Below, one piece after another: positions 1 through 64,000 of a DNA stretch of 64,000 bases. The stretch spans positions 558,001 through 622,000 of the forward strand of contig NZ_OPYL01000001.1 of assembly GCF_900343125.1 (NCBI RefSeq). Reading direction: 5' to 3'. This stretch comes from Dysgonomonas sp. Marseille-P4361 (GTDB lineage Bacteria; Bacteroidota; Bacteroidia; Bacteroidales; Dysgonomonadaceae). A program made the position numbers and the translations under genes. Below the pieces are notes generated by a model. The model had not been told where the DNA came from. It saw nothing but the letters and a program-made list of their open reading frames with translations, and did no database searches. The first letter of the stretch is position 1, and every line of letters starts with the position of its first letter.

Positions 1-748
1 GACTGTTTTCGAAAGAGTAGAAATCACAGAAGTCATTATAAGTGTAGCCATTATCATGGATATTTCGATCAATAATTGTATCCACTCTTTCCCCCTCTTT
101 TTCTGCAAGACATGCAAATAGTATTTGCTCGAATAATATATTGTGATTTCCATCTATATTTTGGCAATAGGCTTTATCTATATTGTTCCCTTCAATAAAA
201 TCAAAAGCCTCTTGGCAATATTTTTTTATAAATTCAATATCATTTCCTCCGAATACCCCTGCATTATATGATGGTATAGATTCTCTTTCTAAACAGCTTC
301 GCAAATATGGTTTAATATTAATCCCTCTTTGAAGGATTCTGTCCATGAATGTTCTATAGTAAGAGGTTCCACTCTCTTTGTTTTGGGCAATTAATTCTGT
401 ATATTGCAAATTCTTATTAAGCCCATTAGGCAGATAAACATCTCCGTCTACATGAATAAAAGGTTCTTCTTGAAAATAGTAAGTTAGTAATTTGGCATAT
501 GCCCAATGGTATTCATGACACTCTAAATTGTCGTACTGTTTAATAATTTTAGTATAGGGTAGTTGTAGTTTGTCTTTGAATAAAGTATAGCCGACTGAAT
601 CTGTATACATCACCACCTCTTCGAAGTTTTTCTTTAAAGTCAAGCAACTTAATGCCCATGACATTAGATGATATTGTGGATGCATCCATCCAAAGCTGTT
701 TATTAATGGATCTTTGCGTCCACTCCAAAATGTTTGTACTGCTTTCAT
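1..748 (-). CDS. DUF6734-type, glycosyltransferase-like protein (C-terminus cut by window edge)
   Basis: The minus strand is open from an ATG at 748 to the window edge, giving the first 249 residues of a protein without signal peptide. It begins MKAVQTFWSG and has the blocks HLMSWALSCLTLKK, VVMYTDSVG and EPFIHVDGDVYLP. The last block, an acidic DGD after a hydrophobic strand, is what one sees at the nucleotide-sugar site of GT-A glycosyltransferases. The pattern (a SW-L motif, TD in the next strand, HVDGDV) fits what I remember of the Bacteroidetes family DUF6734; the enzyme activity is inferred from the DxD-like motif only. It is a lone gene next to a decayed insertion element, so its real neighbours lie outside the window. 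Confidence 0.7.
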   Translation of the reverse strand, partial: MKAVQTFWSGRKDPLINSFGWMHPQYHLMSWALSCLTLKKNFEEVVMYTDSVGYTLFKDKLQLPYTKIIKQYDNLECHEYHWAYAKLLTYYFQEEPFIHVDGDVYLPNGLNKNLQYTELIAQNKESGTSYYRTFMDRILQRGINIKPYLRSCLERESIPSYNAGVFGGNDIEFIKKYCQEAFDFIEGNNIDKAYCQNIDGNHNILFEQILFACLAEKEGERVDTIIDRNIHDNGYTYNDFCDFYSFENS

Positions 749-909
749 ATTATTTGAGATATCTTAGATTTGTTCTTATAGATAAATTCCCAAATATTTG
801 ATTCACTTCTTAAACATAAAAATATTCTAATCTTTTGTTCTTTAACAAATGGACTTGCGAACTTTGTTTGTACAGATAGTTAAGGGATAAAATTCAATAC
901 ATTTATCCT

Positions 910-1191
910 ATGAAACAAAGAGTAGTTTATGACCGAGAGTTCAAAGCGAATGCCCTCAAGTTGAGTTATGAACGCAGTAATCTAAGTTTGTTTGCCCGAG
1001 AGCCAGGTGTCATAACTAAGAAACATTACAACTGGCGTAGCCAGCACAAGCAGAGAGGTTCTGAGAGTTTCCCCGGCAAAGGTAATACAGCAGTTGAAGC
1101 TAAAGTTTTAGCTAAGTTAAAAAAAGAGTCTGCATGTCTACAGCAGGAGCATGAGATTCTAAAAAAGCTATCAGATCATCTCCAAAAATGA
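910..1191 (+). CDS. IS3-family transposase OrfA (remnant element)
   Basis: This 93-residue protein has the layout of IS3 OrfA: an N-terminal helix-turn-helix that starts with YDREFKANALKLSYE, and a C-terminal leucine-rich coiled coil (VLAKLKKESACLQQEHEILKK) used for dimerisation and, in active elements, fused to OrfB by frameshifting. The frame is open to the stop at 1191, but some positions differ from the usual motif (for example EPGV where family members generally have LGV). Since the downstream OrfB is broken, this is probably a relic that has not yet picked up a stop. Confidence 0.8.
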   Translation: MKQRVVYDREFKANALKLSYERSNLSLFAREPGVITKKHYNWRSQHKQRGSESFPGKGNTAVEAKVLAKLKKESACLQQEHEILKKLSDHLQK

Positions 1192-1957
1192 CCTGTGATT
1201 TATAAGTTTATACATAAGTACCGCTATATATGAAAGATCGGATTCTGACTGCCTATTTTATAAGAGACGTTATGGCAGTCCTCGTATCAGGGAAGAGCTT
1301 TGTAAGAGCGGGACTGATGTATCATTGCCTACAGTTGTAAAATATATGAGACCTATAGGATTAAAGAGTAAATATTCATGTAAAAACAAACCGACGACAG
1401 ATTCTTCGCATAAAGGATCTGTTGCTGACAATATCTTGGATCGTAATTTTCTTCTTTTCACCCTCCTGCAAGTGTGTTTCAGATACCACTTATTTGCTAA
1501 CCAAGGACGGATTATTATATCTGACTATTATCATGAACTTATTCAAATGTGACATTCAGGTTGGACATTAAGCTATAGAATGACAGCACAAAATACTGTT
1601 ATAGCAGCAATCAACAAGGCTGCAGCCAATACCTTTTCAAGAGAATATAATCTTTCATTCAAACAGAGGAGTACAATATGCAGCCAAGGCTAGGATTAAT
1701 ACCCTGAAGTCATATAACATCATCCAATCTATGAGTAGAAGGGCAACTGTTGGGGTAATGTAATAGTAGAGTTCTTTTTAAATAATTGAAAATGAAGTTG
1801 TTATATAATTGTGAGTCGATGGATAAAAACAGGTAGTGTTAGCTGTCTTTGAGTACATAGAAGTCTGGGACAGAAGGCAAGGAAGATATTCATCTCTGAA
1901 CTATCAAACTATCTAAGAATTTAATGACCAATGCAGAATATAAAAGATGTCGCTTAA
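1192..1957 (+). pseudogene. IS3-family transposase OrfB remnant
   Basis: Translation in shifting frames gives the OrfB landmarks in order: YGSPRIREELCKSG (about 1271), IGLKSKYSCKNKPTTDS, then the integrase core pieces TKDGLLYLTT, IIFHSNRGVQYA and IIQSMSRR, and at the end LNYQTI.EFN and KDVA with a stop at 1955-1957. The DDE core is split by stops and by at least two frame changes, and the stretch after YKFIHKYRYI near 1201 has a stop. It is non-functional. Confidence 0.78.
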
Positions 1958-1987
1958 CTTTTTGTTCGAAAAGAATTAGGATCTCCA

Positions 1988-2511
1988 CTTTCAAAGAATA
2001 TGAAAATTAAAGGAATTATATTCTAGGAGCAATTTGCTTAAAATACGCGATAATAAGTATGGTATGAATCATAAAGAGCCAAAGATTTTATAAATATCCA
2101 TTATATATTCATTAAAATACTATTGCTCTTTTTTCTCTCTACAGCTTTTCAGGATGTTCCAACATAAGTTTGTCCTTTTATCTTTGCCTTGATCTACCTA
2201 GATTGATGCCTCTCTCTTAATTTATTATCAACTTTAGTATACTTGAAATATATTACGTATGTAGTTTAATCGATTGATTTATATTTTATTATGTGTTTAT
2301 ATCCTCTGCTTACATCTACTTTACATATTAATACACTATAAAATATCGGAGTTTATACCTTAAATTTACAATTGGTTAAAGGAGGTTAAAACCTGCTGTT
2401 TTTAGATACTGTAAAAACATAAATCCAAAAGCACCTTATTTGAAGATTGGACGGCTAAACCTTAATTATTCTACCAACTTAATTTATTATTAATCTTAGA
2501 TTTTTGAAAAC
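1988..2511. other. intergenic leader of the first SusC/SusD locus
   Basis: About 520 bases without a gene. The only structure I noted is a pair of direct GGTTAAA boxes at 2374 and 2384, ten bases apart, 120-140 bases before the SusC start. No clear TTTG / TAnnTTTG promoter was seen. Confidence 0.5.
2374..2390 (+). promoter_or_regulatory. candidate operator: two GGTTAAA boxes 10 bp apart
   Basis: GGTTAAA occurs at 2374-2380 and again at 2384-2390, on the same face of the helix, upstream of the SusC gene at 2512. The same core appears as GGGTTAAA direct repeats upstream of the mannan locus near 51153. The function is inferred from position and phasing only. Confidence 0.3.
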
Positions 2512-5500
2512 ATGAAATGTAAAGAAAATGTAAAGAATTTTTCCTGTTTAGATTATCCTCTTCAAAGGAATTCTATATACAGGAAAAGCATGTATGTGTT
2601 TTTGATGATAACATCTGTTTTCTTTCTTGGTCTATCCACGGCTAAGGCTTCTTCTGTTGATATGCAGAACCAAAGAACGTTAACAGGTATTGTCACCGAT
2701 GTTTCAGATGAGCCGATTATTGGGGCATCTATTACTATTAAGAATTCAACCAAAGGGACAATTACAGATTTTGATGGGAAGTTTACTTTAGAAGTGTCTA
2801 CCGGAGATATTCTGGAGGTTACCTATATTGGTTTTATCCCTCAACAAATTGAGATAAAAGATCAGACAACATTAAATATTGTTCTGAAAGAAGATGTTGC
2901 TCTTTTGGATGAAGTTATTGTTGTAGGTTATGGTACTACTTCGGCTAGAAAGACTGTAAGCGCTGTAGGAACTCTTAAGACAGACAAGATCGATGAGCTC
3001 CCTTATACCAGTACTGCTGCTTCTCTCCAGGGACGTGTTGCCGGGGTAATTATCCAACAAGAAGGAGGAGAACCCGGAGGATCAGCGCCAAAAGTATCTA
3101 TTCGCGGGGGAGGGACTCCGCTTTATGTTATTGATGGTATTATTCGAGATGGAGAAGATTTCAATGCTTTAACTTCCTCAGATATAGAATCGATGAGTAT
3201 TTTGAAGGATGCGAGTGCGACTGCTGTCTATGGTGCACAAGCCGGTAATGGGATTGTGCTTGTTACTACAAAGAAAGGTGCAGATGGACTGAATATTGAT
3301 TATACTGGAGGAATTGACTTTAGCAAACCAACCACTATGGCTGATCGTGTTGGTGCACTAGACTATGTATTAGCAGCAAATGCGGCAGCCAGATACGATG
3401 GACAAGGTGAATATTCGCTCTATTCGAGAGAAAATGTTGATGCAATCAGAAATGGAACAAGCACTTTGTATGGCAATCAAGATTGGTACGAAGCTGCTAC
3501 TCGCAATTTTGCACCTCAGCATAGACATACTTTAACAATTTCAGGTAAGAGCAAAAGTGGCATCAGACACTTTACTTCACTTGGTATGCTTGACCAAAAA
3601 GCAATCTACAAAGAAAGTCATAATAATCATTTTCAACGATATAATGTAAGAAGTAACGTATCTACAACATTTGAAGAATATGGCTTAGAAGTTGGAGTAA
3701 ATCTGGATGGAACATATACAAAGCGTACGCCTAATCCGTATGGTCAAGGAGATATCTGGCGTAATCTGACGGGTTATAATAAAGCTATTGATCGAATTTA
3801 TAATGAAGATGGAACCTATAGCGCAATGGATGTACATCCAATAGTGTATTTAGATAAAGCTTCGGGATATACCAACCAGTATAATAATACAATTAATGCT
3901 CAAGCATATGTAAACTGGGATCTTCCATGGGTAAAAGGTTTAAGCGCAAAATTGACTGCGAATACAAATTATGCTTCGTATGATAAAAAGACATTCAAGT
4001 CAAGGGCCCCTCAGTATTCAAATGGAAGTCTTGTTGGAGATGACAAGCCAAAAGAAATGTATATGGATAGATCTTGGACAAGAGGGAACACTGTAGAACT
4101 TGGGTTGAATTATGCTAAGGAAATAGATAAGCATTTTATCGAAGCACAAGGTGTATACACTTACTATGATGAATATAATGAATGGTTTAATGCTAGTAGA
4201 GTAGGTTTTATTTCGAATGACTTTGATCAATTATCGTCTGGAGATGCCTCTACTAAAGATAATTCTGGAGGTGCCGGAAAAAGAACACGTATTGGTTATG
4301 TGGGACGCTTAAGATATGCATTTGATAATAAATATTTCTTAGAGGGAAATTTCCGTTACGATGGATCTGATAATTTCACTAAGAATAAACGTTGGGGTTT
4401 CTTCCCATCAGGAGCTGTTGCTTGGGCTGTATCCGAAGAAGGCTTTATGAAACCTCTTATGGAAAACAATATATTAAGTTTTGCGAAGGTGAGAGCTTCT
4501 TATGGGCAAGTTGGATTAGAAGACGGAGTAAGTAGGTTTGGCTACATTCCAGTATATAGTTACAATTCTCAGTCTACAGTTATAGGTGGAAAGTTTGTAC
4601 CAGGCTTCAGTGAAGGGAACTTGGTTTCGCCAGAAAACTTAAGTTGGTATACCAAAGATGTATTTGATGTGGGTATAGACCTTTCATTCTTAGATAACAC
4701 TTTGTCTGCTTCTTTAGACTATTTCTATTATAAGACTAAAGGTTATCTTGTTTCTCCTACAGACAGATACTCTACTACCTTAGGGAAGGCATTGCCGCAA
4801 ATAAAATCAAATAGTATACATAGACGTGCAGGCTACGAAGCTTCTATAAGATACAAAAATAAATATAGAGATCTTAATTATGAGATTGGTTTTCAATTCA
4901 CAACATATGATGAATTATGGGAAACAAAAGCAGACGAAGCTCTTACTGATTTAATGGATCCAAGGAAACGTCTTACTCATCGGAAAAACGTTTACGGATC
5001 ATCATACTTTGTAAATAATGGTATTTATCAGAGTATGGCTGAGATTTTAGATTCTCCACGAAGACTTAGTGCATCTGAACTAAAAATGGGAGATTTAGCG
5101 TATCAGGATATAAATGGTGACGGAAAAATTGATTCTGATGACCAAATCAAAGTAGGAAAACCTTTCTTCCCTTCTTTCGACTATGGTATTGATTTTAATC
5201 TTGATTATAAAGGATTTTTCTTGTATGGACTCTTCCAAGGAACAGGAAATCGATATACTGAGCTGAATGTTCTCTATAAAGGGGGTAACATCGTTAGTTC
5301 TAACTATGCATACCAGATGGATTCGTGGTCTCCGGACAACACATCTGCAACATATCCTAGATCATCTACTCAGCAATCTCCTAATAGTGGGAATAATACA
5401 CAAGCATCAGACTTTTGGTTGTTAAATGCATCTTACTTCAGACTGAAGAGTTTGCAATTTGGATATGACTTCAAAAAAGTTTTGTTCAAAAACGACTCTA

Positions 5501-5649
5501 AGATTTCTAAATTTAAACTGTCTTTGATGGGAACAAATATATTCACTATTTCTGACGCTATGGACTATTTCGATCCTGAGTCATATAACTATGGAGAAGC
5601 ATATCCTGTTCAAAAGACTTATTCAATAGTTTTAAATATCGGAATTTGA
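2512..5649 (+). CDS. SusC-like TonB-dependent outer-membrane transporter
   Basis: The product (1045 residues) is a SusC/RagA-family porin that imports oligosaccharides or peptides bound by its SusD partner, powered by TonB. It has a long basic N-tail, a signal peptide at about 27-47, a carboxypeptidase-regulatory-like beta-sandwich (about 57-131, TLTGIVTDVSDEPIIGAS), the DEVIVVGYGT segment at 133-142, a plug domain with SIRGGGTPLYVIDG and VYGAQAGNGIVLVTTKKG, and a 22-strand-type barrel to the C-terminus. There is no STN domain, so it is not an ECF-coupled transducer. SusD starts 14 bases later. The substrate is unknown because no enzyme is encoded beside it. Confidence 0.95.
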   Translation: MKCKENVKNFSCLDYPLQRNSIYRKSMYVFLMITSVFFLGLSTAKASSVDMQNQRTLTGIVTDVSDEPIIGASITIKNSTKGTITDFDGKFTLEVSTGDILEVTYIGFIPQQIEIKDQTTLNIVLKEDVALLDEVIVVGYGTTSARKTVSAVGTLKTDKIDELPYTSTAASLQGRVAGVIIQQEGGEPGGSAPKVSIRGGGTPLYVIDGIIRDGEDFNALTSSDIESMSILKDASATAVYGAQAGNGIVLVTTKKGADGLNIDYTGGIDFSKPTTMADRVGALDYVLAANAAARYDGQGEYSLYSRENVDAIRNGTSTLYGNQDWYEAATRNFAPQHRHTLTISGKSKSGIRHFTSLGMLDQKAIYKESHNNHFQRYNVRSNVSTTFEEYGLEVGVNLDGTYTKRTPNPYGQGDIWRNLTGYNKAIDRIYNEDGTYSAMDVHPIVYLDKASGYTNQYNNTINAQAYVNWDLPWVKGLSAKLTANTNYASYDKKTFKSRAPQYSNGSLVGDDKPKEMYMDRSWTRGNTVELGLNYAKEIDKHFIEAQGVYTYYDEYNEWFNASRVGFISNDFDQLSSGDASTKDNSGGAGKRTRIGYVGRLRYAFDNKYFLEGNFRYDGSDNFTKNKRWGFFPSGAVAWAVSEEGFMKPLMENNILSFAKVRASYGQVGLEDGVSRFGYIPVYSYNSQSTVIGGKFVPGFSEGNLVSPENLSWYTKDVFDVGIDLSFLDNTLSASLDYFYYKTKGYLVSPTDRYSTTLGKALPQIKSNSIHRRAGYEASIRYKNKYRDLNYEIGFQFTTYDELWETKADEALTDLMDPRKRLTHRKNVYGSSYFVNNGIYQSMAEILDSPRRLSASELKMGDLAYQDINGDGKIDSDDQIKVGKPFFPSFDYGIDFNLDYKGFFLYGLFQGTGNRYTELNVLYKGGNIVSSNYAYQMDSWSPDNTSATYPRSSTQQSPNSGNNTQASDFWLLNASYFRLKSLQFGYDFKKVLFKNDSKISKFKLSLMGTNIFTISDAMDYFDPESYNYGEAYPVQKTYSIVLNIGI

Positions 5650-5662
5650 AAATAATAGAATC

Positions 5663-7414
5663 ATGAAAAAAATAAATATTGGAGTGGCGATACTGTTTAT
5701 CGTATCATTATTTTCTTGCCACGATGACTTAAACAATTACCCTTTGGCTGACCACTCAGAAGATAAGGTGTGGAATAGTGCTGCCAGTGCACAGCTGTTT
5801 GTTAATGGGACTTTTTATGTAAAAGATCTTTTGATGAATAAAAGTGATAACTTGTCTGATGACTGGTCTGATGATATGGTTATCAACTCTCAAATGGGGA
5901 ACGCTCAAAATATGGTTAGAGAGATTTTAACTAGCGATCATAATAATAGTACTTATGGGTGGGACAAATTCGGCGATTTAAGACGTTGTAATCTGATTAT
6001 AGAGAAAGTTACAGCATCTACATCAATCAATGAAAATGATAAGATTCATCTTATAGCTCAAGCAAAGATGTTAAGAGGAATAATTAATTTCACTCAAGCT
6101 CGCAAGTTTGGACGTCTTATCATAATTGATAAGGTGTTGACTCCTGAAGATGAATTAATGTTACCACGCACCAAAACAATAAAGGAAACTTACGATTTTG
6201 TACTTAACGATCTAAAAGACGCTGCTGCTAATTTACCAGAGACAGCTGAATCCGGAGCTTTAACAAAAGGTGCTGCCTATGCATTACTAGCTGAGGCTGC
6301 ACTACACGGAGCTGCCTATATGGAAAATGATAATGATAAGAAAGAATATTACAATATCTCTAAAAAAGCAAGTGAAGACTTATTGGCTTTAGGAAAATAT
6401 GAACTGGAGAGTGACTATGATAAATTATTTAATGATTATAATACTGGTCTTAATTCAAAAGAAATTATTTTAGGCTCATATTGGCTATCAGACAATACAA
6501 CCCTTAGCGGTACCTGGGCTATAAAGTTTGGACCAAATCAGGGAGCCTCTAATAAACTACCTCCAAGTGTTGCCGAAGTTTGGCCTATGAATGATAATAT
6601 GGAGGGGTGGTTAGAAAAATCTCCATCTCAAGAAATTGTAGACGCTTATAGAGTTATTGATACTGATGGAAAAGCTAAGAAATGGAACGAAACGTCATAT
6701 TACAATAACTTCAAGCCTGGAGTAGAGGAGGTTGGCGATATGTTATATGCAAATAGAGATACTAGGTTCTATTCTACTATTGTTTACGATAAATGTTCAT
6801 ATATGAACTCTATTCTGACAATGAGGGTAGGAGGAAATATGTATTATAAAAACAATCTGGAGAAAGATCAGCATATGACAAAGTCAGGTTATTTGTATCG
6901 TAAAGGATGTTATGTAGATAAGGATTTACTTTTAGCGTGGAACGTAAAAATGAATTATCATTTAACACCTTTAAGACTAGGTCGATCGTATTTGAATTAT
7001 GCAGAGGTATTGCTAAGATTAGGAGAGACTTCCAAGGCAATAGAATATGTGAACAAGACCAGAGAAACGCATGGAAATCTCCCAGCATTATCTACAGGTC
7101 TATCTTTAGCAGAAGCATGGGAAGAATATAAAAACGAAAGAAGAGTAGAGTTAGTCCTTGAGAATGACAGATATTGGTCTTTACTTCGTTGGGGAAAAGA
7201 AGAAGGTTTATCGACAATTCCAGAATTGAATACTCCTCCAACTGCAATCGAGATATCAGAAGATGGGAAGAATTATAAATTTATTGACGTACCAGTTGTT
7301 GCATCTGCAAACAACAGAGCATTTACATCAAGAAGATATTTTTTACCTATTCCCAAAAACGAAATATTAACAAACAATGCATTAGCAAATGATCAAAACC
7401 CAGGATGGGAATAG
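5663..7414 (+). CDS. SusD-like surface glycan-binding lipoprotein
   Basis: This is the SusD/RagB partner of the preceding SusC. It is a lipoprotein (signal peptide with Cys19 in SLFSCHDD), 583 residues, with the usual TPR-type helices: the AQAKMLRGIINFTQARKFG block, KGAAYALLAEAALHGA, a middle variable region, and the C-terminal LRLGRSYLNYAEVLLRLGE and YKNERRVELVLENDRYWSLLRWGK blocks that mark the family. It would sit on the cell surface as a lid over the SusC barrel. It is 14 bases from SusC and 26 bases from the next lipoprotein gene, so the three are one operon. Confidence 0.95.
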   Translation: MKKINIGVAILFIVSLFSCHDDLNNYPLADHSEDKVWNSAASAQLFVNGTFYVKDLLMNKSDNLSDDWSDDMVINSQMGNAQNMVREILTSDHNNSTYGWDKFGDLRRCNLIIEKVTASTSINENDKIHLIAQAKMLRGIINFTQARKFGRLIIIDKVLTPEDELMLPRTKTIKETYDFVLNDLKDAAANLPETAESGALTKGAAYALLAEAALHGAAYMENDNDKKEYYNISKKASEDLLALGKYELESDYDKLFNDYNTGLNSKEIILGSYWLSDNTTLSGTWAIKFGPNQGASNKLPPSVAEVWPMNDNMEGWLEKSPSQEIVDAYRVIDTDGKAKKWNETSYYNNFKPGVEEVGDMLYANRDTRFYSTIVYDKCSYMNSILTMRVGGNMYYKNNLEKDQHMTKSGYLYRKGCYVDKDLLLAWNVKMNYHLTPLRLGRSYLNYAEVLLRLGETSKAIEYVNKTRETHGNLPALSTGLSLAEAWEEYKNERRVELVLENDRYWSLLRWGKEEGLSTIPELNTPPTAIEISEDGKNYKFIDVPVVASANNRAFTSRRYFLPIPKNEILTNNALANDQNPGWE

Positions 7415-7440
7415 TTTGATTTAAACATTATTAATGTAAG

Positions 7441-7926
7441 ATGATTATGAAAAAGAATAGTATCCTTAGTTTAATTTTAGTAATAATGGTGGCATGTTTC
7501 CCCTCTTGTCTAGAATCAGGTTTAGATGATTTACCTACATATTCAGAAACAGAGGTTAAGGCCATCAACTTTGAATATAGATGGGCCATTCCCGAGAATG
7601 TTTATGATCCATGGGCTGGTGAAAAAATGCAGGTAAAAACTTTAACTACCAAAGCGAATTTTGCAGATGGAGTTATCGAATGTGAAATTACTGTCCCTGC
7701 CGCATCTGGTACTTTTACAGAGGAAGTGAGGAGTAAAGTGTCTCTTGATAATCTAATTGCTTATGTTACCATCTCTCCGGGAGCTTCAATCGCTCCTAAT
7801 GGATCTTCCCCCATGCTAGGGAAAGCTGGAGATTTCAGTAAGGCAGACATGTCCTATAAGGTTACAGCTGCTGATGGCAAGAACAAACAAGACTGGAAAT
7901 TGGTGATAAAAAGCTTCATTAAATAA
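7441..7926 (+). CDS. small lipoprotein of a SusCD operon (DUF5018-like)
   Basis: The 161-residue product has a lipoprotein signal (VACFPSC, then LESG) and a mature part of about 135 residues that looks like one or two beta-sandwich domains, ending in YKVTAADGKNKQDWKLVI. That ending, a strand with W before the terminal strand, is typical of the small immunoglobulin-like lipoproteins annotated as DUF5018-related behind SusD genes. It probably assists ligand binding on the surface, as SusE-position proteins do (inference). Translation may begin at 7441 or at the second ATG, 7447. A strong hairpin just after the stop ends the operon. Confidence 0.7.
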   Translation: MIMKKNSILSLILVIMVACFPSCLESGLDDLPTYSETEVKAINFEYRWAIPENVYDPWAGEKMQVKTLTTKANFADGVIECEITVPAASGTFTEEVRSKVSLDNLIAYVTISPGASIAPNGSSPMLGKAGDFSKADMSYKVTAADGKNKQDWKLVIKSFIK

Positions 7927-7930
7927 TTAT

Positions 7931-7970
7931 AGAAGGGTTGGAATAAATATTCCAACCCTTCTTATTTATG
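7931..7970 (+). terminator. rho-independent terminator of the first SusCD operon
   Basis: A perfect 14-bp stem (7931-7944 with 7949-7962, AGAAGGGTTGGAAT) closes a 4-base loop and is followed by an AT-rich tail. It starts five bases after the stop codon of the small lipoprotein gene. Confidence 0.85.
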
Positions 7971-8227
7971 GTGAACCTTGTTGTTCAATGTTTAGAAAAA
8001 GAATAGCTGATAAATTTTCTCAATATGTATAGCAATACTATAAGACCTTATCCTTCCATTCAGGAGTCACCATTCAATTTGTAATAATAAAATAGGTAAT
8101 TAGAGAGATACAATGTAGCTGTTTTTTTTCGGTTTAGGGTGCTAAAATTGTTTATCCATTAATTCGTTTCTCGATTTTTTCTTTTATTTTAATGGATAGC
8201 CTTATACTGTAAATGGTTGGTATGTAG

Positions 8228-8266
8228 TAATTTGCTATTTAGGGGCGTTTTTCTGCTGACGCGGGG
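8228..8266 (+). promoter_or_regulatory. candidate regulator-binding box shared with 12368-12405
   Basis: TTGC-TATTT-AGGG..TTTT.TCTGCT..CG is common to this stretch and 12368-12405. It lies 93-131 bases before the LRR gene start; the other copy lies at nearly the same distance before the adjacent regulator start, in opposite orientation to that gene. This would suit an AraC protein controlling its target and itself (inference). Confidence 0.35.
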
Positions 8267-8270
8267 GGGG
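8263..8270 (+). repeat. G8 homopolymer just upstream of a promoter
   Basis: Eight consecutive G residues in otherwise AT-rich DNA, six bases before the -33 TTTG of the LRR gene promoter. Such runs are prone to slipped-strand length change. Confidence 0.6.
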
Positions 8271-8276
8271 AGATTC

Positions 8277-8305
8277 TTTGTGTTTAATAAAGTTGAATAA
8301 TTTTG
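8277..8305 (+). promoter_or_regulatory. Bacteroidetes sigma-ABfr-type promoter of the LRR gene
   Basis: TTTG at 8277-8280 and TAATTTTG at 8298-8305 match the Bacteroidetes -33 (TTTG) and -7 (TAnnTTTG) elements, separated by 17 bases. Transcription would begin near 8312, leaving a leader of about 46 bases. Confidence 0.6.
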
Positions 8306-8358
8306 TCAAGAATAAACTACATTATAACACAGATTCTCTAACCTAGAACTGGAACTTT

Positions 8359-10356
8359 ATGAATGCAAAATTACACACTTTGAGCTTTATTATAGTATTA
8401 GCTCTATTTACTACATCAATTAATTCAAATGCACAAGTTACAATAGGAAGTAATATTACTCCCAATAATGGAGCCTTGCTCGATCTAAAAGAAGAACATA
8501 CTTCAGGAGGGGAAGCAAACTCTAGAAGAGGGCTTGGTCTACCTAGAGTAAAAATAACAGAAAAATATAGTCTTAAAGATGTTATTGAAGGCTATGAATC
8601 GTTAGCAGATAAGGATAAAGAAGACCTCTCAGCATCTCATATAGGATTGGTAGTATATAATATGAATCCCTTTAGACCTGACCAATGTTCTACAGCTCAA
8701 TCAGGCGTAATGGTATGGACCGGAGATGGTGGTTGGGAGAATATTTTGAATCATCAAGGAGAATATCAAGGGGATATAGCCACACGAAGAGCAGATAGCC
8801 TTATTTTGGTAAAATTCTATGATGTTTGTGGAGGAGATAACTGGGTTGAAAAAAACCGAAGAAACTGGAAATCGGAGAAACCTCTGCACGAATGGACCGG
8901 AGTGAGTGTGGAAACAAATGCTGACGGAACTCCAAAACTGTGTGGTCGTGTGACACAACTAAGACAGGTCAGTGCCGCTAGAAATGGTAGTACTATCCCT
9001 ACTGATATTTTTAACCTGAGTGAGTTGAGAGAGCTTAGGATAGGTAGTACCGAGAAAGACAATGGATATGTAGATATAACAGATGTCCATAAACTGAAGA
9101 AATTGGAGGACTTTATGGTTCGCAACATTAATATAACATCGGGTATTCCGAATTCGATAGGAGAGTTGATTAATTTAAAAAAATTGGATATAAGCTCATG
9201 CAAAGGTTTGGAAGATAGCCATATACCGGCATCTTTAACTTCTATGACAAGCTTGGAGGTGGTAGAATTATATAGCAATGATTTGGGCGGCTCTATCCCT
9301 GATGATATAGGAAACCTGGTTAATCTAAAAACCTTGGATTTAGACAATAATAAATTAACCGGAAGTATACCTAGTTCGATAGGAAAATTAGTTAAATTAT
9401 TAAAAATAGAAATGATCAAGAACCAACTGAGCGGTGAAATACCGGCAGAGATAGGGAATATGACCTCTTTAACTAGTATAGCACTCTCTACTAATAACTT
9501 TACTAGTATATCTCCTCAATTGGGAATAAATGCAGCTACAAATGCTCCTAATATTATAGATTTTTTAGCAGCAAATTGTAAAATCACTAATTTACCTAAA
9601 GAACTAGCGCTTATGCCAGAACTGACAACTATTTCATTAAGTAAGAATGAGATAAATCAGAATATTCCAGTAGAGATAGCGCAGATGGACAAGCTTAAAT
9701 ATTTATATTTACATCATAATAAAATATATGGTCCCATTCCTGCTGAGTTTGGTTCATCGCCCAGTATGTACGATCTCGACCTTAGTTTCAATCAGTTGAC
9801 AGGTGGAATTCCCGAAGAGTTGGGAAATTCGCAATCAATTGTTTATCTGAATTTAGAAACCAATATGAATCTAGGGGGACAACTGCCCGCTTCGTTAGCC
9901 AATATGGGAAAGATTGGAACGCTTAATATTGGCCAATGTGGATTGACCGGAACTATCCCAGAATCCTATGCAAACCTTTCAGCTACATTAGAAGTGTTTA
10001 ATGCAGATAGGAATAGACTGGAAGGTACACTACCTACTTTCTTTACAAGCTTTCCCAAGCTTTACGCACTCACATTGTTTGAGAATAATTTTACAGGAGA
10101 AATTCCGGCATCTTATAACAACTTTCCGAGAATCAATGCTAGCCAGTTTACTCTGCAAATACAAAATAACTACCTTTCGGGAGGAGATGTGCCTACCAAT
10201 ATTATTACTGCAGTCAACAGGCAGCCATCAGAAAGTCAGTCAACAGAGACTAATCCTATCAGGGTACAGATCTGTCCACAACTTTATACTACAGGCACAG
10301 GTGGCTCGAATAACAAGCCATTCAACAATTTCGATGCCTGTATGCCTAAACCATAA
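8359..10356 (+). CDS. secreted module protein with plant-type leucine-rich repeats
   Basis: The 665-residue product has a signal peptide ending NSNAQ and the shared N-terminal module (VTIGSNITPNNGALLDLKEE, GLGLPRVKI, HIGLVVYNM, GVMVWTGDGGW) over about 26-140. An LRR-capping segment follows (FYDVCGGDNWVEK..NW, W.GV.V), then about 15 LRRs of the plant receptor type, for example LVNLKTLDLDNNKLTGSIPS. It ends in FDACMPKP without a recognisable type IX sorting tail. LRRs of this form bind proteins or glycans, so it is probably a surface or secreted adhesin or ligand trap (inference). It is convergent with a frameshifted AraC-type regulator gene, sharing a terminator. Confidence 0.85.
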   Translation: MNAKLHTLSFIIVLALFTTSINSNAQVTIGSNITPNNGALLDLKEEHTSGGEANSRRGLGLPRVKITEKYSLKDVIEGYESLADKDKEDLSASHIGLVVYNMNPFRPDQCSTAQSGVMVWTGDGGWENILNHQGEYQGDIATRRADSLILVKFYDVCGGDNWVEKNRRNWKSEKPLHEWTGVSVETNADGTPKLCGRVTQLRQVSAARNGSTIPTDIFNLSELRELRIGSTEKDNGYVDITDVHKLKKLEDFMVRNINITSGIPNSIGELINLKKLDISSCKGLEDSHIPASLTSMTSLEVVELYSNDLGGSIPDDIGNLVNLKTLDLDNNKLTGSIPSSIGKLVKLLKIEMIKNQLSGEIPAEIGNMTSLTSIALSTNNFTSISPQLGINAATNAPNIIDFLAANCKITNLPKELALMPELTTISLSKNEINQNIPVEIAQMDKLKYLYLHHNKIYGPIPAEFGSSPSMYDLDLSFNQLTGGIPEELGNSQSIVYLNLETNMNLGGQLPASLANMGKIGTLNIGQCGLTGTIPESYANLSATLEVFNADRNRLEGTLPTFFTSFPKLYALTLFENNFTGEIPASYNNFPRINASQFTLQIQNNYLSGGDVPTNIITAVNRQPSESQSTETNPIRVQICPQLYTTGTGGSNNKPFNNFDACMPKP

Positions 10357-10390
10357 TTGCAGAAGGGTATAGGTTAAATATAAACAATAA

Positions 10391-10430
10391 TAAAAGGTCA
10401 TGAGTGATAGAAAGCCCATGACCTTTTTAT
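10391..10430. terminator. bidirectional terminator between LRR gene and regulator
   Basis: An 11-bp stem (AAAAGGTCATG at 10392-10402 with CATGACCTTTT at 10417-10427) has A-rich and T-rich flanks, so it can end transcription in both directions. Confidence 0.75.
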
Positions 10431-10501
10431 ATTATAAGAACGTATAAATAAGCACAGAACAGAATATCCCTGCTTGTTACTTCTATTGGGCAGGTGATAT
10501 T

Positions 10502-12272
10502 CTAATCTTCTTTTATTTCGTTATCATCTGCTTGTCCTACTCCTTTTTCCAATTCTTTCTTTACTTGTCTTAGTTCGCTAGGACTCATCCCAAACTCTTC
10601 TTTAAACAGGCGGTAGAAAGTGGAATCAGAAGAGAACCCCGATTGTATTATAATTGTGCTAACACGAAGAGATTCATCTACTACAACTTGTCGATGAGCA
10701 TAATGCAATCTGTAGCTATTTATATAGTCGAAGAAGGTTTTTCCCGTTGCTGCTTTAATTTCTTCTGTAAGGTATTGTCTATTTGTGTTCAAATCTCTAG
10801 CTAGGTCTTCTCTAGTGAGATTAGGATTCCGAAATGGCTCTTCTTCCCGCATGTATGCTTCAATTCTGCTAAATAAAGATGGTTCTTGTCCTAACTTTTC
10901 TGTCTCTTCTCCTATAATCTCTTTTGCCAAGACTACTAATTTTGTTGATTCCTTGTGTTGCTTCGAAAGATCTTTGTTTTGTTTGAAAAGAACCATGTTC
11001 TTCTCTTTTAGCTTTCTGTTGTTGCGTCTTTGCATGAACAAAATAAAACAGATAAGTAATAATAAAAATAGCCAGTCCGGCGACTAAGAGCTGTTTGCTC
11101 TCTAATTCAGCCTTAGCCTTAGCCTCTTGCATTTTTACTTTTTCTAATTCAAATCCGGCTGTCAGTTTTTCTATCTGTAAAGGGACATTCTCCTGATACA
11201 TAGAATCATTTCTTTGAGAAAGTTCTTTATGTAAGAGTAAGGCTTCCTTATACTTGTTTTGCTTCTCTAAAATATTTATTTTATCATATTTTAGCCCAGA
11301 TGCAGTGTCTCTCATACCTATTCCGTTATAGTATTCCATTGCTGTCTCTAGGTGTTTTAGTGCTAAGCTATAATCCCCAATAAGAGTGTAGTAATTAGAC
11401 TGAACTATATGAATTAGAGGAATTGCTGTTCTTTTTATATTATCAGTTGGCAACGCTTTCATCTTATCGATATAGAGTTTTGCTTTATCTTTGTCCTCCA
11501 TTTTGATATATATCAATGCGTATTCGGAGTAGATTAGATATCTACAATCTTCGTACTGCTCTGTATCGGTTGAGTGTCTTTCAATCCATTCTTCAAATTC
11601 TTTGCAAATTTCAAGGGCTTGATCATATTTTTTATTTTGATCCAAAGCTCCTATTGCACTTTCATATAATCCAATAACCTTATTGGGGGCTTGATCAGAC
11701 ATTAGTTTTCGAGTCTGTTCTATCATTTTCATTGCATATTCTTCTCCCAAATCTAATTTCCCTGTTAGTCGATAAGCCTGAGAGAATAATAGATTTATGT
11801 TGATGTCTTTGAAAGGATGTCCATGTTTTTCAGCTTTTTTTTGCATAATTTTCAAATTATACATTGCCAGACCATAGTAGCCATGATTCATATATATATG
11901 AGTTAGATACATATAAGGATCACCACTTTGAAACTCATCACCCAAATCATTTAAGACACTTATGCAGTATAGAAGACTATCTACATTCCTTTCGTTAGCA
12001 TAGGCTCTTGACAGGATTTCATATCCCTTGGTCAAATATTTAACATCATTTTGTTTCTGGGCCTCATTTATTAAATCTTTAGCAGATTTCTTCGCAGTTA
12101 GCTCTTTGTTTTCTTCCTGTTTAGCATAAATTTCCATTAGTTGGAGTTTTTTTCTCCCGTGTGCTTGTTCTATCTTATTCAATAAGCTGTCAGTTGGACT
12201 TGTGTTGCTGAGTACTTGTAAGCAGATAGTGCAGCAAAGTATTGCTACTGTGAGAAATCTTTTCTTTTGCAT
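10502..12272 (-). pseudogene. TPR-transmembrane-AraC regulator, frameshifted
   Basis: Two minus-strand frames together encode one regulator. The first, from the ATG at 12272, has a signal peptide (MQKKRFLTVAILCC..), periplasmic TPR helices and a membrane segment (LLVAGLAIFIITYLFYF). The second continues with MQRRNNRKLKEKN, a coiled coil and an AraC/HTH_18 domain with LTREDLARDLNTNRQYL and STFYRLFKEEFGMSPSEL, to 10502. They join at an A4 run (11040-11043; T4 on the coding strand). Removing one T gives LFMQRRN, which matches LFYMNRRN of the intact paralogue at 35009. An upstream ATG at 12305 is less likely since it precedes the signal peptide with HPYYTHKHTT. Either the gene is broken, is slipped reversibly, or the base is a sequence error. 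Confidence 0.8.
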
Positions 12273-12367
12273 AGTAGTGTGTTTATGTGTGTAATATGGA
12301 TGCAAATATCGTAAAATATGTGGATAATATGTATCTTTCTTAATTATATAATGATCTTGTTTTAAGG

Positions 12368-12405
12368 GTATTGCGTATTTGAGGGTTTTCTCTGCTAGCG
12401 TGAAG
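12368..12405 (+). promoter_or_regulatory. candidate regulator-binding box shared with 8228-8266
   Basis: GTATTGCGTATTTGAGGG followed by TTTTCTCTGCTAGCGTG resembles the box before the LRR gene. It is 96-133 bases upstream of the regulator start at 12272. The role as an operator is inferred. Confidence 0.35.
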
Positions 12406-12536
12406 CATTAGGAGGAAACGCGCAGTGTTTAAAATTAGCAATCTTGCGGATATAGGGTTGATACATTCTTATTCTAAAGGATATAGGACTATCTTGCTTC
12501 TCCGCATCGTAATGATGTAATTCGCCTTAAAAAACA

Positions 12537-12605
12537 AGAATGCACCTGCCTCAACGGCAGATACATTCTTAAATGCAGTACAAATTGTACTTCACACACA
12601 AATTA
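12537..12605. repeat. structured direct repeat, copy 1
   Basis: The copy contains a hairpin, GAATGCACCTGCC - TCAAC - GGCAGATACATTC, then a short palindrome GTACAAATTGTAC and CTTCACACACAAATT. Read on the minus strand the hairpin is followed by TTGTTTTTT, so it could end transcription in that direction. The second copy is at 12857. Confidence 0.7.
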
Positions 12606-12856
12606 TAAGTTTATATATAATCACTATTATTAATAAAGTTGTTTCTGTAGTAAAAGCAGAATAGTGGTCAAAGGTAAATCATGTAAAGACAAGTCGATTA
12701 TTTTTCCTTCTTATAGTTGTTTCATTTTTGTAATTTAAAATATGCAAAAATAAATTGTAAGGTTAATAGTGTTACAGTTAAGACTGTTAGATACCATAAA
12801 TGTTATCCTAGTTAACATTACGAGAGAGTCTTATTTTACCCCTTTTTAGATAAGCA

Positions 12857-12922
12857 AAATGCACCTGCCTCAACGGCAGATGCATTCCAAATTTAAGTAC
12901 AGAATTGTACCTCACACACAAT
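12857..12922. repeat. structured direct repeat, copy 2
   Basis: It has the same order as copy 1: AATGCACCTGCC - TCAAC - GGCAGATGCATT hairpin (11 of 12 paired), GTACAGAATTGTAC, then CCTCACACACAATTTAT. Changes relative to copy 1 partly keep the stem paired, as expected of a structure under selection. Confidence 0.7.
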
Positions 12923-13213
12923 TTATTTCATTTATATTATTTTTCTGATCTCTATAGCATTGCTTTATCTTCTACCAACTTGATCAGACGTTTAGTATTA
13001 TCCACATTCAAAAGTATATAATATAAATACAAGGAGGGTCTTACATTAGCATAAAATAGTATCGTAATGGCAAATATCAGATTATGAGGTGTTAAGGGTT
13101 GGACTGGAATTTACGTGTCTTGCTTTATGCAATAAAAGAGATGCTATTTTGCGAATAAAGGACTTATAATGGGAGCGATCTTTTACTGAAGTATAGAAAA
13201 ATAAAAATATTTG

Positions 13214-14944
13214 CTAATCAACAGCATTCTTTAATTCAGTAGGAGTCATCCCAAAGGTATCTTTGAAAGCTCTGTTAAATGTCCCTTTTGTATGAAATCC
13301 GGCTTCAAGATAAACCTCTGAAATAGGCTTAGTTTTATCTTTAACTATTAAACTATAGGCATATTTTAAGCGAAAAGTGTAGATGTATTCATTGTACGTT
13401 TTTCCTGTTTGTCCTTTTACTGCTTCGATTAAGTATTGTCTGTTAGTTCCCATTTCGAGAGCTAATTCTTCGCGAGTAAGGTCCGGATTACGGTATACTT
13501 GAGATTCTTTCAAATATAAGTCAAGCTTATTTACCAATTTCTGACTTGGAGAGGTGACTGGTAGATCTTCTTCTGATTCTTTATCTTTCTGCAGCTGTAA
13601 GTCTTGTATCTGCTTATTGCCTTTTTCTATTTCCGAAAACTGATTAACTAATTGTTTATTCTTTTTCTTCAATATTTTAGCATTCCTTCGAGATACATAT
13701 ATTATATAAGTAAATAATAATAATACTAGAAAAAAACCGAATAGAGCGTTTTGCATAGATCTCAGTTTTATTTTATCTCTTTCAGATTCTAATTTTAACT
13801 TATCAACATTGTATAATGTTTGTATCTCTGCTATCTGGTTAGAAAAGCTTTCTGCGCTAATAGAATCATTTAGCTGGTACAAATCGCGAAGAAGACTGTA
13901 GGCTTCACTATTATCACCGGCTTCATGTAAGATGTCAGCTTTGATTAAATTACCAATGATATAGTTATAAGAATTCTTATAGATCACTTTAGAATGAACA
14001 GAGTCTAGAGTATGATTTATATACATTTTAGCTTTATTATGATCTTTTTTTGCAGAGTAATATTGTGCTTCTACTTCATAATAAGCGTGTATAAGGGGAG
14101 AATCTTTTAGATGTTCAGAGTAAATCTTTTTTGATTCATCAAGTATTTTCCTGGCATTTTCAAGTTCTCCTTTTTTTACATATGCTAATGCCTTTTCATT
14201 GTTTATTACATACTTAGAAAGGTAATAAAAGAAAGTATTTGATTTGGAAATAGCATAATCCTTTTCGATCTTACGTTTAACACTGTCATTAATGACAATA
14301 ACACTGTCATAGTCTTTTAATAAAATAAATGCATGAGCCATCCCTCTAAATGGGTTGTGGTACGAAAAAGGCTTTTTGTCTGTGTTGTTGTCATAAAGAG
14401 AATAGGCTTTTCTGAAGCTTTCCAAGGCCTCTTTTCCTTTCTTTACATGCAAATAGCAGACGCCTAACAGATAATAAGCTTCGTATTCGAAGATTGGAAA
14501 GGTCCCTAAGTCTCCCTCTTTTAAAATTCTATCTATATATATTAATGCTAAATCATACTTATTGTCTGATAGATATTTGTGTACAATCGAATTAGTAAAC
14601 TTAATTTTTAAAAATTGATATAATTCAGTTTGACTTTTGGAAAACCTATTAAATTCATTTTTTAATAAGTTGAGTTCGTTAAAGCCTAAATGAATATAAT
14701 GAGCTATGGAATCCTCAGAATAATTGATTTGATAATATCCACTTTTACAATAATATGCAAATGCCAGATAGAGATGATTAGATTGTTTTATAGCTTCTTT
14801 TTCCAAGGCAACAATTGTTGATAAATCTTTTGTGTCTATTTGTTCTTTTAGTTTATCTAGCTTATCAGTGTTGCTGCAAATAATATTATCGCTTGCTATG
14901 AAGAACACGAAAATAATTAAGAATCTAAATAAAATATTGCTCAT
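13214..14944 (-). CDS. TPR-transmembrane-AraC one-component regulator
   Basis: The 576-residue product starts with a signal peptide or anchor (FLIIFVFFIASDNIICS), has TPR helices in the periplasm (for example YYLLGVCYLHVKKGKEALESFRKAY), one membrane segment (ALFGFFLVLLLFTYIIYV) near two thirds of its length, a cytoplasmic coiled coil, and a C-terminal AraC/HTH_18 domain (LTREELALEMGTNRQYL, GTFNRAFKDTFGMTPTEL). It should sense an envelope signal and act on DNA directly, without phosphotransfer (inference from layout). It is divergent from the module gene at 15604, its likely target. CACACAACATG precedes the start. Confidence 0.88.
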   Translation of the reverse strand: MSNILFRFLIIFVFFIASDNIICSNTDKLDKLKEQIDTKDLSTIVALEKEAIKQSNHLYLAFAYYCKSGYYQINYSEDSIAHYIHLGFNELNLLKNEFNRFSKSQTELYQFLKIKFTNSIVHKYLSDNKYDLALIYIDRILKEGDLGTFPIFEYEAYYLLGVCYLHVKKGKEALESFRKAYSLYDNNTDKKPFSYHNPFRGMAHAFILLKDYDSVIVINDSVKRKIEKDYAISKSNTFFYYLSKYVINNEKALAYVKKGELENARKILDESKKIYSEHLKDSPLIHAYYEVEAQYYSAKKDHNKAKMYINHTLDSVHSKVIYKNSYNYIIGNLIKADILHEAGDNSEAYSLLRDLYQLNDSISAESFSNQIAEIQTLYNVDKLKLESERDKIKLRSMQNALFGFFLVLLLFTYIIYVSRRNAKILKKKNKQLVNQFSEIEKGNKQIQDLQLQKDKESEEDLPVTSPSQKLVNKLDLYLKESQVYRNPDLTREELALEMGTNRQYLIEAVKGQTGKTYNEYIYTFRLKYAYSLIVKDKTKPISEVYLEAGFHTKGTFNRAFKDTFGMTPTELKNAVD

Positions 14945-15603
14945 GTTGTGTGATTTGCGTGTGTAAAGATACTTATTACATATTAATAAATAGAAAGAAA
15001 ATATAGGGATAGAGATTATTTCATACCCATGTAGTCTATTTATTCATATTCGAGTACAAAGTAAGAATAAGGATTTTGCATAGTCTCTTTATTCTTTTTA
15101 TAAATGAGCGAAATTGCAATAAAAGGTCTTTTTTTTGCATATATGGCACTTGCATGGAAGGGACAATTCTCTTTTTTCGAAAAATGACAAGGTTATAGCG
15201 TCGATTAGTGTGAAAAAATATTTCAATCTTTTAACTTTTTAGTTGAAAAAGATCTCTGGAGTAAGGAGAGTTCTCTAACATTAAATATTTTTCAAATAAG
15301 TCCTTTTTTTAGGAAGGGTTTTAGGAAATAACTAGATGTTGCTCTATCTGATATAAAATATTTCCAGGAGACTTGTTAATCTATTATTTTATATAATATT
15401 TTGATTGTAAGGTTATTGCTGTATAAGTATTTGATTTTGCAAAAGAGGGTTCTGACGAAGGCCATAAAACTATACATTCGCTTCCGTTAATGAACATAGT
15501 TCGATAAAGCACGAAACAGTAAAGCAGTCATTATTATATTTAATCTTGCTGCTTTATAAAAATTATGCATACACAATATTTACAAACTTAAGCTAACATA
15601 TTA
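14945..15603. other. divergent control region between regulator and FISUMP module gene
   Basis: The 660-base region holds a box at 15111-15157 shared with 19244-19287 and several TTTTGCA motifs. No clear -33/-7 promoter pair was found. GCATACACAATATTTAC lies about 30 bases before the start at 15604. I saw no gene. Confidence 0.5.
15111..15157 (+). promoter_or_regulatory. candidate operator shared with 19244-19287
   Basis: AATTGC-AATAAAA-TCTTTTTT-TGC-ATA-TTGCAT is common to both stretches. The box begins 168 bases before the start of the regulator at 14944; the other begins 175 bases before the start of the regulator at 19070. The conserved place relative to two related regulators supports a control function (inference). 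Confidence 0.4.
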
Positions 15604-17067
15604 ATGAAAAGAAATCGTTTATTGCTGCTACTTCTTACTGTAGCTTTTTTTATAAAGATAGATTTAGGAGCTCAAGTCACGATCGGATCAAATAATGAGC
15701 CCAATGAAGGTTCTCTGCTTGATCTGAAAGAATATGGAGACGAAGAATCAAAAAAAGGAGGGCGATCAGCTTTAGGTGGATTAGGATTACCAAGAGTAAA
15801 ATTAAGTAAAATCAAACCGCAAACTTCTACAGAACTGGCAGCTTCCATTGGCAATACAGGAGAATGGGTGCTGAAAGATCATATAGGACTCGTTGTTTAT
15901 AGTGCTGTAGCTGATCAATGTGCATTGACCCCAATTGAGACAGGAGTACATGTGTTTGATGGCGTAGAATGGCAGCCGTTAGGGATACCTAAAAGCTATA
16001 AGACTGAGATGGCAGGAAATTCTGACCGTAGCGACTGGAGGTCTGCTTGGGGAGACAAAGTTATTATACATGGAGAAAAAAAAGATGCTGCAGGAAAAAT
16101 AATTTACAAAGAGTTTATTTCTGGAGATTTTGGTCAGGCAGGACGTTGGATGACAACAAATATAGCCGCTTTCCAATACGATACAGATCTCCCTCAGGAT
16201 CAATATCATTCGGCAGGACGTTTTTTATGGGGTGCCAGTGGAAATCCTGATAACAAATTAGATGTTGCCTATTGGGCATATCCAAGATTATCAGGCTCCG
16301 TTGTTGTAGATGGAGAAGCCGCCTCCGAGCAATTTTTAGAAAATCCATACATTGGCCTACTTTATACATGGGATGCCGCTACAGCAGGAAAAGGAGGGCA
16401 AGATGGTACATTAAATGTCGACTATCCTGATCCAAGTGGTGAAGCTTACGAAAATGGCCTGCCCGAGTGGGATGGCATGGGAGTACAACCAGCAAAGACC
16501 CAAAAGCGCCGTCAGGGGATTTGTCCGAAAGGCTGGCATGTCCCTAGTGACTATGAATGGACCGAGCTGGAACGAGAAATGATAAGGAATACGAGTCTTT
16601 ATGCAGACATGGATAATATAGACAATGGGGATGGTACTGAATTAGCAAAAGTTCAACAACCGCCTAATCCGGGAAGTCCTATTGGAGAGGATCCGTTAGC
16701 TATAGACGAAACTACACCAGCTGTTCCTGAATTGTTTAGAGGATCTACTCATGGAACTGCTATGAAAGGAGTTTGCCCTATTCCGGGATCAACTTACTCT
16801 GCCGAAGGTAAATCTTCAGTTTCTCATAAAGGGGGATTTAATTTATTCCTAACAGGGCGTATTATTATAGATTTGCCAAGAGCTGCAGGTTATAGCTCCT
16901 TATCTATGCCATGGTCATCTAGTACTTATGTAGGTAAAACAGATAATGCAACCGAAACTAGCTATGTGGCGATATGTCGTAATTTTCGACGAGATAAAGG
17001 GCAAATTTATCGTGCAGCCTATAAACGTGAGTATATGAATTCGGTGCGTTGTAAAAAAGATGATTAG
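15604..17067 (+). CDS. secreted module protein with FISUMP domain
   Basis: The signal peptide ends DLGAQ and the shared module follows (VTIGSNNEPNEGSLLDLKEY, GGLGLPRVKL, HIGLVVYS, GVHVFDGVEWQPLG). The rest, to residue 487, is a FISUMP-type domain (Fibrobacter succinogenes major paralogous domain): YIGLLYTWDAATAGKG, then GICPKGWHVPSDYEWTELE near 304, a GGFNLFLTGRI strand and a terminal NSVRCKKDD. Such proteins are secreted or surface-held and have a C-type-lectin-like fold by general annotation; their ligands are unknown to me. The divergent neighbour at 14944 is the likely regulator. It ends at a terminator shared with the convergent regulator gene. Confidence 0.88.
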   Translation: MKRNRLLLLLLTVAFFIKIDLGAQVTIGSNNEPNEGSLLDLKEYGDEESKKGGRSALGGLGLPRVKLSKIKPQTSTELAASIGNTGEWVLKDHIGLVVYSAVADQCALTPIETGVHVFDGVEWQPLGIPKSYKTEMAGNSDRSDWRSAWGDKVIIHGEKKDAAGKIIYKEFISGDFGQAGRWMTTNIAAFQYDTDLPQDQYHSAGRFLWGASGNPDNKLDVAYWAYPRLSGSVVVDGEAASEQFLENPYIGLLYTWDAATAGKGGQDGTLNVDYPDPSGEAYENGLPEWDGMGVQPAKTQKRRQGICPKGWHVPSDYEWTELEREMIRNTSLYADMDNIDNGDGTELAKVQQPPNPGSPIGEDPLAIDETTPAVPELFRGSTHGTAMKGVCPIPGSTYSAEGKSSVSHKGGFNLFLTGRIIIDLPRAAGYSSLSMPWSSSTYVGKTDNATETSYVAICRNFRRDKGQIYRAAYKREYMNSVRCKKDD

Positions 17068-17152
17068 TATATTTTTGATAACAATAAGGAGGATTAGTAT
17101 TATAGAGGTATAAAAGCAAATACTCCCATTCACTTAACACACTACAAACGTA

Positions 17153-17192
17153 AAAGCGAAAGATCAATAGTATGATCTCTCGCTTTTTTATT
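17153..17192. terminator. bidirectional terminator
   Basis: AAAGCGAAAGATCA at 17153-17166 pairs with TGATCTCTCGCTTT (13 of 14 bases), followed by T residues. It lies between the convergent genes ending at 17067 and 17235. Confidence 0.75.
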
Positions 17193-17234
17193 TATATATT
17201 AATTTTTAATTGTTTCTTTATCAGGTCTTTTGAT

Positions 17235-19070
17235 TCAGCTTATAATATTTCTTAACTCGTTTGGAGTCATGCCATAAGCTTCTTTAAAAGCATTATAGAA
17301 AGTAGCTTTTGAATGAAATCCCGATTCTTCCAGGATATCAGTGATTGTTTGGTTCTGATTACTTATTATAAGTTCATAGGCGTATTTTAATCGGTATGAA
17401 TATATAAATTCATTAAAAGTTTTACCTGTTTTCTCTTTTATAGCTTTTATTAGGTACTGTCTGTTGGTACCAATAGATTGGGCTATTTCTTCTCGAGTAA
17501 TTTTGGGATCTAAATAAATCTTAGTATTGGATAAATATTGTATCAGCTTATCCATTATAGCTCCATCTGTATCTTCAGGTTGATTTTCTTCATTGGTTAT
17601 ATTTTTATAAGCTGATTGAAGTTCTGTTATCTGTTTATTTCTAAGCTCTATTTCTTTATATTGATTGTAAAGCTGGATATTCTTTCTTTTTAAATTCTTC
17701 TTATTTCTCCATATAATATAGATAACAAGGAGTAAAAGAATAAATGATATAGCAAATATTAGAAGTACCATCTGAGTATTCTTTAATTTCAGATTAGTCT
17801 CATTTATTAAGAATTCAGCCTCTTTAAGTTCGTGCGTCGTTTGCATTTCTGCAAATTCATTCGAAAAATGGATAGCATTTATGGAATCATTCGTATTGTA
17901 TGTTTTATAGAGTAAGTCAAAAGCTTCCTTATTGTTCCCTCCAGCATTTAGAGCTTTAGACAATGCCAAATTCGAAAGCAAATAGGAATAAGGTTGTTGG
18001 TCAAGAGTGATTCTGTTTGTTATTGATTTAGCATACTCTATTGCTCTTTTATTATCGCCAATAAGCAGATAATATTCGACTTCAATAAAATAATAGATGT
18101 CAAAATCCTGATGGAATTTATCAGCATTCATCTTTTGTATATATGGTTTTATCTTATCTAGCTCTTCTCGCGCTTTTGCTTTCTCCTTAAGACCAATGTA
18201 TGCTTTTGCTTTATAGCATGAAATTCTGTTCTTGAAGAAGTTATATTTGAAGTCGTCATCAGCATTGTCTCCTCGCAGTTTTCTTGAAAGTTGATATTCG
18301 TTTTCTATTTTATTTATCAGACTATCTGAAATAGCAAGGGCTTCTTTATATTTGCCCATCTGGTCATATGCTATAGTAGCTCCTTCCATAGAGGAATAAT
18401 AACGATATGCTCCTGAATAATATTCTTCAGAGCCTTTTTTAGACGCAATTTCAGCCTCTATATTCATCGCTTCTCTGAAGTTTTCAAGAGCCTCTGTCGG
18501 CTTCTTGGTATATAGATACGCTATGGCTATTAGACTATGAGCTTGACTCTTAAAGTGTTCCGTTTTCCCTATAATAGAATCTTCCAAAGCATTTTGTATC
18601 TCGCTTAAGGCAATGTTATATTTACCTTCATCAATGCATAAGGTTGCTCTGGTGGCTACTGCCATCACTCTGCTCGTGAGGTATACTTTTTGTTCTTCTT
18701 TGGTGCTGTTCTTGTATCTGTCTTCTTGTATATATAGATCAAGATATTTCGTCGTTTGTTTAATATGGAACTTCATGGAATCTCGATCACCCTTTGTTGC
18801 CGAATGATAGATTCTCCTTCTATATGCATTAGCTAGATATAAATAGTTATTTTGTTTTTGAGCTTCTTTTTCTAGCTCCTTGTTTAAGTAAACATCTGTC
18901 TGATATATTCCACTATAATGATCAAGAAGTTCCAATTTCTCCTTCCCTTCCGATTTGTTGATTATATTCATAATGCTATCAGCTGTAGATCTGTCCTTGT
19001 TTGTAGAAACGACAGGAGAAGTAATTCCTAAAAAAGTGATTAAGAATAGAGAGAAATAATACTTTGTCAT
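17235..19070 (-). CDS. TPR-transmembrane-AraC one-component regulator
   Basis: The 611-residue protein has an N-terminal signal peptide (YYFSLFLITFLGITSPVVS), a long TPR region (repeats such as AIAYLYTKKPTEALENFREAM), one membrane segment (MVLLIFAISFILLLLVIYIIW), a coiled coil, and a C-terminal AraC domain with ITREEIAQSIGTNRQYL and ATFYNAFKEAYGMTPNEL. It is the closest in organisation to the regulator at 13214-14944. It diverges from two module genes at 19639 and 22054, which are its probable targets. Unlike most of the other regulator genes, it lacks the ACACA leader before the ATG. Confidence 0.88.
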   Translation of the reverse strand: MTKYYFSLFLITFLGITSPVVSTNKDRSTADSIMNIINKSEGKEKLELLDHYSGIYQTDVYLNKELEKEAQKQNNYLYLANAYRRRIYHSATKGDRDSMKFHIKQTTKYLDLYIQEDRYKNSTKEEQKVYLTSRVMAVATRATLCIDEGKYNIALSEIQNALEDSIIGKTEHFKSQAHSLIAIAYLYTKKPTEALENFREAMNIEAEIASKKGSEEYYSGAYRYYSSMEGATIAYDQMGKYKEALAISDSLINKIENEYQLSRKLRGDNADDDFKYNFFKNRISCYKAKAYIGLKEKAKAREELDKIKPYIQKMNADKFHQDFDIYYFIEVEYYLLIGDNKRAIEYAKSITNRITLDQQPYSYLLSNLALSKALNAGGNNKEAFDLLYKTYNTNDSINAIHFSNEFAEMQTTHELKEAEFLINETNLKLKNTQMVLLIFAISFILLLLVIYIIWRNKKNLKRKNIQLYNQYKEIELRNKQITELQSAYKNITNEENQPEDTDGAIMDKLIQYLSNTKIYLDPKITREEIAQSIGTNRQYLIKAIKEKTGKTFNEFIYSYRLKYAYELIISNQNQTITDILEESGFHSKATFYNAFKEAYGMTPNELRNIIS

Positions 19071-19638
19071 AAAATTGTATAGTCTGATTTTTTTAAGATA
19101 GAGTCAAGACTTATTGAAATATCTCTTTTAAGAAAACTTAAAGGAAATTTTTCAATGTAGTTGGAATTGTGCCTTTGATTTTTAAAATATGTGTGATACT
19201 GCAAAATTAATATTAAATATGATATTTCTGTATTGTAAATTGGTAATTGCGAAATAAAAACATCTTTTTTGCGGATAATTGCATCTGTAGTTTTGATATT
19301 TCGTACTCTTTTGAAAGAATTAGCAGTTTCTTGATTGCTCGTAATAGTCAGATAACCAGATGTAAATATTTTTTTGCGCTCTGAATACTCCCTTTTTGCA
19401 TTTTTATACTATCTCTTCTGCCATTTTTTGCGTAATTGCGCCAAATTATCAAAACGTGACTATACATTAAGCAACGCACACTTTAGAACTATATCCTAAT
19501 TGTCCTACTTTAAGTATAGTTCTTAATAAATACACAATTACACATTTTTTAGCACATGAAACTTTTCAATATCAATTAAAATAACAGCTTTTTTGTTATA
19601 ACACAGCAAATTTACATAACGAAACAATAAATTCACAC
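19071..19638. other. divergent control region with repeated TTTTTGC boxes
   Basis: The 570-base region holds the shared box at 19244-19287 and further TTTTTGC(G/A) boxes near 19370, 19393 and 19424, the last continuing as GCGTAATTGCG much like GCGGATAATTGC in the first. TTATAACACAG at 19596 and TTCACACATG at the start codon resemble leaders of related genes. No gene was seen. Confidence 0.5.
19244..19287 (+). promoter_or_regulatory. candidate operator shared with 15111-15157
   Basis: The stretch begins TAATTGCGAAATAAAA, continues through TCTTTTTTGCGGATA and ends ATTGCATC. See 15111-15157 for the shared pattern. It is 175 bases before the regulator start and about 350 bases before the module gene. 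Confidence 0.4.
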
Positions 19639-22029
19639 ATGAACTATCTTAAAACATTTCTATTAACAATTTCATTATTGTTATCTGTTTTTGTTACAGC
19701 TCAGGTAACGATGGGCTCTCTTGAGGAGCCAAACAAAGGTGCTCTATTGGATCTAACTCAAGGATTGAGTGAAATAAAAGGAGTAAATTCATCAAAAGGA
19801 CTATTGCTTCCAAGAGTCGAATTATACCATCTACAAAGACTGAAGATGGGAGAATTTGAAATCACAGATCCTGATGAGAAATTGAAACATACAGGACTAA
19901 CCGTGTACCATATTCCTCCAACTACAAAATCTTCAGAGCAGACAAAATCTACTCCGATTGCAGATTCTGATCTTAGCCAACGTCAGGATATTCCGGCAGG
20001 TGTTTACTACTGGGATGGAGAAAAATGGGGACGCTATGGAGGAGAAGCCGAAAAGCCTGTTATAGAGCTTATCGTTACTCCCCAGCTGATAACTTTTGGC
20101 GCTTATGAAACAGATGTAAGATACTATACCGTAAAAGTAACAGATGGGGCTAGATGGACGATGACCGTAATAAATGACCCGGAGTGGAAAGTAGTTGCTT
20201 CGGAGCAGAATGGTACAATAGCTATAAATCCTGTGGCTCCCAATGGTAGTCTTACATCAGATAAAACGATAGATGTTAACGTATATGCATCAATGCCTGG
20301 AGCTGAAACTGTCAGTGCAAAGGTGTCTGCAATACAAAAAACAGCTGATTTTACATTTGGTATTTCTCCTCTATCTCAAACTTATGAGGGAAATAAGAAA
20401 GAAACATTTAAATTCATTGTAGCAACATCAAGTAGTGCAGTCGAATGGACATTGGACACTCATCCTCATTGGGATATAAGCCAAACATCCGGTTCCGGAG
20501 AGGGAAGTTATGCTATATATATAACTCCTAAAGAATTAAATACATCAGGAGAGGATATAGTAACTACTCTGACAGCTAGAGGAAGACTGGAGAATGTGGA
20601 ACGAGAAGTAACAATAACACTAACTCATAAAGCAGCACCGGTAGACTATACTGCAGATCTTAGCTTGCCTAACTGCTATATAGTTACTCCCGATCAGACC
20701 CAATTTTCATTTCCTATAGCTAAAGCCGTTGCTGTGTGGAAACAAGGTGTATGGCAAGGCTTAAATAAGGATGAGGTAAAATCAGCTCTTATACCAACAG
20801 CCAATGCCCAAAATGTGGATAATATAGAAACATTGAATGCAAAAGTATTATGGTATGATAATGCGAATGTATTAAATACATCTTCGGTAAAATATAATGC
20901 CGAGAAGCAGGAGATAGAGTTTACCCGGTCTAGTACAGGAAGTACAACCAAAGGTAATGCTGTTATTGCACTCTATGATAAGGAAAATGGAAATGTTCTT
21001 TGGAGCTGGCATATATGGGTAACAGATCAACCTAAAGAAGAGAGGTTCACTCAACAGAATAATCTTGTCTGGCTAGATAGAAATCTGGGAGCAACAGAAA
21101 CCACAACAACAACGAATGGAAATAGTTATAAACATAAAGGACTTCTGTATCAGTGGGGAAGAAAAGACCCATTCCCGGGTTCTAGCAATACAGTTCCGGG
21201 AAGCACAAACTCTAGCCGTGTGCCTATCTCTATTTGGTCGGGAAGTAGTTATCCTTCCATGTCTCAGACATACCCTACAAAAGCAGCTACAGATTTTGGG
21301 AAAGGGGATGATCAGGATGCTCAACGTCTGATTTACTCTATACAAAATCCGATAACTTATTTAACAAATGCCAGTGGATCTGACTGGTATGCACTTCCTC
21401 AAGGAACTTTGAGCTATAAAATGAATGTATGGACAGATCGTTGGGCAGGGGAAAGAGTCAATAGGAGTAATACAAATCTTCCAGCTAAGGCGGCAATGGA
21501 TCCATGTCCTGATGGTTGGCGAGTACCGTATCCGGTAGCAGAAACGTTAATTGGCTTAGGTACGATAATATCCCCATGGGGAACATTTTCAGGGGCGAAG
21601 CCTGTTGGAGCAACTAGTGGGTATGCTAAAGCGCTAACCTACGGATCGCCTAAGGCAGCCTATGGTTTTGAATACAGTGACATGAATTCAATCAATTCGT
21701 ATTATTCTCATACCGGGCAATTGAGTAAAGAAGATGGTAAGATTGAATATTCTGCAAATGGAGGTTCTGGAAACATTACAGTTGATAATAATACCGGTAC
21801 TTATTGGAGTGCCTATGGCAGATCATTGTCATTACCGATTGTGGGAAGAAGCACTATATTCGGAGAAACAATGACGATTGGACCTGTGGAGTCAATCAAT
21901 ACTGCCGGTGAACTTATACTGGGGACTCATACTCATGCCGAAACAGGTCTAGAAGGAGGTACTTATGAAGATACTGCCAGTGGAGCAGCCGTTCGTTGCG
22001 TGAAGGATCTTTATAACTATAATAAATAA
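19639..22029 (+). CDS. secreted module protein with BACON-like and FISUMP domains
   Basis: This is the largest module protein, 796 residues. After the signal peptide (ending FVTAQ) come the shared module (VTMGSLEEPNKGALLDLTQG, GLLLPRVEL, HTGLTVYHI, GVYYWDGEKWGRYGG), two beta-sandwich domains at about 145-335 with BACON-like features (W.....WT....W repeated, for example VEWTLDTHPHWDISQTSGSGEG), a further beta-rich stretch, and a C-terminal FISUMP-like domain from about 474 (NLVWLDRNLGATET, LYQWGRKDPFPG, DPCPDGWRVPYP, AAVRCVKDL). BACON domains are usually linked to carbohydrate or mucin contact. The gene is 24 bases before the next module gene, so they form an operon opposite the regulator at 19070. 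Confidence 0.85.
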   Translation: MNYLKTFLLTISLLLSVFVTAQVTMGSLEEPNKGALLDLTQGLSEIKGVNSSKGLLLPRVELYHLQRLKMGEFEITDPDEKLKHTGLTVYHIPPTTKSSEQTKSTPIADSDLSQRQDIPAGVYYWDGEKWGRYGGEAEKPVIELIVTPQLITFGAYETDVRYYTVKVTDGARWTMTVINDPEWKVVASEQNGTIAINPVAPNGSLTSDKTIDVNVYASMPGAETVSAKVSAIQKTADFTFGISPLSQTYEGNKKETFKFIVATSSSAVEWTLDTHPHWDISQTSGSGEGSYAIYITPKELNTSGEDIVTTLTARGRLENVEREVTITLTHKAAPVDYTADLSLPNCYIVTPDQTQFSFPIAKAVAVWKQGVWQGLNKDEVKSALIPTANAQNVDNIETLNAKVLWYDNANVLNTSSVKYNAEKQEIEFTRSSTGSTTKGNAVIALYDKENGNVLWSWHIWVTDQPKEERFTQQNNLVWLDRNLGATETTTTTNGNSYKHKGLLYQWGRKDPFPGSSNTVPGSTNSSRVPISIWSGSSYPSMSQTYPTKAATDFGKGDDQDAQRLIYSIQNPITYLTNASGSDWYALPQGTLSYKMNVWTDRWAGERVNRSNTNLPAKAAMDPCPDGWRVPYPVAETLIGLGTIISPWGTFSGAKPVGATSGYAKALTYGSPKAAYGFEYSDMNSINSYYSHTGQLSKEDGKIEYSANGGSGNITVDNNTGTYWSAYGRSLSLPIVGRSTIFGETMTIGPVESINTAGELILGTHTHAETGLEGGTYEDTASGAAVRCVKDLYNYNK

Positions 22030-22053
22030 TAAACATATATCGATTAAAGCTTT

Positions 22054-23412
22054 ATGAACTATATATCTATGAAACGAATATTCTCAATGTGCATACTGAC
22101 CAGTATTTTTGCAGTGGTTTGTAGTGCTCAGGTTACTATTGGTAGCGAGGTGATACCAGAAAAAGGAGCAATCCTTGATCTTAAACAAGAGGATAAACCA
22201 GATGGTTCCGTTAATTCAACAAAGGGTTTAGGACTTCCGCGTGTTATATTAAAGACATTGACCCTATCGGGGGAAAAAACAAGTTTGGCTTCTACTATAG
22301 ATCAGGCTACCGGTGATTGGGATCCCGAAGATCACATCGGGTTGGTGATTTATAATGTTCAGCCAAAGGGTGAGGTTGAGCTTTGTCCTGTCGATCCTAT
22401 CTTTGACGAGCTAATTGCCGAAGGTCCGTATGTATGGGATGGAAATGAATGGCAATATCTGGGTATGACACAAGGTAATACATCAGGCGGAGAGAATGTT
22501 GTTGAATATGTAGAAGATGATCGTGATGGAGAAAAGTACCCATACAGAGCATTTGGAAGCCCTAGCGACCCTGACAATTTTGCAGGATATTGGACTCTTG
22601 AAAATGCACGCTATATTAATAATAGTATAGCTAATTTTGTTATAAAAAGAGCAGAAGGAGATCTCGAAGCGCCAGAACTCAAGGACAGATATTATATGTA
22701 TCCCAATGACTCTTGGGAAAACACCACAGGAGTTAAACCTGAAACGTGGAGACCAAACCAAGGGTTGCTATATACCTACTCGGCTGCTACACTAGGAGCA
22801 CAAGATGCTATTTGGCAGAAAGAAGAAATAGGATCGCAAGGTCAGGAAGCAGGACCGATAGAAACTACTCCAATAATTCAGGGAGTATGTCCAGAGGGTT
22901 GGCACGTCCCTACCGACCGGGAATGGAATATGTTGGCAAAAGTTATTTTCAATAATCCTGAAAAATACAGCAGTTATGCCCCTTCGTTCGGATTAGACGC
23001 CAATAGTGTGCAATGGGATTCAGACTTAGAAGTCGGAGAACCAAATGACCCTACATTCCAGGGAGTTGCAGATGGTGAGAATAAAATAGGATTAGGAATA
23101 GCTATGCTTAGTCCATGTAGTCCCCTTGTTATAAATAATGGACAGATAGATAGAGATACCTCTGTGGGGAAGAGCAAGTCCTCTTTAGCCGGAGGATTCA
23201 ACGTCCTATTAGTTGGAGGTATTACATTTGGGAGCATCTCTGATCCTAAAGATTCATATACTCAGGTTTCTTCTTTCATTACAAGTAGTATCTCTGATGT
23301 AAACGAAGGACGAGTTTGGAACCGAGCTATAGACAAATCAGAGGCTTATGGAGTCTTACGAGTTGATGGGCCGGCTTCGTCCTTCGGTTCTGTTAGGTGT
23401 AAGAGAGATTAA
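22054..23412 (+). CDS. secreted module protein with FISUMP domain
   Basis: The 452-residue product carries the shared module after a signal peptide ending VCSAQ (VTIGSEVIPEKGAILDLKQE, GLGLPRVIL, HIGLVIYNV, GPYVWDGNEWQYLG) and then a FISUMP domain close to that of the protein at 15604: NQGLLYTYSAATLGAQD, QGVCPEGWHVPTDREWNML and a terminal FGSVRCKRD. The second ATG at 22069 gives a more usual signal peptide (MKRIFSMCILTSIF), so either start is possible. It follows the BACON/FISUMP gene by 24 bases and is probably co-transcribed with it. Confidence 0.87.
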   Translation: MNYISMKRIFSMCILTSIFAVVCSAQVTIGSEVIPEKGAILDLKQEDKPDGSVNSTKGLGLPRVILKTLTLSGEKTSLASTIDQATGDWDPEDHIGLVIYNVQPKGEVELCPVDPIFDELIAEGPYVWDGNEWQYLGMTQGNTSGGENVVEYVEDDRDGEKYPYRAFGSPSDPDNFAGYWTLENARYINNSIANFVIKRAEGDLEAPELKDRYYMYPNDSWENTTGVKPETWRPNQGLLYTYSAATLGAQDAIWQKEEIGSQGQEAGPIETTPIIQGVCPEGWHVPTDREWNMLAKVIFNNPEKYSSYAPSFGLDANSVQWDSDLEVGEPNDPTFQGVADGENKIGLGIAMLSPCSPLVINNGQIDRDTSVGKSKSSLAGGFNVLLVGGITFGSISDPKDSYTQVSSFITSSISDVNEGRVWNRAIDKSEAYGVLRVDGPASSFGSVRCKRD

Positions 23413-23549
23413 GAAAAATAAAAATAATTTATAAGCAACTTTAGCTTAGATTATTGAGATAGGAAATTTGTGTTAAGTGTTGTGTGTGTGCTTCGATCCG
23501 CCAGGTAGCGCATCTGGAGGGTCTCTCATCTAAAGTGTGTGTGATGAGC

Positions 23550-23595
23550 CAAGTTCCGCTTTTCTTCTATTGAAGGGCGGAACTTGTGGTTTTAT
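23550..23595 (+). terminator. hairpin, probable terminator after module operon
   Basis: CAAGTTCCGC at 23550-23559 pairs perfectly with GCGGAACTTG at 23577-23586, followed by TGGTTTTATAG. The T-tract is short, so termination is likely but not certain. Confidence 0.5.
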
Positions 23596-23721
23596 AGTCA
23601 TCGTTTTTTCATATCTATTTTTTACGATCAAAGGAATTCATTTATCAAAGGCGGACGTTATTGTCCGCTATCGGACATCTGTGTTTGATGTATTTCTCAA
23701 ATTATAAGCAGTTTATGTTTT

Positions 23722-23737
23722 TGGTCCGTCGTTTGCT
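23722..23737 (+). promoter_or_regulatory. candidate sigma-54 (-24/-12) promoter of the export operon
   Basis: TGGTCCGTCGTTTGCT has the invariant GG and GC exactly ten bases apart and fits TGGCACGNNNNTTGCW at 10 of 12 defined positions. Transcription would start near 23748, about 18 bases before the ATG at 23766. The same operon encodes an NtrC-type sigma-54 activator. Confidence 0.6.
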
Positions 23738-23765
23738 TATAAGAAGGGGAATAAATAAAAAGTGT

Positions 23766-25010
23766 ATGGATAGAGAAATATCTAAAGACGTAAGAAACAA
23801 AGAGAGGAATAAAAGGATAGTGAAATATGGATTGTCATCACTTGTGATATTGATCCTAATCGTTTTATTATCCAATATGTTGAACGCCTCTCTAGATAAA
23901 AAGAGTTTGCTATTGGGTAAGAGTGATAGGGGCTCTCTTAATATAACAGTAAATGCTTCGGGTAAAGTGATTCCATTCTCTGAAGAAATTATTGTAGCGC
24001 CTATAAATTCACGTATTCTGGAAGTTTATAAACATGCAGGAGATATGGTGAATATAGGCGAACCCCTTCTGAAATTAGAATTGGCTTCTATCGAGACGGA
24101 GTACAAGCAGAAGCTTGATGAGCGAGAAATGAAAAAAAGGAAACTTGAACAAACTCGTATTACACTTATGAGTAGCCAGTCTGAGTTAGAGATGCAAGAG
24201 AAAGTAAAGGAGATGCAGCTCAAAAAAATGTTTACAGAACTACAAAACGAAAAATACTTAGATAGCATTGGAGCAAGCACCACAGATAAGATTCGCGAGA
24301 TAGCGCTTAATTACGATGTATCAAAGTTAGAATATGAACAGTTGAAGCAAAAGATTAAGAATGAAAAAGAGAAGGCTGATGCTGAAATAAGAGTTCAACA
24401 ATTGGAATATAGTATTTTCGAGAAAGGGCTTTCAGAAAATGAGCGTTTATTGAAAGATGCCCGTATCCTCTCGCCTCAAAAGGCAACATTGACATATATA
24501 AATAATCAAATAGGCTCGCAGGTTTCTATCGGATCTCAAATCGCTGTTGTATCAGACTTATCTCATTATAAAATTGAAGCAGAGATAGCAGATAGTTATG
24601 CCAACAAACTAAGGACGGGAGCTAAAGCTATTATAAAAACCGGACAAACAGAAATCTTAGGAACTGTTGTAAATATTGTTCCGTCAGTAAAAAATGGGAC
24701 AATCAGCTTCTATGTAATTCTCTTGGAAGGGCAAGACCTGAAGCTAAGAAGTGGTCTTAGTGTTGATGTTTTTGTAGAGTATGGAATAAAAGATAATATC
24801 CTGCGTATTCCTAATGGATCATACTATAGCTCTCCCGGTGAATACGATCTATGGGTTGTAAACAAGGACAATGCTGCAAAACGGAAGGTTGTGTTAGGTG
24901 AGAGTAGCTATGATTATGTAGAAGTGAAAAGAGGTTTGCAAGAAGGAGAAGAGGTCATCTTAATGCTAATGGATAATTATAAAAATAAAGAATCGATAAA
25001 AATAAAATAA
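23766..25010 (+). CDS. HlyD/MacA-like periplasmic adaptor of an ABC export system
   Basis: The product (414 residues from this start) has an N-terminal membrane anchor (YGLSSLVILILIVLLSNML), a biotinyl-lipoyl half with RILEVYKHAGDMVNIGEPLLKLE, a long coiled-coil hairpin (about 115-230, rich in K/E/Q), the second lipoyl half (ILSPQKATLTYINNQIGSQVSIGSQIAVVSD) and a beta-barrel and membrane-proximal part. It would join the inner-membrane ABC transporter to TolC. I chose the ATG at 23766 (MDREISKDVR) rather than the frame opening at 23661 because a sigma-54-like promoter lies between them. The ATPase gene follows after three bases. Confidence 0.88.
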   Translation: MDREISKDVRNKERNKRIVKYGLSSLVILILIVLLSNMLNASLDKKSLLLGKSDRGSLNITVNASGKVIPFSEEIIVAPINSRILEVYKHAGDMVNIGEPLLKLELASIETEYKQKLDEREMKKRKLEQTRITLMSSQSELEMQEKVKEMQLKKMFTELQNEKYLDSIGASTTDKIREIALNYDVSKLEYEQLKQKIKNEKEKADAEIRVQQLEYSIFEKGLSENERLLKDARILSPQKATLTYINNQIGSQVSIGSQIAVVSDLSHYKIEAEIADSYANKLRTGAKAIIKTGQTEILGTVVNIVPSVKNGTISFYVILLEGQDLKLRSGLSVDVFVEYGIKDNILRIPNGSYYSSPGEYDLWVVNKDNAAKRKVVLGESSYDYVEVKRGLQEGEEVILMLMDNYKNKESIKIK

Positions 25011-25013
25011 ACT

Positions 25014-25682
25014 ATGGCAATCATTAAAATGGACGGTATAACAAAGATATACCGCACAAAGGATATAGAAACAGTAGCTCTCGAAAACGTAAATCTGGAA
25101 GTAGAGAAAGGAGAATTCATTTCTGTCATGGGACCTTCAGGTTGTGGTAAAAGTACAATGTTGAATGTGATGGGGTTGTTAGATACTCCGACGGAAGGGC
25201 AGGTGCTTATCAACAATACTCTGACGAGTAATATGAAAGATGGTGAAATGGCTGAGTTCCGAAATAGGACTTTGGGATTCATTTTCCAGAGCTTTCATTT
25301 AATTAATTCTCTGAGTGTATTAGACAATGTGGAGCTACCCCTACTTTATAGAAAATCCAGTAGTTCGGAACGAACTAAAAGAGCAAAAGAGGTCCTTGAG
25401 AAAGTTGGGTTGTCGCATCGCATGAAACACTATCCATCTCAGCTGTCGGGAGGTCAATGTCAGCGCGTAGCCATAGCTCGTGCATTGATAGGGAATCCTC
25501 AGATTATTTTAGCGGATGAACCCACCGGGAATTTGGATAGTAAGATGGGTACTGAGATTATTGATTTACTTTTTGATTTGAACAAAGAGGGAACAACCAT
25601 AGTAATGGTAACCCATGATGAACATATTGCCCGAACTACAGAACGTATCATTCGTTTCTTCGACGGAAGGCGTATAGAATAA
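25014..25682 (+). CDS. MacB/LolD-type ABC transporter ATP-binding protein
   Basis: The 222-residue ATPase has Walker A GPSGCGKST, Q-loop in FIFQSFHLI, signature LSGGQCQRVAIARAL, Walker B IILADEPTGNLD and the H-loop VMVTHDE. The GNLDSK continuation is typical of the MacB/LolD branch that works with FtsX-fold permeases rather than transporting through ordinary TM domains. It would energise export or mechanical work with the two permeases that follow. Confidence 0.95.
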   Translation: MAIIKMDGITKIYRTKDIETVALENVNLEVEKGEFISVMGPSGCGKSTMLNVMGLLDTPTEGQVLINNTLTSNMKDGEMAEFRNRTLGFIFQSFHLINSLSVLDNVELPLLYRKSSSSERTKRAKEVLEKVGLSHRMKHYPSQLSGGQCQRVAIARALIGNPQIILADEPTGNLDSKMGTEIIDLLFDLNKEGTTIVMVTHDEHIARTTERIIRFFDGRRIE

Positions 25683-25700
25683 CTTTAAACAGATCATATT

Positions 25701-26951
25701 ATGTATAAAGTATATTTTAAACAAGCAATAGAACTACTGAAGCAAAACAAATTTATAAGTACTATTTCCATAGCAGGAACAGCTTTGGCTATTATGATGG
25801 TAATGGTGTTGATTGTTGTTGATTAGGTTAAAAATGCAGATATAGCTCCCGAAAGTAAGCGTAGTGAGTTTTTACAGATTGATTTTAGAAAGATAAAGAA
25901 GAAAAAATATAATTCAATGAGTGCTGGTCCTCCCCTTTTCGATCATGTCAGAATATTAAGAGAGGAAATTAAATCTGCTGATAATATAACAGCTACAGAT
26001 GGAATAATTATGAACTATATAGGAAAGACTGTTCGGACAAAAGATTCTAAACTAAGAATCTCTATGGATGTGAGGAGTTCAGATGCCAATTATTGGGATT
26101 TTTTTTCTTTCAAATTCTTAGCAGGAAAGCCATTTACTCAAGCAGATTTTAATTCGGGTCTTAAAAAGGTTGTTCTAAATGAAAGTATGGCTAAAGAAAT
26201 TTTTAAAAAGGAAGAGGCTATTGGGCAAAAGATTCGGATAGATGTTGACGAATATACAGTAATCGGTGTAGTTAAGGATGTATCCAAAGCTTTCAAAAAT
26301 GCATATGCTCAAGCATGGATTCCTTATACCAGTGTTGAAAATTTTGAGGAAAGATTAAACTTTCAATGCTTTTTTCTGGTGAATCCCTCGAAGGTTGAAG
26401 ATGTTAAAAAAGAAGTAAGGAACATAGAAAAAGAATGGGATCAAACTAACGAAGATTCAAATATCACTTTTATAGGTCCATTTAATAATAGAGAGTCTCT
26501 GTTGAATGTATGGGAGTTCGAGAGCGATAAGAAGATAACAAATAGACGCATCGCTTTCTTATTCTCCATATTATTGCTTATTCCTGCTATTAATTTATCG
26601 AGTATAAGTCTTTCCAGAGTGAGACGTCGTATGGAAGAAATAGGAATTCGTAAATCGTTTGGAGCAAAAAGGCATACAATCCTTATTCAGGTATTATATG
26701 AGAATTTCATTACTTCTGTATTGGGGGGAATTATTGGTCTTATTCTATCCTTTTTTGTTGTCTCATATATGAAAGAATGGCTTCTAGATGCTACTGATAC
26801 AAATGGGATTCCCTTAAATGCATTGATTTCTGTACCTGTAGTCTTTGCTGTCTTAATAGTGAGTTTTATTCTTAATTTACTTTCATCAGGTATACCCGCC
26901 TGGCGTGCAGCCAATATGAATATTGTAGATTCTCTTAATCGTAAAAAATAG
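25701..26951 (+). pseudogene. MacB-like permease with an in-frame stop at codon 42
   Basis: The frame starts at 25701 (MYKVYFKQAIELLKQNK), runs through the first membrane helix (ISTISIAGTALAIMMVMVLIVV) and meets TAG at 25824-25826, then continues VKNADIAPESKRSE with no other stop to 26951. The downstream part has a MacB_PCD-like periplasmic domain and three FtsX helices with the RRRMEEIGIRKSFGAKR motif. The expected residue at the stop would be one base away (GAG or CAG). Restart at the ATG at 25917 would drop helix 1. It is thus a recent nonsense mutation, a suppressed codon or a sequence error. The second permease is intact. Confidence 0.82.
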
Positions 26952-26957
26952 ACTGTT

Positions 26958-28247
26958 ATGATACGACATCTTTTTAAAATAATTTGGGCTGAACGCCAAA
27001 TAAATTTTTGGATTCTCATCGAACTTATGTTGATATTTTGCATTATCTGGTTTTGTTCAGATTATCTGACTTTTATGTTTCGGCGTTATATTAAACCGGT
27101 TGGTTTTGATATAGAGAATACATATATGATAGAATTTTCTCAGAATGAGAGGAAAGTCGCAGAACTTATGAACGAAACAGGTAAAACCCGAGACGAATTG
27201 GCTATTGATTTTGGATGGATTGCTTATGACAGAATTAAGAATAATGCAAGTATAGATAAAATAGCGGTAAGTAATAATGCATTTCCTTACAATACAGGGA
27301 TGAATATGTCCGAAACTTTCGTAAATGATGACACTATACCCGTAAAGGGTACAGTGGCAGATCGCTCAGTTTCCCCAGAGTATTTTGATGTTTTTAAAAT
27401 TAAATTTGAAGAAGGTCAGGCGTTTGCGTGGAGCGATTCGGAACGTAAAATTGCAATAATAAATGGAGATGAAAGGGATTATATTGGGGGACATCATGTT
27501 AATGATGTGGATAAAATAGTATATAAAAATAGAGCAGAAGAAGATGTGATATATAATGTTGTTGGGATAGTAAATAAAATAAAAAGAGACCCTTTCTATC
27601 CTTACGAAAACGAAGTTTATACATTATTCGATAGAAATATGATGAAATACTTAGGGCTTGGAAGTGTCAATATTTTTGTGCGGATAAAAGAAGGGATCGA
27701 TAAAGATGCTTTTATTGAAACATTTTCAAAAGATATGTCTGATCAGTTAAGTATAGGACCATTGTACCTAAAAAAAGTTACTCCTTTTGATATTATTAAA
27801 AAGAAGTATATGCTTTGGGAAAATTATGATAATAACTTCAAAAGTATAGGTGCTATTTCCTTATTTTTATTAATAAATATTTTTCTGGGAATTATTGGGA
27901 CATTTTGGTTTCGAACTCGCGAACGGAGGAATGAAATAGGGCTTCGTATGGCTATTGGCGCAAGTAAAAGAAGTATGATTGGAATATTTATTGGAGAGAC
28001 TTTATTATTAGGAACAATCGCATCCGTTTTTGGGTTTATTATAAGCTTAAATGTTGGAATGGCTGATGTCTTAAAGGACATAGGGGTTCCTGTGCCTGAG
28101 AGGCTTGTTCAGAAAGATTGGTTACAATATGTTATTAACCTATGCGTTACCTTTTTTATATTGGTTGTTGTAAGTTCCTTAGCAGTATGGTATCCGGCAA
28201 ATCAGGCTTCGGAAACACAGCCAGCTATAGCATTGCGTGATGAGTAG
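26958..28247 (+). CDS. MacB-like FtsX-fold ABC permease
   Basis: The 429-residue product has one N-terminal helix (FWILIELMLIFCIIWFCSDYL), a periplasmic domain of about 260 residues and three C-terminal helices with the FtsX motif RTRERRNEIGLRMAIGASKRS. Tandem permeases of this kind form the transporter core with the ATPase at 25014. It starts six bases after the interrupted permease and overlaps the TolC-like frame if the upstream Met there were used. Confidence 0.92.
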   Translation: MIRHLFKIIWAERQINFWILIELMLIFCIIWFCSDYLTFMFRRYIKPVGFDIENTYMIEFSQNERKVAELMNETGKTRDELAIDFGWIAYDRIKNNASIDKIAVSNNAFPYNTGMNMSETFVNDDTIPVKGTVADRSVSPEYFDVFKIKFEEGQAFAWSDSERKIAIINGDERDYIGGHHVNDVDKIVYKNRAEEDVIYNVVGIVNKIKRDPFYPYENEVYTLFDRNMMKYLGLGSVNIFVRIKEGIDKDAFIETFSKDMSDQLSIGPLYLKKVTPFDIIKKKYMLWENYDNNFKSIGAISLFLLINIFLGIIGTFWFRTRERRNEIGLRMAIGASKRSMIGIFIGETLLLGTIASVFGFIISLNVGMADVLKDIGVPVPERLVQKDWLQYVINLCVTFFILVVVSSLAVWYPANQASETQPAIALRDE

Positions 28248-28252
28248 AAGAA

Positions 28253-28258
28253 AGGAGG
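28253..28258 (+). promoter_or_regulatory. Shine-Dalgarno site that fixes the TolC start
   Basis: AGGAGG stands five bases before the ATG at 28264. Strong Shine-Dalgarno sites are uncommon in this phylum, and this one favours 28264 over the in-frame ATG at 28237. Confidence 0.7.
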
Positions 28259-28263
28259 TACTT

Positions 28264-29751
28264 ATGTTATTAAATAGGTTATATATTTTTGTGCTTCTTG
28301 TTGGAATATCGGTGCTGTCTCAAGCTCAGGACACAATTCGTATAACATTGAAGGATGCGATTATACGAGCTTCACAAGAGTCGGTGGATGCAGTAGGTGT
28401 GCGTAGTGAATACATTTCTAGCTATTGGCAATACCGTACTTATAAATCCGAACTGTTGCCCGAGGTAACAATGACAGGGACATTGCCCTACTATTCCAAA
28501 TCGTATAATCCGTATCAGTCAGAGGATGGAAGTTATAAATATGTTAGTAACGATTATAGCCAGATAGATTTAGGTTTATTCATCACTCAGAATATTCCGC
28601 TTACAGGTGGAAAAATATCGGTAGAGAGTAGCATACAACGGTTGGAACAATATGGGGATAATTCATTTACTCGATACAAAAGTATTCCTGGAGCTATTAC
28701 ATTAGAGCAGCCCATTTTTGGCTTTAATCGTGTAGGATGGATGCGAAAGATAGAACCAATAAAGAAAAAAGAATCAGAGCAAAAATTAATTGCTGATATA
28801 GAAGATATTGCACATACAGTTGTAGAATACTATTTCGATCTGATACTGGGGAAAGTAAATTTAGATATAGCTGTTCAGAATCTTGCAAATAGTTCAAAAG
28901 TGTATAGTATTGCTGAAGCAAGACGAACAATAGGACAAATCTCAGAAAATGAACTTTTGCAACTGAGGGTTTCTTTGTTGAATGCAGAATCTGCCTTTAC
29001 AGATGCTCAGTTATCTTTAAATGCACGCATGTTTCAGTTAAGGTCGTTTCTGGGATATGGAGAAGACGTTGTTCTGGATGCAATTTTGCCAGAGTTTAGT
29101 ACAGACAAAGTTCCAGAGTTATATTATCCAAAGGTGTTGACTGAGGCCTTGGCTAATAACTCCTTTACGCTGAATGTACAGAGAAGAATGTTGCAGGCTT
29201 CACAGGGAGTGAGTCAGGCGAAAGCTGATCGGTGGAATTTTACTCTTTTTGCATCGTTGGGTGTTTCAGGACAGGAAGATAAAGTTTTACACGCATATGA
29301 ATCACACAATATGCGTAGTAACCAGATTGTAGAAGTAGGGGTGAAACTTCCTATATTGGACTGGGGAAAGAGAAAGGGAAAGGTAAAAATAGCAGAAGCA
29401 AATAGGGATGTTGTGCAGTCCAGATTGGATAAAGAACAAATGGATTTTAAACAAAATATCTTTCTTGCTGTTCAGAATTTTAATAACCAATGGAAACAAT
29501 TAAAAATAGCAGAAGAAGCTGATAAAATTGCGAGACAACGTTATGATACATCGGTTGAGGCTTTTATCTTGGGAAAAATAGATGTTTTGAATCTTAATGA
29601 TGCACAAACGTCAAAGGACATTGCTCGAAGGAATTATATAGAACAGGTTTATGCTCTTTGGTCGTATCATTATCAAATACGAGGTTTGACCTTATATGAT
29701 TTTATTGAGGGCAGGGCTTTGACTGTCAATTATAATGATTATTTAAATTAA
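28264..29751 (+). CDS. TolC-like outer-membrane efflux protein
   Basis: From this start the protein has 495 residues with a signal peptide (MLLNRLYIFVLLVGISVLSQAQ) and two repeated OEP halves: ITLKDAIIRASQESVDAVG..Y at the start of the first, and coiled-coil helices around SQAKADRWNFTLFASLG, VGVKLPILDWGKRKGKVKIAEA and VEAFILGKIDVLNLNDAQTS. It would form the outer-membrane duct for the HlyD-ABC system. The upstream Met at 28237 would overlap the permease by 11 bases; the AGGAGG at 28253 supports 28264. Confidence 0.92.
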   Translation: MLLNRLYIFVLLVGISVLSQAQDTIRITLKDAIIRASQESVDAVGVRSEYISSYWQYRTYKSELLPEVTMTGTLPYYSKSYNPYQSEDGSYKYVSNDYSQIDLGLFITQNIPLTGGKISVESSIQRLEQYGDNSFTRYKSIPGAITLEQPIFGFNRVGWMRKIEPIKKKESEQKLIADIEDIAHTVVEYYFDLILGKVNLDIAVQNLANSSKVYSIAEARRTIGQISENELLQLRVSLLNAESAFTDAQLSLNARMFQLRSFLGYGEDVVLDAILPEFSTDKVPELYYPKVLTEALANNSFTLNVQRRMLQASQGVSQAKADRWNFTLFASLGVSGQEDKVLHAYESHNMRSNQIVEVGVKLPILDWGKRKGKVKIAEANRDVVQSRLDKEQMDFKQNIFLAVQNFNNQWKQLKIAEEADKIARQRYDTSVEAFILGKIDVLNLNDAQTSKDIARRNYIEQVYALWSYHYQIRGLTLYDFIEGRALTVNYNDYLN

Positions 29752-29795
29752 TAATACGGTATTATTGATTATTTTTATCGTAATAAAGAAATGAT

Positions 29796-31157
29796 ATGAT
29801 TCTGATTTGTGATGATGATAAAGCAGTACGTTCTTCTTTAGAGTTGGTACTAAAGCGTGCTGGATATGATGTCGTACATGCTTCTACCCCTGAGGAGGCT
29901 ATTGATATTGTTCGTGCTGACAATATTCAGTTGATATTGATGGATATGAACTATACATCGAGGACAGATGGATTGGAAGGCTTGACTTTATTGAAGCAAG
30001 TGAAGATATTTAAGCCTGATGTGCCAGTTATTTTAATAACAGCATGGGGATCAATCAACTTGGCTGTTAAAGGAATACAAGCTGGTGCTTTCGACTTCAT
30101 CACAAAACCTTGGAATAATCTTGCTTTATTAAAGTCAGTAAGCACAGCCCTTGAATTGAATGAAAAGGATGATATACACCATAGTAAAGCATCAAAAGAT
30201 TGTCTCTCTACACGAATTATTTCAGATAAAATAATCGGAAATTCTCCTCTTCTGAAAGATCTCTTTACAACAATTGAGCGTATTGCTAAGACCAATGCTC
30301 CGGTTCTAATTACCGGAGAGAGTGGGACGGGTAAGGAATTAATCGCAGAAGCAATTCATGAGAACAGTAATCGTAATAAGGAGGCTTTTGTAAAGGTAAA
30401 CTTAGGAGGAATCTCTCAATCCCTCTTCGAAAGTGAAATGTTTGGACACAAGAAAGGAGCATTTACTGATGCGCAATATGATCGCATAGGGAGATTTGAA
30501 CTTGCAGATAAAGGGAGTATTTTCCTCGATGAATTAGGAGAATTAGATTCCGTTTGCCAGGTTAAGTTATTGAGGGTATTACAAGACCAGACGTTCGAAA
30601 GACTCGGCGAAAGTAAGCAGAAACAAGTTGATGTAAGAATTATAAGTGCAACAAATCGAAATCTCGCAGAAATGGTTGTTGATGGATCTTTTCGCGAAGA
30701 TTTGTTTTATCGCGTGAATCTGATAACAATTCATCTACCTGCCCTTCGGGAAAGAATTGAAGATATACCATTACTTGTAGATCATTTTATGCGTAAACAA
30801 GTTTTACTGAATCACTTGCCCAATATAGAGGTATCGGCAGAAGCAATACAGTTCCTAAAGTCTCTGCCTTATCCGGGGAACATAAGAGAGCTTAAAAATA
30901 TAGTTGATCGAACTGTTCTTATCAATAATAAGAAGGTGTTGACTGACATTGATTTTAAAAGTCAATATATTGAATTACCCAATGTGATTTCTGATAGAGT
31001 AGGAGCGAATTCTTTGGAAGATATGGAACGGCAAATGATAATAAAGACAATGAGGAAATACGGGGGAAACCTTACAAAAGTAGCTGTTGCCCTAGGTTTG
31101 ACAAGGCAAGCTCTATATCGTCGTATCGAAAAGTATAATTTAGATACAAACAACTGA
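29796..31157 (+). CDS. NtrC-family sigma-54-dependent response regulator
   Basis: The 453-residue regulator has a receiver domain (CDDDKAVRSSL; phosphoacceptor Asp50 in LILMDMNY; switch Lys in FITKPW), an AAA+ domain (Walker A GESGTGKE near 174, the sigma-54 contact loop GAFTDA near 221, Walker B SIFLDELGEL) and a C-terminal Fis-type helix-turn-helix (GGNLTKVAVALGLTRQALYRRIEKY). It is complete for sigma-54 activation. It follows the TolC gene by 44 bases and precedes its histidine kinase by four bases, so it probably controls the export operon through the sigma-54 site at 23722. Confidence 0.95.
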   Translation: MILICDDDKAVRSSLELVLKRAGYDVVHASTPEEAIDIVRADNIQLILMDMNYTSRTDGLEGLTLLKQVKIFKPDVPVILITAWGSINLAVKGIQAGAFDFITKPWNNLALLKSVSTALELNEKDDIHHSKASKDCLSTRIISDKIIGNSPLLKDLFTTIERIAKTNAPVLITGESGTGKELIAEAIHENSNRNKEAFVKVNLGGISQSLFESEMFGHKKGAFTDAQYDRIGRFELADKGSIFLDELGELDSVCQVKLLRVLQDQTFERLGESKQKQVDVRIISATNRNLAEMVVDGSFREDLFYRVNLITIHLPALRERIEDIPLLVDHFMRKQVLLNHLPNIEVSAEAIQFLKSLPYPGNIRELKNIVDRTVLINNKKVLTDIDFKSQYIELPNVISDRVGANSLEDMERQMIIKTMRKYGGNLTKVAVALGLTRQALYRRIEKYNLDTNN

Positions 31158-31161
31158 ATGT

Positions 31162-32463
31162 ATGAAATCTAAATTATTCTTTATTCTTCCATTCATTATA
31201 GTCTGCGGTATATTGGTTTATTGTGGTTTCCTTTTTTTTGATACAAATAGGACAATATTTTATCTTATAGAAGGGGGTACAGTTTTGTCAATCATACTGT
31301 TTGTGTTAGTTTATAAAAGATTGGTAAGGCCATATCAGATTTTGGTTGATAGTATAGATATGTTGCAAGGTCAGGATTTCTCTAGCAGATTGCGTCCGGT
31401 AAAAAATGATGAAGCAAACAATCTTATCGATATTTTTAATCAAATGATGGCGCAATTAAAGAATGAAAGATTAAGTGTAAGAGAAAAAAATCACTTTCTC
31501 GATTTGCTCATCAATGCATCCCCTCAGGGAGTAATTATTCTTGATTTTGATTATCGTGTAACTTCTATAAACCCCGCTGGAGAACGTATTCTGGATATAA
31601 AGAGTTTAGAAGAGATAAAAGGCAAGAGATTTGTTGAGACATCCATTCGTCTCTGTCATCAGCTTGCCAATCTAACTCCTCAGAAGGAGACGATTATAAA
31701 AACGAGTGGAGCCAATTTATACAGATGTACTCTATCCTCTTTTATTGACAGAGGTTTTCCTCATCCATTTATTTTAATTGAGGAGTTAACTCATGAATTG
31801 TTTACAATTGAGAAAAAATCGTATGAGAATGTTATAAGGATGATGTCTCATGAGGTAAATAATTCAATAGGGGCAATAAACTCCACACTGGAAGTTGTTG
31901 CGGATATCAGCGATGAAAACGATCAATTCGAAGATATATCTCTTGCAGTAAAAGCCTCATATGAAAGAGGAAAACACTTAGCAGAGTTTGTAAGTAACCT
32001 TGCCGATGTTGTTAAGATACCCAAACCCTACATATCTAAAGTAAACCTGAATGAGCTAGTAAAAACAGTTTCTAATTTTGTATATTCCGAATGCTCTAAA
32101 CGAAATATAGCTTTGGATTTAAATTTACCTTCTAGAGATATATTGGTGAAAATAGATGGGATTCAGTTTGAATATATACTGCTTAATATTATAAAGAATG
32201 CATATGAAGCAATTGACCATGATGGAACGATAAGAATAACGATAGAAGAAAATCCTGCTAAGCTTATAATAGCAAATGATGGACCTAGTTTGTCAGAAGA
32301 ATTAGTGCAAAATTTATTTACCCCATTTTATACAACAAAGTCCGAAGGGCAGGGAGTTGGTTTAATGTTTGTTAGAGAGGTTCTTTTAAATCATGGCTGC
32401 AAATTTGATTTTTATAGTGAAGGTGGATGGACTAAATTTGTTATCAATTTATTTTCCAATTAA
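31162..32463 (+). CDS. NtrB-like membrane sensor histidine kinase
   Basis: The 433-residue kinase has two close N-terminal helices (about 5-28 and 36-50) with almost no periplasmic loop, a HAMP domain, a PAS domain (INASPQGVIILDFDYRVTSINPAGERIL), an H-box with His231 in MMSHEVNNSIG and an ATPase domain (NIIKNAYEAI, FTPFYTTKSEGQGVGL). The short loop means that the signal is sensed in the membrane or by the PAS domain. It is the partner of the response regulator four bases upstream. Confidence 0.94.
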   Translation: MKSKLFFILPFIIVCGILVYCGFLFFDTNRTIFYLIEGGTVLSIILFVLVYKRLVRPYQILVDSIDMLQGQDFSSRLRPVKNDEANNLIDIFNQMMAQLKNERLSVREKNHFLDLLINASPQGVIILDFDYRVTSINPAGERILDIKSLEEIKGKRFVETSIRLCHQLANLTPQKETIIKTSGANLYRCTLSSFIDRGFPHPFILIEELTHELFTIEKKSYENVIRMMSHEVNNSIGAINSTLEVVADISDENDQFEDISLAVKASYERGKHLAEFVSNLADVVKIPKPYISKVNLNELVKTVSNFVYSECSKRNIALDLNLPSRDILVKIDGIQFEYILLNIIKNAYEAIDHDGTIRITIEENPAKLIIANDGPSLSEELVQNLFTPFYTTKSEGQGVGLMFVREVLLNHGCKFDFYSEGGWTKFVINLFSN

Positions 32464-32502
32464 TATTATATTTGCAGGTCTAACTTATCAATACATGAAA
32501 AT

Positions 32503-33405
32503 ATGAAATACTTATCTAAGATTTTTATAATCATTCTCTGTTTTGTAATGGCAGGCTTTTCTTGTTCGAATAAACCTCAGACTACAAAACAAGGTGAATC
32601 AGAAAATGCCGAAGAAGGAATCAAAAAAGCAGAGAAGCATGGAATATATCTTGCTATACAATCGTATTCTTTTCATCGTTTCTCTTTAGTAGAAGCCTTA
32701 GACAAAACGAATGAATTAGGTATTAACTACATCGAAATATTCCCCGGACATAAATTGGGCGGAAAATGGGGAGATAAAGTTTTTGATTTTAATATGGATG
32801 CTGAGACTCGAAAAGAGATTAAAGAATTAGCGAGATCTAAGGACATAAAAATAGTGGCAACAGGAGTGTTTGTTACAGAAAACGCGGAGGATTGGGAGAA
32901 AATGTTCCTTTTTGCTAAAGATATGGAGATGGAATTTATCACTTGCGAACCAAGACTGCAAGACTGGGACTTGGTCGAATATTTATCCAATAAATATGCA
33001 ATTAAAGTAGCTGTACATAATCATCCACAACCTTCGGACTATTGGAATCCTGATCTGTTACTTAAGGCAATATCCGAGCGAAGTGAAAATATCGGTTCTT
33101 GTGCCGATGTAGGGCATTGGAGACGAGAAGGATTGGATCAACTCGATTGTTTGAAGAAACTTAAAGGTCGCCTAATGTCTTTCCATTTTAAGGATATAGC
33201 GGAAAAAGAAGAGGGGGGCATTGAGCAGCATGATGTTATTTGGGGGACAGGTATTCTCGGTGTTAAAGAAATGCTAAGAGAACTAAAAGATCAGCAATTT
33301 AAAGGGTATCTATCCATAGAGTATGAATATAATTGGGATAATTCTGTCCCTGATATTAAGAAATGCATTGAATTCTATAATGCGGCAGCCCTTGAAATCT
33401 TTTAG
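32503..33405 (+). CDS. sugar phosphate isomerase/epimerase-like TIM-barrel lipoprotein
   Basis: The 300-residue product has a lipoprotein signal with Cys21 (MAGFSCSNKP), so it is exported, and a xylose-isomerase-like TIM barrel. Likely metal ligands are in YIEIFPGH, CADVGHW, MSFHFKDI and YLSIEYEYNWD, with KVAVHNHPQPSDYW in the middle strand. This family in Bacteroidetes is often found as lipid-anchored proteins of unknown substrate. It starts 40 bases after the kinase gene, so it may be in the export operon or have its own promoter. A strong terminator follows. Confidence 0.85.
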   Translation: MKYLSKIFIIILCFVMAGFSCSNKPQTTKQGESENAEEGIKKAEKHGIYLAIQSYSFHRFSLVEALDKTNELGINYIEIFPGHKLGGKWGDKVFDFNMDAETRKEIKELARSKDIKIVATGVFVTENAEDWEKMFLFAKDMEMEFITCEPRLQDWDLVEYLSNKYAIKVAVHNHPQPSDYWNPDLLLKAISERSENIGSCADVGHWRREGLDQLDCLKKLKGRLMSFHFKDIAEKEEGGIEQHDVIWGTGILGVKEMLRELKDQQFKGYLSIEYEYNWDNSVPDIKKCIEFYNAAALEIF

Positions 33406-33434
33406 GGAGGCTGTATAAAATATATAAAAAATAT

Positions 33435-33487
33435 AAGGGATTATCTATTTGGGGGTGTTTGTCCCAAGTGTAGATAATCCCTTTTGT
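33435..33487. terminator. strong bidirectional terminator
   Basis: AAGGGATTATCTA at 33435-33447 pairs perfectly with TAGATAATCCCTT at 33471-33483, and TTGGG..CCCAA extends the stem inside. It separates the convergent genes ending at 33405 and 33525. Confidence 0.85.
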
Positions 33488-33524
33488 TCTCTAATCTTAA
33501 GTTTGTAGTGGTTGCCTATCTTTG

Positions 33525-34688
33525 TTAGTCTTTTTTGCAACGCACTGGTATTTGACTAAATAAAGGAATTGGAAATATAGTAGCAGCATATACACCAGCA
33601 TCGAATGTGATAACTCGCTTTGAATTTGTGCCCTGCCCCCAATCAGACATATGGAAATAAGCTCTTTTACCTACCTCAAGTACTGTGCCATCTGTATGCC
33701 TTCCTAATAAATGAGCATCGAATCCCCCTTGCTCTCTCGAACGGCTTTTTCCATTAGGTGTAGTTTTCGAAGACTGCATATTATAGCTAGTATTTGCTCC
33801 TATCTTGCTATGAGCATATGGGCAAGGGTTTGCTTGTAGTACCGCCACTAAAAGTTGAAACTCTGCATAAGATGGTATATGCCAGCCTTCTGGACAAATC
33901 CCTTGTTTGTCATCACCATCCCCCAATTCGTTTGGAGGATAATCAGGGTCAGTCGATTTTATTCGCGCAGCTGCAACCCAATTATAAATATATCCATAAT
34001 GAGGGTTTTCGATAAGCTCATTCTGGTCATTTAATGGATACCAATACCTCGCTTTTACATCATAATCTTCATGTCCATAAGCTACACCCTTTCTCAACGA
34101 AAAGTCGTCTGTCGTGCCATCAGGCCATCTGTCTGCCCGTAAATTCTCAAGCATCCACCAACCAGCATCTGCTACCTTACCACTTCCACTAGGATCTACT
34201 GCTTTAAATCTCCCTACTCTATATCGTTCCGGTTTATCTGGATTTCTATTGTCTATTAGAATATCGGTCTCGCTAGGGAACGGATAATCTTCTCCTATAC
34301 GTTGCCATTCATTTCCATCCCAAGTATGAACTCCCGGATATATTTCTTCACAAAGGTCCATGTTTATATTATAAACGACTAAGCCCGTGTGCATGGCGTC
34401 ATCGTCCGTTTTCTTGTTTCCTGTGTTGTTCTTATAGTCTTCGTTCTCGATAAACATAGGATACAAATTATTCATCTCGGTGAGATTTACCCGGGGAAGC
34501 ATTAACCCTTTGGTGGCAGTAGTATTGCTCGTTTCAGGATCTTCTGCATCATACTGCTTGATGTCTAATAAAGCTCCTTTGTTAGGAGTATTCCCGGAGC
34601 CAACTGTTACCTGAGCGTTCAACATTGTTGAACATAGAAAAGAAATAGCTACTATTGATAGAGCTTTAAATAATAATTGTGCGTTCAT
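33525..34688 (-). CDS. secreted module protein with FISUMP domain
   Basis: From the ATG at 34688 (387 residues) the protein has a signal peptide (MNAQLLFKALSIVAISFLCS..LNAQ), the shared module (VTVGSGNTPNKGALLDIKQY, GLMLPRVNL, HTGLVVYNI, DLCEEIYPGVHTWDGNEWQRIG) and a FISUMP domain (YGYIYNWVAAARI, QGICPEGWHIPSYAEFQLL, GGFDAHLLGRH, IPVRCKKD). A longer frame opens at 34721, but GTAACACAA directly before 34688 matches the leaders of related genes. It is divergent from the TPR-AraC regulator at 35009, its likely controller. Confidence 0.88.
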   Translation of the reverse strand: MNAQLLFKALSIVAISFLCSTMLNAQVTVGSGNTPNKGALLDIKQYDAEDPETSNTTATKGLMLPRVNLTEMNNLYPMFIENEDYKNNTGNKKTDDDAMHTGLVVYNINMDLCEEIYPGVHTWDGNEWQRIGEDYPFPSETDILIDNRNPDKPERYRVGRFKAVDPSGSGKVADAGWWMLENLRADRWPDGTTDDFSLRKGVAYGHEDYDVKARYWYPLNDQNELIENPHYGYIYNWVAAARIKSTDPDYPPNELGDGDDKQGICPEGWHIPSYAEFQLLVAVLQANPCPYAHSKIGANTSYNMQSSKTTPNGKSRSREQGGFDAHLLGRHTDGTVLEVGKRAYFHMSDWGQGTNSKRVITFDAGVYAATIFPIPLFSQIPVRCKKD

Positions 34689-35008
34689 TTGTGTTACTAA
34701 TAATATTACTGCATTATACATTTTCTGTTTGTAAAGTTTGCTCTGTTTAGCTGAGGTGCCTGCTGCTGAAAATTAGATTGTAAAATTTGGATCAAAATTA
34801 AATGATAAAAAACAAGGGGGAGTCTTGTTCGTTCAAAAGAAGGTCTCATGAGGGCAGTAATAGTATTCTCTGTGCAATTTAACATATCATTCAGGCAAAA
34901 TGCTTATTGTCAGAGGTTTGTTTTTTTCGTGTTTAGTGTTTATGTTGTTATTAATTTGCGATCTTTATGCCTTGTTTATTTAGATATATGCACACACACG
35001 CAGAATTT
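34689..35008. other. divergent control region of module gene and regulator
   Basis: The 320-base region between divergent starts holds GCACACACACGCAG shortly before the regulator ATG and GTAACACAA before the module ATG on the other strand. Boxes like those at 15111 and 19244 are not clear here. No gene was seen. Confidence 0.45.
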
Positions 35009-36751
35009 ATGGAACAGATCAAATTTATTATTCTTCCTTTTCTTCTATTTACTATAAGCACTAATATCTTATCTCAGTCATCAACAGAGGCTGATAGTTT
35101 ATTAAATGAAATTGATAAAGCTAAAGGTGAAAAAAGACTCGAACTGATCTATCAATATTCTTTACTGTATGAAGAGGATAAGAAGTTATTAGAAATTGCT
35201 AACTGGTTGGAAAGAGAAGCTATAGATGAAGATAATGATATATACAAAGTAAAGAGTTATTCACATAAGGTAAGATTTTTCTTGTTTGAATCGAATTTAG
35301 ACAGTGTTTTGTATTATTCTAATAAGATAGATGCCCTCTCTAAAAAAGATGAACAGATTGAAGACTCGAGGTTTTTGGTTCATTATTACATAGCGACGAT
35401 GTATATCAGCAAGGGGTATTATGATCTAGCTATATATGAATTGAACGAACTTCTGAATAGTAGGGAAAAAAATGATAGGTATGAAGCTATTGCATATCAA
35501 TGTTTGGGTTTTGCTTATTTTGCTTCCAAGAGGATTGATTTAGCAGAGATTAATTATCGAAAGTCATTGGAAATAATGGAGCAAGAATCTGAGATTTCAT
35601 CTAATACTTATCCTATTTACTATGGGCTTATAGGTGTGTTGATTCAATTAGAACAATACGAAGAGGCACTAGATATATGTCAGAGGGTGGAGAGTATGAT
35701 AAAAGAAAATACAGAGAAATTGCCTCAATCCTCATTAGATCTTTTTTTGTATAGATTTTATGTACAACATGTTCATATCTATGTTGCTTTGGAAGATGCG
35801 CCTAATGCTAAAAAGTATTTGGATATGGTAGAAGAGTTGCCCCTAGATGGGATTCATGATATATTTCTATCAGAAAAGAAGGCCGTTTATGCATATTATT
35901 ATTCACAGGGAAAAGATTATAGTAGAGCTTTAAATTATGTTCAGTCAGCATTAGAGCAACTTAAAGAATCAGATTTTGGTACTTCTTTTATTGAAGATCT
36001 TACAGAACTAAAAATTGAGACACTGCATAAACTGAAGAGATATGATGAGGCTTTTTTTGAGCAGCAAAAATTTCTGAATTATAAGGATTCTATTTACCAA
36101 AAGAATGTGCCTTTACAATTGGCACAACTTTCGATGAATTATGAATTGAAAAAAGCTCAGCTTGAACAGCAAAATCATAAAACGCAGTTGAGCAAAAGCA
36201 GATTAATTAATATCGGATTGGTATTTATTATTTGCTTTGGGGGCTTCCTTTTTTATATGAACAGGCGCAATATGAAAACACTTAAAATAAAAAATAAGGT
36301 GTTGTATAAGCAATCTTTAGATGTAAAGAAATACATTGATTTCATAAAAGAGTATAGACTGGAAAGAACGAAAGAAACAGAAGATTTTGAGAAGAAAACT
36401 TCTTTATTTGAACAGTTAGACGCCTATATGCAAGAAAGTGAAATCTATAAAGATTCAGATATAACAAGAGAGGTTGTAGCTAAGGCTCTTAACACTAACA
36501 GACAATATTTGGCTGATGCGATTAAAGCTGAGATGAATATGACTTTTATGGACTATGTGAATGGATATAGGCTAAACTTTGCTCGGAATCAACTCATTAT
36601 AGATGAATCTGTCCCTGTGAATAATATTATACAAGAAGCAGGTTTCATTTCTAATGCAACATTTTACAGACTATTTAAAGAGAAGTTTGGAATGACACCA
36701 AGTGAACTCAGACAGGCTAAGAATGAATTAGAAACTGAGATTATAAAATAG
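35009..36751 (+). CDS. TPR-transmembrane-AraC one-component regulator
   Basis: From the ATG at 35009 (580 residues) the product has a signal peptide (MEQIKFIILPFLLFTIS), periplasmic TPR helices, a membrane segment (LINIGLVFIICFGGFLFYM), a coiled coil and an AraC domain with ITREVVAKALNTNRQYL and ATFYRLFKEKFGMTPSEL. It is closest to the frameshifted regulator at 10502-12272 and shows what the intact protein looks like. The frame opens earlier, at 34967, but that would put MPCLFRYMHTHAEF before the signal peptide, and the CACACACGCAG motif fits a leader. It is divergent from the FISUMP module gene. Confidence 0.88.
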   Translation: MEQIKFIILPFLLFTISTNILSQSSTEADSLLNEIDKAKGEKRLELIYQYSLLYEEDKKLLEIANWLEREAIDEDNDIYKVKSYSHKVRFFLFESNLDSVLYYSNKIDALSKKDEQIEDSRFLVHYYIATMYISKGYYDLAIYELNELLNSREKNDRYEAIAYQCLGFAYFASKRIDLAEINYRKSLEIMEQESEISSNTYPIYYGLIGVLIQLEQYEEALDICQRVESMIKENTEKLPQSSLDLFLYRFYVQHVHIYVALEDAPNAKKYLDMVEELPLDGIHDIFLSEKKAVYAYYYSQGKDYSRALNYVQSALEQLKESDFGTSFIEDLTELKIETLHKLKRYDEAFFEQQKFLNYKDSIYQKNVPLQLAQLSMNYELKKAQLEQQNHKTQLSKSRLINIGLVFIICFGGFLFYMNRRNMKTLKIKNKVLYKQSLDVKKYIDFIKEYRLERTKETEDFEKKTSLFEQLDAYMQESEIYKDSDITREVVAKALNTNRQYLADAIKAEMNMTFMDYVNGYRLNFARNQLIIDESVPVNNIIQEAGFISNATFYRLFKEKFGMTPSELRQAKNELETEIIK

Positions 36752-36767
36752 ATTATAGATTGTAAAC

Positions 36768-36797
36768 AAAAAAGAGAGGCATATGCCTCTCTTTTTT
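36768..36797. terminator. bidirectional terminator between regulator and GH92 gene
   Basis: AAAAAAGAGAGGCAT and ATGCCTCTCTTTTTT form a 15-bp perfect palindrome with A and T flanks. It lies between the convergent genes ending at 36751 and 36817. Confidence 0.85.
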
Positions 36798-36816
36798 GTC
36801 TTATGCTAAATTTACT

Positions 36817-39150
36817 TTATTTCTTTTTAGCCTTAGCATTTACTTCTTTCAATTCCTTAGAGAATGAGTAAGGGAAGTCATTGTCATTGATCCCTCTGTT
36901 CTTATTTGGTGTTGACGACATTTTGAAGTCGATCACAGCACCATTTCTAAGAAGATCGTGAGTCAGGTAGTTCTTAGTATAGTTCTGACCATTTACATGC
37001 ATACTCTCCACATATCTTTTCGATTTGCAATTGTTGTCAGCATTGATCACAACTTTATTACCATTCTCAAAGTTTAACGTTGCTTTCTTGAATAGAGGGG
37101 AGCCTAATACATATTCGTCTGTTCCCGGACATACAGTATAGAACCCTAGAGCAGAAAGTACATACCAAGCCGAAGTTTGTCCATTATCCTCGTCTCCACA
37201 GTATCCGTCAGGAGCCGCAGAGTATAGCTTATCCATTACTTCACGCAACCAGTATTGAGCTTTCCATGGTTCACCTGAGTAGTTGTAAAGATAAATCATG
37301 TGCTGAATAGGTTGGTTACCATGAGCATAGTTACCCATATTCATGATTTGCATTTCGCGTATTTCGTGGATTACACCTCCGTAATAGCTATCGTCAAATA
37401 ATGGAGGTACGCTAAATACAGAGTCCATCATCATGTTGAAGTCGTTTTTACCACCCATCAAGTCAATCAGTCCTTGAGGATCGTGGAATACAGACCACGT
37501 GTAGTGCCAGCTATTTCCTTCAGTGAATGCATCACCCCATTTCAACGGATTGAAAGGAGATTGGAATGTGCCATCTTGATTTTTACCACGCATTAATTTA
37601 TGCTCAGGGTCGAATAGATTTTTATAGTTCATCGCACGTTTAGCGAAGATCTCAATTTCTTTCTTCGGTTTTCCTAGAGCTTGTCCTAATTTGTAGATTG
37701 TCCAGTCATCGTATGCATACTCTAGAGTACGAGCTGCATTCTCGTTAATTTTAACATCATAAGGAACATACCCTAGTTTGTTGTAGTATTCCCAGCCTAG
37801 ACGACCTGTTGAACTTACAGTAGGGTGCACCGCATTTGCTCCATGTACTACACCTTCCCATAACGTTTCGATATCGTATCCGCGAAGACCTTTTAGGTAA
37901 GCGTCGGCAACTACAGAAGCAGAGTTGTTTCCAACCATACAGCCTCTGTGGCCAGGGCTAGCCCATTCTGGTAAGAATCCACTTTCTTTGTATGTGTTTG
38001 CGAGACCTTCTTGCATCTTCACATTCATTTCTGGGTACATAAGGTTTAGGAATGGGAATAGACAACGGAATGTATCCCAAAAGCCTGTATCTGTAAACAT
38101 GTGTCCAGGAAGAACTTCCCCGTTGTATGGGCTATAATGCACTACATTGCCTGCAGCATCATATTCGAAGAAGCTACGAGGGAATAATACTGAGCGGTAT
38201 AGACAAGAATAGAATGTGCGAAGATTGTCAATATTGTCATCTTCTATAACAATACGTCCTAATACTTCGTTCCATCTGTCTCTTCCTTTTTGTGCGATTT
38301 GATCGAAAGAATTGTTTCCCAGTTCCTTCAAGTTTAGCTCAGCCTGCTCGTGGCTGATGAAAGAAGATGCTACTTTAGCATGTACAAATTCTCCTTTTTT
38401 TGTAGAGAAACCGATAATACCTCCTGCATGATTGTGGTTTGCTTCCAAGCCACCTTCTTTTATAGAGCTGGTTCCTTTTTTATCTTGATATTCAGTTGTA
38501 ACTGATGCTGTATATGTAAAAGGTTTATCAAAAACGATTACAAAATAGTTTTTAAAGTTTTCAGGAACACCTCCACTGTTTTTGGTTGTATATCCTATGA
38601 TCTTGTTTTCGCTAGGGATAATTTTTACATATGATCCCTTGTCGAAAGCGTCTACTACTACATATGAATTCTCATTTTCAGGGAATGTGAAGCGGAACAT
38701 AACAGCTCTTTCTGTCGGAGCCATTTCTGTTACTACATCATGGTCAGCAAGATATACTTTGTAATAGTATGGCTTAGCCACTTCTGCTTTGTGTGCGAAC
38801 CAGCTTGCACGTTCATCTTGATCAAAGACTGCTTTGCCGGTTACGGGCATAATAGCAAACTGACCATAGTCATTGATCCAAGGACTAGGTTGGTGAGTTT
38901 GTTTAAATCCGCGGATTTTGTCGGAGTCATATGTATATGCCCAACCATCTCCCATTTTACCTGTTTGTGGCATCCAGAAATTCATACCCCAAGGCATTGC
39001 TATAGCCGGGTAAGTATTCCCAGTTGAAAGGGCATGTTTTGATTGTGTCCCAACCAGCGGGCTGACATAGTCCACAAGCTCTGCTTTTTGGGCGTTTATA
39101 GTCCCAAGAAAACAGATAACACTCAAAAATAAAGTTCCAATTTTTTTCAT
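36817..39150 (-). CDS. GH92 exo-alpha-mannosidase
   Basis: The 777-residue enzyme has a signal peptide (MKKIGTLFLSVICFLGTINAQ) and full GH92 length: an N-terminal beta-sandwich (VSPLVGTQSKHALSTGNTYPAIAMPWGMNFWMP) and an (alpha/alpha)6 barrel with GFWDTFRCLFPFLNLMYP, LPEWASPGHRGCMVGNNSASVVADAY and GDEDNGQTSAWYVLSALGFY near 650. GH92 enzymes are calcium-dependent inverting exo-mannosidases, mostly alpha-1,2 but also 1,3/1,4/1,6, on N-glycans and yeast mannan; the exact linkage cannot be read from the sequence. It follows the GH-like gene at 41395 by 70 bases in a separate unit from the SusCD operon. Confidence 0.95.
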   Translation of the reverse strand: MKKIGTLFLSVICFLGTINAQKAELVDYVSPLVGTQSKHALSTGNTYPAIAMPWGMNFWMPQTGKMGDGWAYTYDSDKIRGFKQTHQPSPWINDYGQFAIMPVTGKAVFDQDERASWFAHKAEVAKPYYYKVYLADHDVVTEMAPTERAVMFRFTFPENENSYVVVDAFDKGSYVKIIPSENKIIGYTTKNSGGVPENFKNYFVIVFDKPFTYTASVTTEYQDKKGTSSIKEGGLEANHNHAGGIIGFSTKKGEFVHAKVASSFISHEQAELNLKELGNNSFDQIAQKGRDRWNEVLGRIVIEDDNIDNLRTFYSCLYRSVLFPRSFFEYDAAGNVVHYSPYNGEVLPGHMFTDTGFWDTFRCLFPFLNLMYPEMNVKMQEGLANTYKESGFLPEWASPGHRGCMVGNNSASVVADAYLKGLRGYDIETLWEGVVHGANAVHPTVSSTGRLGWEYYNKLGYVPYDVKINENAARTLEYAYDDWTIYKLGQALGKPKKEIEIFAKRAMNYKNLFDPEHKLMRGKNQDGTFQSPFNPLKWGDAFTEGNSWHYTWSVFHDPQGLIDLMGGKNDFNMMMDSVFSVPPLFDDSYYGGVIHEIREMQIMNMGNYAHGNQPIQHMIYLYNYSGEPWKAQYWLREVMDKLYSAAPDGYCGDEDNGQTSAWYVLSALGFYTVCPGTDEYVLGSPLFKKATLNFENGNKVVINADNNCKSKRYVESMHVNGQNYTKNYLTHDLLRNGAVIDFKMSSTPNKNRGINDNDFPYSFSKELKEVNAKAKKK

Positions 39151-39220
39151 TCTTTTACTCTTAATAATTAATTATGGTTTTAGTTTATGCTATACATTAA
39201 CTGTTTATTACCTGTTGTGA

Positions 39221-41395
39221 TTACCATTTAAAAGAGACTGCTACACCTTCAGGGTTGTTTTCGAACTCGAGTAGGTAGGTTTTAGATGGTTTGTCCCAAT
39301 TTAACTCCAAATATACATTTTTACTGTCAACTATTACACTTTTTGGTTTCCTTGGTAATAGTATTCTTGAAATATTTGTCGTATTAATCGGGCTTTTTGA
39401 GATAAATGAATATGACTTTTGATCTGCCTTTTCATCATATATTCTCGAAGCTGCGGCAAGAACCTGAGGCTTTTGTTTATTCTCTACTCTGTCAATATTT
39501 ACAAATAAGGCTTGTTCTCCTGGTAGAATATTTTTTGATTTATATATTGGTAGTTTAGGATCGAACAGGTCTATCAAGGTTCCTTCTATAAGATATGGTT
39601 CATTGCTTACACTTTCATCCAGTACAGCAACCAGGTCATAGACCCCTCGTTGCAGGTAGAAATTATTCTTGAAACGAAGCTTTCCTCCTTTAGCTTTCCC
39701 TTCATATAGTCCTTTTACAATATCCATAAATTTCTGACTGTTGTTTTCTGTAATAACAAACTCTTTAGGATCGGCACGTAAGATAAATACAACCCCTTTG
39801 CCGTAACTATACTCGCCTCCCTTAGGGGAAGCAGCAATATTCATTTGTTCAAATAGATGATCAGATGGGCTTTTGTAATCATTGTCACCTGTATTCCACC
39901 ATTCTTGCACGGTTTGGAATGGATCATTATCTCTTCCGCTGTATACTAAAACTCCTCCGGACTCTACCCATCTTGCTAAATGTATATGCGCCTCCGGACT
40001 TAGAGGTTTCATGTTTGAATAGGACATAAGTAATACTTTCGTATCGGTTAAAGCTTTTTCATAGCCAAGGTTTTCGATGTGTACTGTTTTTACAGGGACA
40101 CCTTGTTTCAGGAAAGGAAGAGCTTGTCCATAGAAATTTGCTAATTGAGGATCTTCGTATCCTTTATGTGTAGGGTAGCGTTGAAACATTAAAGAATTTG
40201 CCATCAAAACACTTATACCTTCCGATCCGGAAAGTTTATTATCGGACAATGGCATATGGTTTAATGAATTGATCATGACTTGCATTTGTGTAGAATAGTG
40301 CCTTGGTATTTTCTCTTTTACGTCACTATCTGCACTGGTTTTGTACAATCCTTCGTAGATGCGTTCTGGCCAAGGCATAACCTCATAATCATCTATGTTT
40401 GGATATAATAATTGTGCTACAAAAGTAGCTTGATAGTTCTTTTTGTAATCTACCCAGTCTCTAGGCCAGTCTTCAATAGGATCTGTAAGGAAAAACATTT
40501 TACGCCCTGTCGGAGCAGTCATCGACTCCATCGATCCATACTCCAGATATGCAGTTTCGAAAACCCTTTCTTTTTCTTTTCCGTTAAAAAAGTTTGGTTC
40601 GCGTGATGTACCTGTCCAAACCTGAGCAATATATCCATCTACGCAAGGTAGCGATGCTAGGCTTGCCTCGGGGCTAACAATTTTCCACTGAGAATAATTC
40701 ACTAAAGAGTGTGTTGGCACATAGCATTTTATATCCATTCCTTTGCTTTTACCGTATTCTTTAGCGTATGTAAACACTTCGTTCAGAGCGTTGTAATATA
40801 GCCAGTATTTTAATTTGTTCGATAGATAGGTGTTTTCTGGCGATTCGTGTTGAGGTCTCCAGTCGAAACCGTAGAAATTCTTCCATTCATTCTTGAATGC
40901 TTCGCTATATCCAGCTCTCGCCCAGAACTCAGGCTCTTCCATGAATATAGCATCTATGCCGGCATCGATAACCCTTTTCACATGGTTCTCTTTAATGTAT
41001 TTCAGGTAATTTTTAGTAGGTACAATATAAGGAACCATATGCCCATGCCATATTGTATCTCCATTTTGTTGGACTTGACCTTCATCCAGATGCATTTTCC
41101 CATCCCATTCACCGGTGAAATAGTCCTGATACTCTCCCCAAGCTATTCCAGTCATGAAATGAGTTATATATCCTCGATCTTTCCACGATTTTATACGATC
41201 TTCTAAAGAGACTTTTTTCGATTTATCGGAAGGATTTCCTCCAACTCCGTATATCATAACAGCATCGGCTCTGTTATCAATTGTAGGTCTCCACTCTCGT
41301 GATGTTTGGAATGTAGTTTTTACATTGTCTTTTGTTTGAGCCCCAACTTGTAGACCGAGTCCAATCAGACATATAAATAAAATGTTTTTTTTCAT
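39221..41395 (-). CDS. secreted glycoside-hydrolase-like protein of unknown family
   Basis: From the ATG at 41395 (724 residues; signal peptide MKKNILFICLIGLGLQVGAQ) the protein looks like a TIM-barrel hydrolase followed by a flavodoxin-like and a beta-sandwich domain. The N-terminal part has AVMIYGVGGNPSD, THFMTGIAWGEYQDY, AGIDAIFMEEPEFWARAGYS and MDIKCYVPTHSL, with acidic residues at strand ends as in clan A enzymes. VLLMSYSNMKPLSPEAHIHL and WVESGGVLVYSGRDND resemble the trimerisation domain of GH42-type beta-galactosidases. I do not recognise the family. Its position between GH92 and the mannan SusCD operon suggests a glycosidase for mannose-rich glycans (inference). A frame from 41446 exists but precedes the signal peptide with extra residues. 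Confidence 0.75.
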   Translation of the reverse strand: MKKNILFICLIGLGLQVGAQTKDNVKTTFQTSREWRPTIDNRADAVMIYGVGGNPSDKSKKVSLEDRIKSWKDRGYITHFMTGIAWGEYQDYFTGEWDGKMHLDEGQVQQNGDTIWHGHMVPYIVPTKNYLKYIKENHVKRVIDAGIDAIFMEEPEFWARAGYSEAFKNEWKNFYGFDWRPQHESPENTYLSNKLKYWLYYNALNEVFTYAKEYGKSKGMDIKCYVPTHSLVNYSQWKIVSPEASLASLPCVDGYIAQVWTGTSREPNFFNGKEKERVFETAYLEYGSMESMTAPTGRKMFFLTDPIEDWPRDWVDYKKNYQATFVAQLLYPNIDDYEVMPWPERIYEGLYKTSADSDVKEKIPRHYSTQMQVMINSLNHMPLSDNKLSGSEGISVLMANSLMFQRYPTHKGYEDPQLANFYGQALPFLKQGVPVKTVHIENLGYEKALTDTKVLLMSYSNMKPLSPEAHIHLARWVESGGVLVYSGRDNDPFQTVQEWWNTGDNDYKSPSDHLFEQMNIAASPKGGEYSYGKGVVFILRADPKEFVITENNSQKFMDIVKGLYEGKAKGGKLRFKNNFYLQRGVYDLVAVLDESVSNEPYLIEGTLIDLFDPKLPIYKSKNILPGEQALFVNIDRVENKQKPQVLAAASRIYDEKADQKSYSFISKSPINTTNISRILLPRKPKSVIVDSKNVYLELNWDKPSKTYLLEFENNPEGVAVSFKW

Positions 41396-41528
41396 GTGTA
41401 TACTAATTAGGTTTGTATTGCAAGATAAATAAAATAAAACATACATTTTCTGCTTATAATCTTACTTTGGCAAACAGAATGCTTGTTTTATTAATTCTTA
41501 AAGTTTATTTAGTTTTACTAAATAAAAA

Positions 41529-41562
41529 GTTAGGATTTAGAATCTAGATTCTAAATCCTAAC
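41529..41562 (-). terminator. 34-base perfect palindrome, terminator of the SusCD operon
   Basis: GTTAGGATTTAGAATCT at 41529-41545 is followed directly by its reverse complement to 41562. On the minus strand it stands 16 bases after the DUF3823 stop and is followed by TTTTTATTTAG, so it should end the operon from 50995 and separate it from the GH-like/GH92 unit. Confidence 0.8.
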
Positions 41563-41577
41563 CATATTGAATTTGTC

Positions 41578-42393
41578 TTATGGAATCATTATCTCTTTTG
41601 CTTCATTATAATTCCATCGTTTAGTTCCACTTCCTCTAGGTGTATCGTAGTTGATACGAGAAGCAGCACGCACGAAGACTGTTCTGCCTGAAGGAATTGT
41701 CCCTGTTGATTCGATTGTGATCACTTCGCCTAAAAGAGAGTTAAATTCACTGCCTTTATATTCTATTTTGCTAGACCAGCGCTCATCGCGGTTTCTGTAT
41801 CCTACTGTTGATGAATAGCTAACAAAGAATTGTATATCCATTACGTTAAGGAAACTATCGCTATAACCGCCCATCGGCTCAACTTTTTCACGGAATATAT
41901 CTTCAGATACAGCTCTGGTTACGCGAACCTTTGCTGTTACTTTTCCGTTTGTTACCGTTGGTTCTCCAACCCATTCTACTTTTAAGAATGGTTGTACTTC
42001 GAACTTCACTTTTGTAACGCCAGATATATCCATTGTCTTACTCTCGTCCGCAATAGGAGTTCCTTTTTCATCCTCACGAATTAACGGAATGAATGGTCCA
42101 TCAACTGTAATGTGGTAATTGCCTTTGAATAACTTCGTATTTTGAAAAGAACCATCAGGCATGCAATAAAAATCCGGATTATGCTCAACATTTTCACCCC
42201 AACTAAGTTCTGTCAGGCGGACACGAATTCCTTCACTTCCTTGGTCTGTCAATACTCTTTCTCCAGTAGCAATATCTACAACCTCTCCTTGCAGAGTTTC
42301 TTTGGGTTCATCATAATTGTCTACTTCGAAAAAGTCGCAAGAACTGAATGAAAACAGCATGCTTATTAACGTACAAAAAGCTATTTTTTTCAT
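41578..42393 (-). CDS. DUF3823-type lipoprotein of the mannan locus
   Basis: The 271-residue product is a lipoprotein (SFSSCDFFEVDNYDEP) with the DUF3823 pattern: TLQGEVVDIATGERV, then a QGSEGIRVRLTELSW strand, a GSFQNTKLFKGNYHITVDGPFIP block, and a second sandwich to the C-terminus. DUF3823 proteins stand at the SusE position behind SusD genes and are thought to bind glycan at the surface. It is 22 bases after the SusD gene and ends the operon. Confidence 0.85.
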   Translation of the reverse strand: MKKIAFCTLISMLFSFSSCDFFEVDNYDEPKETLQGEVVDIATGERVLTDQGSEGIRVRLTELSWGENVEHNPDFYCMPDGSFQNTKLFKGNYHITVDGPFIPLIREDEKGTPIADESKTMDISGVTKVKFEVQPFLKVEWVGEPTVTNGKVTAKVRVTRAVSEDIFREKVEPMGGYSDSFLNVMDIQFFVSYSSTVGYRNRDERWSSKIEYKGSEFNSLLGEVITIESTGTIPSGRTVFVRAASRINYDTPRGSGTKRWNYNEAKEIMIP

Positions 42394-42415
42394 ATTCTGT
42401 ATATTTTTTATTTTA

Positions 42416-44476
42416 TTATCTGTTTGGTTGTTGATCTATTACCATACTCTTAGCCACTTCTCCACTAGGTATCTCAAAATAGTAGTCAATTGGTGTATAA
42501 GAGAATGTTTTCATGCTTACCCATTGGAAGCGAGCGTCGAAGAAATACTTGCCAGACTCGGTAGAGAAGAAAGGGTACAGCCCGCGGAAACGGAAGTTTT
42601 CGTTGTTACTATACGTGTTTTTATCTTTTTGTTCACCCCAGAAGCCATCGCGTCCGTCGTAGTGAGAAACACGCCAACGACGCACATCCCATTTCGTTTT
42701 ATGTTCGAAAGCAAGCTCTTTACGGCGCTCTTTACGTACGATATCGCGTCCTTTTTCATTTCCACCTAGTGTAGAAGTTAGTAGAGTTGCACCTGCACGT
42801 TCGCGAACTTCGTTTACTGCATCTGTAGCTACTTTTAATAGGTTTGAACCATCAGGAGAAGCTACGCCTGCCATTGATAGTTCAACAGCTGCTTCTGCTG
42901 CACTCAATAAAACTTCAGCATAACGCATCAGTATAAATGGTTGTGCCGATTTACCCTCTCCAATTTCAGCAGAAGGATCTTCGTTTAGCCATTTACGTCC
43001 ATAAAGACCTGAAATACAGCCTTCCCCATTGTCATAGAATGGCCCATTTGCCCCGGCTGCGGTCATATTTGATCCATTGTACTCAACAATTTCTTGGCTA
43101 GAACCTTCCCTTGGGCTAAGGTATAATGTCTTAGGCTTCTTAGTGTATGCATCAAGTTGTTGATAACGAGTTTCTGCAGTAGCGTAAGAATAATCGTTGA
43201 ATAGAGGTTTGATAGGTGTAGAACCTGTATATACACCGGCACGAATTTCAATTTCTTTACCTTTGAAGTTATCTCCAGGGAAGATTACATAAGCACGTAA
43301 ACGAGGCTCTGCATTTTTGAAGAAATCCATTGGTTTATCATACATTATATAATTTCCTTCTGTGTTAGAAGATCCAGTAGTTACTTTGATTGTTCCATTA
43401 GGGTAACGATCGAATCCATCGAATAACTCGACAAAGTCTAGGGTAGCACATGTGCCTGAAGCTAGTGGCGATCTGAAAATGAATGGAGAACTGTAAGCAT
43501 CGTATCCATGTGTTGATGTTGGATATCTATATTCTTTTACATAAATGTTTTCAGGGCTGCTTAGGTCGCCAAACATATCAACCATGTTTTGGTATTGAGC
43601 ATCTTTGTCTGTTGCAGACCATTTCTTCTTGTATAAAGAATATCCTCCTTCTGTCATTACCTGACGAGCAGCTTTATAGGCTTCTGTAAAATATTTCTTA
43701 GAAGCTGCTTCCCATCTGTCGCTATCGAAGCCGATAACACGCACTCCAGTTTTCTTGCCTAATCCTGTAAGACGACCAGATACTGTTTCGTTGTATTTTG
43801 CTACACTACCTGCATATAGCATCGCTTGAGATTTGAAAGCTAAAGCAACGTATTTGTTTGAGTAACCGCTTTTAGGACTTTTCGGTTGCATTAGTTCTAT
43901 AGCCTTATCAAAATCTGCTAAGATTTGATCCCATGTTTCTTCTTCGCTTGAACGAGGAACTTCTAAGGTCTCTGCATCTGCGGGATATTGAATTACTTTA
44001 GTAACCAAAGGGATACCTCCAAAACGACGAGCCATAGCATAAAACACAGTTGCACGGACATAATAGGCTTCACCTAAATAGTGGTTGTAAGCAACTTCAG
44101 CATGATTGTCTTTGTAATTCGGTAATGTCTCTATAAGGTGGTTCGCATCGCGTAGCAAAGAGAATGCACGTCCCCAATATGGAGTTCTTTCGCTAGTGAA
44201 TGCTCTACATATACCGTCGCGAGTTAGTGCTTCTCCTGTGCCATCAATACCAGTAGCGGCAAGCCAGCCATTGTATTCGATGCCCCATTCTCCCATGTAT
44301 TTAAAATCTTCGAATGGCATGTAGCTATACATTCTTGCCATATAAATGTCCATCCCCGACTGGTTAGTAAGAAGATCATCATCTGTCACCACGTTTTTCG
44401 GAGTAATATCTAAGTCCACACAAGCAGGGAAACTTAGAAGCCCGAATAAGGATAATATAATTAATAACTTTTTCAT
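42416..44476 (-). CDS. SusD-like surface glycan-binding lipoprotein (mannan locus)
   Basis: The 686-residue lipoprotein (Cys19 in LSFPACVDLD) is longer than the usual SusD. It has GMDIYMARMYSYMPFEDF, the EAYYVRATVFYAMARRFGGIPLV block that marks the family, the long insertion-rich middle, and AQPFILMRYAEVLLSAAEAAVEL and VRKERRKELAFEHKTKWDVRRW near the end. It binds the glycan at the surface and caps the SusC barrel encoded 34 bases upstream. Confidence 0.95.
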   Translation of the reverse strand: MKKLLIILSLFGLLSFPACVDLDITPKNVVTDDDLLTNQSGMDIYMARMYSYMPFEDFKYMGEWGIEYNGWLAATGIDGTGEALTRDGICRAFTSERTPYWGRAFSLLRDANHLIETLPNYKDNHAEVAYNHYLGEAYYVRATVFYAMARRFGGIPLVTKVIQYPADAETLEVPRSSEEETWDQILADFDKAIELMQPKSPKSGYSNKYVALAFKSQAMLYAGSVAKYNETVSGRLTGLGKKTGVRVIGFDSDRWEAASKKYFTEAYKAARQVMTEGGYSLYKKKWSATDKDAQYQNMVDMFGDLSSPENIYVKEYRYPTSTHGYDAYSSPFIFRSPLASGTCATLDFVELFDGFDRYPNGTIKVTTGSSNTEGNYIMYDKPMDFFKNAEPRLRAYVIFPGDNFKGKEIEIRAGVYTGSTPIKPLFNDYSYATAETRYQQLDAYTKKPKTLYLSPREGSSQEIVEYNGSNMTAAGANGPFYDNGEGCISGLYGRKWLNEDPSAEIGEGKSAQPFILMRYAEVLLSAAEAAVELSMAGVASPDGSNLLKVATDAVNEVRERAGATLLTSTLGGNEKGRDIVRKERRKELAFEHKTKWDVRRWRVSHYDGRDGFWGEQKDKNTYSNNENFRFRGLYPFFSTESGKYFFDARFQWVSMKTFSYTPIDYYFEIPSGEVAKSMVIDQQPNR

Positions 44477-44510
44477 ATACTTAGTTTGTTTATTTACAGT
44501 TTATAGATAC

Positions 44511-47500
44511 TTAGAACGAAAGAGATAAGCCTAACGAATAAGTTTTGTTTAGAGGATACATTCTACCTAAGTCATCATCTGGATGTTCAGGGTCTACGAA
44601 TTTAACTCCTGTTAAAGTAAATAAGTTATATGCATTTAAGAATACACGCAAGTTCATTGAGGACAAAGCCTTTACCTTTGGTAGGGTATAACCTAATTCT
44701 ACACTCTTAAGACGTAAATAAGCTGTACTTACACGGTTGAATTCGGAGTTCCCTTTAGGATATCTTCCAGTGTATCCATAGTACCCTGAAACCCATTCAG
44801 TAGCCGGATCGTATGGATCGGCAGTTGGATTAACAGGATGCCAGCGATCTAAGTATTGCTCAAGAGTACCTCCTCCGTTTGTACCCCAGATAGCGTAAAG
44901 AGGCTCTTTATACTCCATTGATCCTAGTGCAGTTCCTTGAAATAATACACTTAGGTCAAAATTCTTGTATTGAGCTTCCAGGTTTAAGCTGAAATTTAAC
45001 CATGGAGTCTGGTCGAAAGCAAAAGGATGTTCGTCTAGTCCGCTGATTTCACCGTCACCGTTCCAATCTACGTACTTATAATCACCAGGCAATACATCAC
45101 GCTCCTTAAATATTGGATAATACCAAATATCTTTCCAGTTTGTATAACGTCCAGCCGACTCATAACCAAATTGAACACCTTGATAACGTTGATTCAAGTT
45201 GTCATGACGCCATCTGTCATAAGAGTTCTTATAAGGTCCGTTTTGTACAGCAGTAACGTATTTATTACGAGTTACGGTAGTAATTCCTTTTATGTTATAA
45301 GAGAAATCATTGATCTTGTTTTTGTGTCTTAATTCAAGCTCCAATCCGAAGTGACGGTCACTATTTAGGTTTTCAAGAGGTGCTGTAGCACCAATCACGG
45401 ATGGGAATTCTGCATTGTTACGAGCAAATAGGCCAGAGCGACGTCTGTCGAAATAATCGAAAGTGAAGCCAAATAAACCATTCCATCCGTCAAAGTCTAC
45501 ACCGATATTGAAAGATTTAGATTTGTACCAAGAAATAAGATCGTTCGGAATTCCTTTGGTTGATATACCTGTTATGAATTTATCGCCGAACATATATCCG
45601 GGTGCATATTGGTTGTAATATCCATTTTCTTTGTTTCCACTAGTCGCAGGATATACATATCCGGGAACCCATTCGTAGTTCCAGTCGTTTGCCAAGTCGT
45701 CTCCCAAGATACCATAGCTGGCTCTTACCTTTAATTGATCAACAAACGAAAGAGCTGTGATTGATTTGAAGAAAGGTTCTTCGGAGATACGCCATGCTGC
45801 TGATGCAGAAGGAAAGAAACCCCATTTGTGTCCTTTGGCAAATCTAGAAGATCCGTCATATCTGAATTGAACTTCAGCAATGTATCTTCCTGCGAAATCA
45901 TAGTTAAGTCTACCAATCAGAGCCGATTTAGCCTCTTCATAGAAATCGTTATTTCCTGTATACATTGAACCCATTTGACCATCTTCTACACCAGCCATTA
46001 ATTGGTCTGAGCCATAAGCAAGGTTACTGCGAGCATAGAAGTTGTCTCCATCATTCTTTTGAGTTTCCCAGCCGATCAATCCACTTACTTTGTGTACTTT
46101 GTTGAAAGTACGGTCATAGTTTAGTATGAACTGGCTTAGCAACTGTTGTTTGTCAAAGAATTCTCTTTTCAATTGATTTGGAGAACTCAAATCAAATAAT
46201 TTTTGATCGTACCCTCCAGTATTGCTATTATATGCATACTGATAGTATTCTTTTCTGAAGATTGTATTGTTATCAGCACGATAGTCGTATCCTACTAAAG
46301 CTTTAGCAGATAATCCTTTCAATTGATCTACATATTTCCCGAAGTCGAAATTAATCGAAGCCGAAGTTTGGAATGTTTTTTTCTTATACTTACGATACCC
46401 AGAAACATCTGAATCGATCATTGCTACAGTATTTTGCTCTAGATCGAGACCATCATAGTTAAGCATTGTATTTTCAGGGTCAGCATAAGCAGGAAACAAT
46501 ACTCCTTGCTTCCAATAGTTTCTGATAATATCAACAGAACTGTTGTAAGGATTGTTTTGCTCATCGGCCATACCGCTAAGGTTAACGTCGATGCTCAACC
46601 CTTTTGTGATTTCAGCGCTGATATTAGAGCGAAGATTATATTTGTTGTAGTTCAGGTCTCCAGTCTTGAAGAATCCTTCTTGAGAGAAATAACCAAAACC
46701 AACATAATATTTTACTTTTTCGCTACCACCAGAGAAACTGAAGTCATGCTGAGTCTGAGGAGAATAATCAGAGAATATTAATGAAGTCCAGTCTGAAGAT
46801 CGGCGAGTTCCGTTGCGGAAGGCTTCGAAATCATCTTCTCCATAGATGATACTACCTCCATTGATGTTGTTCATTGATTTCTCGTTGTAGATCGTCATTG
46901 CATCAAAAGCATTTGCAAGGACAGGCATTCCAGAAGGTTTTTGGAAAGTGTATGTTCCATTGTAACTAACAGTCATCTTACCTTCTTGTCCCTTCTTCGT
47001 TGTTACCAAAACAACCCCGTTTGCAGAACGCACACCGTAGATAGCAGCGGATCCATCTTTCAGAACAGATACATCTTCAATATCATTTGGATTCAAACGT
47101 TGAAAATCTTCAGTTGTACGAGGTATTCCGTCAATAATAACCAGTGGAGCACCCATACCACGAATGTCAAAATTAGCGCTATAAGCTCCAGGCTCAGCAC
47201 TTTTTTGCCATACACGCACTCCGGCAATTCTACCTGCAAGCATGTTCTGAGGGTTCTCGTTTCTTGTTTGTAGCATTTCAGAGCCTTTTACTCCGGCAAC
47301 AGCTCCAGAAAGAGTTACTTTCTTTTGTGTACCGTATCCCACAACCACAACATCTTCTAGAGCGATATTGTCCGTTTCTAAAGTTACGTTGATTGTAGAG
47401 CGACCACCTATTTTTTCTTCTTTAGTCACAAATCCGATGTAACTAAAAACGAGTGTTGCATCGGTTGGTGCACTGATAGAGTAATCTCCATCAATACCAG

Positions 47501-47690
47501 TGATTGTTCCGGTAGATGTTCCAGCCCCTTTTACTGTTACAGCTACCCCAATTAGAGGCTCATTGTTGTTATCGACTACTACGCCCGATACGGAGCTTTT
47601 TTGCGCGAAAATGGAAAACGGAGCAAAAAAGGCCAATAACATCAACAAAATGCTAATTCTTAAGCCTTTTGTACATTGTGTTTTTATCAT
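44511..47690 (-). CDS. SusC-like TonB-dependent transporter (mannan locus)
   Basis: The 1059-residue protein has a signal peptide ending SIFAQ, a carboxypeptidase-regulatory-like domain at about 33-108 (VSGVVVDNNNEPLIGVAVTV), VVVVGYGTQKK at about 113-123, a plug with ANFDIRGMGAPLVIIDGIPR and AAIYGVRSANGVVLVTTKKG, and a long barrel ending LNKTYSLGLSLSF. It has no STN domain, in line with control by the separate regulator at 51413 instead of an ECF pair. It would import mannan oligosaccharides (inference from GH76 and GH92). Confidence 0.95.
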   Translation of the reverse strand: MIKTQCTKGLRISILLMLLAFFAPFSIFAQKSSVSGVVVDNNNEPLIGVAVTVKGAGTSTGTITGIDGDYSISAPTDATLVFSYIGFVTKEEKIGGRSTINVTLETDNIALEDVVVVGYGTQKKVTLSGAVAGVKGSEMLQTRNENPQNMLAGRIAGVRVWQKSAEPGAYSANFDIRGMGAPLVIIDGIPRTTEDFQRLNPNDIEDVSVLKDGSAAIYGVRSANGVVLVTTKKGQEGKMTVSYNGTYTFQKPSGMPVLANAFDAMTIYNEKSMNNINGGSIIYGEDDFEAFRNGTRRSSDWTSLIFSDYSPQTQHDFSFSGGSEKVKYYVGFGYFSQEGFFKTGDLNYNKYNLRSNISAEITKGLSIDVNLSGMADEQNNPYNSSVDIIRNYWKQGVLFPAYADPENTMLNYDGLDLEQNTVAMIDSDVSGYRKYKKKTFQTSASINFDFGKYVDQLKGLSAKALVGYDYRADNNTIFRKEYYQYAYNSNTGGYDQKLFDLSSPNQLKREFFDKQQLLSQFILNYDRTFNKVHKVSGLIGWETQKNDGDNFYARSNLAYGSDQLMAGVEDGQMGSMYTGNNDFYEEAKSALIGRLNYDFAGRYIAEVQFRYDGSSRFAKGHKWGFFPSASAAWRISEEPFFKSITALSFVDQLKVRASYGILGDDLANDWNYEWVPGYVYPATSGNKENGYYNQYAPGYMFGDKFITGISTKGIPNDLISWYKSKSFNIGVDFDGWNGLFGFTFDYFDRRRSGLFARNNAEFPSVIGATAPLENLNSDRHFGLELELRHKNKINDFSYNIKGITTVTRNKYVTAVQNGPYKNSYDRWRHDNLNQRYQGVQFGYESAGRYTNWKDIWYYPIFKERDVLPGDYKYVDWNGDGEISGLDEHPFAFDQTPWLNFSLNLEAQYKNFDLSVLFQGTALGSMEYKEPLYAIWGTNGGGTLEQYLDRWHPVNPTADPYDPATEWVSGYYGYTGRYPKGNSEFNRVSTAYLRLKSVELGYTLPKVKALSSMNLRVFLNAYNLFTLTGVKFVDPEHPDDDLGRMYPLNKTYSLGLSLSF

Positions 47691-47715
47691 AACCGTATTT
47701 ATTTTAATTTACTTT

Positions 47716-49167
47716 TTATTTCTCTAATTCGTATTGAGAAAGGATTGCATATTCTGCAGCAAAAGTGAACGAGAACATCCCTTCTGTATCATTTTTACCT
47801 TTATCGCGATTCCATCCTACAAGTAAGTTCGTTGGAAGAGTTGCATCGTATAGGTGATTGCTATACCCATAATCCAGATTCTTTTGGAAACTGTCGATGT
47901 ATTTAGCGGCAGTATTATGAGAAGAGTATACATCTACATAACTACGCATCAAAACCCCGTTAAACCAGTTGTTGAATCCACTTACTTCGTATGAGTAATA
48001 TCCTGCATGAGTCGCACCTAATTTTGCAAAATAGTTGAAACTAGCATCCGATAAACGTTTTGCATCATCAAGATAAGTGCTGTTTCCTGTTGCTTTGTAT
48101 AGGTCTGCTGCACCCGAAATCATAGTTCCACTATTGTATGAATATGGAGGGTTTTCGCTTCTGGTTAGTCTCGTGTTAGCACGATATGTTACTCCGTCCA
48201 CAGTTTCATATACTATATCACAATTCGGGTCGCAACCGCCTAGCATATCATTGTATATTCCGTCATTTCTCAAAAGGTGTTCCTTTTGCCAGTCGTATAC
48301 TTTTTTAGCGAAGTCTAGGTAGTAATCACTTTTCTTCTCAGTCTTAACTTTGCGCGTCTTTTTGTCGGTAGCATCAATATATCTATGATCAATTACATCA
48401 GATTTCCCTTTGTATAGCTCGTGTAGCCATACCAAAGGACTCACCATAGGACCATTGCTGCAAGAGTGCTTTGTAACATATCCGGGTCCCCAAGGAATAC
48501 CGCCATTCTCATTACCTTCAGAATCACGAGTTGAATCCCAACCATCAAGGACATATTCTGCCAAATACTCTGCTTTTTCAAGAAACTTACTATTGCCTGT
48601 CAGTTTATATGAATGTAGGAGTTCGCGAACAAGCCACATTTGGTCATCGTATACATTTAATACACCTGTAACGTTAGCTCCTCCTTTGTCATTAACACGA
48701 TCGACTGCATATACTGACCATTTTTTTGTCTGAGTGAATGATACCAACTCAAATGTTCCCAGATAGTAATCTGCATTGTCGTATAATTTGCTTAATAAAT
48801 CAGAGTAACGATTGAAGTGCTTGTCGTAAATAGCAGTGTTGCCACTCTCTTTATGAGCTTGTAGGCTACTAAGAATAGCATTGACTGCCTCAATGGAGCT
48901 TGTATACATCCATACACTTCCTTTTTCGTCAGACAAAACATTAGTGTATGGGTTGTAGTATCTGCCCATGGCCATGCCATCTCCTGTAAAATGACAGGAG
49001 ACAGCTTTGTCCATTAGTTGAATAGCACGCAATATATTTTGTTCAGCCAGGTTGTCTGATACGATCGTTCCCTGATCATTTCCTTCTCCTCCTTCTTCAT
49101 TCGAGTTGTCGCTGCAAGCTGCAGTTATGAAGAAACAAGAAATAAGTAGGAATAATATTTTTTTCAT
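47716..49167 (-). CDS. GH76 endo-alpha-1,6-mannanase, lipid-anchored
   Basis: The 483-residue enzyme is a lipoprotein (ITAACSDNSNEEGGEG; the acidic stretch after Cys suits export to the surface). The (alpha/alpha)6 barrel has the GH76 catalytic pair Asp174-Asp175 in VYDDQMWLVRELL, preceded by a W-Y strand (KKWSVYAVDR), and later GGIPWGPGY, YSYNSGTMISGAADLYKATG and WNRDKG. GH76 enzymes cut the alpha-1,6 backbone of yeast mannan; the surface member makes fragments for SusCD. It is 26 bases before SusC in the operon. Confidence 0.92.
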   Translation of the reverse strand: MKKILFLLISCFFITAACSDNSNEEGGEGNDQGTIVSDNLAEQNILRAIQLMDKAVSCHFTGDGMAMGRYYNPYTNVLSDEKGSVWMYTSSIEAVNAILSSLQAHKESGNTAIYDKHFNRYSDLLSKLYDNADYYLGTFELVSFTQTKKWSVYAVDRVNDKGGANVTGVLNVYDDQMWLVRELLHSYKLTGNSKFLEKAEYLAEYVLDGWDSTRDSEGNENGGIPWGPGYVTKHSCSNGPMVSPLVWLHELYKGKSDVIDHRYIDATDKKTRKVKTEKKSDYYLDFAKKVYDWQKEHLLRNDGIYNDMLGGCDPNCDIVYETVDGVTYRANTRLTRSENPPYSYNSGTMISGAADLYKATGNSTYLDDAKRLSDASFNYFAKLGATHAGYYSYEVSGFNNWFNGVLMRSYVDVYSSHNTAAKYIDSFQKNLDYGYSNHLYDATLPTNLLVGWNRDKGKNDTEGMFSFTFAAEYAILSQYELEK

Positions 49168-49177
49168 TATCTACTGA

Positions 49178-50995
49178 TTATTTTAGATCTACACTGTAAA
49201 ATACTAACTTATTTTCGCCAGAATTAGGCTCTACATTATAAACCCCTATAACAATAGTTACATCTTTGCCATTGAATTTTGAGAGGTCATATACAAAAGA
49301 GGCGTATTTTTCAGGTTCTCCAGATCCTCCTGCTTCATGTTTGAATTTCCAACAGCCATTTTCTGCAGCTTTTGCATCTTGTGCAGTGTTAGATAAAGGA
49401 GACAAGTGGGTAACAGTTCCGTTGTTTTCAATAGCGGTCAACTTAAAGTAAGTATAGTTACTGCTGAAATTACGTGTTTTGAATGTAAGCTTATTACTGC
49501 CAGGCATAATCGAAAATTTAGAATACAAATATGCTTCTGGGACCTCTGAGCTTACTTCTGGCTTGTCATTTGTCTTGAGAATATAACCTTCAGAAGGGAA
49601 TACTTCAGGGTCTTTTTTCAAAGGAATCAAAGACCATTCTGATGCGATATGTGCAACGTTGCGCCAAGCACGATATGCATCTTTATAGTTATCTCTATTT
49701 CCACTTATAGGGCTAATTCCTGTAAATGATTTTTTTGTATGAGGCATTGTTGATCTAACTGTTTCTTGAGTTAGTTTCCATCCTTCTACAACTTCAGTTC
49801 CTGGAAGCCAGTTCCATTCTTCAATTTTAGCGTTTGCAAATCGTATAGAACGAAGTACCAATTGTTTCCAATAATCACCTGTCGCTTGGCGGTATGTACC
49901 AATTGCAATAATAACTTCTTTGCCTACGTATTGGCTTAAATCGAAATCAAAGTCTGTATAATTTTCAGAAGCCAATGTCTTAGTGTCGCCAATTTTGACA
50001 GCAGAAGGTTCTGCTTCGGTTAGATCAACTACTTGTACCCCGAAATAAGCAGGAGATTCTGCACTAGCACTATGTGTACGTACTCTTAGAGACATGATCT
50101 TATTGTCTTCGGAAATTAATTTACTTCCGTATACATAAGAGTCGAAGACATCAAGATCTGCCGGGTTTTTCTGATCATTTCCAGAATTACGTATTTGTAG
50201 CGTTGTTCCTTCATTTTGCTCATCCCAAGCCCCCATGAAGCTTAATGTACACATGTAATCACATGCCCAATCCCAATGAGGATAAGCATCTGCATTGCGG
50301 CCACCGCGATATTCGTTATAGTACCATTTGTCGGCTGTGGCTAAATCATCAGCTGTGAGGTTGCGTAGTAGTTCTACTCGTCCCATCATAACATCAGCAA
50401 TGGAGAAAGTTCCTTCAACAAAACTGTCTTTAGATACTTGTCTGGTAATAGATGTATATCCCTCTTTAGAGAAAGTCACAGTATAGTCAGCTTCTCTTAG
50501 ATTTTCGATTACATATTTACCATCATTACCTGTAGTAACCTGAATAGTTGGACTGATACTTACAGTAACACCTTCAAAAGGAGCATTCTGATTTCTAGCA
50601 TCAAGTACTGTACCTACTATCTTCGCAGACGCATCTAGCATTGATGCGCTCGCATTGGCAATAAGATCTGTTCCAAAGCTTTTAGCAGTTACCGTTACAC
50701 TAATCGTTTCCCATCCTGCTTTACTAAAAGTAACACTGTGAGTTTCTACAGAAACATTCTCTACAGAATATTTTCCGTTGGCATCAGTTGCAACTGTTTC
50801 CTCAAGACCAGAAATGGTTACAGTTACACCGGAGATTGGAGTACCTACTTCATCTGTTACAGTACCTGTAACGGTCCCATACTTGTAATTTGCTGATTCG
50901 TCATTGTCATCATCACAAGATGTAGTAATGAAGGATACCATCGTTCCTAATAAGGTCGCGAATAAAAATACCCGCATTTTTTTAATCAATTCCAT
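49178..50995 (-). CDS. surface glycan-binding-type lipoprotein with two carboxypeptidase-regulatory domains
   Basis: The 605-residue lipoprotein (Cys27, then DDDNDE, a surface export type of start) has two carboxypeptidase-regulatory-like sandwiches (GTVTGTVTDEVGTPISGVTV at about 40-115, then GTVLDARNQNAPFEGVTVSI to about 195). Two similar larger domains follow, each ending in a jelly-roll-like block: DFDLSQYVGKEVIIAIGTYR..VLRSIRF and VYDLSKFNGKDVTIVIGVYN..VFYSVDL. Tandem beta-sandwich lipoproteins at the head of such operons usually bind the polysaccharide on the surface (inference). It is the first gene of the minus-strand operon, 10 bases before GH76. Confidence 0.75.
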   Translation of the reverse strand: MELIKKMRVFLFATLLGTMVSFITTSCDDDNDESANYKYGTVTGTVTDEVGTPISGVTVTISGLEETVATDANGKYSVENVSVETHSVTFSKAGWETISVTVTAKSFGTDLIANASASMLDASAKIVGTVLDARNQNAPFEGVTVSISPTIQVTTGNDGKYVIENLREADYTVTFSKEGYTSITRQVSKDSFVEGTFSIADVMMGRVELLRNLTADDLATADKWYYNEYRGGRNADAYPHWDWACDYMCTLSFMGAWDEQNEGTTLQIRNSGNDQKNPADLDVFDSYVYGSKLISEDNKIMSLRVRTHSASAESPAYFGVQVVDLTEAEPSAVKIGDTKTLASENYTDFDFDLSQYVGKEVIIAIGTYRQATGDYWKQLVLRSIRFANAKIEEWNWLPGTEVVEGWKLTQETVRSTMPHTKKSFTGISPISGNRDNYKDAYRAWRNVAHIASEWSLIPLKKDPEVFPSEGYILKTNDKPEVSSEVPEAYLYSKFSIMPGSNKLTFKTRNFSSNYTYFKLTAIENNGTVTHLSPLSNTAQDAKAAENGCWKFKHEAGGSGEPEKYASFVYDLSKFNGKDVTIVIGVYNVEPNSGENKLVFYSVDLK

Positions 50996-51412
50996 ACTAT
51001 CACATTTGAGGATTTAATTGGTTAGAAATTAAAAAGAACATAGATGTTAAAATTATTTTATATTAAAACTTGTTTAGTGAATATCTGTATACGATATTGG
51101 GAGATATTCTTCATGGCTTACTTTAATAAATCTTTCAAAGATTGTATGTTGAGGGTTAAATCTTGGGTTAAAAATGGGTTATAAATATAAAAATCTTATT
51201 AACCTGATTAATTTTAACCCGATGGACTATATCATTTGTAAATAAGCTTTTCAGGTGTTTTTGTTCGTTTATTAACCTATATTCACCTATATTTTGTGTA
51301 TTTTTGCGAAGGCACATAAAGTATTTTTCTTTTTTGTGTTGAAGAGTTCGCTTATGGGCATGATTAGGAGACGATTGAAGTTTTATCTAGGTTAGTGGTT
51401 AGTAGCATATTT
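50996..51412. other. divergent control region of the mannan locus
   Basis: Between the starts of the locus (50995) and its regulator (51413) lie three GGGTTA-type direct repeats and three inverted TTAACC boxes (51153-51279), and a TATTTTTG (-7-like) at 51299 without a clear -33 partner. No gene was seen. Confidence 0.6.
51153..51279. promoter_or_regulatory. candidate operator array (GGGTTAAA boxes)
   Basis: GGGTTAAA at 51153 and 51165 and GGGTTATA at 51176 are 12 and 11 bases apart. Inverted TTAACCT/TTAACCC copies stand at 51199, 51214 and 51273. Repeated half-sites at about one helical turn suit binding of several winged-helix units, as for OmpR/SARP-type regulators such as the one encoded next to it (inference). 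Confidence 0.5.
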
Positions 51413-53899
51413 ATGAGATTATTTTGTGCATTTATAATTTTATGCTTTTTTGTTCCTCAGATTTCTTTTTCTCAAGGATTAAAATTCATTGGAGGAGAGG
51501 AATCTATAGATAAGCGTACTTCTTATAATGTTTTTAGTCGTAGGTCAGTATCTTTTACAGGAGAGTTTGATATTAACTTTAAACTTATTATATATTCTCC
51601 GGGACAGATAGGTCATATTACCCGAATTAAGGATAAAAATAATAATAAAATATATAATCTTTTTTACGATGGTCAGGGTGATCATTGTGTCTTTAGATTA
51701 AATGAAGAAGGGAAAAGTAGCCTGATCATCGCAGAGATTGATAAAAATAAGCTTGCGAGTACAAACTGGCTTGATGTAAATATTGCCTTTGATCTTACAA
51801 ACGATTGTATTATACTAACTATTCATGATAATGCTTTTAAAGCTGATAAAGTCAGCTTACCCAAAGAGTTTGAATCGGAAATATTCTTTGGAAAGAGTGA
51901 TTATATTATTGATGTTCCATCTTTTGCAATAAGAGATCTATCGATAGGTAACAATAGACGATATTCTTTCCCCTTAAGAGAGAGTTCCGGAGATGAAGTG
52001 CATGATAGTGAAAAGAATGTGGTAGGAGATGTATCTAATCCCGAATGGCTGATTAATGATTCTTATAACTGGAGTTTTAAGGCATCATATACATCTAGAA
52101 CTCATGCAGGATCAGATTATAATAAGGCGAAGAATGAAATGTATTACTTTAATAGAGACTCAATCTTTATATATAATACAAAGACAAGTGAAAGGCGAAC
52201 CCTTGTTTTTGAGAACCAATGCCCAGTAGAGCTAAACCTTGCAACAAGCTTCGTTGATGTTGTAAATAATAAGTTGTTTGTATATGAAGTTTATTATAAT
52301 AGGCCATATGAAGGGCCGACTATAGCTAGTCTTGATCTTGGATCAATGCGTTGGACTGTTGAAAGTTATAATAATCTAGGTAAAGAACTGCATCATCATA
52401 GTTATTTCTTTGAGCCATCAAAAAAAGAGTTTGTCATTTTCGGGGGATTTGGTAATATGATTTATAATGGAACATTCTATTCATATAGTCTTACTTCTCA
52501 AACATGGAAGCCCCTGACACAATTTAAAGGAGATAAGATATTTCCAAGATATTTCTCTTCTATAGGATATTCAGAGACTCAAAATGCAGCTTATTTATTC
52601 GGTGGAATGGGGAATGAGTCAGGGGAGTTTATTGTAGGTCGAAAATATTTCTATGATTTTTACAAGATTGACCTTAACAGTAAAGAGATAACAAAGAAGT
52701 GGGAAATCCCATGGAATGGCTATAATGTAGTTCCCGCTAGAGGGCTAGTCTTGTCAGATAGTGCGTCTTTCTATGCGTTATGTTATCCGGAGCATATGTC
52801 CAAGTCGTTTCTTAAACTATATCAGTTTTCTATAGGTGATGGAGATTGTAAGATATTAGGCGACTCTATCCCTATCTATTCTGACAAAATAACCACTAGA
52901 GCGAAGCTGTATTTTGACGATCATTTAAATACTTTGTTTGCTCTTGTACAAGAGTCCAAAGATGACATTTCTTCTTCTATCAAGCTATACGCCTTGGCAT
53001 CACCTCCTATATCAGCGGAAGATTTGGAGAACTATTCTAAAACAAGTACATCATGGAAAGTCTTTTTGATGATAGGAATTGTTGGTATTGTTTGTACTGG
53101 AGGTTGCCTCTTGATATATCGTAAAATATCTAAACGAGAGGTTAAATCTAAAAATAAGATTAAGCAAAGTCTTCTCGATCAGCAGAAGATTAATTACAGG
53201 TCAAATGCAGTCTATTTATTCGGAGAATTTAAAGTGTTTGATAAACGCAATAGGGATATTTCCCATCTATTCAGCTTAAGATTAAAACAAGCTTTTTGTT
53301 TAATACTAAAGTATAGTGATAAGGAAGGCATTACTTCTCAGCGATTGAGTGATAAATTGTGGCCAGGAAAGCCAGAAGATAAAGTGAAGAACTCTAGAGG
53401 AGTAACGATAAATCACCTAAGGAAAGCTTTGAGTGATGTTGATGGTATTGAGCTGATTCATAGTAAGGGGTGCTTTAAGATTGTTCAAACCCCAGAATGT
53501 TATTGCGACTATACTCGATGTATTGAGATTTTATCAGGAGGCATCAATGATGATATGGAGGAATTGCTAGAGATTCTGAATCAAGGGAAATTCCTAAGTT
53601 TCTCTAATCAGGCAATATTTGACTCTTTTAAGTCTTCTGTAGAAAGAATTTTAGAGCCCACTTTGCTAACGGAAATGGAAAAAAGCTTTACAGCTCAAGC
53701 TCATGAAACAACAATTAAGCTTTCTAAGGCAATTTTTAATATAGACCCTCTTAATGATAATGCTCTGTCTTATCAAATAAAGTCATTGCTGGCTTTAAAG
53801 CTTTTAGATGAGGCACAGTTGAGATATCAAACCTTTATTATTGAATACAGAAAGACAATGGGAGATCAGTACCCTTATTCTTTCCAAGACTTGTTATAA
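51413..53899 (+). CDS. membrane one-component regulator: kelch-like sensor, TM, winged helix, BTAD
   Basis: From the ATG at 51413 (828 residues; a GTG at 51395 is possible) the protein has a signal peptide (MRLFCAFIILCFFVPQISFS), a LamG-like N-terminal sandwich, a kelch/galactose-oxidase-like propeller (FEPSKKEFVIFGGFGNMIYNG.., NAAYLFGGMGNES), one membrane helix near 547-567 (WKVFLMIGIVGIVCTGGCLLIY), a winged helix from about 595 (NAVYLFGEFKVFDKRNRD, TSQRLSDKLWPGKPEDKVKN, VTINHLRKALSD) and a C-terminal BTAD-like helical domain. The output is of SARP type, the sensor is extracytoplasmic, and both sit in one chain. It is divergent from the mannan locus, so probably its activator. Confidence 0.82.
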   Translation: MRLFCAFIILCFFVPQISFSQGLKFIGGEESIDKRTSYNVFSRRSVSFTGEFDINFKLIIYSPGQIGHITRIKDKNNNKIYNLFYDGQGDHCVFRLNEEGKSSLIIAEIDKNKLASTNWLDVNIAFDLTNDCIILTIHDNAFKADKVSLPKEFESEIFFGKSDYIIDVPSFAIRDLSIGNNRRYSFPLRESSGDEVHDSEKNVVGDVSNPEWLINDSYNWSFKASYTSRTHAGSDYNKAKNEMYYFNRDSIFIYNTKTSERRTLVFENQCPVELNLATSFVDVVNNKLFVYEVYYNRPYEGPTIASLDLGSMRWTVESYNNLGKELHHHSYFFEPSKKEFVIFGGFGNMIYNGTFYSYSLTSQTWKPLTQFKGDKIFPRYFSSIGYSETQNAAYLFGGMGNESGEFIVGRKYFYDFYKIDLNSKEITKKWEIPWNGYNVVPARGLVLSDSASFYALCYPEHMSKSFLKLYQFSIGDGDCKILGDSIPIYSDKITTRAKLYFDDHLNTLFALVQESKDDISSSIKLYALASPPISAEDLENYSKTSTSWKVFLMIGIVGIVCTGGCLLIYRKISKREVKSKNKIKQSLLDQQKINYRSNAVYLFGEFKVFDKRNRDISHLFSLRLKQAFCLILKYSDKEGITSQRLSDKLWPGKPEDKVKNSRGVTINHLRKALSDVDGIELIHSKGCFKIVQTPECYCDYTRCIEILSGGINDDMEELLEILNQGKFLSFSNQAIFDSFKSSVERILEPTLLTEMEKSFTAQAHETTIKLSKAIFNIDPLNDNALSYQIKSLLALKLLDEAQLRYQTFIIEYRKTMGDQYPYSFQDLL

Positions 53900-53915
53900 C
53901 TCGAATAATATAGAG

Positions 53916-53958
53916 AAAGACAGCAGTCATCTACAAGGATAGGCTGCTGTCTTTTTTT
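53916..53958. terminator. bidirectional terminator
   Basis: AAAGACAGCAG at 53916-53926 pairs with CTGCTGTCTTT at 53944-53954 and a T run follows. It lies between the convergent genes ending at 53899 and 53984. Confidence 0.8.
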
Positions 53959-53983
53959 CGAATATATTGAATTTGTGTTAATA

Positions 53984-55156
53984 TTAGAGCTTCCAGTAAA
54001 CTAAACTAGTCCGGATTGGACTATTCCTAGAGTCTCCCTTTTTTAGAGTCCAGCTGGTAATGTTCGGTCTATGCATTGAGATTATTACTTTTTCTCCTTC
54101 CAAGAAAAAGCCTGCAAGGGTAACGCTGTAACTGTAATCTTGCCAATTAGCATCATATTGTTTGACAACGACTAGATCTAATTCTGCAGAATCTTCTATC
54201 TTGCTAAGGTTGCCATCCTTTTGTAAATAGATGTAAAAAGGAAGTCTATATTGATCATTTACATTTATTCGCCCATACAAGCGTATAGAAAAAGCATAAC
54301 TCCCTGTTTCGTTTATCTCAATTTCTTCGAAGGGAACCTTTGTAGCTCCGGACGGGTCGCCATTGCTGGGTCTTGTTGCTGAAATTTCTTGATCCTTTGT
54401 TAAATTTTTCACATATACAGAAACAATATCTCCACTTCCGATTGAAATATTGCTACATGTTTCTCCTAAAAAATTAATATTAAAATTTGTTGTTGTTGGA
54501 GTTGACACTGATGGAGTCCCAAATATGCGGTAAGTTACCTGTCCTCCACCTAGGGATAACTTACCTTCCACTCTTTCCATATACAATCCATTTCCTATAG
54601 AAACAGGATCTGTTCCGGTGTACGATCCTCCATTACCTCCTAGATAAGGAACAGTAAGAAGTCCTTCGAAAAATTGGTTCTCTTTATATTCGTTTGGAGA
54701 CATTGTCTTACTTTTACACATTAGAGAAGATATCTCTGGTTGGATAACCGGACTATTATCTATTTTTCTCCACTCTTTTCCATCCCAAATATGTAAGCCT
54801 TGAAGGAAGACACTTGATGCATTGACATTATATACAATTAGTCCAATATGTTCTTTATCCTCTTCCGACTTAGAGTACGCAACATTACCTATTTTATAAC
54901 CTCCATTTCCATCGTCTTCAAACATAGGAAAGAGATTATTATTGTCAGTTAGGTTAACTCTAGGATGTAATAGCCCTTTTTCTGCTGTGGAGTTGTCATT
55001 AGAAGGGTTCTGAGGTGTATGTTCTTTGATTTCCAACAGAACCCCTTTGTTTGGTTCTATTCCAGAACCAATCGTCACTTGTGCATTGGTCTTTTCGAAT
55101 GAGTACAATGAGAAGACTAGGGTAAGTAAATAAACTGATTTTTTTAAATTTTTCAT
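53984..55156 (-). CDS. secreted module protein with a non-FISUMP C-terminus
   Basis: The 390-residue product has a signal peptide ending KTNAQ and the shared module (VTIGSGIEPNKGVLLEIKEH, GLLHPRVNL, HIGLIVYNV, GLHIWDGKEWRKID). Its C-terminal 240 residues are beta-rich and lack FISUMP marks. EGLLTVPYLGGNGGSYTG and the later YRIFGTPSVSTPTTTNFNINF with a Cys nearby resemble beta-sandwich repeats in secreted Flavobacteriia proteins. The end is VYWKL with no known sorting tail. ATCACACAATG is at the start, and the divergent neighbour is an AraC-type regulator gene, repeating the arrangement of the other module genes. Confidence 0.82.
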   Translation of the reverse strand: MKNLKKSVYLLTLVFSLYSFEKTNAQVTIGSGIEPNKGVLLEIKEHTPQNPSNDNSTAEKGLLHPRVNLTDNNNLFPMFEDDGNGGYKIGNVAYSKSEEDKEHIGLIVYNVNASSVFLQGLHIWDGKEWRKIDNSPVIQPEISSLMCKSKTMSPNEYKENQFFEGLLTVPYLGGNGGSYTGTDPVSIGNGLYMERVEGKLSLGGGQVTYRIFGTPSVSTPTTTNFNINFLGETCSNISIGSGDIVSVYVKNLTKDQEISATRPSNGDPSGATKVPFEEIEINETGSYAFSIRLYGRINVNDQYRLPFYIYLQKDGNLSKIEDSAELDLVVVKQYDANWQDYSYSVTLAGFFLEGEKVIISMHRPNITSWTLKKGDSRNSPIRTSLVYWKL

Positions 55157-55519
55157 TGTGTGATTTTGCTATTAATGTTTTCTCTTATGTAATGTGTGCT
55201 TATATTGTGTTTGTAGAAAGATCCTTTGTCTATCTGCCCGGAGGGTAGTTTTGTGTTTAGGCATTATTGCAAAGGTACTTCTTCGTCTTTTTAATTCATT
55301 TTTTCGCTTCCTACCCCAAGGACTCTAGCCTGTTTAGAATAAGTCATATTAATAATATGTGTGTATTAATCTGCTTATAATAAGAAGTTTGTCTGTTTGT
55401 GTCAAATTTGCTATTTGGATTATTATTGTCTGTTCTTTTTTTACTTTAATCATGGAGCTACACCAAAAAAGGAGTATTTTTGCTTATTGTTCTTGATTAC
55501 ATACACACACATATACACA
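55157..55519. other. divergent control region of module gene and AraC regulator
   Basis: The 363-base region ends in an ACA-rich leader, ACATACACACACATATACAC, directly before the ATG at 55520. GCATTATTGCAAAGG near 55261 faintly resembles the boxes at 15111. Nothing else was seen. Confidence 0.45.
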
Positions 55520-56525
55520 ATGAAACAAACTAATGTCCTTTCTTATGAGGATGCCTTTAGGAAATTTACACTAGGAGTCTTATTTATTATAATAGCGTCT
55601 TATGTCGTTGGAGGGTTTCTTTATCCTCTCCCTTATCCTATAAATTATTTTTTTCTGATAGGGGGAATTCTTAATATTGCCCCTATTATTGTAGTATTTA
55701 CAGTACCTATGGTTTATCTACGGAAAGTAATAAAGGCATTTCTGGCAATTATTATTATTCCTATCTACATAATAACTGTAATTTGCTTGCTAAAGGCTGT
55801 TGTTACTCCTCTGTTTTGGTTTATGGCATTGCCTATCTATATATATGCAGTATTTCCTTCGGGTAAAATACTTAGATGGTTAATAATATATGTAGGTTTC
55901 GTATTATCCAGTGTTGTTTTAGCCTTCATCTTGCAATATGTATTGTACGACAACGAACTTGTGGTTTATTATTCACTGTCGCTTTATCAAGCTCTACTGA
56001 CCGAGTTAGTGAATAGTTTTTTTGCTCTTATAATGATTTGTTATAGCTTGTATTATATACACAAATTTCATCAAATTGAGATGGATAGTCTGCTTTCTTC
56101 ATCTTCCCATATAGGAGAGAGAGTCTCTACCGTAGCTTTTGGCTTGGAGGATGAAGAATACGACAATAAAAAGTATGAACAGATTTACGAGCAGATAGAA
56201 AACTACTTAGAATCCAAAGAACCCTATCTTAGTCCTGATTTTAGAATCTCTCAGATGGCATTTGAACTTGGTGTAAATGTCGTCTATTTGGCAAAGGCTA
56301 TCCGTTATAAGAAAGATATGAACTTCAATAATCTGATCAATCATTATAGGATTGAGAAGGTGAAAAAGTTGATTGCAGGCAATGGATCAAAATATACAAT
56401 AGAATATATACCTTTCGTCGGGCTTTAAGAGCCAGTCTTCTTTTAATCGGGCTTTTAAGCTGCATATGAATACTACACCTTCCGAATATTATAAAATGAT
56501 TGAGTTGGCTAATGATGAAGACTAG
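55520..56525 (+). pseudogene. multi-TM AraC-type regulator, frameshifted in the last DNA-binding helix region
   Basis: From the ATG at 55520 (MKQTNVLSYEDAF) about six membrane helices (to about residue 180) precede a cytoplasmic AraC/HTH_18 domain (FRISQMAFELGVNVVYLAKAIRY). The frame then stops at 56428 after YTIEYIPFVGL. Restoring one TA unit after 56410 gives IEYIYLSSGFKSQSSFNRAFKLHMNTTPSEYYK and a stop at 56523-56525, a normal AraC ending. The present frame thus lacks half of the second helix-turn-helix. It has no TPR region, unlike the other four regulators, but the same divergent placement. Lost TA repeat, reversible slippage or sequence error cannot be told apart here. The longer opening at 55397 precedes the ACACAC leader and is unlikely. 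Confidence 0.8.
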
Positions 56526-56861
56526 CTTTTGTTGATTATCGCCAAATTTACATTTACACTATATAATAATATTTAGTCAGGATACTCCTTCTTTACGTAC
56601 GAAGGAGTATTGTTGCATGTCGAAGTATATCAGTCGAATATATGTGCTTATTTTGAAAGAGGGATAGTCTCTTAAGTGTTAAAAACGACGAAACTCAAAT
56701 TATATTTTTGTTTAGTAAACATTTGGATGGCTAAAATTGTTATTTTTGCATATAGTTTTCCTTAGTGGTAAAATCTAGGTGTTTTGCACATACAATATCC
56801 TCAATTGCATTCGCTTATTGTTGTTTTTGCTGACTAAATGCTAGGGCTTAAGTAACGTGGC
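56526..56861. other. intergenic region before the ECF sigma gene
   Basis: It contains a 10-bp hairpin (ATACTCCTTC at 56582 with GAAGGAGTAT at 56601), which may end the regulator transcript though its T-tract is poor, and -7-like TATTTTTG at 56703 and 56741 (a TTTG 15 bases before the latter). No gene was seen. Confidence 0.5.
56741..56748 (+). promoter_or_regulatory. possible -7 element for the ECF sigma gene
   Basis: TATTTTTG fits TAnnTTTG; the TTTG upstream is 15 bases away, shorter than usual. A leader of about 105 bases would result. Confidence 0.3.
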
Positions 56862-57371
56862 ATGAATAAACGGTTCGAGACTTATTTTATAGAAAACTAC
56901 CCAAAAGTGAAATCTTTTGCAATACGTATTCTTTTGTCAGAACAGGATGCAGAAGATATAACTCAAGATGTATTTTTGAGAATCTTAGACATGCCCGAGC
57001 TATGGGAAGAAGAAGCTTCTATCAATCCGGGTTTTCTCTATACAATAACACGAAATCATATTTTCAACTTGCTAAAAAGAAGATCCTTAGAACGCAGACA
57101 TCAAGAAAGTTTGTTTGAGAAGGGACTACTTATTGAAGAATTCGGCTTGGAGGAGAATATTCATGCTAAGGAATTAGAAGTTTTGGCTATGGATACCATT
57201 GAAAAAATGCCGGAGCAAAGAAAAAAGATTTTTAAGATGAGTCGTTTTGAAGGTAAGACAAATAAGGAAATATCTGAAAATCTGGAACTTTCGGTAAGGA
57301 CCGTAGAGCGTCACATCTATTTAGCATTAAGCGAACTTAAAAAAGTTTTATTTTTATTAGTTTTCTATTGA
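56862..57371 (+). CDS. ECF-type sigma-70 factor
   Basis: The 169-residue protein has ECF region 2 (YPKVKSFAIRILLSEQDAEDITQDVFLRILD, FLYTITRNHIFNLLKRR) and region 4 (MPEQRKKIFKMSRFEGKTNKEISENLELSVRTVERHIYLALSELKK). It directs RNA polymerase to the promoter of the cognate SusC/SusD genes when its FecR partner, 58 bases downstream, releases it. The arrangement sigma - FecR - STN-SusC - SusD is the usual Bacteroidetes trans-envelope signalling unit. Confidence 0.94.
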   Translation: MNKRFETYFIENYPKVKSFAIRILLSEQDAEDITQDVFLRILDMPELWEEEASINPGFLYTITRNHIFNLLKRRSLERRHQESLFEKGLLIEEFGLEENIHAKELEVLAMDTIEKMPEQRKKIFKMSRFEGKTNKEISENLELSVRTVERHIYLALSELKKVLFLLVFY

Positions 57372-57429
57372 GTAGTTGAAGCCTTTCGATTGTCTTATAT
57401 ATATAGAGCCATCTAATATATAGGGATAA

Positions 57430-58389
57430 ATGAAAGGAAATATCAATAAACTAATAGACCTTTTTAGGAAAAGCGCAGGATCAAAGTCTTCAATTGAAGA
57501 TTTTCACGATTGGTTAATCGATAACGATCAAGCTGAAGTAAAAGAAGAAACCTTGCGTCAACTATGGGAAGAACCTAATTCTATCTCAAAAGAGGATTCT
57601 TTAGTTGCATATAATTCTTTTAAAGAAAAGTATCTTCCAAAACAATCTAATAATAAACGATTAATAGTGTGGCGTTATGCCGCGGCTATCGTCGCCCTCA
57701 TTTGTATTTCTACAGCATATATCTTTACCCAAAAACCAGATGTCGATGTTGTTTTTGTCGAAAACTACTCATCTGTAGGAAAAGTGAATACAATAGAACT
57801 CCCGGATGGAAGTGTTGTTACTACAAACTCTACATCTATCCTAGTTTATCCCGAAGATTTCGGGAAAACAAATAGAACAATCTATTTGACAGGAGAAGCT
57901 AATTTCAAGGTAAAGAAAAACGAAAAAGTACCTTTCATCGTAAAGTCTAAAGACTTTGCTGTTACTGCCTTAGGTACTGAATTTAATGTGGCTTCTTATC
58001 CAAATGACAATTTTTATAAAACTACCCTAATTCAAGGAAGTATCAAGATCGAAAATCCGGAAGCAGATGTAGAACGCATCCTTGCCGTTAATGAACAATT
58101 CTCCTATAACAGAGAAACATCTCAGTATTCTATACTAGAAACGAATGTAGATGATGTTACTGCATGGCAAAGAGGGGAACTTGTCTTTAGAGAAGCGACG
58201 ATCGCAGATATAGTGAAAGTTTTAGAAAGGAGATACGAAGTTGTTTTCCATAATAACTCAAAAAATAAAGATGTCTACAACTTCAGATTCCAAGATGATG
58301 CTCCCTTGGAGAAAGTATTAGAAGTGGTGAAGAATGTGGCTGAAAATTTCAAATACAAACTAGTAAACGACATATGTTATATCTATTAA
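57430..58389 (+). CDS. FecR-family anti-sigma factor
   Basis: The 319-residue protein has a cytoplasmic N-terminal sigma-binding part, one membrane segment at about 82-100 (WRYAAAIVALICISTAYIF), the FecR domain (TIELPDGSVVTTNSTSILVYPEDFG, IYLTGEANFKVKKN, FAVTALGTEFNVASYPND) and a C-terminal DUF4974-type STN-like domain (ATIADIVKVLERRYEVVF). It receives the substrate signal from the STN domain of the SusC protein at 58521. Confidence 0.94.
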   Translation: MKGNINKLIDLFRKSAGSKSSIEDFHDWLIDNDQAEVKEETLRQLWEEPNSISKEDSLVAYNSFKEKYLPKQSNNKRLIVWRYAAAIVALICISTAYIFTQKPDVDVVFVENYSSVGKVNTIELPDGSVVTTNSTSILVYPEDFGKTNRTIYLTGEANFKVKKNEKVPFIVKSKDFAVTALGTEFNVASYPNDNFYKTTLIQGSIKIENPEADVERILAVNEQFSYNRETSQYSILETNVDDVTAWQRGELVFREATIADIVKVLERRYEVVFHNNSKNKDVYNFRFQDDAPLEKVLEVVKNVAENFKYKLVNDICYIY

Positions 58390-58455
58390 TAAAAAAATTA
58401 AAATCTAAGAGCCTATGAAGAAAATTGAATGAACGGAAAAAATTACACAGTCTAA

Positions 58456-58494
58456 TCAAACCTAACTTGATTTTATTCAAGTACTCAAACCTAA
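58456..58494 (+). repeat. direct repeat TCAAACCTAA in the SusC leader
   Basis: TCAAACCTAA occurs at 58456-58465 and 58485-58494, 29 bases apart, just before the SusC start at 58521. It might belong to the ECF promoter or a leader structure; I cannot tell which. Confidence 0.35.
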
Positions 58495-58520
58495 ATTATT
58501 AACTTTAAATGTAATAACTT

Positions 58521-61500
58521 ATGACTATTTTTCGTGTTAAGTCACGTCTTACGCTACTATGCCTCGTACTTATGTTTTCCTTTGGAGCAGTTTTTGCTCA
58601 AAATGGTAATGTAAGGATCTCTATCAATAAAAATAAAATGACGATAAAGGAGGCTCTAAGAGAAGTAGAAAGACAATCGAAGATGTCGGTTGCATACAAC
58701 CAATCTAAACTGAATGATACCGAATTAGTTGACCTTAATGTGTCGGACAAACCATTAAGCGATGTTCTAGATCAAATACTATCGAAAACCGGGTTTAGCT
58801 ATCAAATAGCAGATGATCAAATCATGATCGTTACTCCTAAAAAAGCTCAAACTCCTGACACAAAGACTATAAAAGGAACTGTTGTGGACGATCAAGGGGA
58901 ACCAATAATTGGAGCCACTGTGATGGTTAAAGGAACAAAAACAGGAACTATCACAGATATAGATGGTAATTATACAATTGCTGCTAGTGAAAATGATGTT
59001 TTACAGTTTTCTTATCTAGGTTTCCAACCCAAAGAAGTAAAAGTAGGCAACAATACAACGATTGATGTTACAATGAGTGTTGATACAAAACAGCTAGATG
59101 CTGTAGTTGTAACAGCATTAGGTATCACTCGTGCCGAAAAAGCGTTGAGCTACAATGTTCAGGAAATTACGAATGATGACCTGACAACCGTGAAAGATGT
59201 AAACTTCATGAACTCTTTAGCAGGTAAAGTTGCCGGAGTAAACATCAACTCATCTGCCGGTGCAGGAGGTGCAACACGTGTTGTAATGCGTGGTGTGAAA
59301 TCTATTACCAAAGACAATAACGCTCTTTATGTTATCGATGGTGTGCCTATCTATAATACTAGTGGTGGTGCTATTGATAAAAATTACACTTATGCAGATC
59401 AACCAAGAGGAGAAGGTATTTCTGACCTTAACCCTGATGATATAGAAAGCTTATCAGTACTAACAGGACCAGCTGCTGCTGCATTGTATGGATCTAGTGC
59501 TGCTAATGGTGCTATAATTATTACAACTAAAAAAGGAGAAGCGGGAAAACCTAAGATCACAGTGTCTAATCAGCTTACTTTCTCCGATCCTATTACATAT
59601 TATGATTTCCAAAACAGATATGGAGCTGCTGAGAACCAATTTAGAAGCTGGGGTAACAGAGCTGATGGATTGACAGATAACAGATTGGATTTCTTTAAAA
59701 CCGGCTTGATAAATCAAACATCAGTTAGTTTATCGGTGGGTAGTGAAAAGAATCAGACTTATGCTTCATTCTCTCACTCTTTCTCGGAAGGTGTTATCCC
59801 TGAGAATAAATATAATAAGAGTAATTTGACAGTACGTAATACAACAAACTTCCTTGACGATAAATTGACTCTCGATTATGGATTCAGTTATATCAAACAA
59901 TCTGACGAAAATATCGTCGGACAAGGTTTGTACTATAATCCTATACCTATTGTATATGCATTCCCTGTAGGAGGAGATTTGCTTTCGTACAAAAATTTCG
60001 AGACTTACGATTCGGGTAAAGGATATAATGTCCAAAACTGGCCACAAGAATATGCCGGAATCTTAGATTCTCAAAATCCATATTGGTTATTAAACAGAAT
60101 GCCAAGAACTAACGACAGAGATCGTTATATGGTGAATGTGAATTTGAAATATAAAATAACAGACTGGTTGAATGTTGCAGGGCGTGTAAGAATGGATAAC
60201 TCGCGTAATGAGCAAGAGAGCAGACTCTATGCAAGCACAGACTCTAAATTTAGTGATAATCCTAAAACAGGTAAACTGAAGACAATTACAGATGACGACA
60301 AGCAAACTTATGCTGACGTTATTATGAGTATTAATAAGTCTTTTGATAAGTTCTCAATTAATGCTATTGTTGGAGGAAGTTATTCTGATATGAAGTCAAT
60401 CTCTAAAGGATTGAAAGGTCCTCTAATGGTTCCTAACTATTTTGCAATGACAAATATAGATATGAAAGCTTCTAAAACCGTGCCTGTATATACTGGATGG
60501 CATCAACAAGACCAATCTGTATTTGCTAGTTTTGAAGCAGGTTATAAGAATATGCTATATCTAACTCTGACAGGACGTAACGACTGGTCTTCTCCATTGG
60601 CTAGAACAAAAAATTTATCTTTCTTCTATCCATCAGTAGGTTTGTCATTCCTAATGTCAGAAGCAGTAAAACTTCCGGAGCAAATTTCGTATCTACAACT
60701 TAAAGCTTCTTATTCATCAGTAGGTTCTCCTATTCCTAGAAATCTTTCTATTGTTACTTATCCTTACAACGAGAGTAATCGTCACTTTGAATCAAGTAGT
60801 TTCTTACCTCTGTCGGATATGAAGCCGGAGAGAACAAACTCTTGGGAACTTGGGGTGTCTTCTAAATTGTTCGGAAACAAATTAAACTTTGATTTCACAT
60901 ATTATCATTCAAATACGATTAACCAAACTCTAGCACTGAATATATCTGCTATGTCTTTGTATAATAAAATGTATGTACAAGCAGGAGATGTGCGTAATGA
61001 TGGTATAGAGTTGGCAATAGGTACTGACCTTAAGCTTGGAAATGTAAATTGGAACTCAAGCTTTACAGCAGGATACAACAATAATAAGATACTGAAACTG
61101 ATAGATGAAAATGCAACAGTAGATGTAGATGGAGAAAAAATTGCTGTAGGGAATATGTTTAACGGTGAAAGAGAGGCTATTGGTACTTCTATTTATCGCT
61201 TGAATGTAGGTGGTACTATGGGTGATTTGTATGCTCAGAAACGCATGAAATTAGACGAAAATGGTAACCCTGTACTAGATGCTACGGAAAAATATCCGAT
61301 CCTAGAAGATACAGAAGAATATCTAGGAACAGTATTACCTAAATGGAATCTCGGTTTCAGAAATTCTTTCACTTGGAAAGACTTTAATTTCGGCTTTATG
61401 ATTTCAGGACGCTTTGGTGGTATCGTAATGTCTCCAACAGAAGCTACTCTTGATGGATACGGAGTAACTGAAAAAACAGCTATTGCACGCGACAGAGGTT

Positions 61501-61829
61501 ATGTAAAAGTAGGTAATGTGGTTTTCGACCCTAAAGACTATTATGAAACCGTAGGGTCAAAAGACGGATTATTATCAGACTATGTTTATAAAGCAGATAA
61601 TATTCGACTACAAGAAATCAGCTTAGGATATACAATCCCTAAAAAAGTGTTTAATGACAAACTGAAATTAAACCTGTCTCTTGTTGCAAGCAATCTGTTT
61701 ATTCTTTATAAAGATGCTCCTTTCGATCCTGAAGTAACAGGAAGTACTGGTACTTTCTATCAAGGAGTAGATTTCTTTATGCAACCTACTACAAGAAACA
61801 TTGGTTTTAGTGTGAAAGCTGAATTTTAA
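58521..61829 (+). CDS. STN-containing SusC-like TonB-dependent transducer/transporter
   Basis: The 1102-residue product has a signal peptide ending AVFAQ, an STN domain at about 30-105 (KMTIKEALREVERQSKMSVAYNQ, SDVLDQILSKTGFSYQIADDQIMIV), a carboxypeptidase-regulatory-like domain (IKGTVVDDQGEPIIGATVMV), a plug (VVMRGVKSITKDNNALYVIDGVP, AAALYGSSAANGAIIITTKKGE) and a barrel ending IGFSVKAEF. The STN domain transmits occupancy to FecR, unlike the two other SusC proteins here. SusD starts 14 bases later. Confidence 0.96.
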   Translation: MTIFRVKSRLTLLCLVLMFSFGAVFAQNGNVRISINKNKMTIKEALREVERQSKMSVAYNQSKLNDTELVDLNVSDKPLSDVLDQILSKTGFSYQIADDQIMIVTPKKAQTPDTKTIKGTVVDDQGEPIIGATVMVKGTKTGTITDIDGNYTIAASENDVLQFSYLGFQPKEVKVGNNTTIDVTMSVDTKQLDAVVVTALGITRAEKALSYNVQEITNDDLTTVKDVNFMNSLAGKVAGVNINSSAGAGGATRVVMRGVKSITKDNNALYVIDGVPIYNTSGGAIDKNYTYADQPRGEGISDLNPDDIESLSVLTGPAAAALYGSSAANGAIIITTKKGEAGKPKITVSNQLTFSDPITYYDFQNRYGAAENQFRSWGNRADGLTDNRLDFFKTGLINQTSVSLSVGSEKNQTYASFSHSFSEGVIPENKYNKSNLTVRNTTNFLDDKLTLDYGFSYIKQSDENIVGQGLYYNPIPIVYAFPVGGDLLSYKNFETYDSGKGYNVQNWPQEYAGILDSQNPYWLLNRMPRTNDRDRYMVNVNLKYKITDWLNVAGRVRMDNSRNEQESRLYASTDSKFSDNPKTGKLKTITDDDKQTYADVIMSINKSFDKFSINAIVGGSYSDMKSISKGLKGPLMVPNYFAMTNIDMKASKTVPVYTGWHQQDQSVFASFEAGYKNMLYLTLTGRNDWSSPLARTKNLSFFYPSVGLSFLMSEAVKLPEQISYLQLKASYSSVGSPIPRNLSIVTYPYNESNRHFESSSFLPLSDMKPERTNSWELGVSSKLFGNKLNFDFTYYHSNTINQTLALNISAMSLYNKMYVQAGDVRNDGIELAIGTDLKLGNVNWNSSFTAGYNNNKILKLIDENATVDVDGEKIAVGNMFNGEREAIGTSIYRLNVGGTMGDLYAQKRMKLDENGNPVLDATEKYPILEDTEEYLGTVLPKWNLGFRNSFTWKDFNFGFMISGRFGGIVMSPTEATLDGYGVTEKTAIARDRGYVKVGNVVFDPKDYYETVGSKDGLLSDYVYKADNIRLQEISLGYTIPKKVFNDKLKLNLSLVASNLFILYKDAPFDPEVTGSTGTFYQGVDFFMQPTTRNIGFSVKAEF

Positions 61830-61832
61830 TAA

Positions 61833-61838
61833 AGGAGG
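61833..61838 (+). promoter_or_regulatory. Shine-Dalgarno site of the SusD gene
   Basis: AGGAGG stands five bases before the ATG at 61844, an unusually strong ribosome binding site for this phylum. It supports this start, although the protein has a long N-tail before its lipoprotein signal. Confidence 0.7.
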
Positions 61839-61843
61839 AAAAA

Positions 61844-63484
61844 ATGAAAGATTTTATAAAATATAGAACATTAAAAAACAGTCTGAAACTGCTTTGGGCT
61901 GTAATGATCGTTGCATTGGTAAGCTCGTGTACGGATAAATTTGAAGAATACAATAGAAATCCGGGAGAACCTACTGTTGAAGACTTGATGGAAGGGCACT
62001 ATCTAATCAAATTGCAATTCCCTACATTGATTAATTATGCATTTCCTGTACAGGAAAATAGTTATCAGTTGACCGAGAACTTTATCGGAGCTGTTTATGG
62101 ACGTTATTTCAATATTGCTAATTCAAATTGGAGAAATCATTTCCAAACGTTCAACGCTCAAGACAATTGGCTCTATACTCCAATAGAAGATACTTATAAA
62201 TATATTGCTCGTAGTTTCTATGAAGTAGAAAAGATCTCAGTAGATAAAGAAGAGTACCAGCATCTATATAATTTTGCTAGAATATTGAAAGTGACAGCTT
62301 TCCAGCGTTTAACAGATATGTATGGACCTCTTCCTTATTCTCAGCTAAGTGCAGGGAATTTGCTGGCTGAGTACGACGATCAGGAAACAATTTATAAAAC
62401 AATGTTTAATGAATTGGATGAAGCAATAGCTGTCCTGACTCAGCATTATAAAGACAATCCTAATTACAAAGGAGATAGCGATGTTTTTGATGCCATATAT
62501 GGTAATGACTATAAGAAATGGGTTATTTATGCTAATACATTGAAGCTAAGAATGGCGATGAGAATTCGCTATGCTAACCCTGAGTTGGCAAAAGAGAAAG
62601 CCGAAGCTGCAGTTGCACATGAATTTGGAGTAATGAACTCAAACGAAGATAATGCAAATAATGCATTCAACCCGAACGGTTTGTACAAGGTTGCTGTAGA
62701 GTGGAGCGATTCTAGAGTATGTGCTGATATTGTTAGCTATATGAAAGGTTATGCAGACCCTAGATTGAGCCAGTACTTTACAAAAGTAAATCTTGGTCCT
62801 GATGCTACACCGACAGAAGAATATGTAGGAGTTCGTTCTGGTATTACAATTGCATCTCAGGATATCACAAGACGATATTCTACTGCAAATACTAGTGCAG
62901 ATGACTTAAATCTGATTATGCCAGCTTCTGAGTCTTATTTTCTTCGTGCCGAAGGAGCTTTGTTAGGCTGGAATATGAAGGGGACAGCACAACAGTTTTA
63001 TGAAGAAGGTATTCGTATTTCTTTTGCTCAATGGGGAGTCGTTGACGAAGAAGCAATAAATGCGTATATATCTAACAATAAAAATGTGCCGGCTGATTAT
63101 CCGCAACCTGAAAATAAGCTTCTAATCGACCCTAAGGTTAATTATGCAGTGAAGAACCAATCTAAGGCCTTAATAAAATGGGATGAGGGTGCAGACCTAG
63201 AGAAAAAATTAGAAAAAATCATTACTCAAAAATGGATCGCAATATATCCTAATGGCCAAGAAGCATGGAGCGAACATAGACGTACCGGTTATCCTAAGTT
63301 TTTCCCAGTGTTGGTTAATATGAGCGGAGACCCTCTTTTGGCAGATGGAGTAGCATCCAGAATTCCATATCCTACTATCGAAAAAAATAAGCCAACTTAT
63401 CCTAAGGTGAAAGAATCTTTAGGAGGCGAGGATAACTATAGCACAAAACTTTGGTGGGATAAGAAGCCTAACAAGAACAAATAG
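61844..63484 (+). CDS. SusD-like lipoprotein of the ECF-controlled locus
   Basis: The 546-residue lipoprotein (Cys29 in ALVSSCTDKFEEYNRNP) belongs to the SusD branch with NPGEPTVEDLMEGHYLIKLQFPT at the start, RILKVTAFQRLTDMYGPLPYSQ, an AEGALLGWN block and WIAIYPNGQEAWSEHRRTGYPKF near the end. This form is the one commonly paired with STN-SusC proteins in N-glycan loci. It caps the barrel encoded just upstream. Confidence 0.94.
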   Translation: MKDFIKYRTLKNSLKLLWAVMIVALVSSCTDKFEEYNRNPGEPTVEDLMEGHYLIKLQFPTLINYAFPVQENSYQLTENFIGAVYGRYFNIANSNWRNHFQTFNAQDNWLYTPIEDTYKYIARSFYEVEKISVDKEEYQHLYNFARILKVTAFQRLTDMYGPLPYSQLSAGNLLAEYDDQETIYKTMFNELDEAIAVLTQHYKDNPNYKGDSDVFDAIYGNDYKKWVIYANTLKLRMAMRIRYANPELAKEKAEAAVAHEFGVMNSNEDNANNAFNPNGLYKVAVEWSDSRVCADIVSYMKGYADPRLSQYFTKVNLGPDATPTEEYVGVRSGITIASQDITRRYSTANTSADDLNLIMPASESYFLRAEGALLGWNMKGTAQQFYEEGIRISFAQWGVVDEEAINAYISNNKNVPADYPQPENKLLIDPKVNYAVKNQSKALIKWDEGADLEKKLEKIITQKWIAIYPNGQEAWSEHRRTGYPKFFPVLVNMSGDPLLADGVASRIPYPTIEKNKPTYPKVKESLGGEDNYSTKLWWDKKPNKNK

Positions 63485-63517
63485 TAGATAATATTGATAC
63501 TAAAAATGATATTAGAA

Positions 63518-64000
63518 ATGAAAAAAACAAATTATATATTATCCTTAAAATCTTTATTGATGTCTGCTCTCGTAATACTATGTGTTACGAGTTGCGAAGA
63601 CGATAAAGTTGATCTGGGAGAGAATTATGGTTTTGCTTATTCTCAAGAAGCCATTGCTCAGAAAATTAATATGGAGCTCGAAGAAGAGAAGACCATTGAT
63701 AAGTCTTTCAATTTTGTATTGAGACGAGAAGCAGTAGAGGAAGTGCAAGTTTCATATAAATATGATGAGACGCTAATTGATGTAATAAACAAAAAAGCCA
63801 ACAAGAACTATAAAGTGTTCCCTAAAGAACTCTACACCCTCTCTAAAGAAGAAGTGTCTATTTTGCCGGGTAAAACCTTGTCAGACTCAGTAGAATTGAA
63901 TATCAAATATGGGAAAGGCTTGGAGGAGAACGTAGAATATATTATTCCTCTAAAAGCAACAGTGTTAAAAGGGAATATATCTATACCTGAAAAAGATTCA
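63518..64000 (+). CDS. DUF1735-type surface lipoprotein (C-terminus cut by window edge)
   Basis: The frame from 63518 is open to the window edge (161 codons); an in-frame ATG at 63506 is possible. It has a lipoprotein signal (LVILCVTSCEDDKVDLGE) and a mature beta-sandwich with FNFVLRREAVEEVQVSYKYDE, YTLSKEEVSILPGKTLSDSVELNI and YIIPLKATVLKG, matching the DUF1735/BT_3987-N-like pattern in which YxLS..V.I..G...S..V.L repeats. Such proteins follow SusD in loci for high-mannose N-glycans, often with a C-terminal LamG or GH18 domain that cannot be seen here. Confidence 0.75.
   Translation, partial: MKKTNYILSLKSLLMSALVILCVTSCEDDKVDLGENYGFAYSQEAIAQKINMELEEEKTIDKSFNFVLRREAVEEVQVSYKYDETLIDVINKKANKNYKVFPKELYTLSKEEVSILPGKTLSDSVELNIKYGKGLEENVEYIIPLKATVLKGNISIPEKDS

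Follow-up and report, generated by a model that had tools for sequence, protein, structure and literature searches.

The HTCS of Bacteroidota combine a periplasmic sensor, a membrane passage and an AraC output, an arrangement that recurs in the regulators described here. In E. coli, the spacing between araI1 and araI2 is 21 bp. A single AraC-type monomer has two HTH units, which serve contiguous major grooves (PMC6018408), and Fib_succ_major is listed among DGR target protein domains (PMC4159848). Our searches of the open-access literature found nothing relevant on TPR-AraC, nothing on FISUMP (also in combination with Bacteroid) and nothing on Dysgonomonas surface lectins, while the titles and abstract starts on fimbriae with AraC/TPR held nothing on such regulators.

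The window analysed here is a stretch of 64,000 nt from Dysgonomonas sp. Marseille-P4361 (NZ_OPYL01000001.1, 558,001-622,000, forward strand), within which all positions below are counted. A sequence-only reading had proposed that six secreted proteins in it share an N-terminal module of five ordered blocks and that five AraC regulators stand beside them. Both proposals are borne out, and the open reading frames lie where that reading had placed them. The module aligns across all six proteins (M1-M6) with 20 invariant columns and all five named blocks present. Each protein begins with a signal peptide, judged by eye. M1 (8359..10356, plus strand; module 8434-8748) ends in a plant-type LRR domain, and M2 (15604..17067, plus; module 15673-15984) in a FISUMP domain. 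M3 (19639..22029, plus; module 19702-20040) continues through a middle part into a FISUMP-like C-terminus with no Pfam match. M4 (22054..23412, plus; module 22129-22464), a further FISUMP protein, starts 24 bp downstream of M3 with no regulator gene of its own adjoining, and the two probably share one operon. On the minus strand lie M5 (33525..34721; module 34293-34613), whose FISUMP domain was modelled as a C-type-lectin fold, and M6 (53984..55156; module 54758-55081), whose C-terminus has no Pfam match. Convergent with M6 is a Kelch-repeat protein (51395..53899, plus), which by eye we take to have a TM stretch and a C-terminus resembling a winged-helix regulator.

The regulator beside M1 is convergent with it and the other four pairs are divergent. 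The two types previously assigned to them, TPR-one-TM-AraC and poly-TM AraC with about six TM helices (TM counts from a hydropathy script), hold up, but two of the frames are broken. The TPR-TM-AraC regulator beside M1 (10502..12305, minus) consists of two overlapping frames that were left unmended, 10502-11041 for the HTH part and 10869-12305 for the TPR/TM part; among the A2 matches it likewise appears as two pieces, at G000:C11:568562-570272. The poly-TM regulator beside M6 (55397..56428, plus) has a frame that stops at 56428, before the HTH ends, with a remnant to about 56525; this frame has no Pfam match, and its HTH is a partial match across stop codons at 31.6 bits against a cut-off of 33.6. 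The remaining three are TPR-one-TM-AraC proteins beside M2 (13214..14944, minus), M3 (17235..19070, minus) and M5 (34967..36751, plus; the previously used start at 35009 is a later ATG within this frame). With the broken pieces (10502, 55397) scanned separately, HTH_18 or HTH_AraC lies over the curated cut-off in 10502 (piece), 13214, 17235 and 34967, and no histidine kinase or receiver domain matched in the five regulators at E 0.01.

A profile of the module gave 21 matches in the genome, two of them partial, with E from 3.5e-43 to 4.2e-8, and all 25 same-genus genomes searched have matches, 4 to 46 each. A module alignment, A3, was made from 78 of 85 non-redundant rows. About twenty secreted module proteins are encoded in this genome, mostly ending in a lectin-like domain. 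The module has no name in Pfam or NCBIfam, but it resembles a phylum-wide Bacteroidota N-terminal motif (QVGIGTTTP...GLLIPRV...GLLVYN...YYWDG.W) that has the same block order and, in most examples read, the same location after the signal peptide. The genus branch differs from this motif by QVTIGS and other fixed residues, and the profile connects the two weakly, with a best value of 4e-9 and, out of 296, 20 other genomes reached. From its sequence, the module looks like a branch of this common motif. It is therefore neither new nor restricted to the regulator-paired layout. A PDB sequence search returned one chance-level match for the module and none for M5.

Beyond the module, Pfam confirms an LRR head in M1 and FISUMP heads in M2, M4 and M5, where Fib_succ_major (PF09603) exceeds its gathering score; it does not do so in M1, M3 or M6, and TIGR02145 is over its cut-off in M5 only, among the six. 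For M3, Pfam gave neither FISUMP nor BACON, and M6 had no Pfam match at all; the M3 C-terminus groups by BLAST with FISUMP C-termini. In the same clustering, the FISUMP-type cluster takes in 62 of 87 C-termini, 54 of which carry a CPxGW motif. VIA gave the M5 model 10 matches with Z of at least 2, all of them to the Lcl C-terminal domain, to Mtd or to proteins recognised as, and which we take to be, C-type-lectin-fold proteins; with their modest scores they suggest a C-type-lectin fold for the FISUMP domain of M5. No match is listed over the module part of this model, a part that is barely covered, and the structure model of M6 failed (pLDDT 33). No fimbrillin or Mfa2 Pfam match was found in the six, and none of the 26 listed regulators linked to a module gene has a DUF3575- or Mfa2-like gene up to 4 genes away. 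Candidates tried and rejected were type IX secretion cargo (no TIGR04183 tail in the six), DGR diversification (0 matches to reverse transcriptase PF00078 in the genome at E 0.001) and phage origin, PHROGs at E 0.01 matching only the LRR protein, plus one weak match for 51395.

We favour, with moderate confidence, the view that these chromosomal genes encode a set of binding proteins for export, some of them under local membrane one-component control; the module proteins would then probably be adhesins or receptor-binding proteins. They might instead be periplasmic or secreted without surface exposure; the module would then be a domain for interaction or folding in the periplasm, with FISUMP as a structural part. 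Such a location would fit the lack of a lipobox in the module proteins (by eye) and of TIGR04183 among the NCBIfam matches of the six at E 1, in a genome that carries four type IX C-terminal tails. We nevertheless consider it unlikely, since the heads are strongly variable and four of ten wider-motif proteins have parts typical of exposed fibres (C1q in one, a YadA head in one and collagen in two, of which one match falls under the cut-off).

Seen from the regulators, the link to module genes is strong. In this genome, all eight AraC genes of the membrane one-component type adjoin a module gene (seven TPR-type, one poly-TM; two broken), as against none of the 12 other AraC genes (soluble 0/6, HTCS 0/6). 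At its own loci, membrane AraC genes account for 7 of the 35 genes directly next to a module gene (distance 1) and for 0 of the 171 further off. For the other genomes, AraC loci were chosen from A2 matches (E up to 1e-10), namely all those with frames below 700 aa by our reading of the list, and genes within 3 kb were counted as linked. A module gene is linked to 14/37 membrane one-component AraC genes of these relatives and to 2/33 HTCS (p = 0.0017), the HTCS controls being 32 stretches around HTCS and the genome's own HTCS standing outside both this comparison and the tree; the excess over soluble AraC (3/18) is not significant (p = 0.13). Identical regulator tails were merged for this comparison (95 rows). 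The regulator tree of the genus, which lacks one 129-aa fragment (94 rows), contains two module-dedicated clades, with 13/14 and 6/6 members linked against 6/74 elsewhere. It needs 8 linked/unlinked label changes compared with 22 in shuffles, none of 500 being as low. The two clades correspond to the two sensor types, TPR-one-TM and poly-TM. A modular family of exported proteins whose C-termini are exchangeable, tied to membrane AraC regulators more often than by chance, is supported. Tree congruence beyond related pairs was looked for and rejected.

From the module side, the claim that each protein has its own sensor proves too strong. In this genome 13 of 21 module matches, M4 among them, have no directly adjoining AraC gene, and in module-sampled relatives a membrane one-component AraC neighbour was found for 5/70 module genes and not for 65/70 (a duplicate contig end, L074, being left out of the neighbour counts).

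For the TPR-type clade, a candidate direct-repeat operator beside the gene could be recognised by its sequence pattern. Pairs of GCAA are spaced 21 bp apart in 11 cases and 22 bp in 8, other spacings occurring 0 to 5 times. Upstream of M2 lie two 21-bp tandems, one at 15416..15440 (minus), 163 bp from the gene and the second-best PWM match in the window, and a more distant one at 15114..15138 (minus) that lacks the TAT box. M3 is preceded by a strict GCAA-N8-TAT-N7-GCAA site at 19374..19399 (minus, 239 bp upstream) and a second, 22-bp tandem at 19247..19272 (minus), and M5 by a strict GCAA-N7-TAT-N7-GCAA site at 34874..34898 (plus, 152 bp upstream), which computational footprinting with three related gene pairs also picked up. 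A matrix built solely on L023 and L056 missed the M5 site and was dropped, and special DNA secondary structure in the M5 intergenic region was rejected (z +1.1). The strict pattern has 15 matches in the genome, four of them intergenic, and three of these four lie in the window.

As the operator was found post hoc, shuffles, an unguided scan, out-of-genus replication and a recount served as checks. Outside the four discovery regions there are 17 tandems, compared with 0.57 on average and at most 3 in 300 shuffles, and GCAA ranks first in the unguided scan of direct-repeat 4-mers. The tandem precedes 7/15 TPR-AraC-linked module genes and 8/659 control genes (p = 3e-9); with the discovery genes removed, it precedes 5/11 (p = 5e-7). 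The controls are genes that have 400 bp of upstream DNA and stand more than two genes away from any module or AraC gene. Every tandem of the linked module genes lies on the strand opposite to the gene, none on the same strand. Position -10 of the second box is T in 16/18 genus and 7/7 sister-genus sites, all found without that position, in a recount that excludes the L145 region near 13.4 kb and L150, both earlier added via a TAT-containing pattern. Independent regulators came from 20 stretches hand-picked from the top matches, giving 22 regulators; outside the genus there are 10 tandems against 1.0 expected by shuffling (maximum 5 in 300). At sister-genus loci with the wider motif, a regular expression of ours that 5/69 control genes also match, the tandem recurs, on the opposite strand at 5/5. 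No excess of GCAA tandems was seen beside unlinked membrane AraC genes, and neither tandem counts nor the direct-repeat 4-mer scan found an operator for the poly-TM regulators.

The regulators might run whole surface programmes, module genes being merely frequent island neighbours and the tandems serving regulator autoregulation. Related TPR-TM-AraC genes do adjoin Mfa-type fimbrial operons (DUF3575, Mfa2, fimbrillin) or, at L153 and L155, what we take to be SusC/SusD-like genes, and the L145 sites lie 5' of a regulator start. This alternative seems rather improbable to us. At L146 (6776), L147 and L150 the site follows the 3' end of the adjacent AraC gene and precedes the start of the module gene, and so cannot be the promoter of that AraC gene (six loci were left out of this site-position survey). 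In linked genes the site always has the same orientation towards the module gene, and linkage in this genome occurs at four separate places. That the tandem is an artefact of composition or shared ancestry, as AT-rich intergenic DNA, partly related discovery regions and several tandems from one array (L146, L147) might suggest, is very improbable given the dinucleotide shuffles, the exclusion of discovery regions, the spacing and strand specificity, the conserved box outside the pattern and the out-of-genus replication.

Based on the set of locally controlled binding proteins that we favour, a type I signal peptide would export each module protein, and the mature chain would start with the module at residue Q. 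The module may act as a common base for anchoring or oligomerisation, presenting at the surface a variable ligand-binding head that is most often FISUMP, with a C-type-lectin-type fold. Beside some genes, TPR-one-TM-AraC would sense a periplasmic signal via its TPR domain, and its cytoplasmic AraC domain would bind the tandem, whose two GCAA-led boxes repeat at 21 or 22 bp and which lies upstream of the module gene on the opposite strand, at a distance of about 40 to 370 bp; we infer that binding activates the gene. The six-TM lineage holds the same position, with no operator found. More speculatively, and with little weight from us, the TPR domain could bind the conserved, poorly ordered module N-terminal stretch of its own client in transit, so that the regulator gauges how far one surface binder is exported or consumed and tunes that binder's gene via the tandem operator. 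Individual lectin heads would then each have a closed export-sensing loop.

An anonymous, very abundant family thereby becomes a testable system with a candidate operator, a dedicated membrane-regulator clade and a lectin-type client, by which a gut-type bacterium might switch its surface binders one by one. If envelope or host signals make the regulators switch single binders, they offer a handle on how these bacteria choose what to stick to. The candidate operator also lets regulons be predicted, including two module copies of this genome, L025 and L031, that have the tandem upstream and no neighbouring regulator.

Compared with E. coli AraC and the AraC/XylS family, the regulators share the C-terminal HTH_18 and two boxes repeated at 21/22 bp, whereas their sensor part, a periplasmic TPR or a poly-TM domain, is connected across the membrane and the operator sequence differs. 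They are like the HTCS in having 21/22-bp repeats beside the gene, and 2 of the 33 HTCS sampled lie near a module gene, but our regulators have no kinase or receiver part and span about 580-620 aa instead of about 900-1400. The TPR-TM-AraC proteins beside Mfa-type fimbrial operons have the same architecture, and their client has a fimbrillin domain in place of the module; of two such fimbrillins examined, the one at L149 ends in FGE-sulfatase and the one at L088 in a sub-threshold Lcl_C match, both presumably C-type-lectin-like. Finally, FISUMP proteins (PF09603/TIGR02145) have the same C-terminal domain as M2, M4 and M5; what sets the present proteins apart is the N-terminal module, the local regulators and a genome in which no reverse transcriptase was found.

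The computation establishes a large exported protein family, two dedicated clades of regulators and, at module genes, a clade-specific candidate operator. The six secreted proteins of the window, M1 to M6 (at 8359, 15604, 19639, 22054, 33525 and 53984), share their N-terminal module and its layout beside regulators as the sequence-only reading described, with 20 invariant columns in their alignment. Across the whole genome (3.3 Mb, 13 contigs) the module profile has 21 matches, six of them inside the window, and a family-wide search recovered the module in 34/101 genomes, among them 25/25 of the genus, where each genome has between 4 and 46 matches. By hand count of titles, 46 named relatives of the module comprise 29 Dysgonomonas, 7 Dysgonamonadaceae MAGs, 8 Prevotella sp., 1 Parabacteroides and 1 Symbiothrix. 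The module starts near the protein N-terminus (median residue 26 in 104 near-complete copies), and Q1, G5, L16 and G36 are fully conserved in 78 aligned copies. Pfam gave it no name: each family matched at most three of 78 members, the best at E 0.0023. For the proteins themselves we infer a surface location and ligand binding, and a base function for the module. The swapping of heads behind it characterises the family in general and is not particular to regulated pairs.

A profile search of 296 genomes across the phylum found matches in 21, our own included, with E-values from 4e-9 to 9e-4 in the other 20. Near a signal peptide, these matches mostly read AQVGIGTTTP...KGLLIPRV.LT...GLLVYNT...GYYYWDG..W, and we take the module to be a genus-level branch of a wide Bacteroidota N-terminal motif. 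Of ten wide-motif proteins compared with Pfam, two matched collagen (one of them below cut-off), one matched C1q, one matched YadA head repeats and six had no match.

Of the five AraC regulators in the window, four (10502, 13214, 17235 and 34967) are of the TPR type with one TM stretch and one (55397) is poly-TM. HTH_18 exceeds the Pfam cut-off in four of the five, and a TPR model does so in 13214 and 34967 and falls slightly below in 17235. Two of the genes are not intact: 10502 (10502-12305) is spread across two frames and 55397 (55397-56525) is truncated early, with breaks near 11060 and 56425 that could be sequencing error or genuine decay; both were analysed unmended. Genome-wide, 20 HTH_18 matches divide into six hybrid two-component systems (HTCS, by length), six soluble proteins (no TM stretch), seven of TPR type (the four above plus C5:44513, C11:665978 and C11:261795) and the poly-TM 55397. 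Elsewhere on contig C11 (about 491-496 kb; L036:6430-10555), a module fragment has as its neighbour a TPR protein that contains a single TM stretch and gave no HTH match; this may be a decayed pair.

All eight membrane one-component AraC genes of this genome lie directly beside a module gene, and by coordinates none of the other twelve HTH_18 genes has one within 3 kb. Sampled from the module side, membrane AraC genes make up 7/35 genes at distance 1 and 0/171 beyond at our own loci, and 5/89 at distance 1, 1/78 at distance 2 and 1/328 further away in relatives. The proposal of a separate sensor for every protein holds for a minority (7/20 own module genes, leaving out the broken 10502, and 5/70 in relatives); most module genes are orphans, with no adjoining membrane one-component AraC. 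In 24 other genomes of the genus, 14/37 membrane one-component regulators are linked (within 3 kb of a module gene), compared with 2/33 HTCS (p 0.0017, significant) and 3/18 soluble regulators (p 0.13, not significant). Two HTCS genes, at L129 and L131, lie near module genes, one of them divergent at 191 bp. TPR-AraC genes lacking a module link adjoin other genes or, at five loci (L086, L087, L088, L149, L154), fimbrial genes (DUF3575, Mfa2); two fimbrillins that were domain-checked gave C-terminal matches, a weak one to Lcl_C (L088) and one to FGE-sulfatase (L149).

On the HTH tree, which rests on few columns and has many open forks, the linked label needs 8 changes versus 22 in shuffles (0/500 as low). 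One TPR-type clade is 13/14 linked (SH-aLRT 96) and one poly-TM clade 6/6 (SH-aLRT 97), against 6/74 for all remaining rows. On the module tree the same label clusters weakly (21 changes versus 24.8; 10/500); taken alone, the TPR-type label gives 10 versus 14.3 (0/500) and the poly-TM label 11 versus 12.5 (47/500). The regulators are therefore dedicated, and the modules are not.

Other potential regulators also neighbour module genes. Nine small proteins of one BLAST cluster, several of about 320 aa, recur beside them (L052, L054, L058, L064, L065, L067, L147); weak HTH_3/BetR matches in the one member tested suggest a third, soluble type. At L069:12634-15287 a LytTR response regulator and a TPR histidine-kinase-like gene directly follow module genes. 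Convergent with M6 is a Kelch-repeat protein (51395-53899) with an apparent TM stretch and an apparent winged-helix C-terminus, by this resemblance perhaps another one-component type. Between module genes, 23661-32463 holds what by eye we take to be an ABC exporter-like set, an outer-membrane-factor-like protein and a two-component pair.

The candidate operator emerged from an intergenic alignment of M5 and three related pairs, which revealed conserved GCAA boxes. With a matrix built from the three relatives, the M5 site (34874..34898) scores highest in the whole window, followed by one upstream of M2; a matrix from two relatives alone (L023, L056) missed the M5 site. The 14 TPR-clade regulators have 37 intergenic regions next to them, in which 11 GCAA pairs are spaced by 21 bp and 8 by 22 bp, versus 0 to 5 at other spacings, the 5 falling at 43 = 21 + 22. 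For unlinked membrane AraC and HTCS genes the adjoining regions yield 2 and 2, with L149, which belongs to the clade, counted in both the clade and the unlinked set. Excluding the four discovery regions leaves 17 such tandems (one, L023:6805, behind its module gene) versus a mean of 0.57 and a maximum of 3 in 300 shuffles, and an unguided 4-mer direct-repeat scan placed GCAA-21 top (1e-8), with GCAA-22 at 3e-4. A T at -10 of the second box, a position unused in finding the sites, occurs in 16/18 genus and 7/7 sister-genus sites, which points to (G)TAT-N7-GCAA as the likely two-helix half-site. The regulators would bind DNA and act as activators under a periplasmic signal.

Within 400 bp upstream of linked module genes the tandem lies on the opposite strand in 7/15 (5/11 without the discovery genes) and on the same strand in 0/15, at 39 to 366 bp from the start; control genes give 8/659 and 18/659. 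It is found at 2/11 own and 3/61 relatives' orphan or other module genes, and at 0/13 poly-TM-linked ones over the same 400 bp. Enrichment is at p 3e-9 for linked genes and 0.01 for own orphans. No exact tandem was found for M1 or M6. Two own module genes without an adjoining AraC (L025 and L031) have a tandem upstream; regulation from a distance is possible there. Over 2.0 Mb of loci the strict TAT pattern has 17 matches, of which 12, on our own reading, lie beside TPR-clade regulator or partner genes; in the whole own genome it has 15, versus 3 with a reversed control. Since 11/12 matches outside the window fall within ORFs, four are intergenic, and the window contains three of these, one behind 55397 and one upstream of each of M3 and M5.

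Replication used 22 previously unused TPR-type regulators from outside the genus, which gave 10 tandems versus 1.0 in shuffles (maximum 5 of 300 shuffles). At 5/6 sister-genus loci fetched, genes within three places start with the wide motif, and each of the five has an opposite-strand tandem upstream of such genes, a 98-aa ORF intervening at L196. L193, the sixth locus, carries two tandems and has no wide-motif neighbour. The module profile recovers only two of the sister-genus genes (E 2e-4 and E 7e-3), so kinship with the module rests mainly on the motif. The fifteen regulators from other genera have a wide-motif neighbour in 0/15 and a tandem in 3/15. An unguided scan of the replication set returned several 21-bp repeats in addition to GCAA-22, and 21/22-bp repeats are also raised beside HTCS genes (78 and 41 versus a mean of 15, at loci within L109-L142). 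The 21/22-bp spacing is therefore an AraC trait and the GCAA box the mark of the clade, and the repeat signal beside HTCS genes could help to map the operators of those systems.
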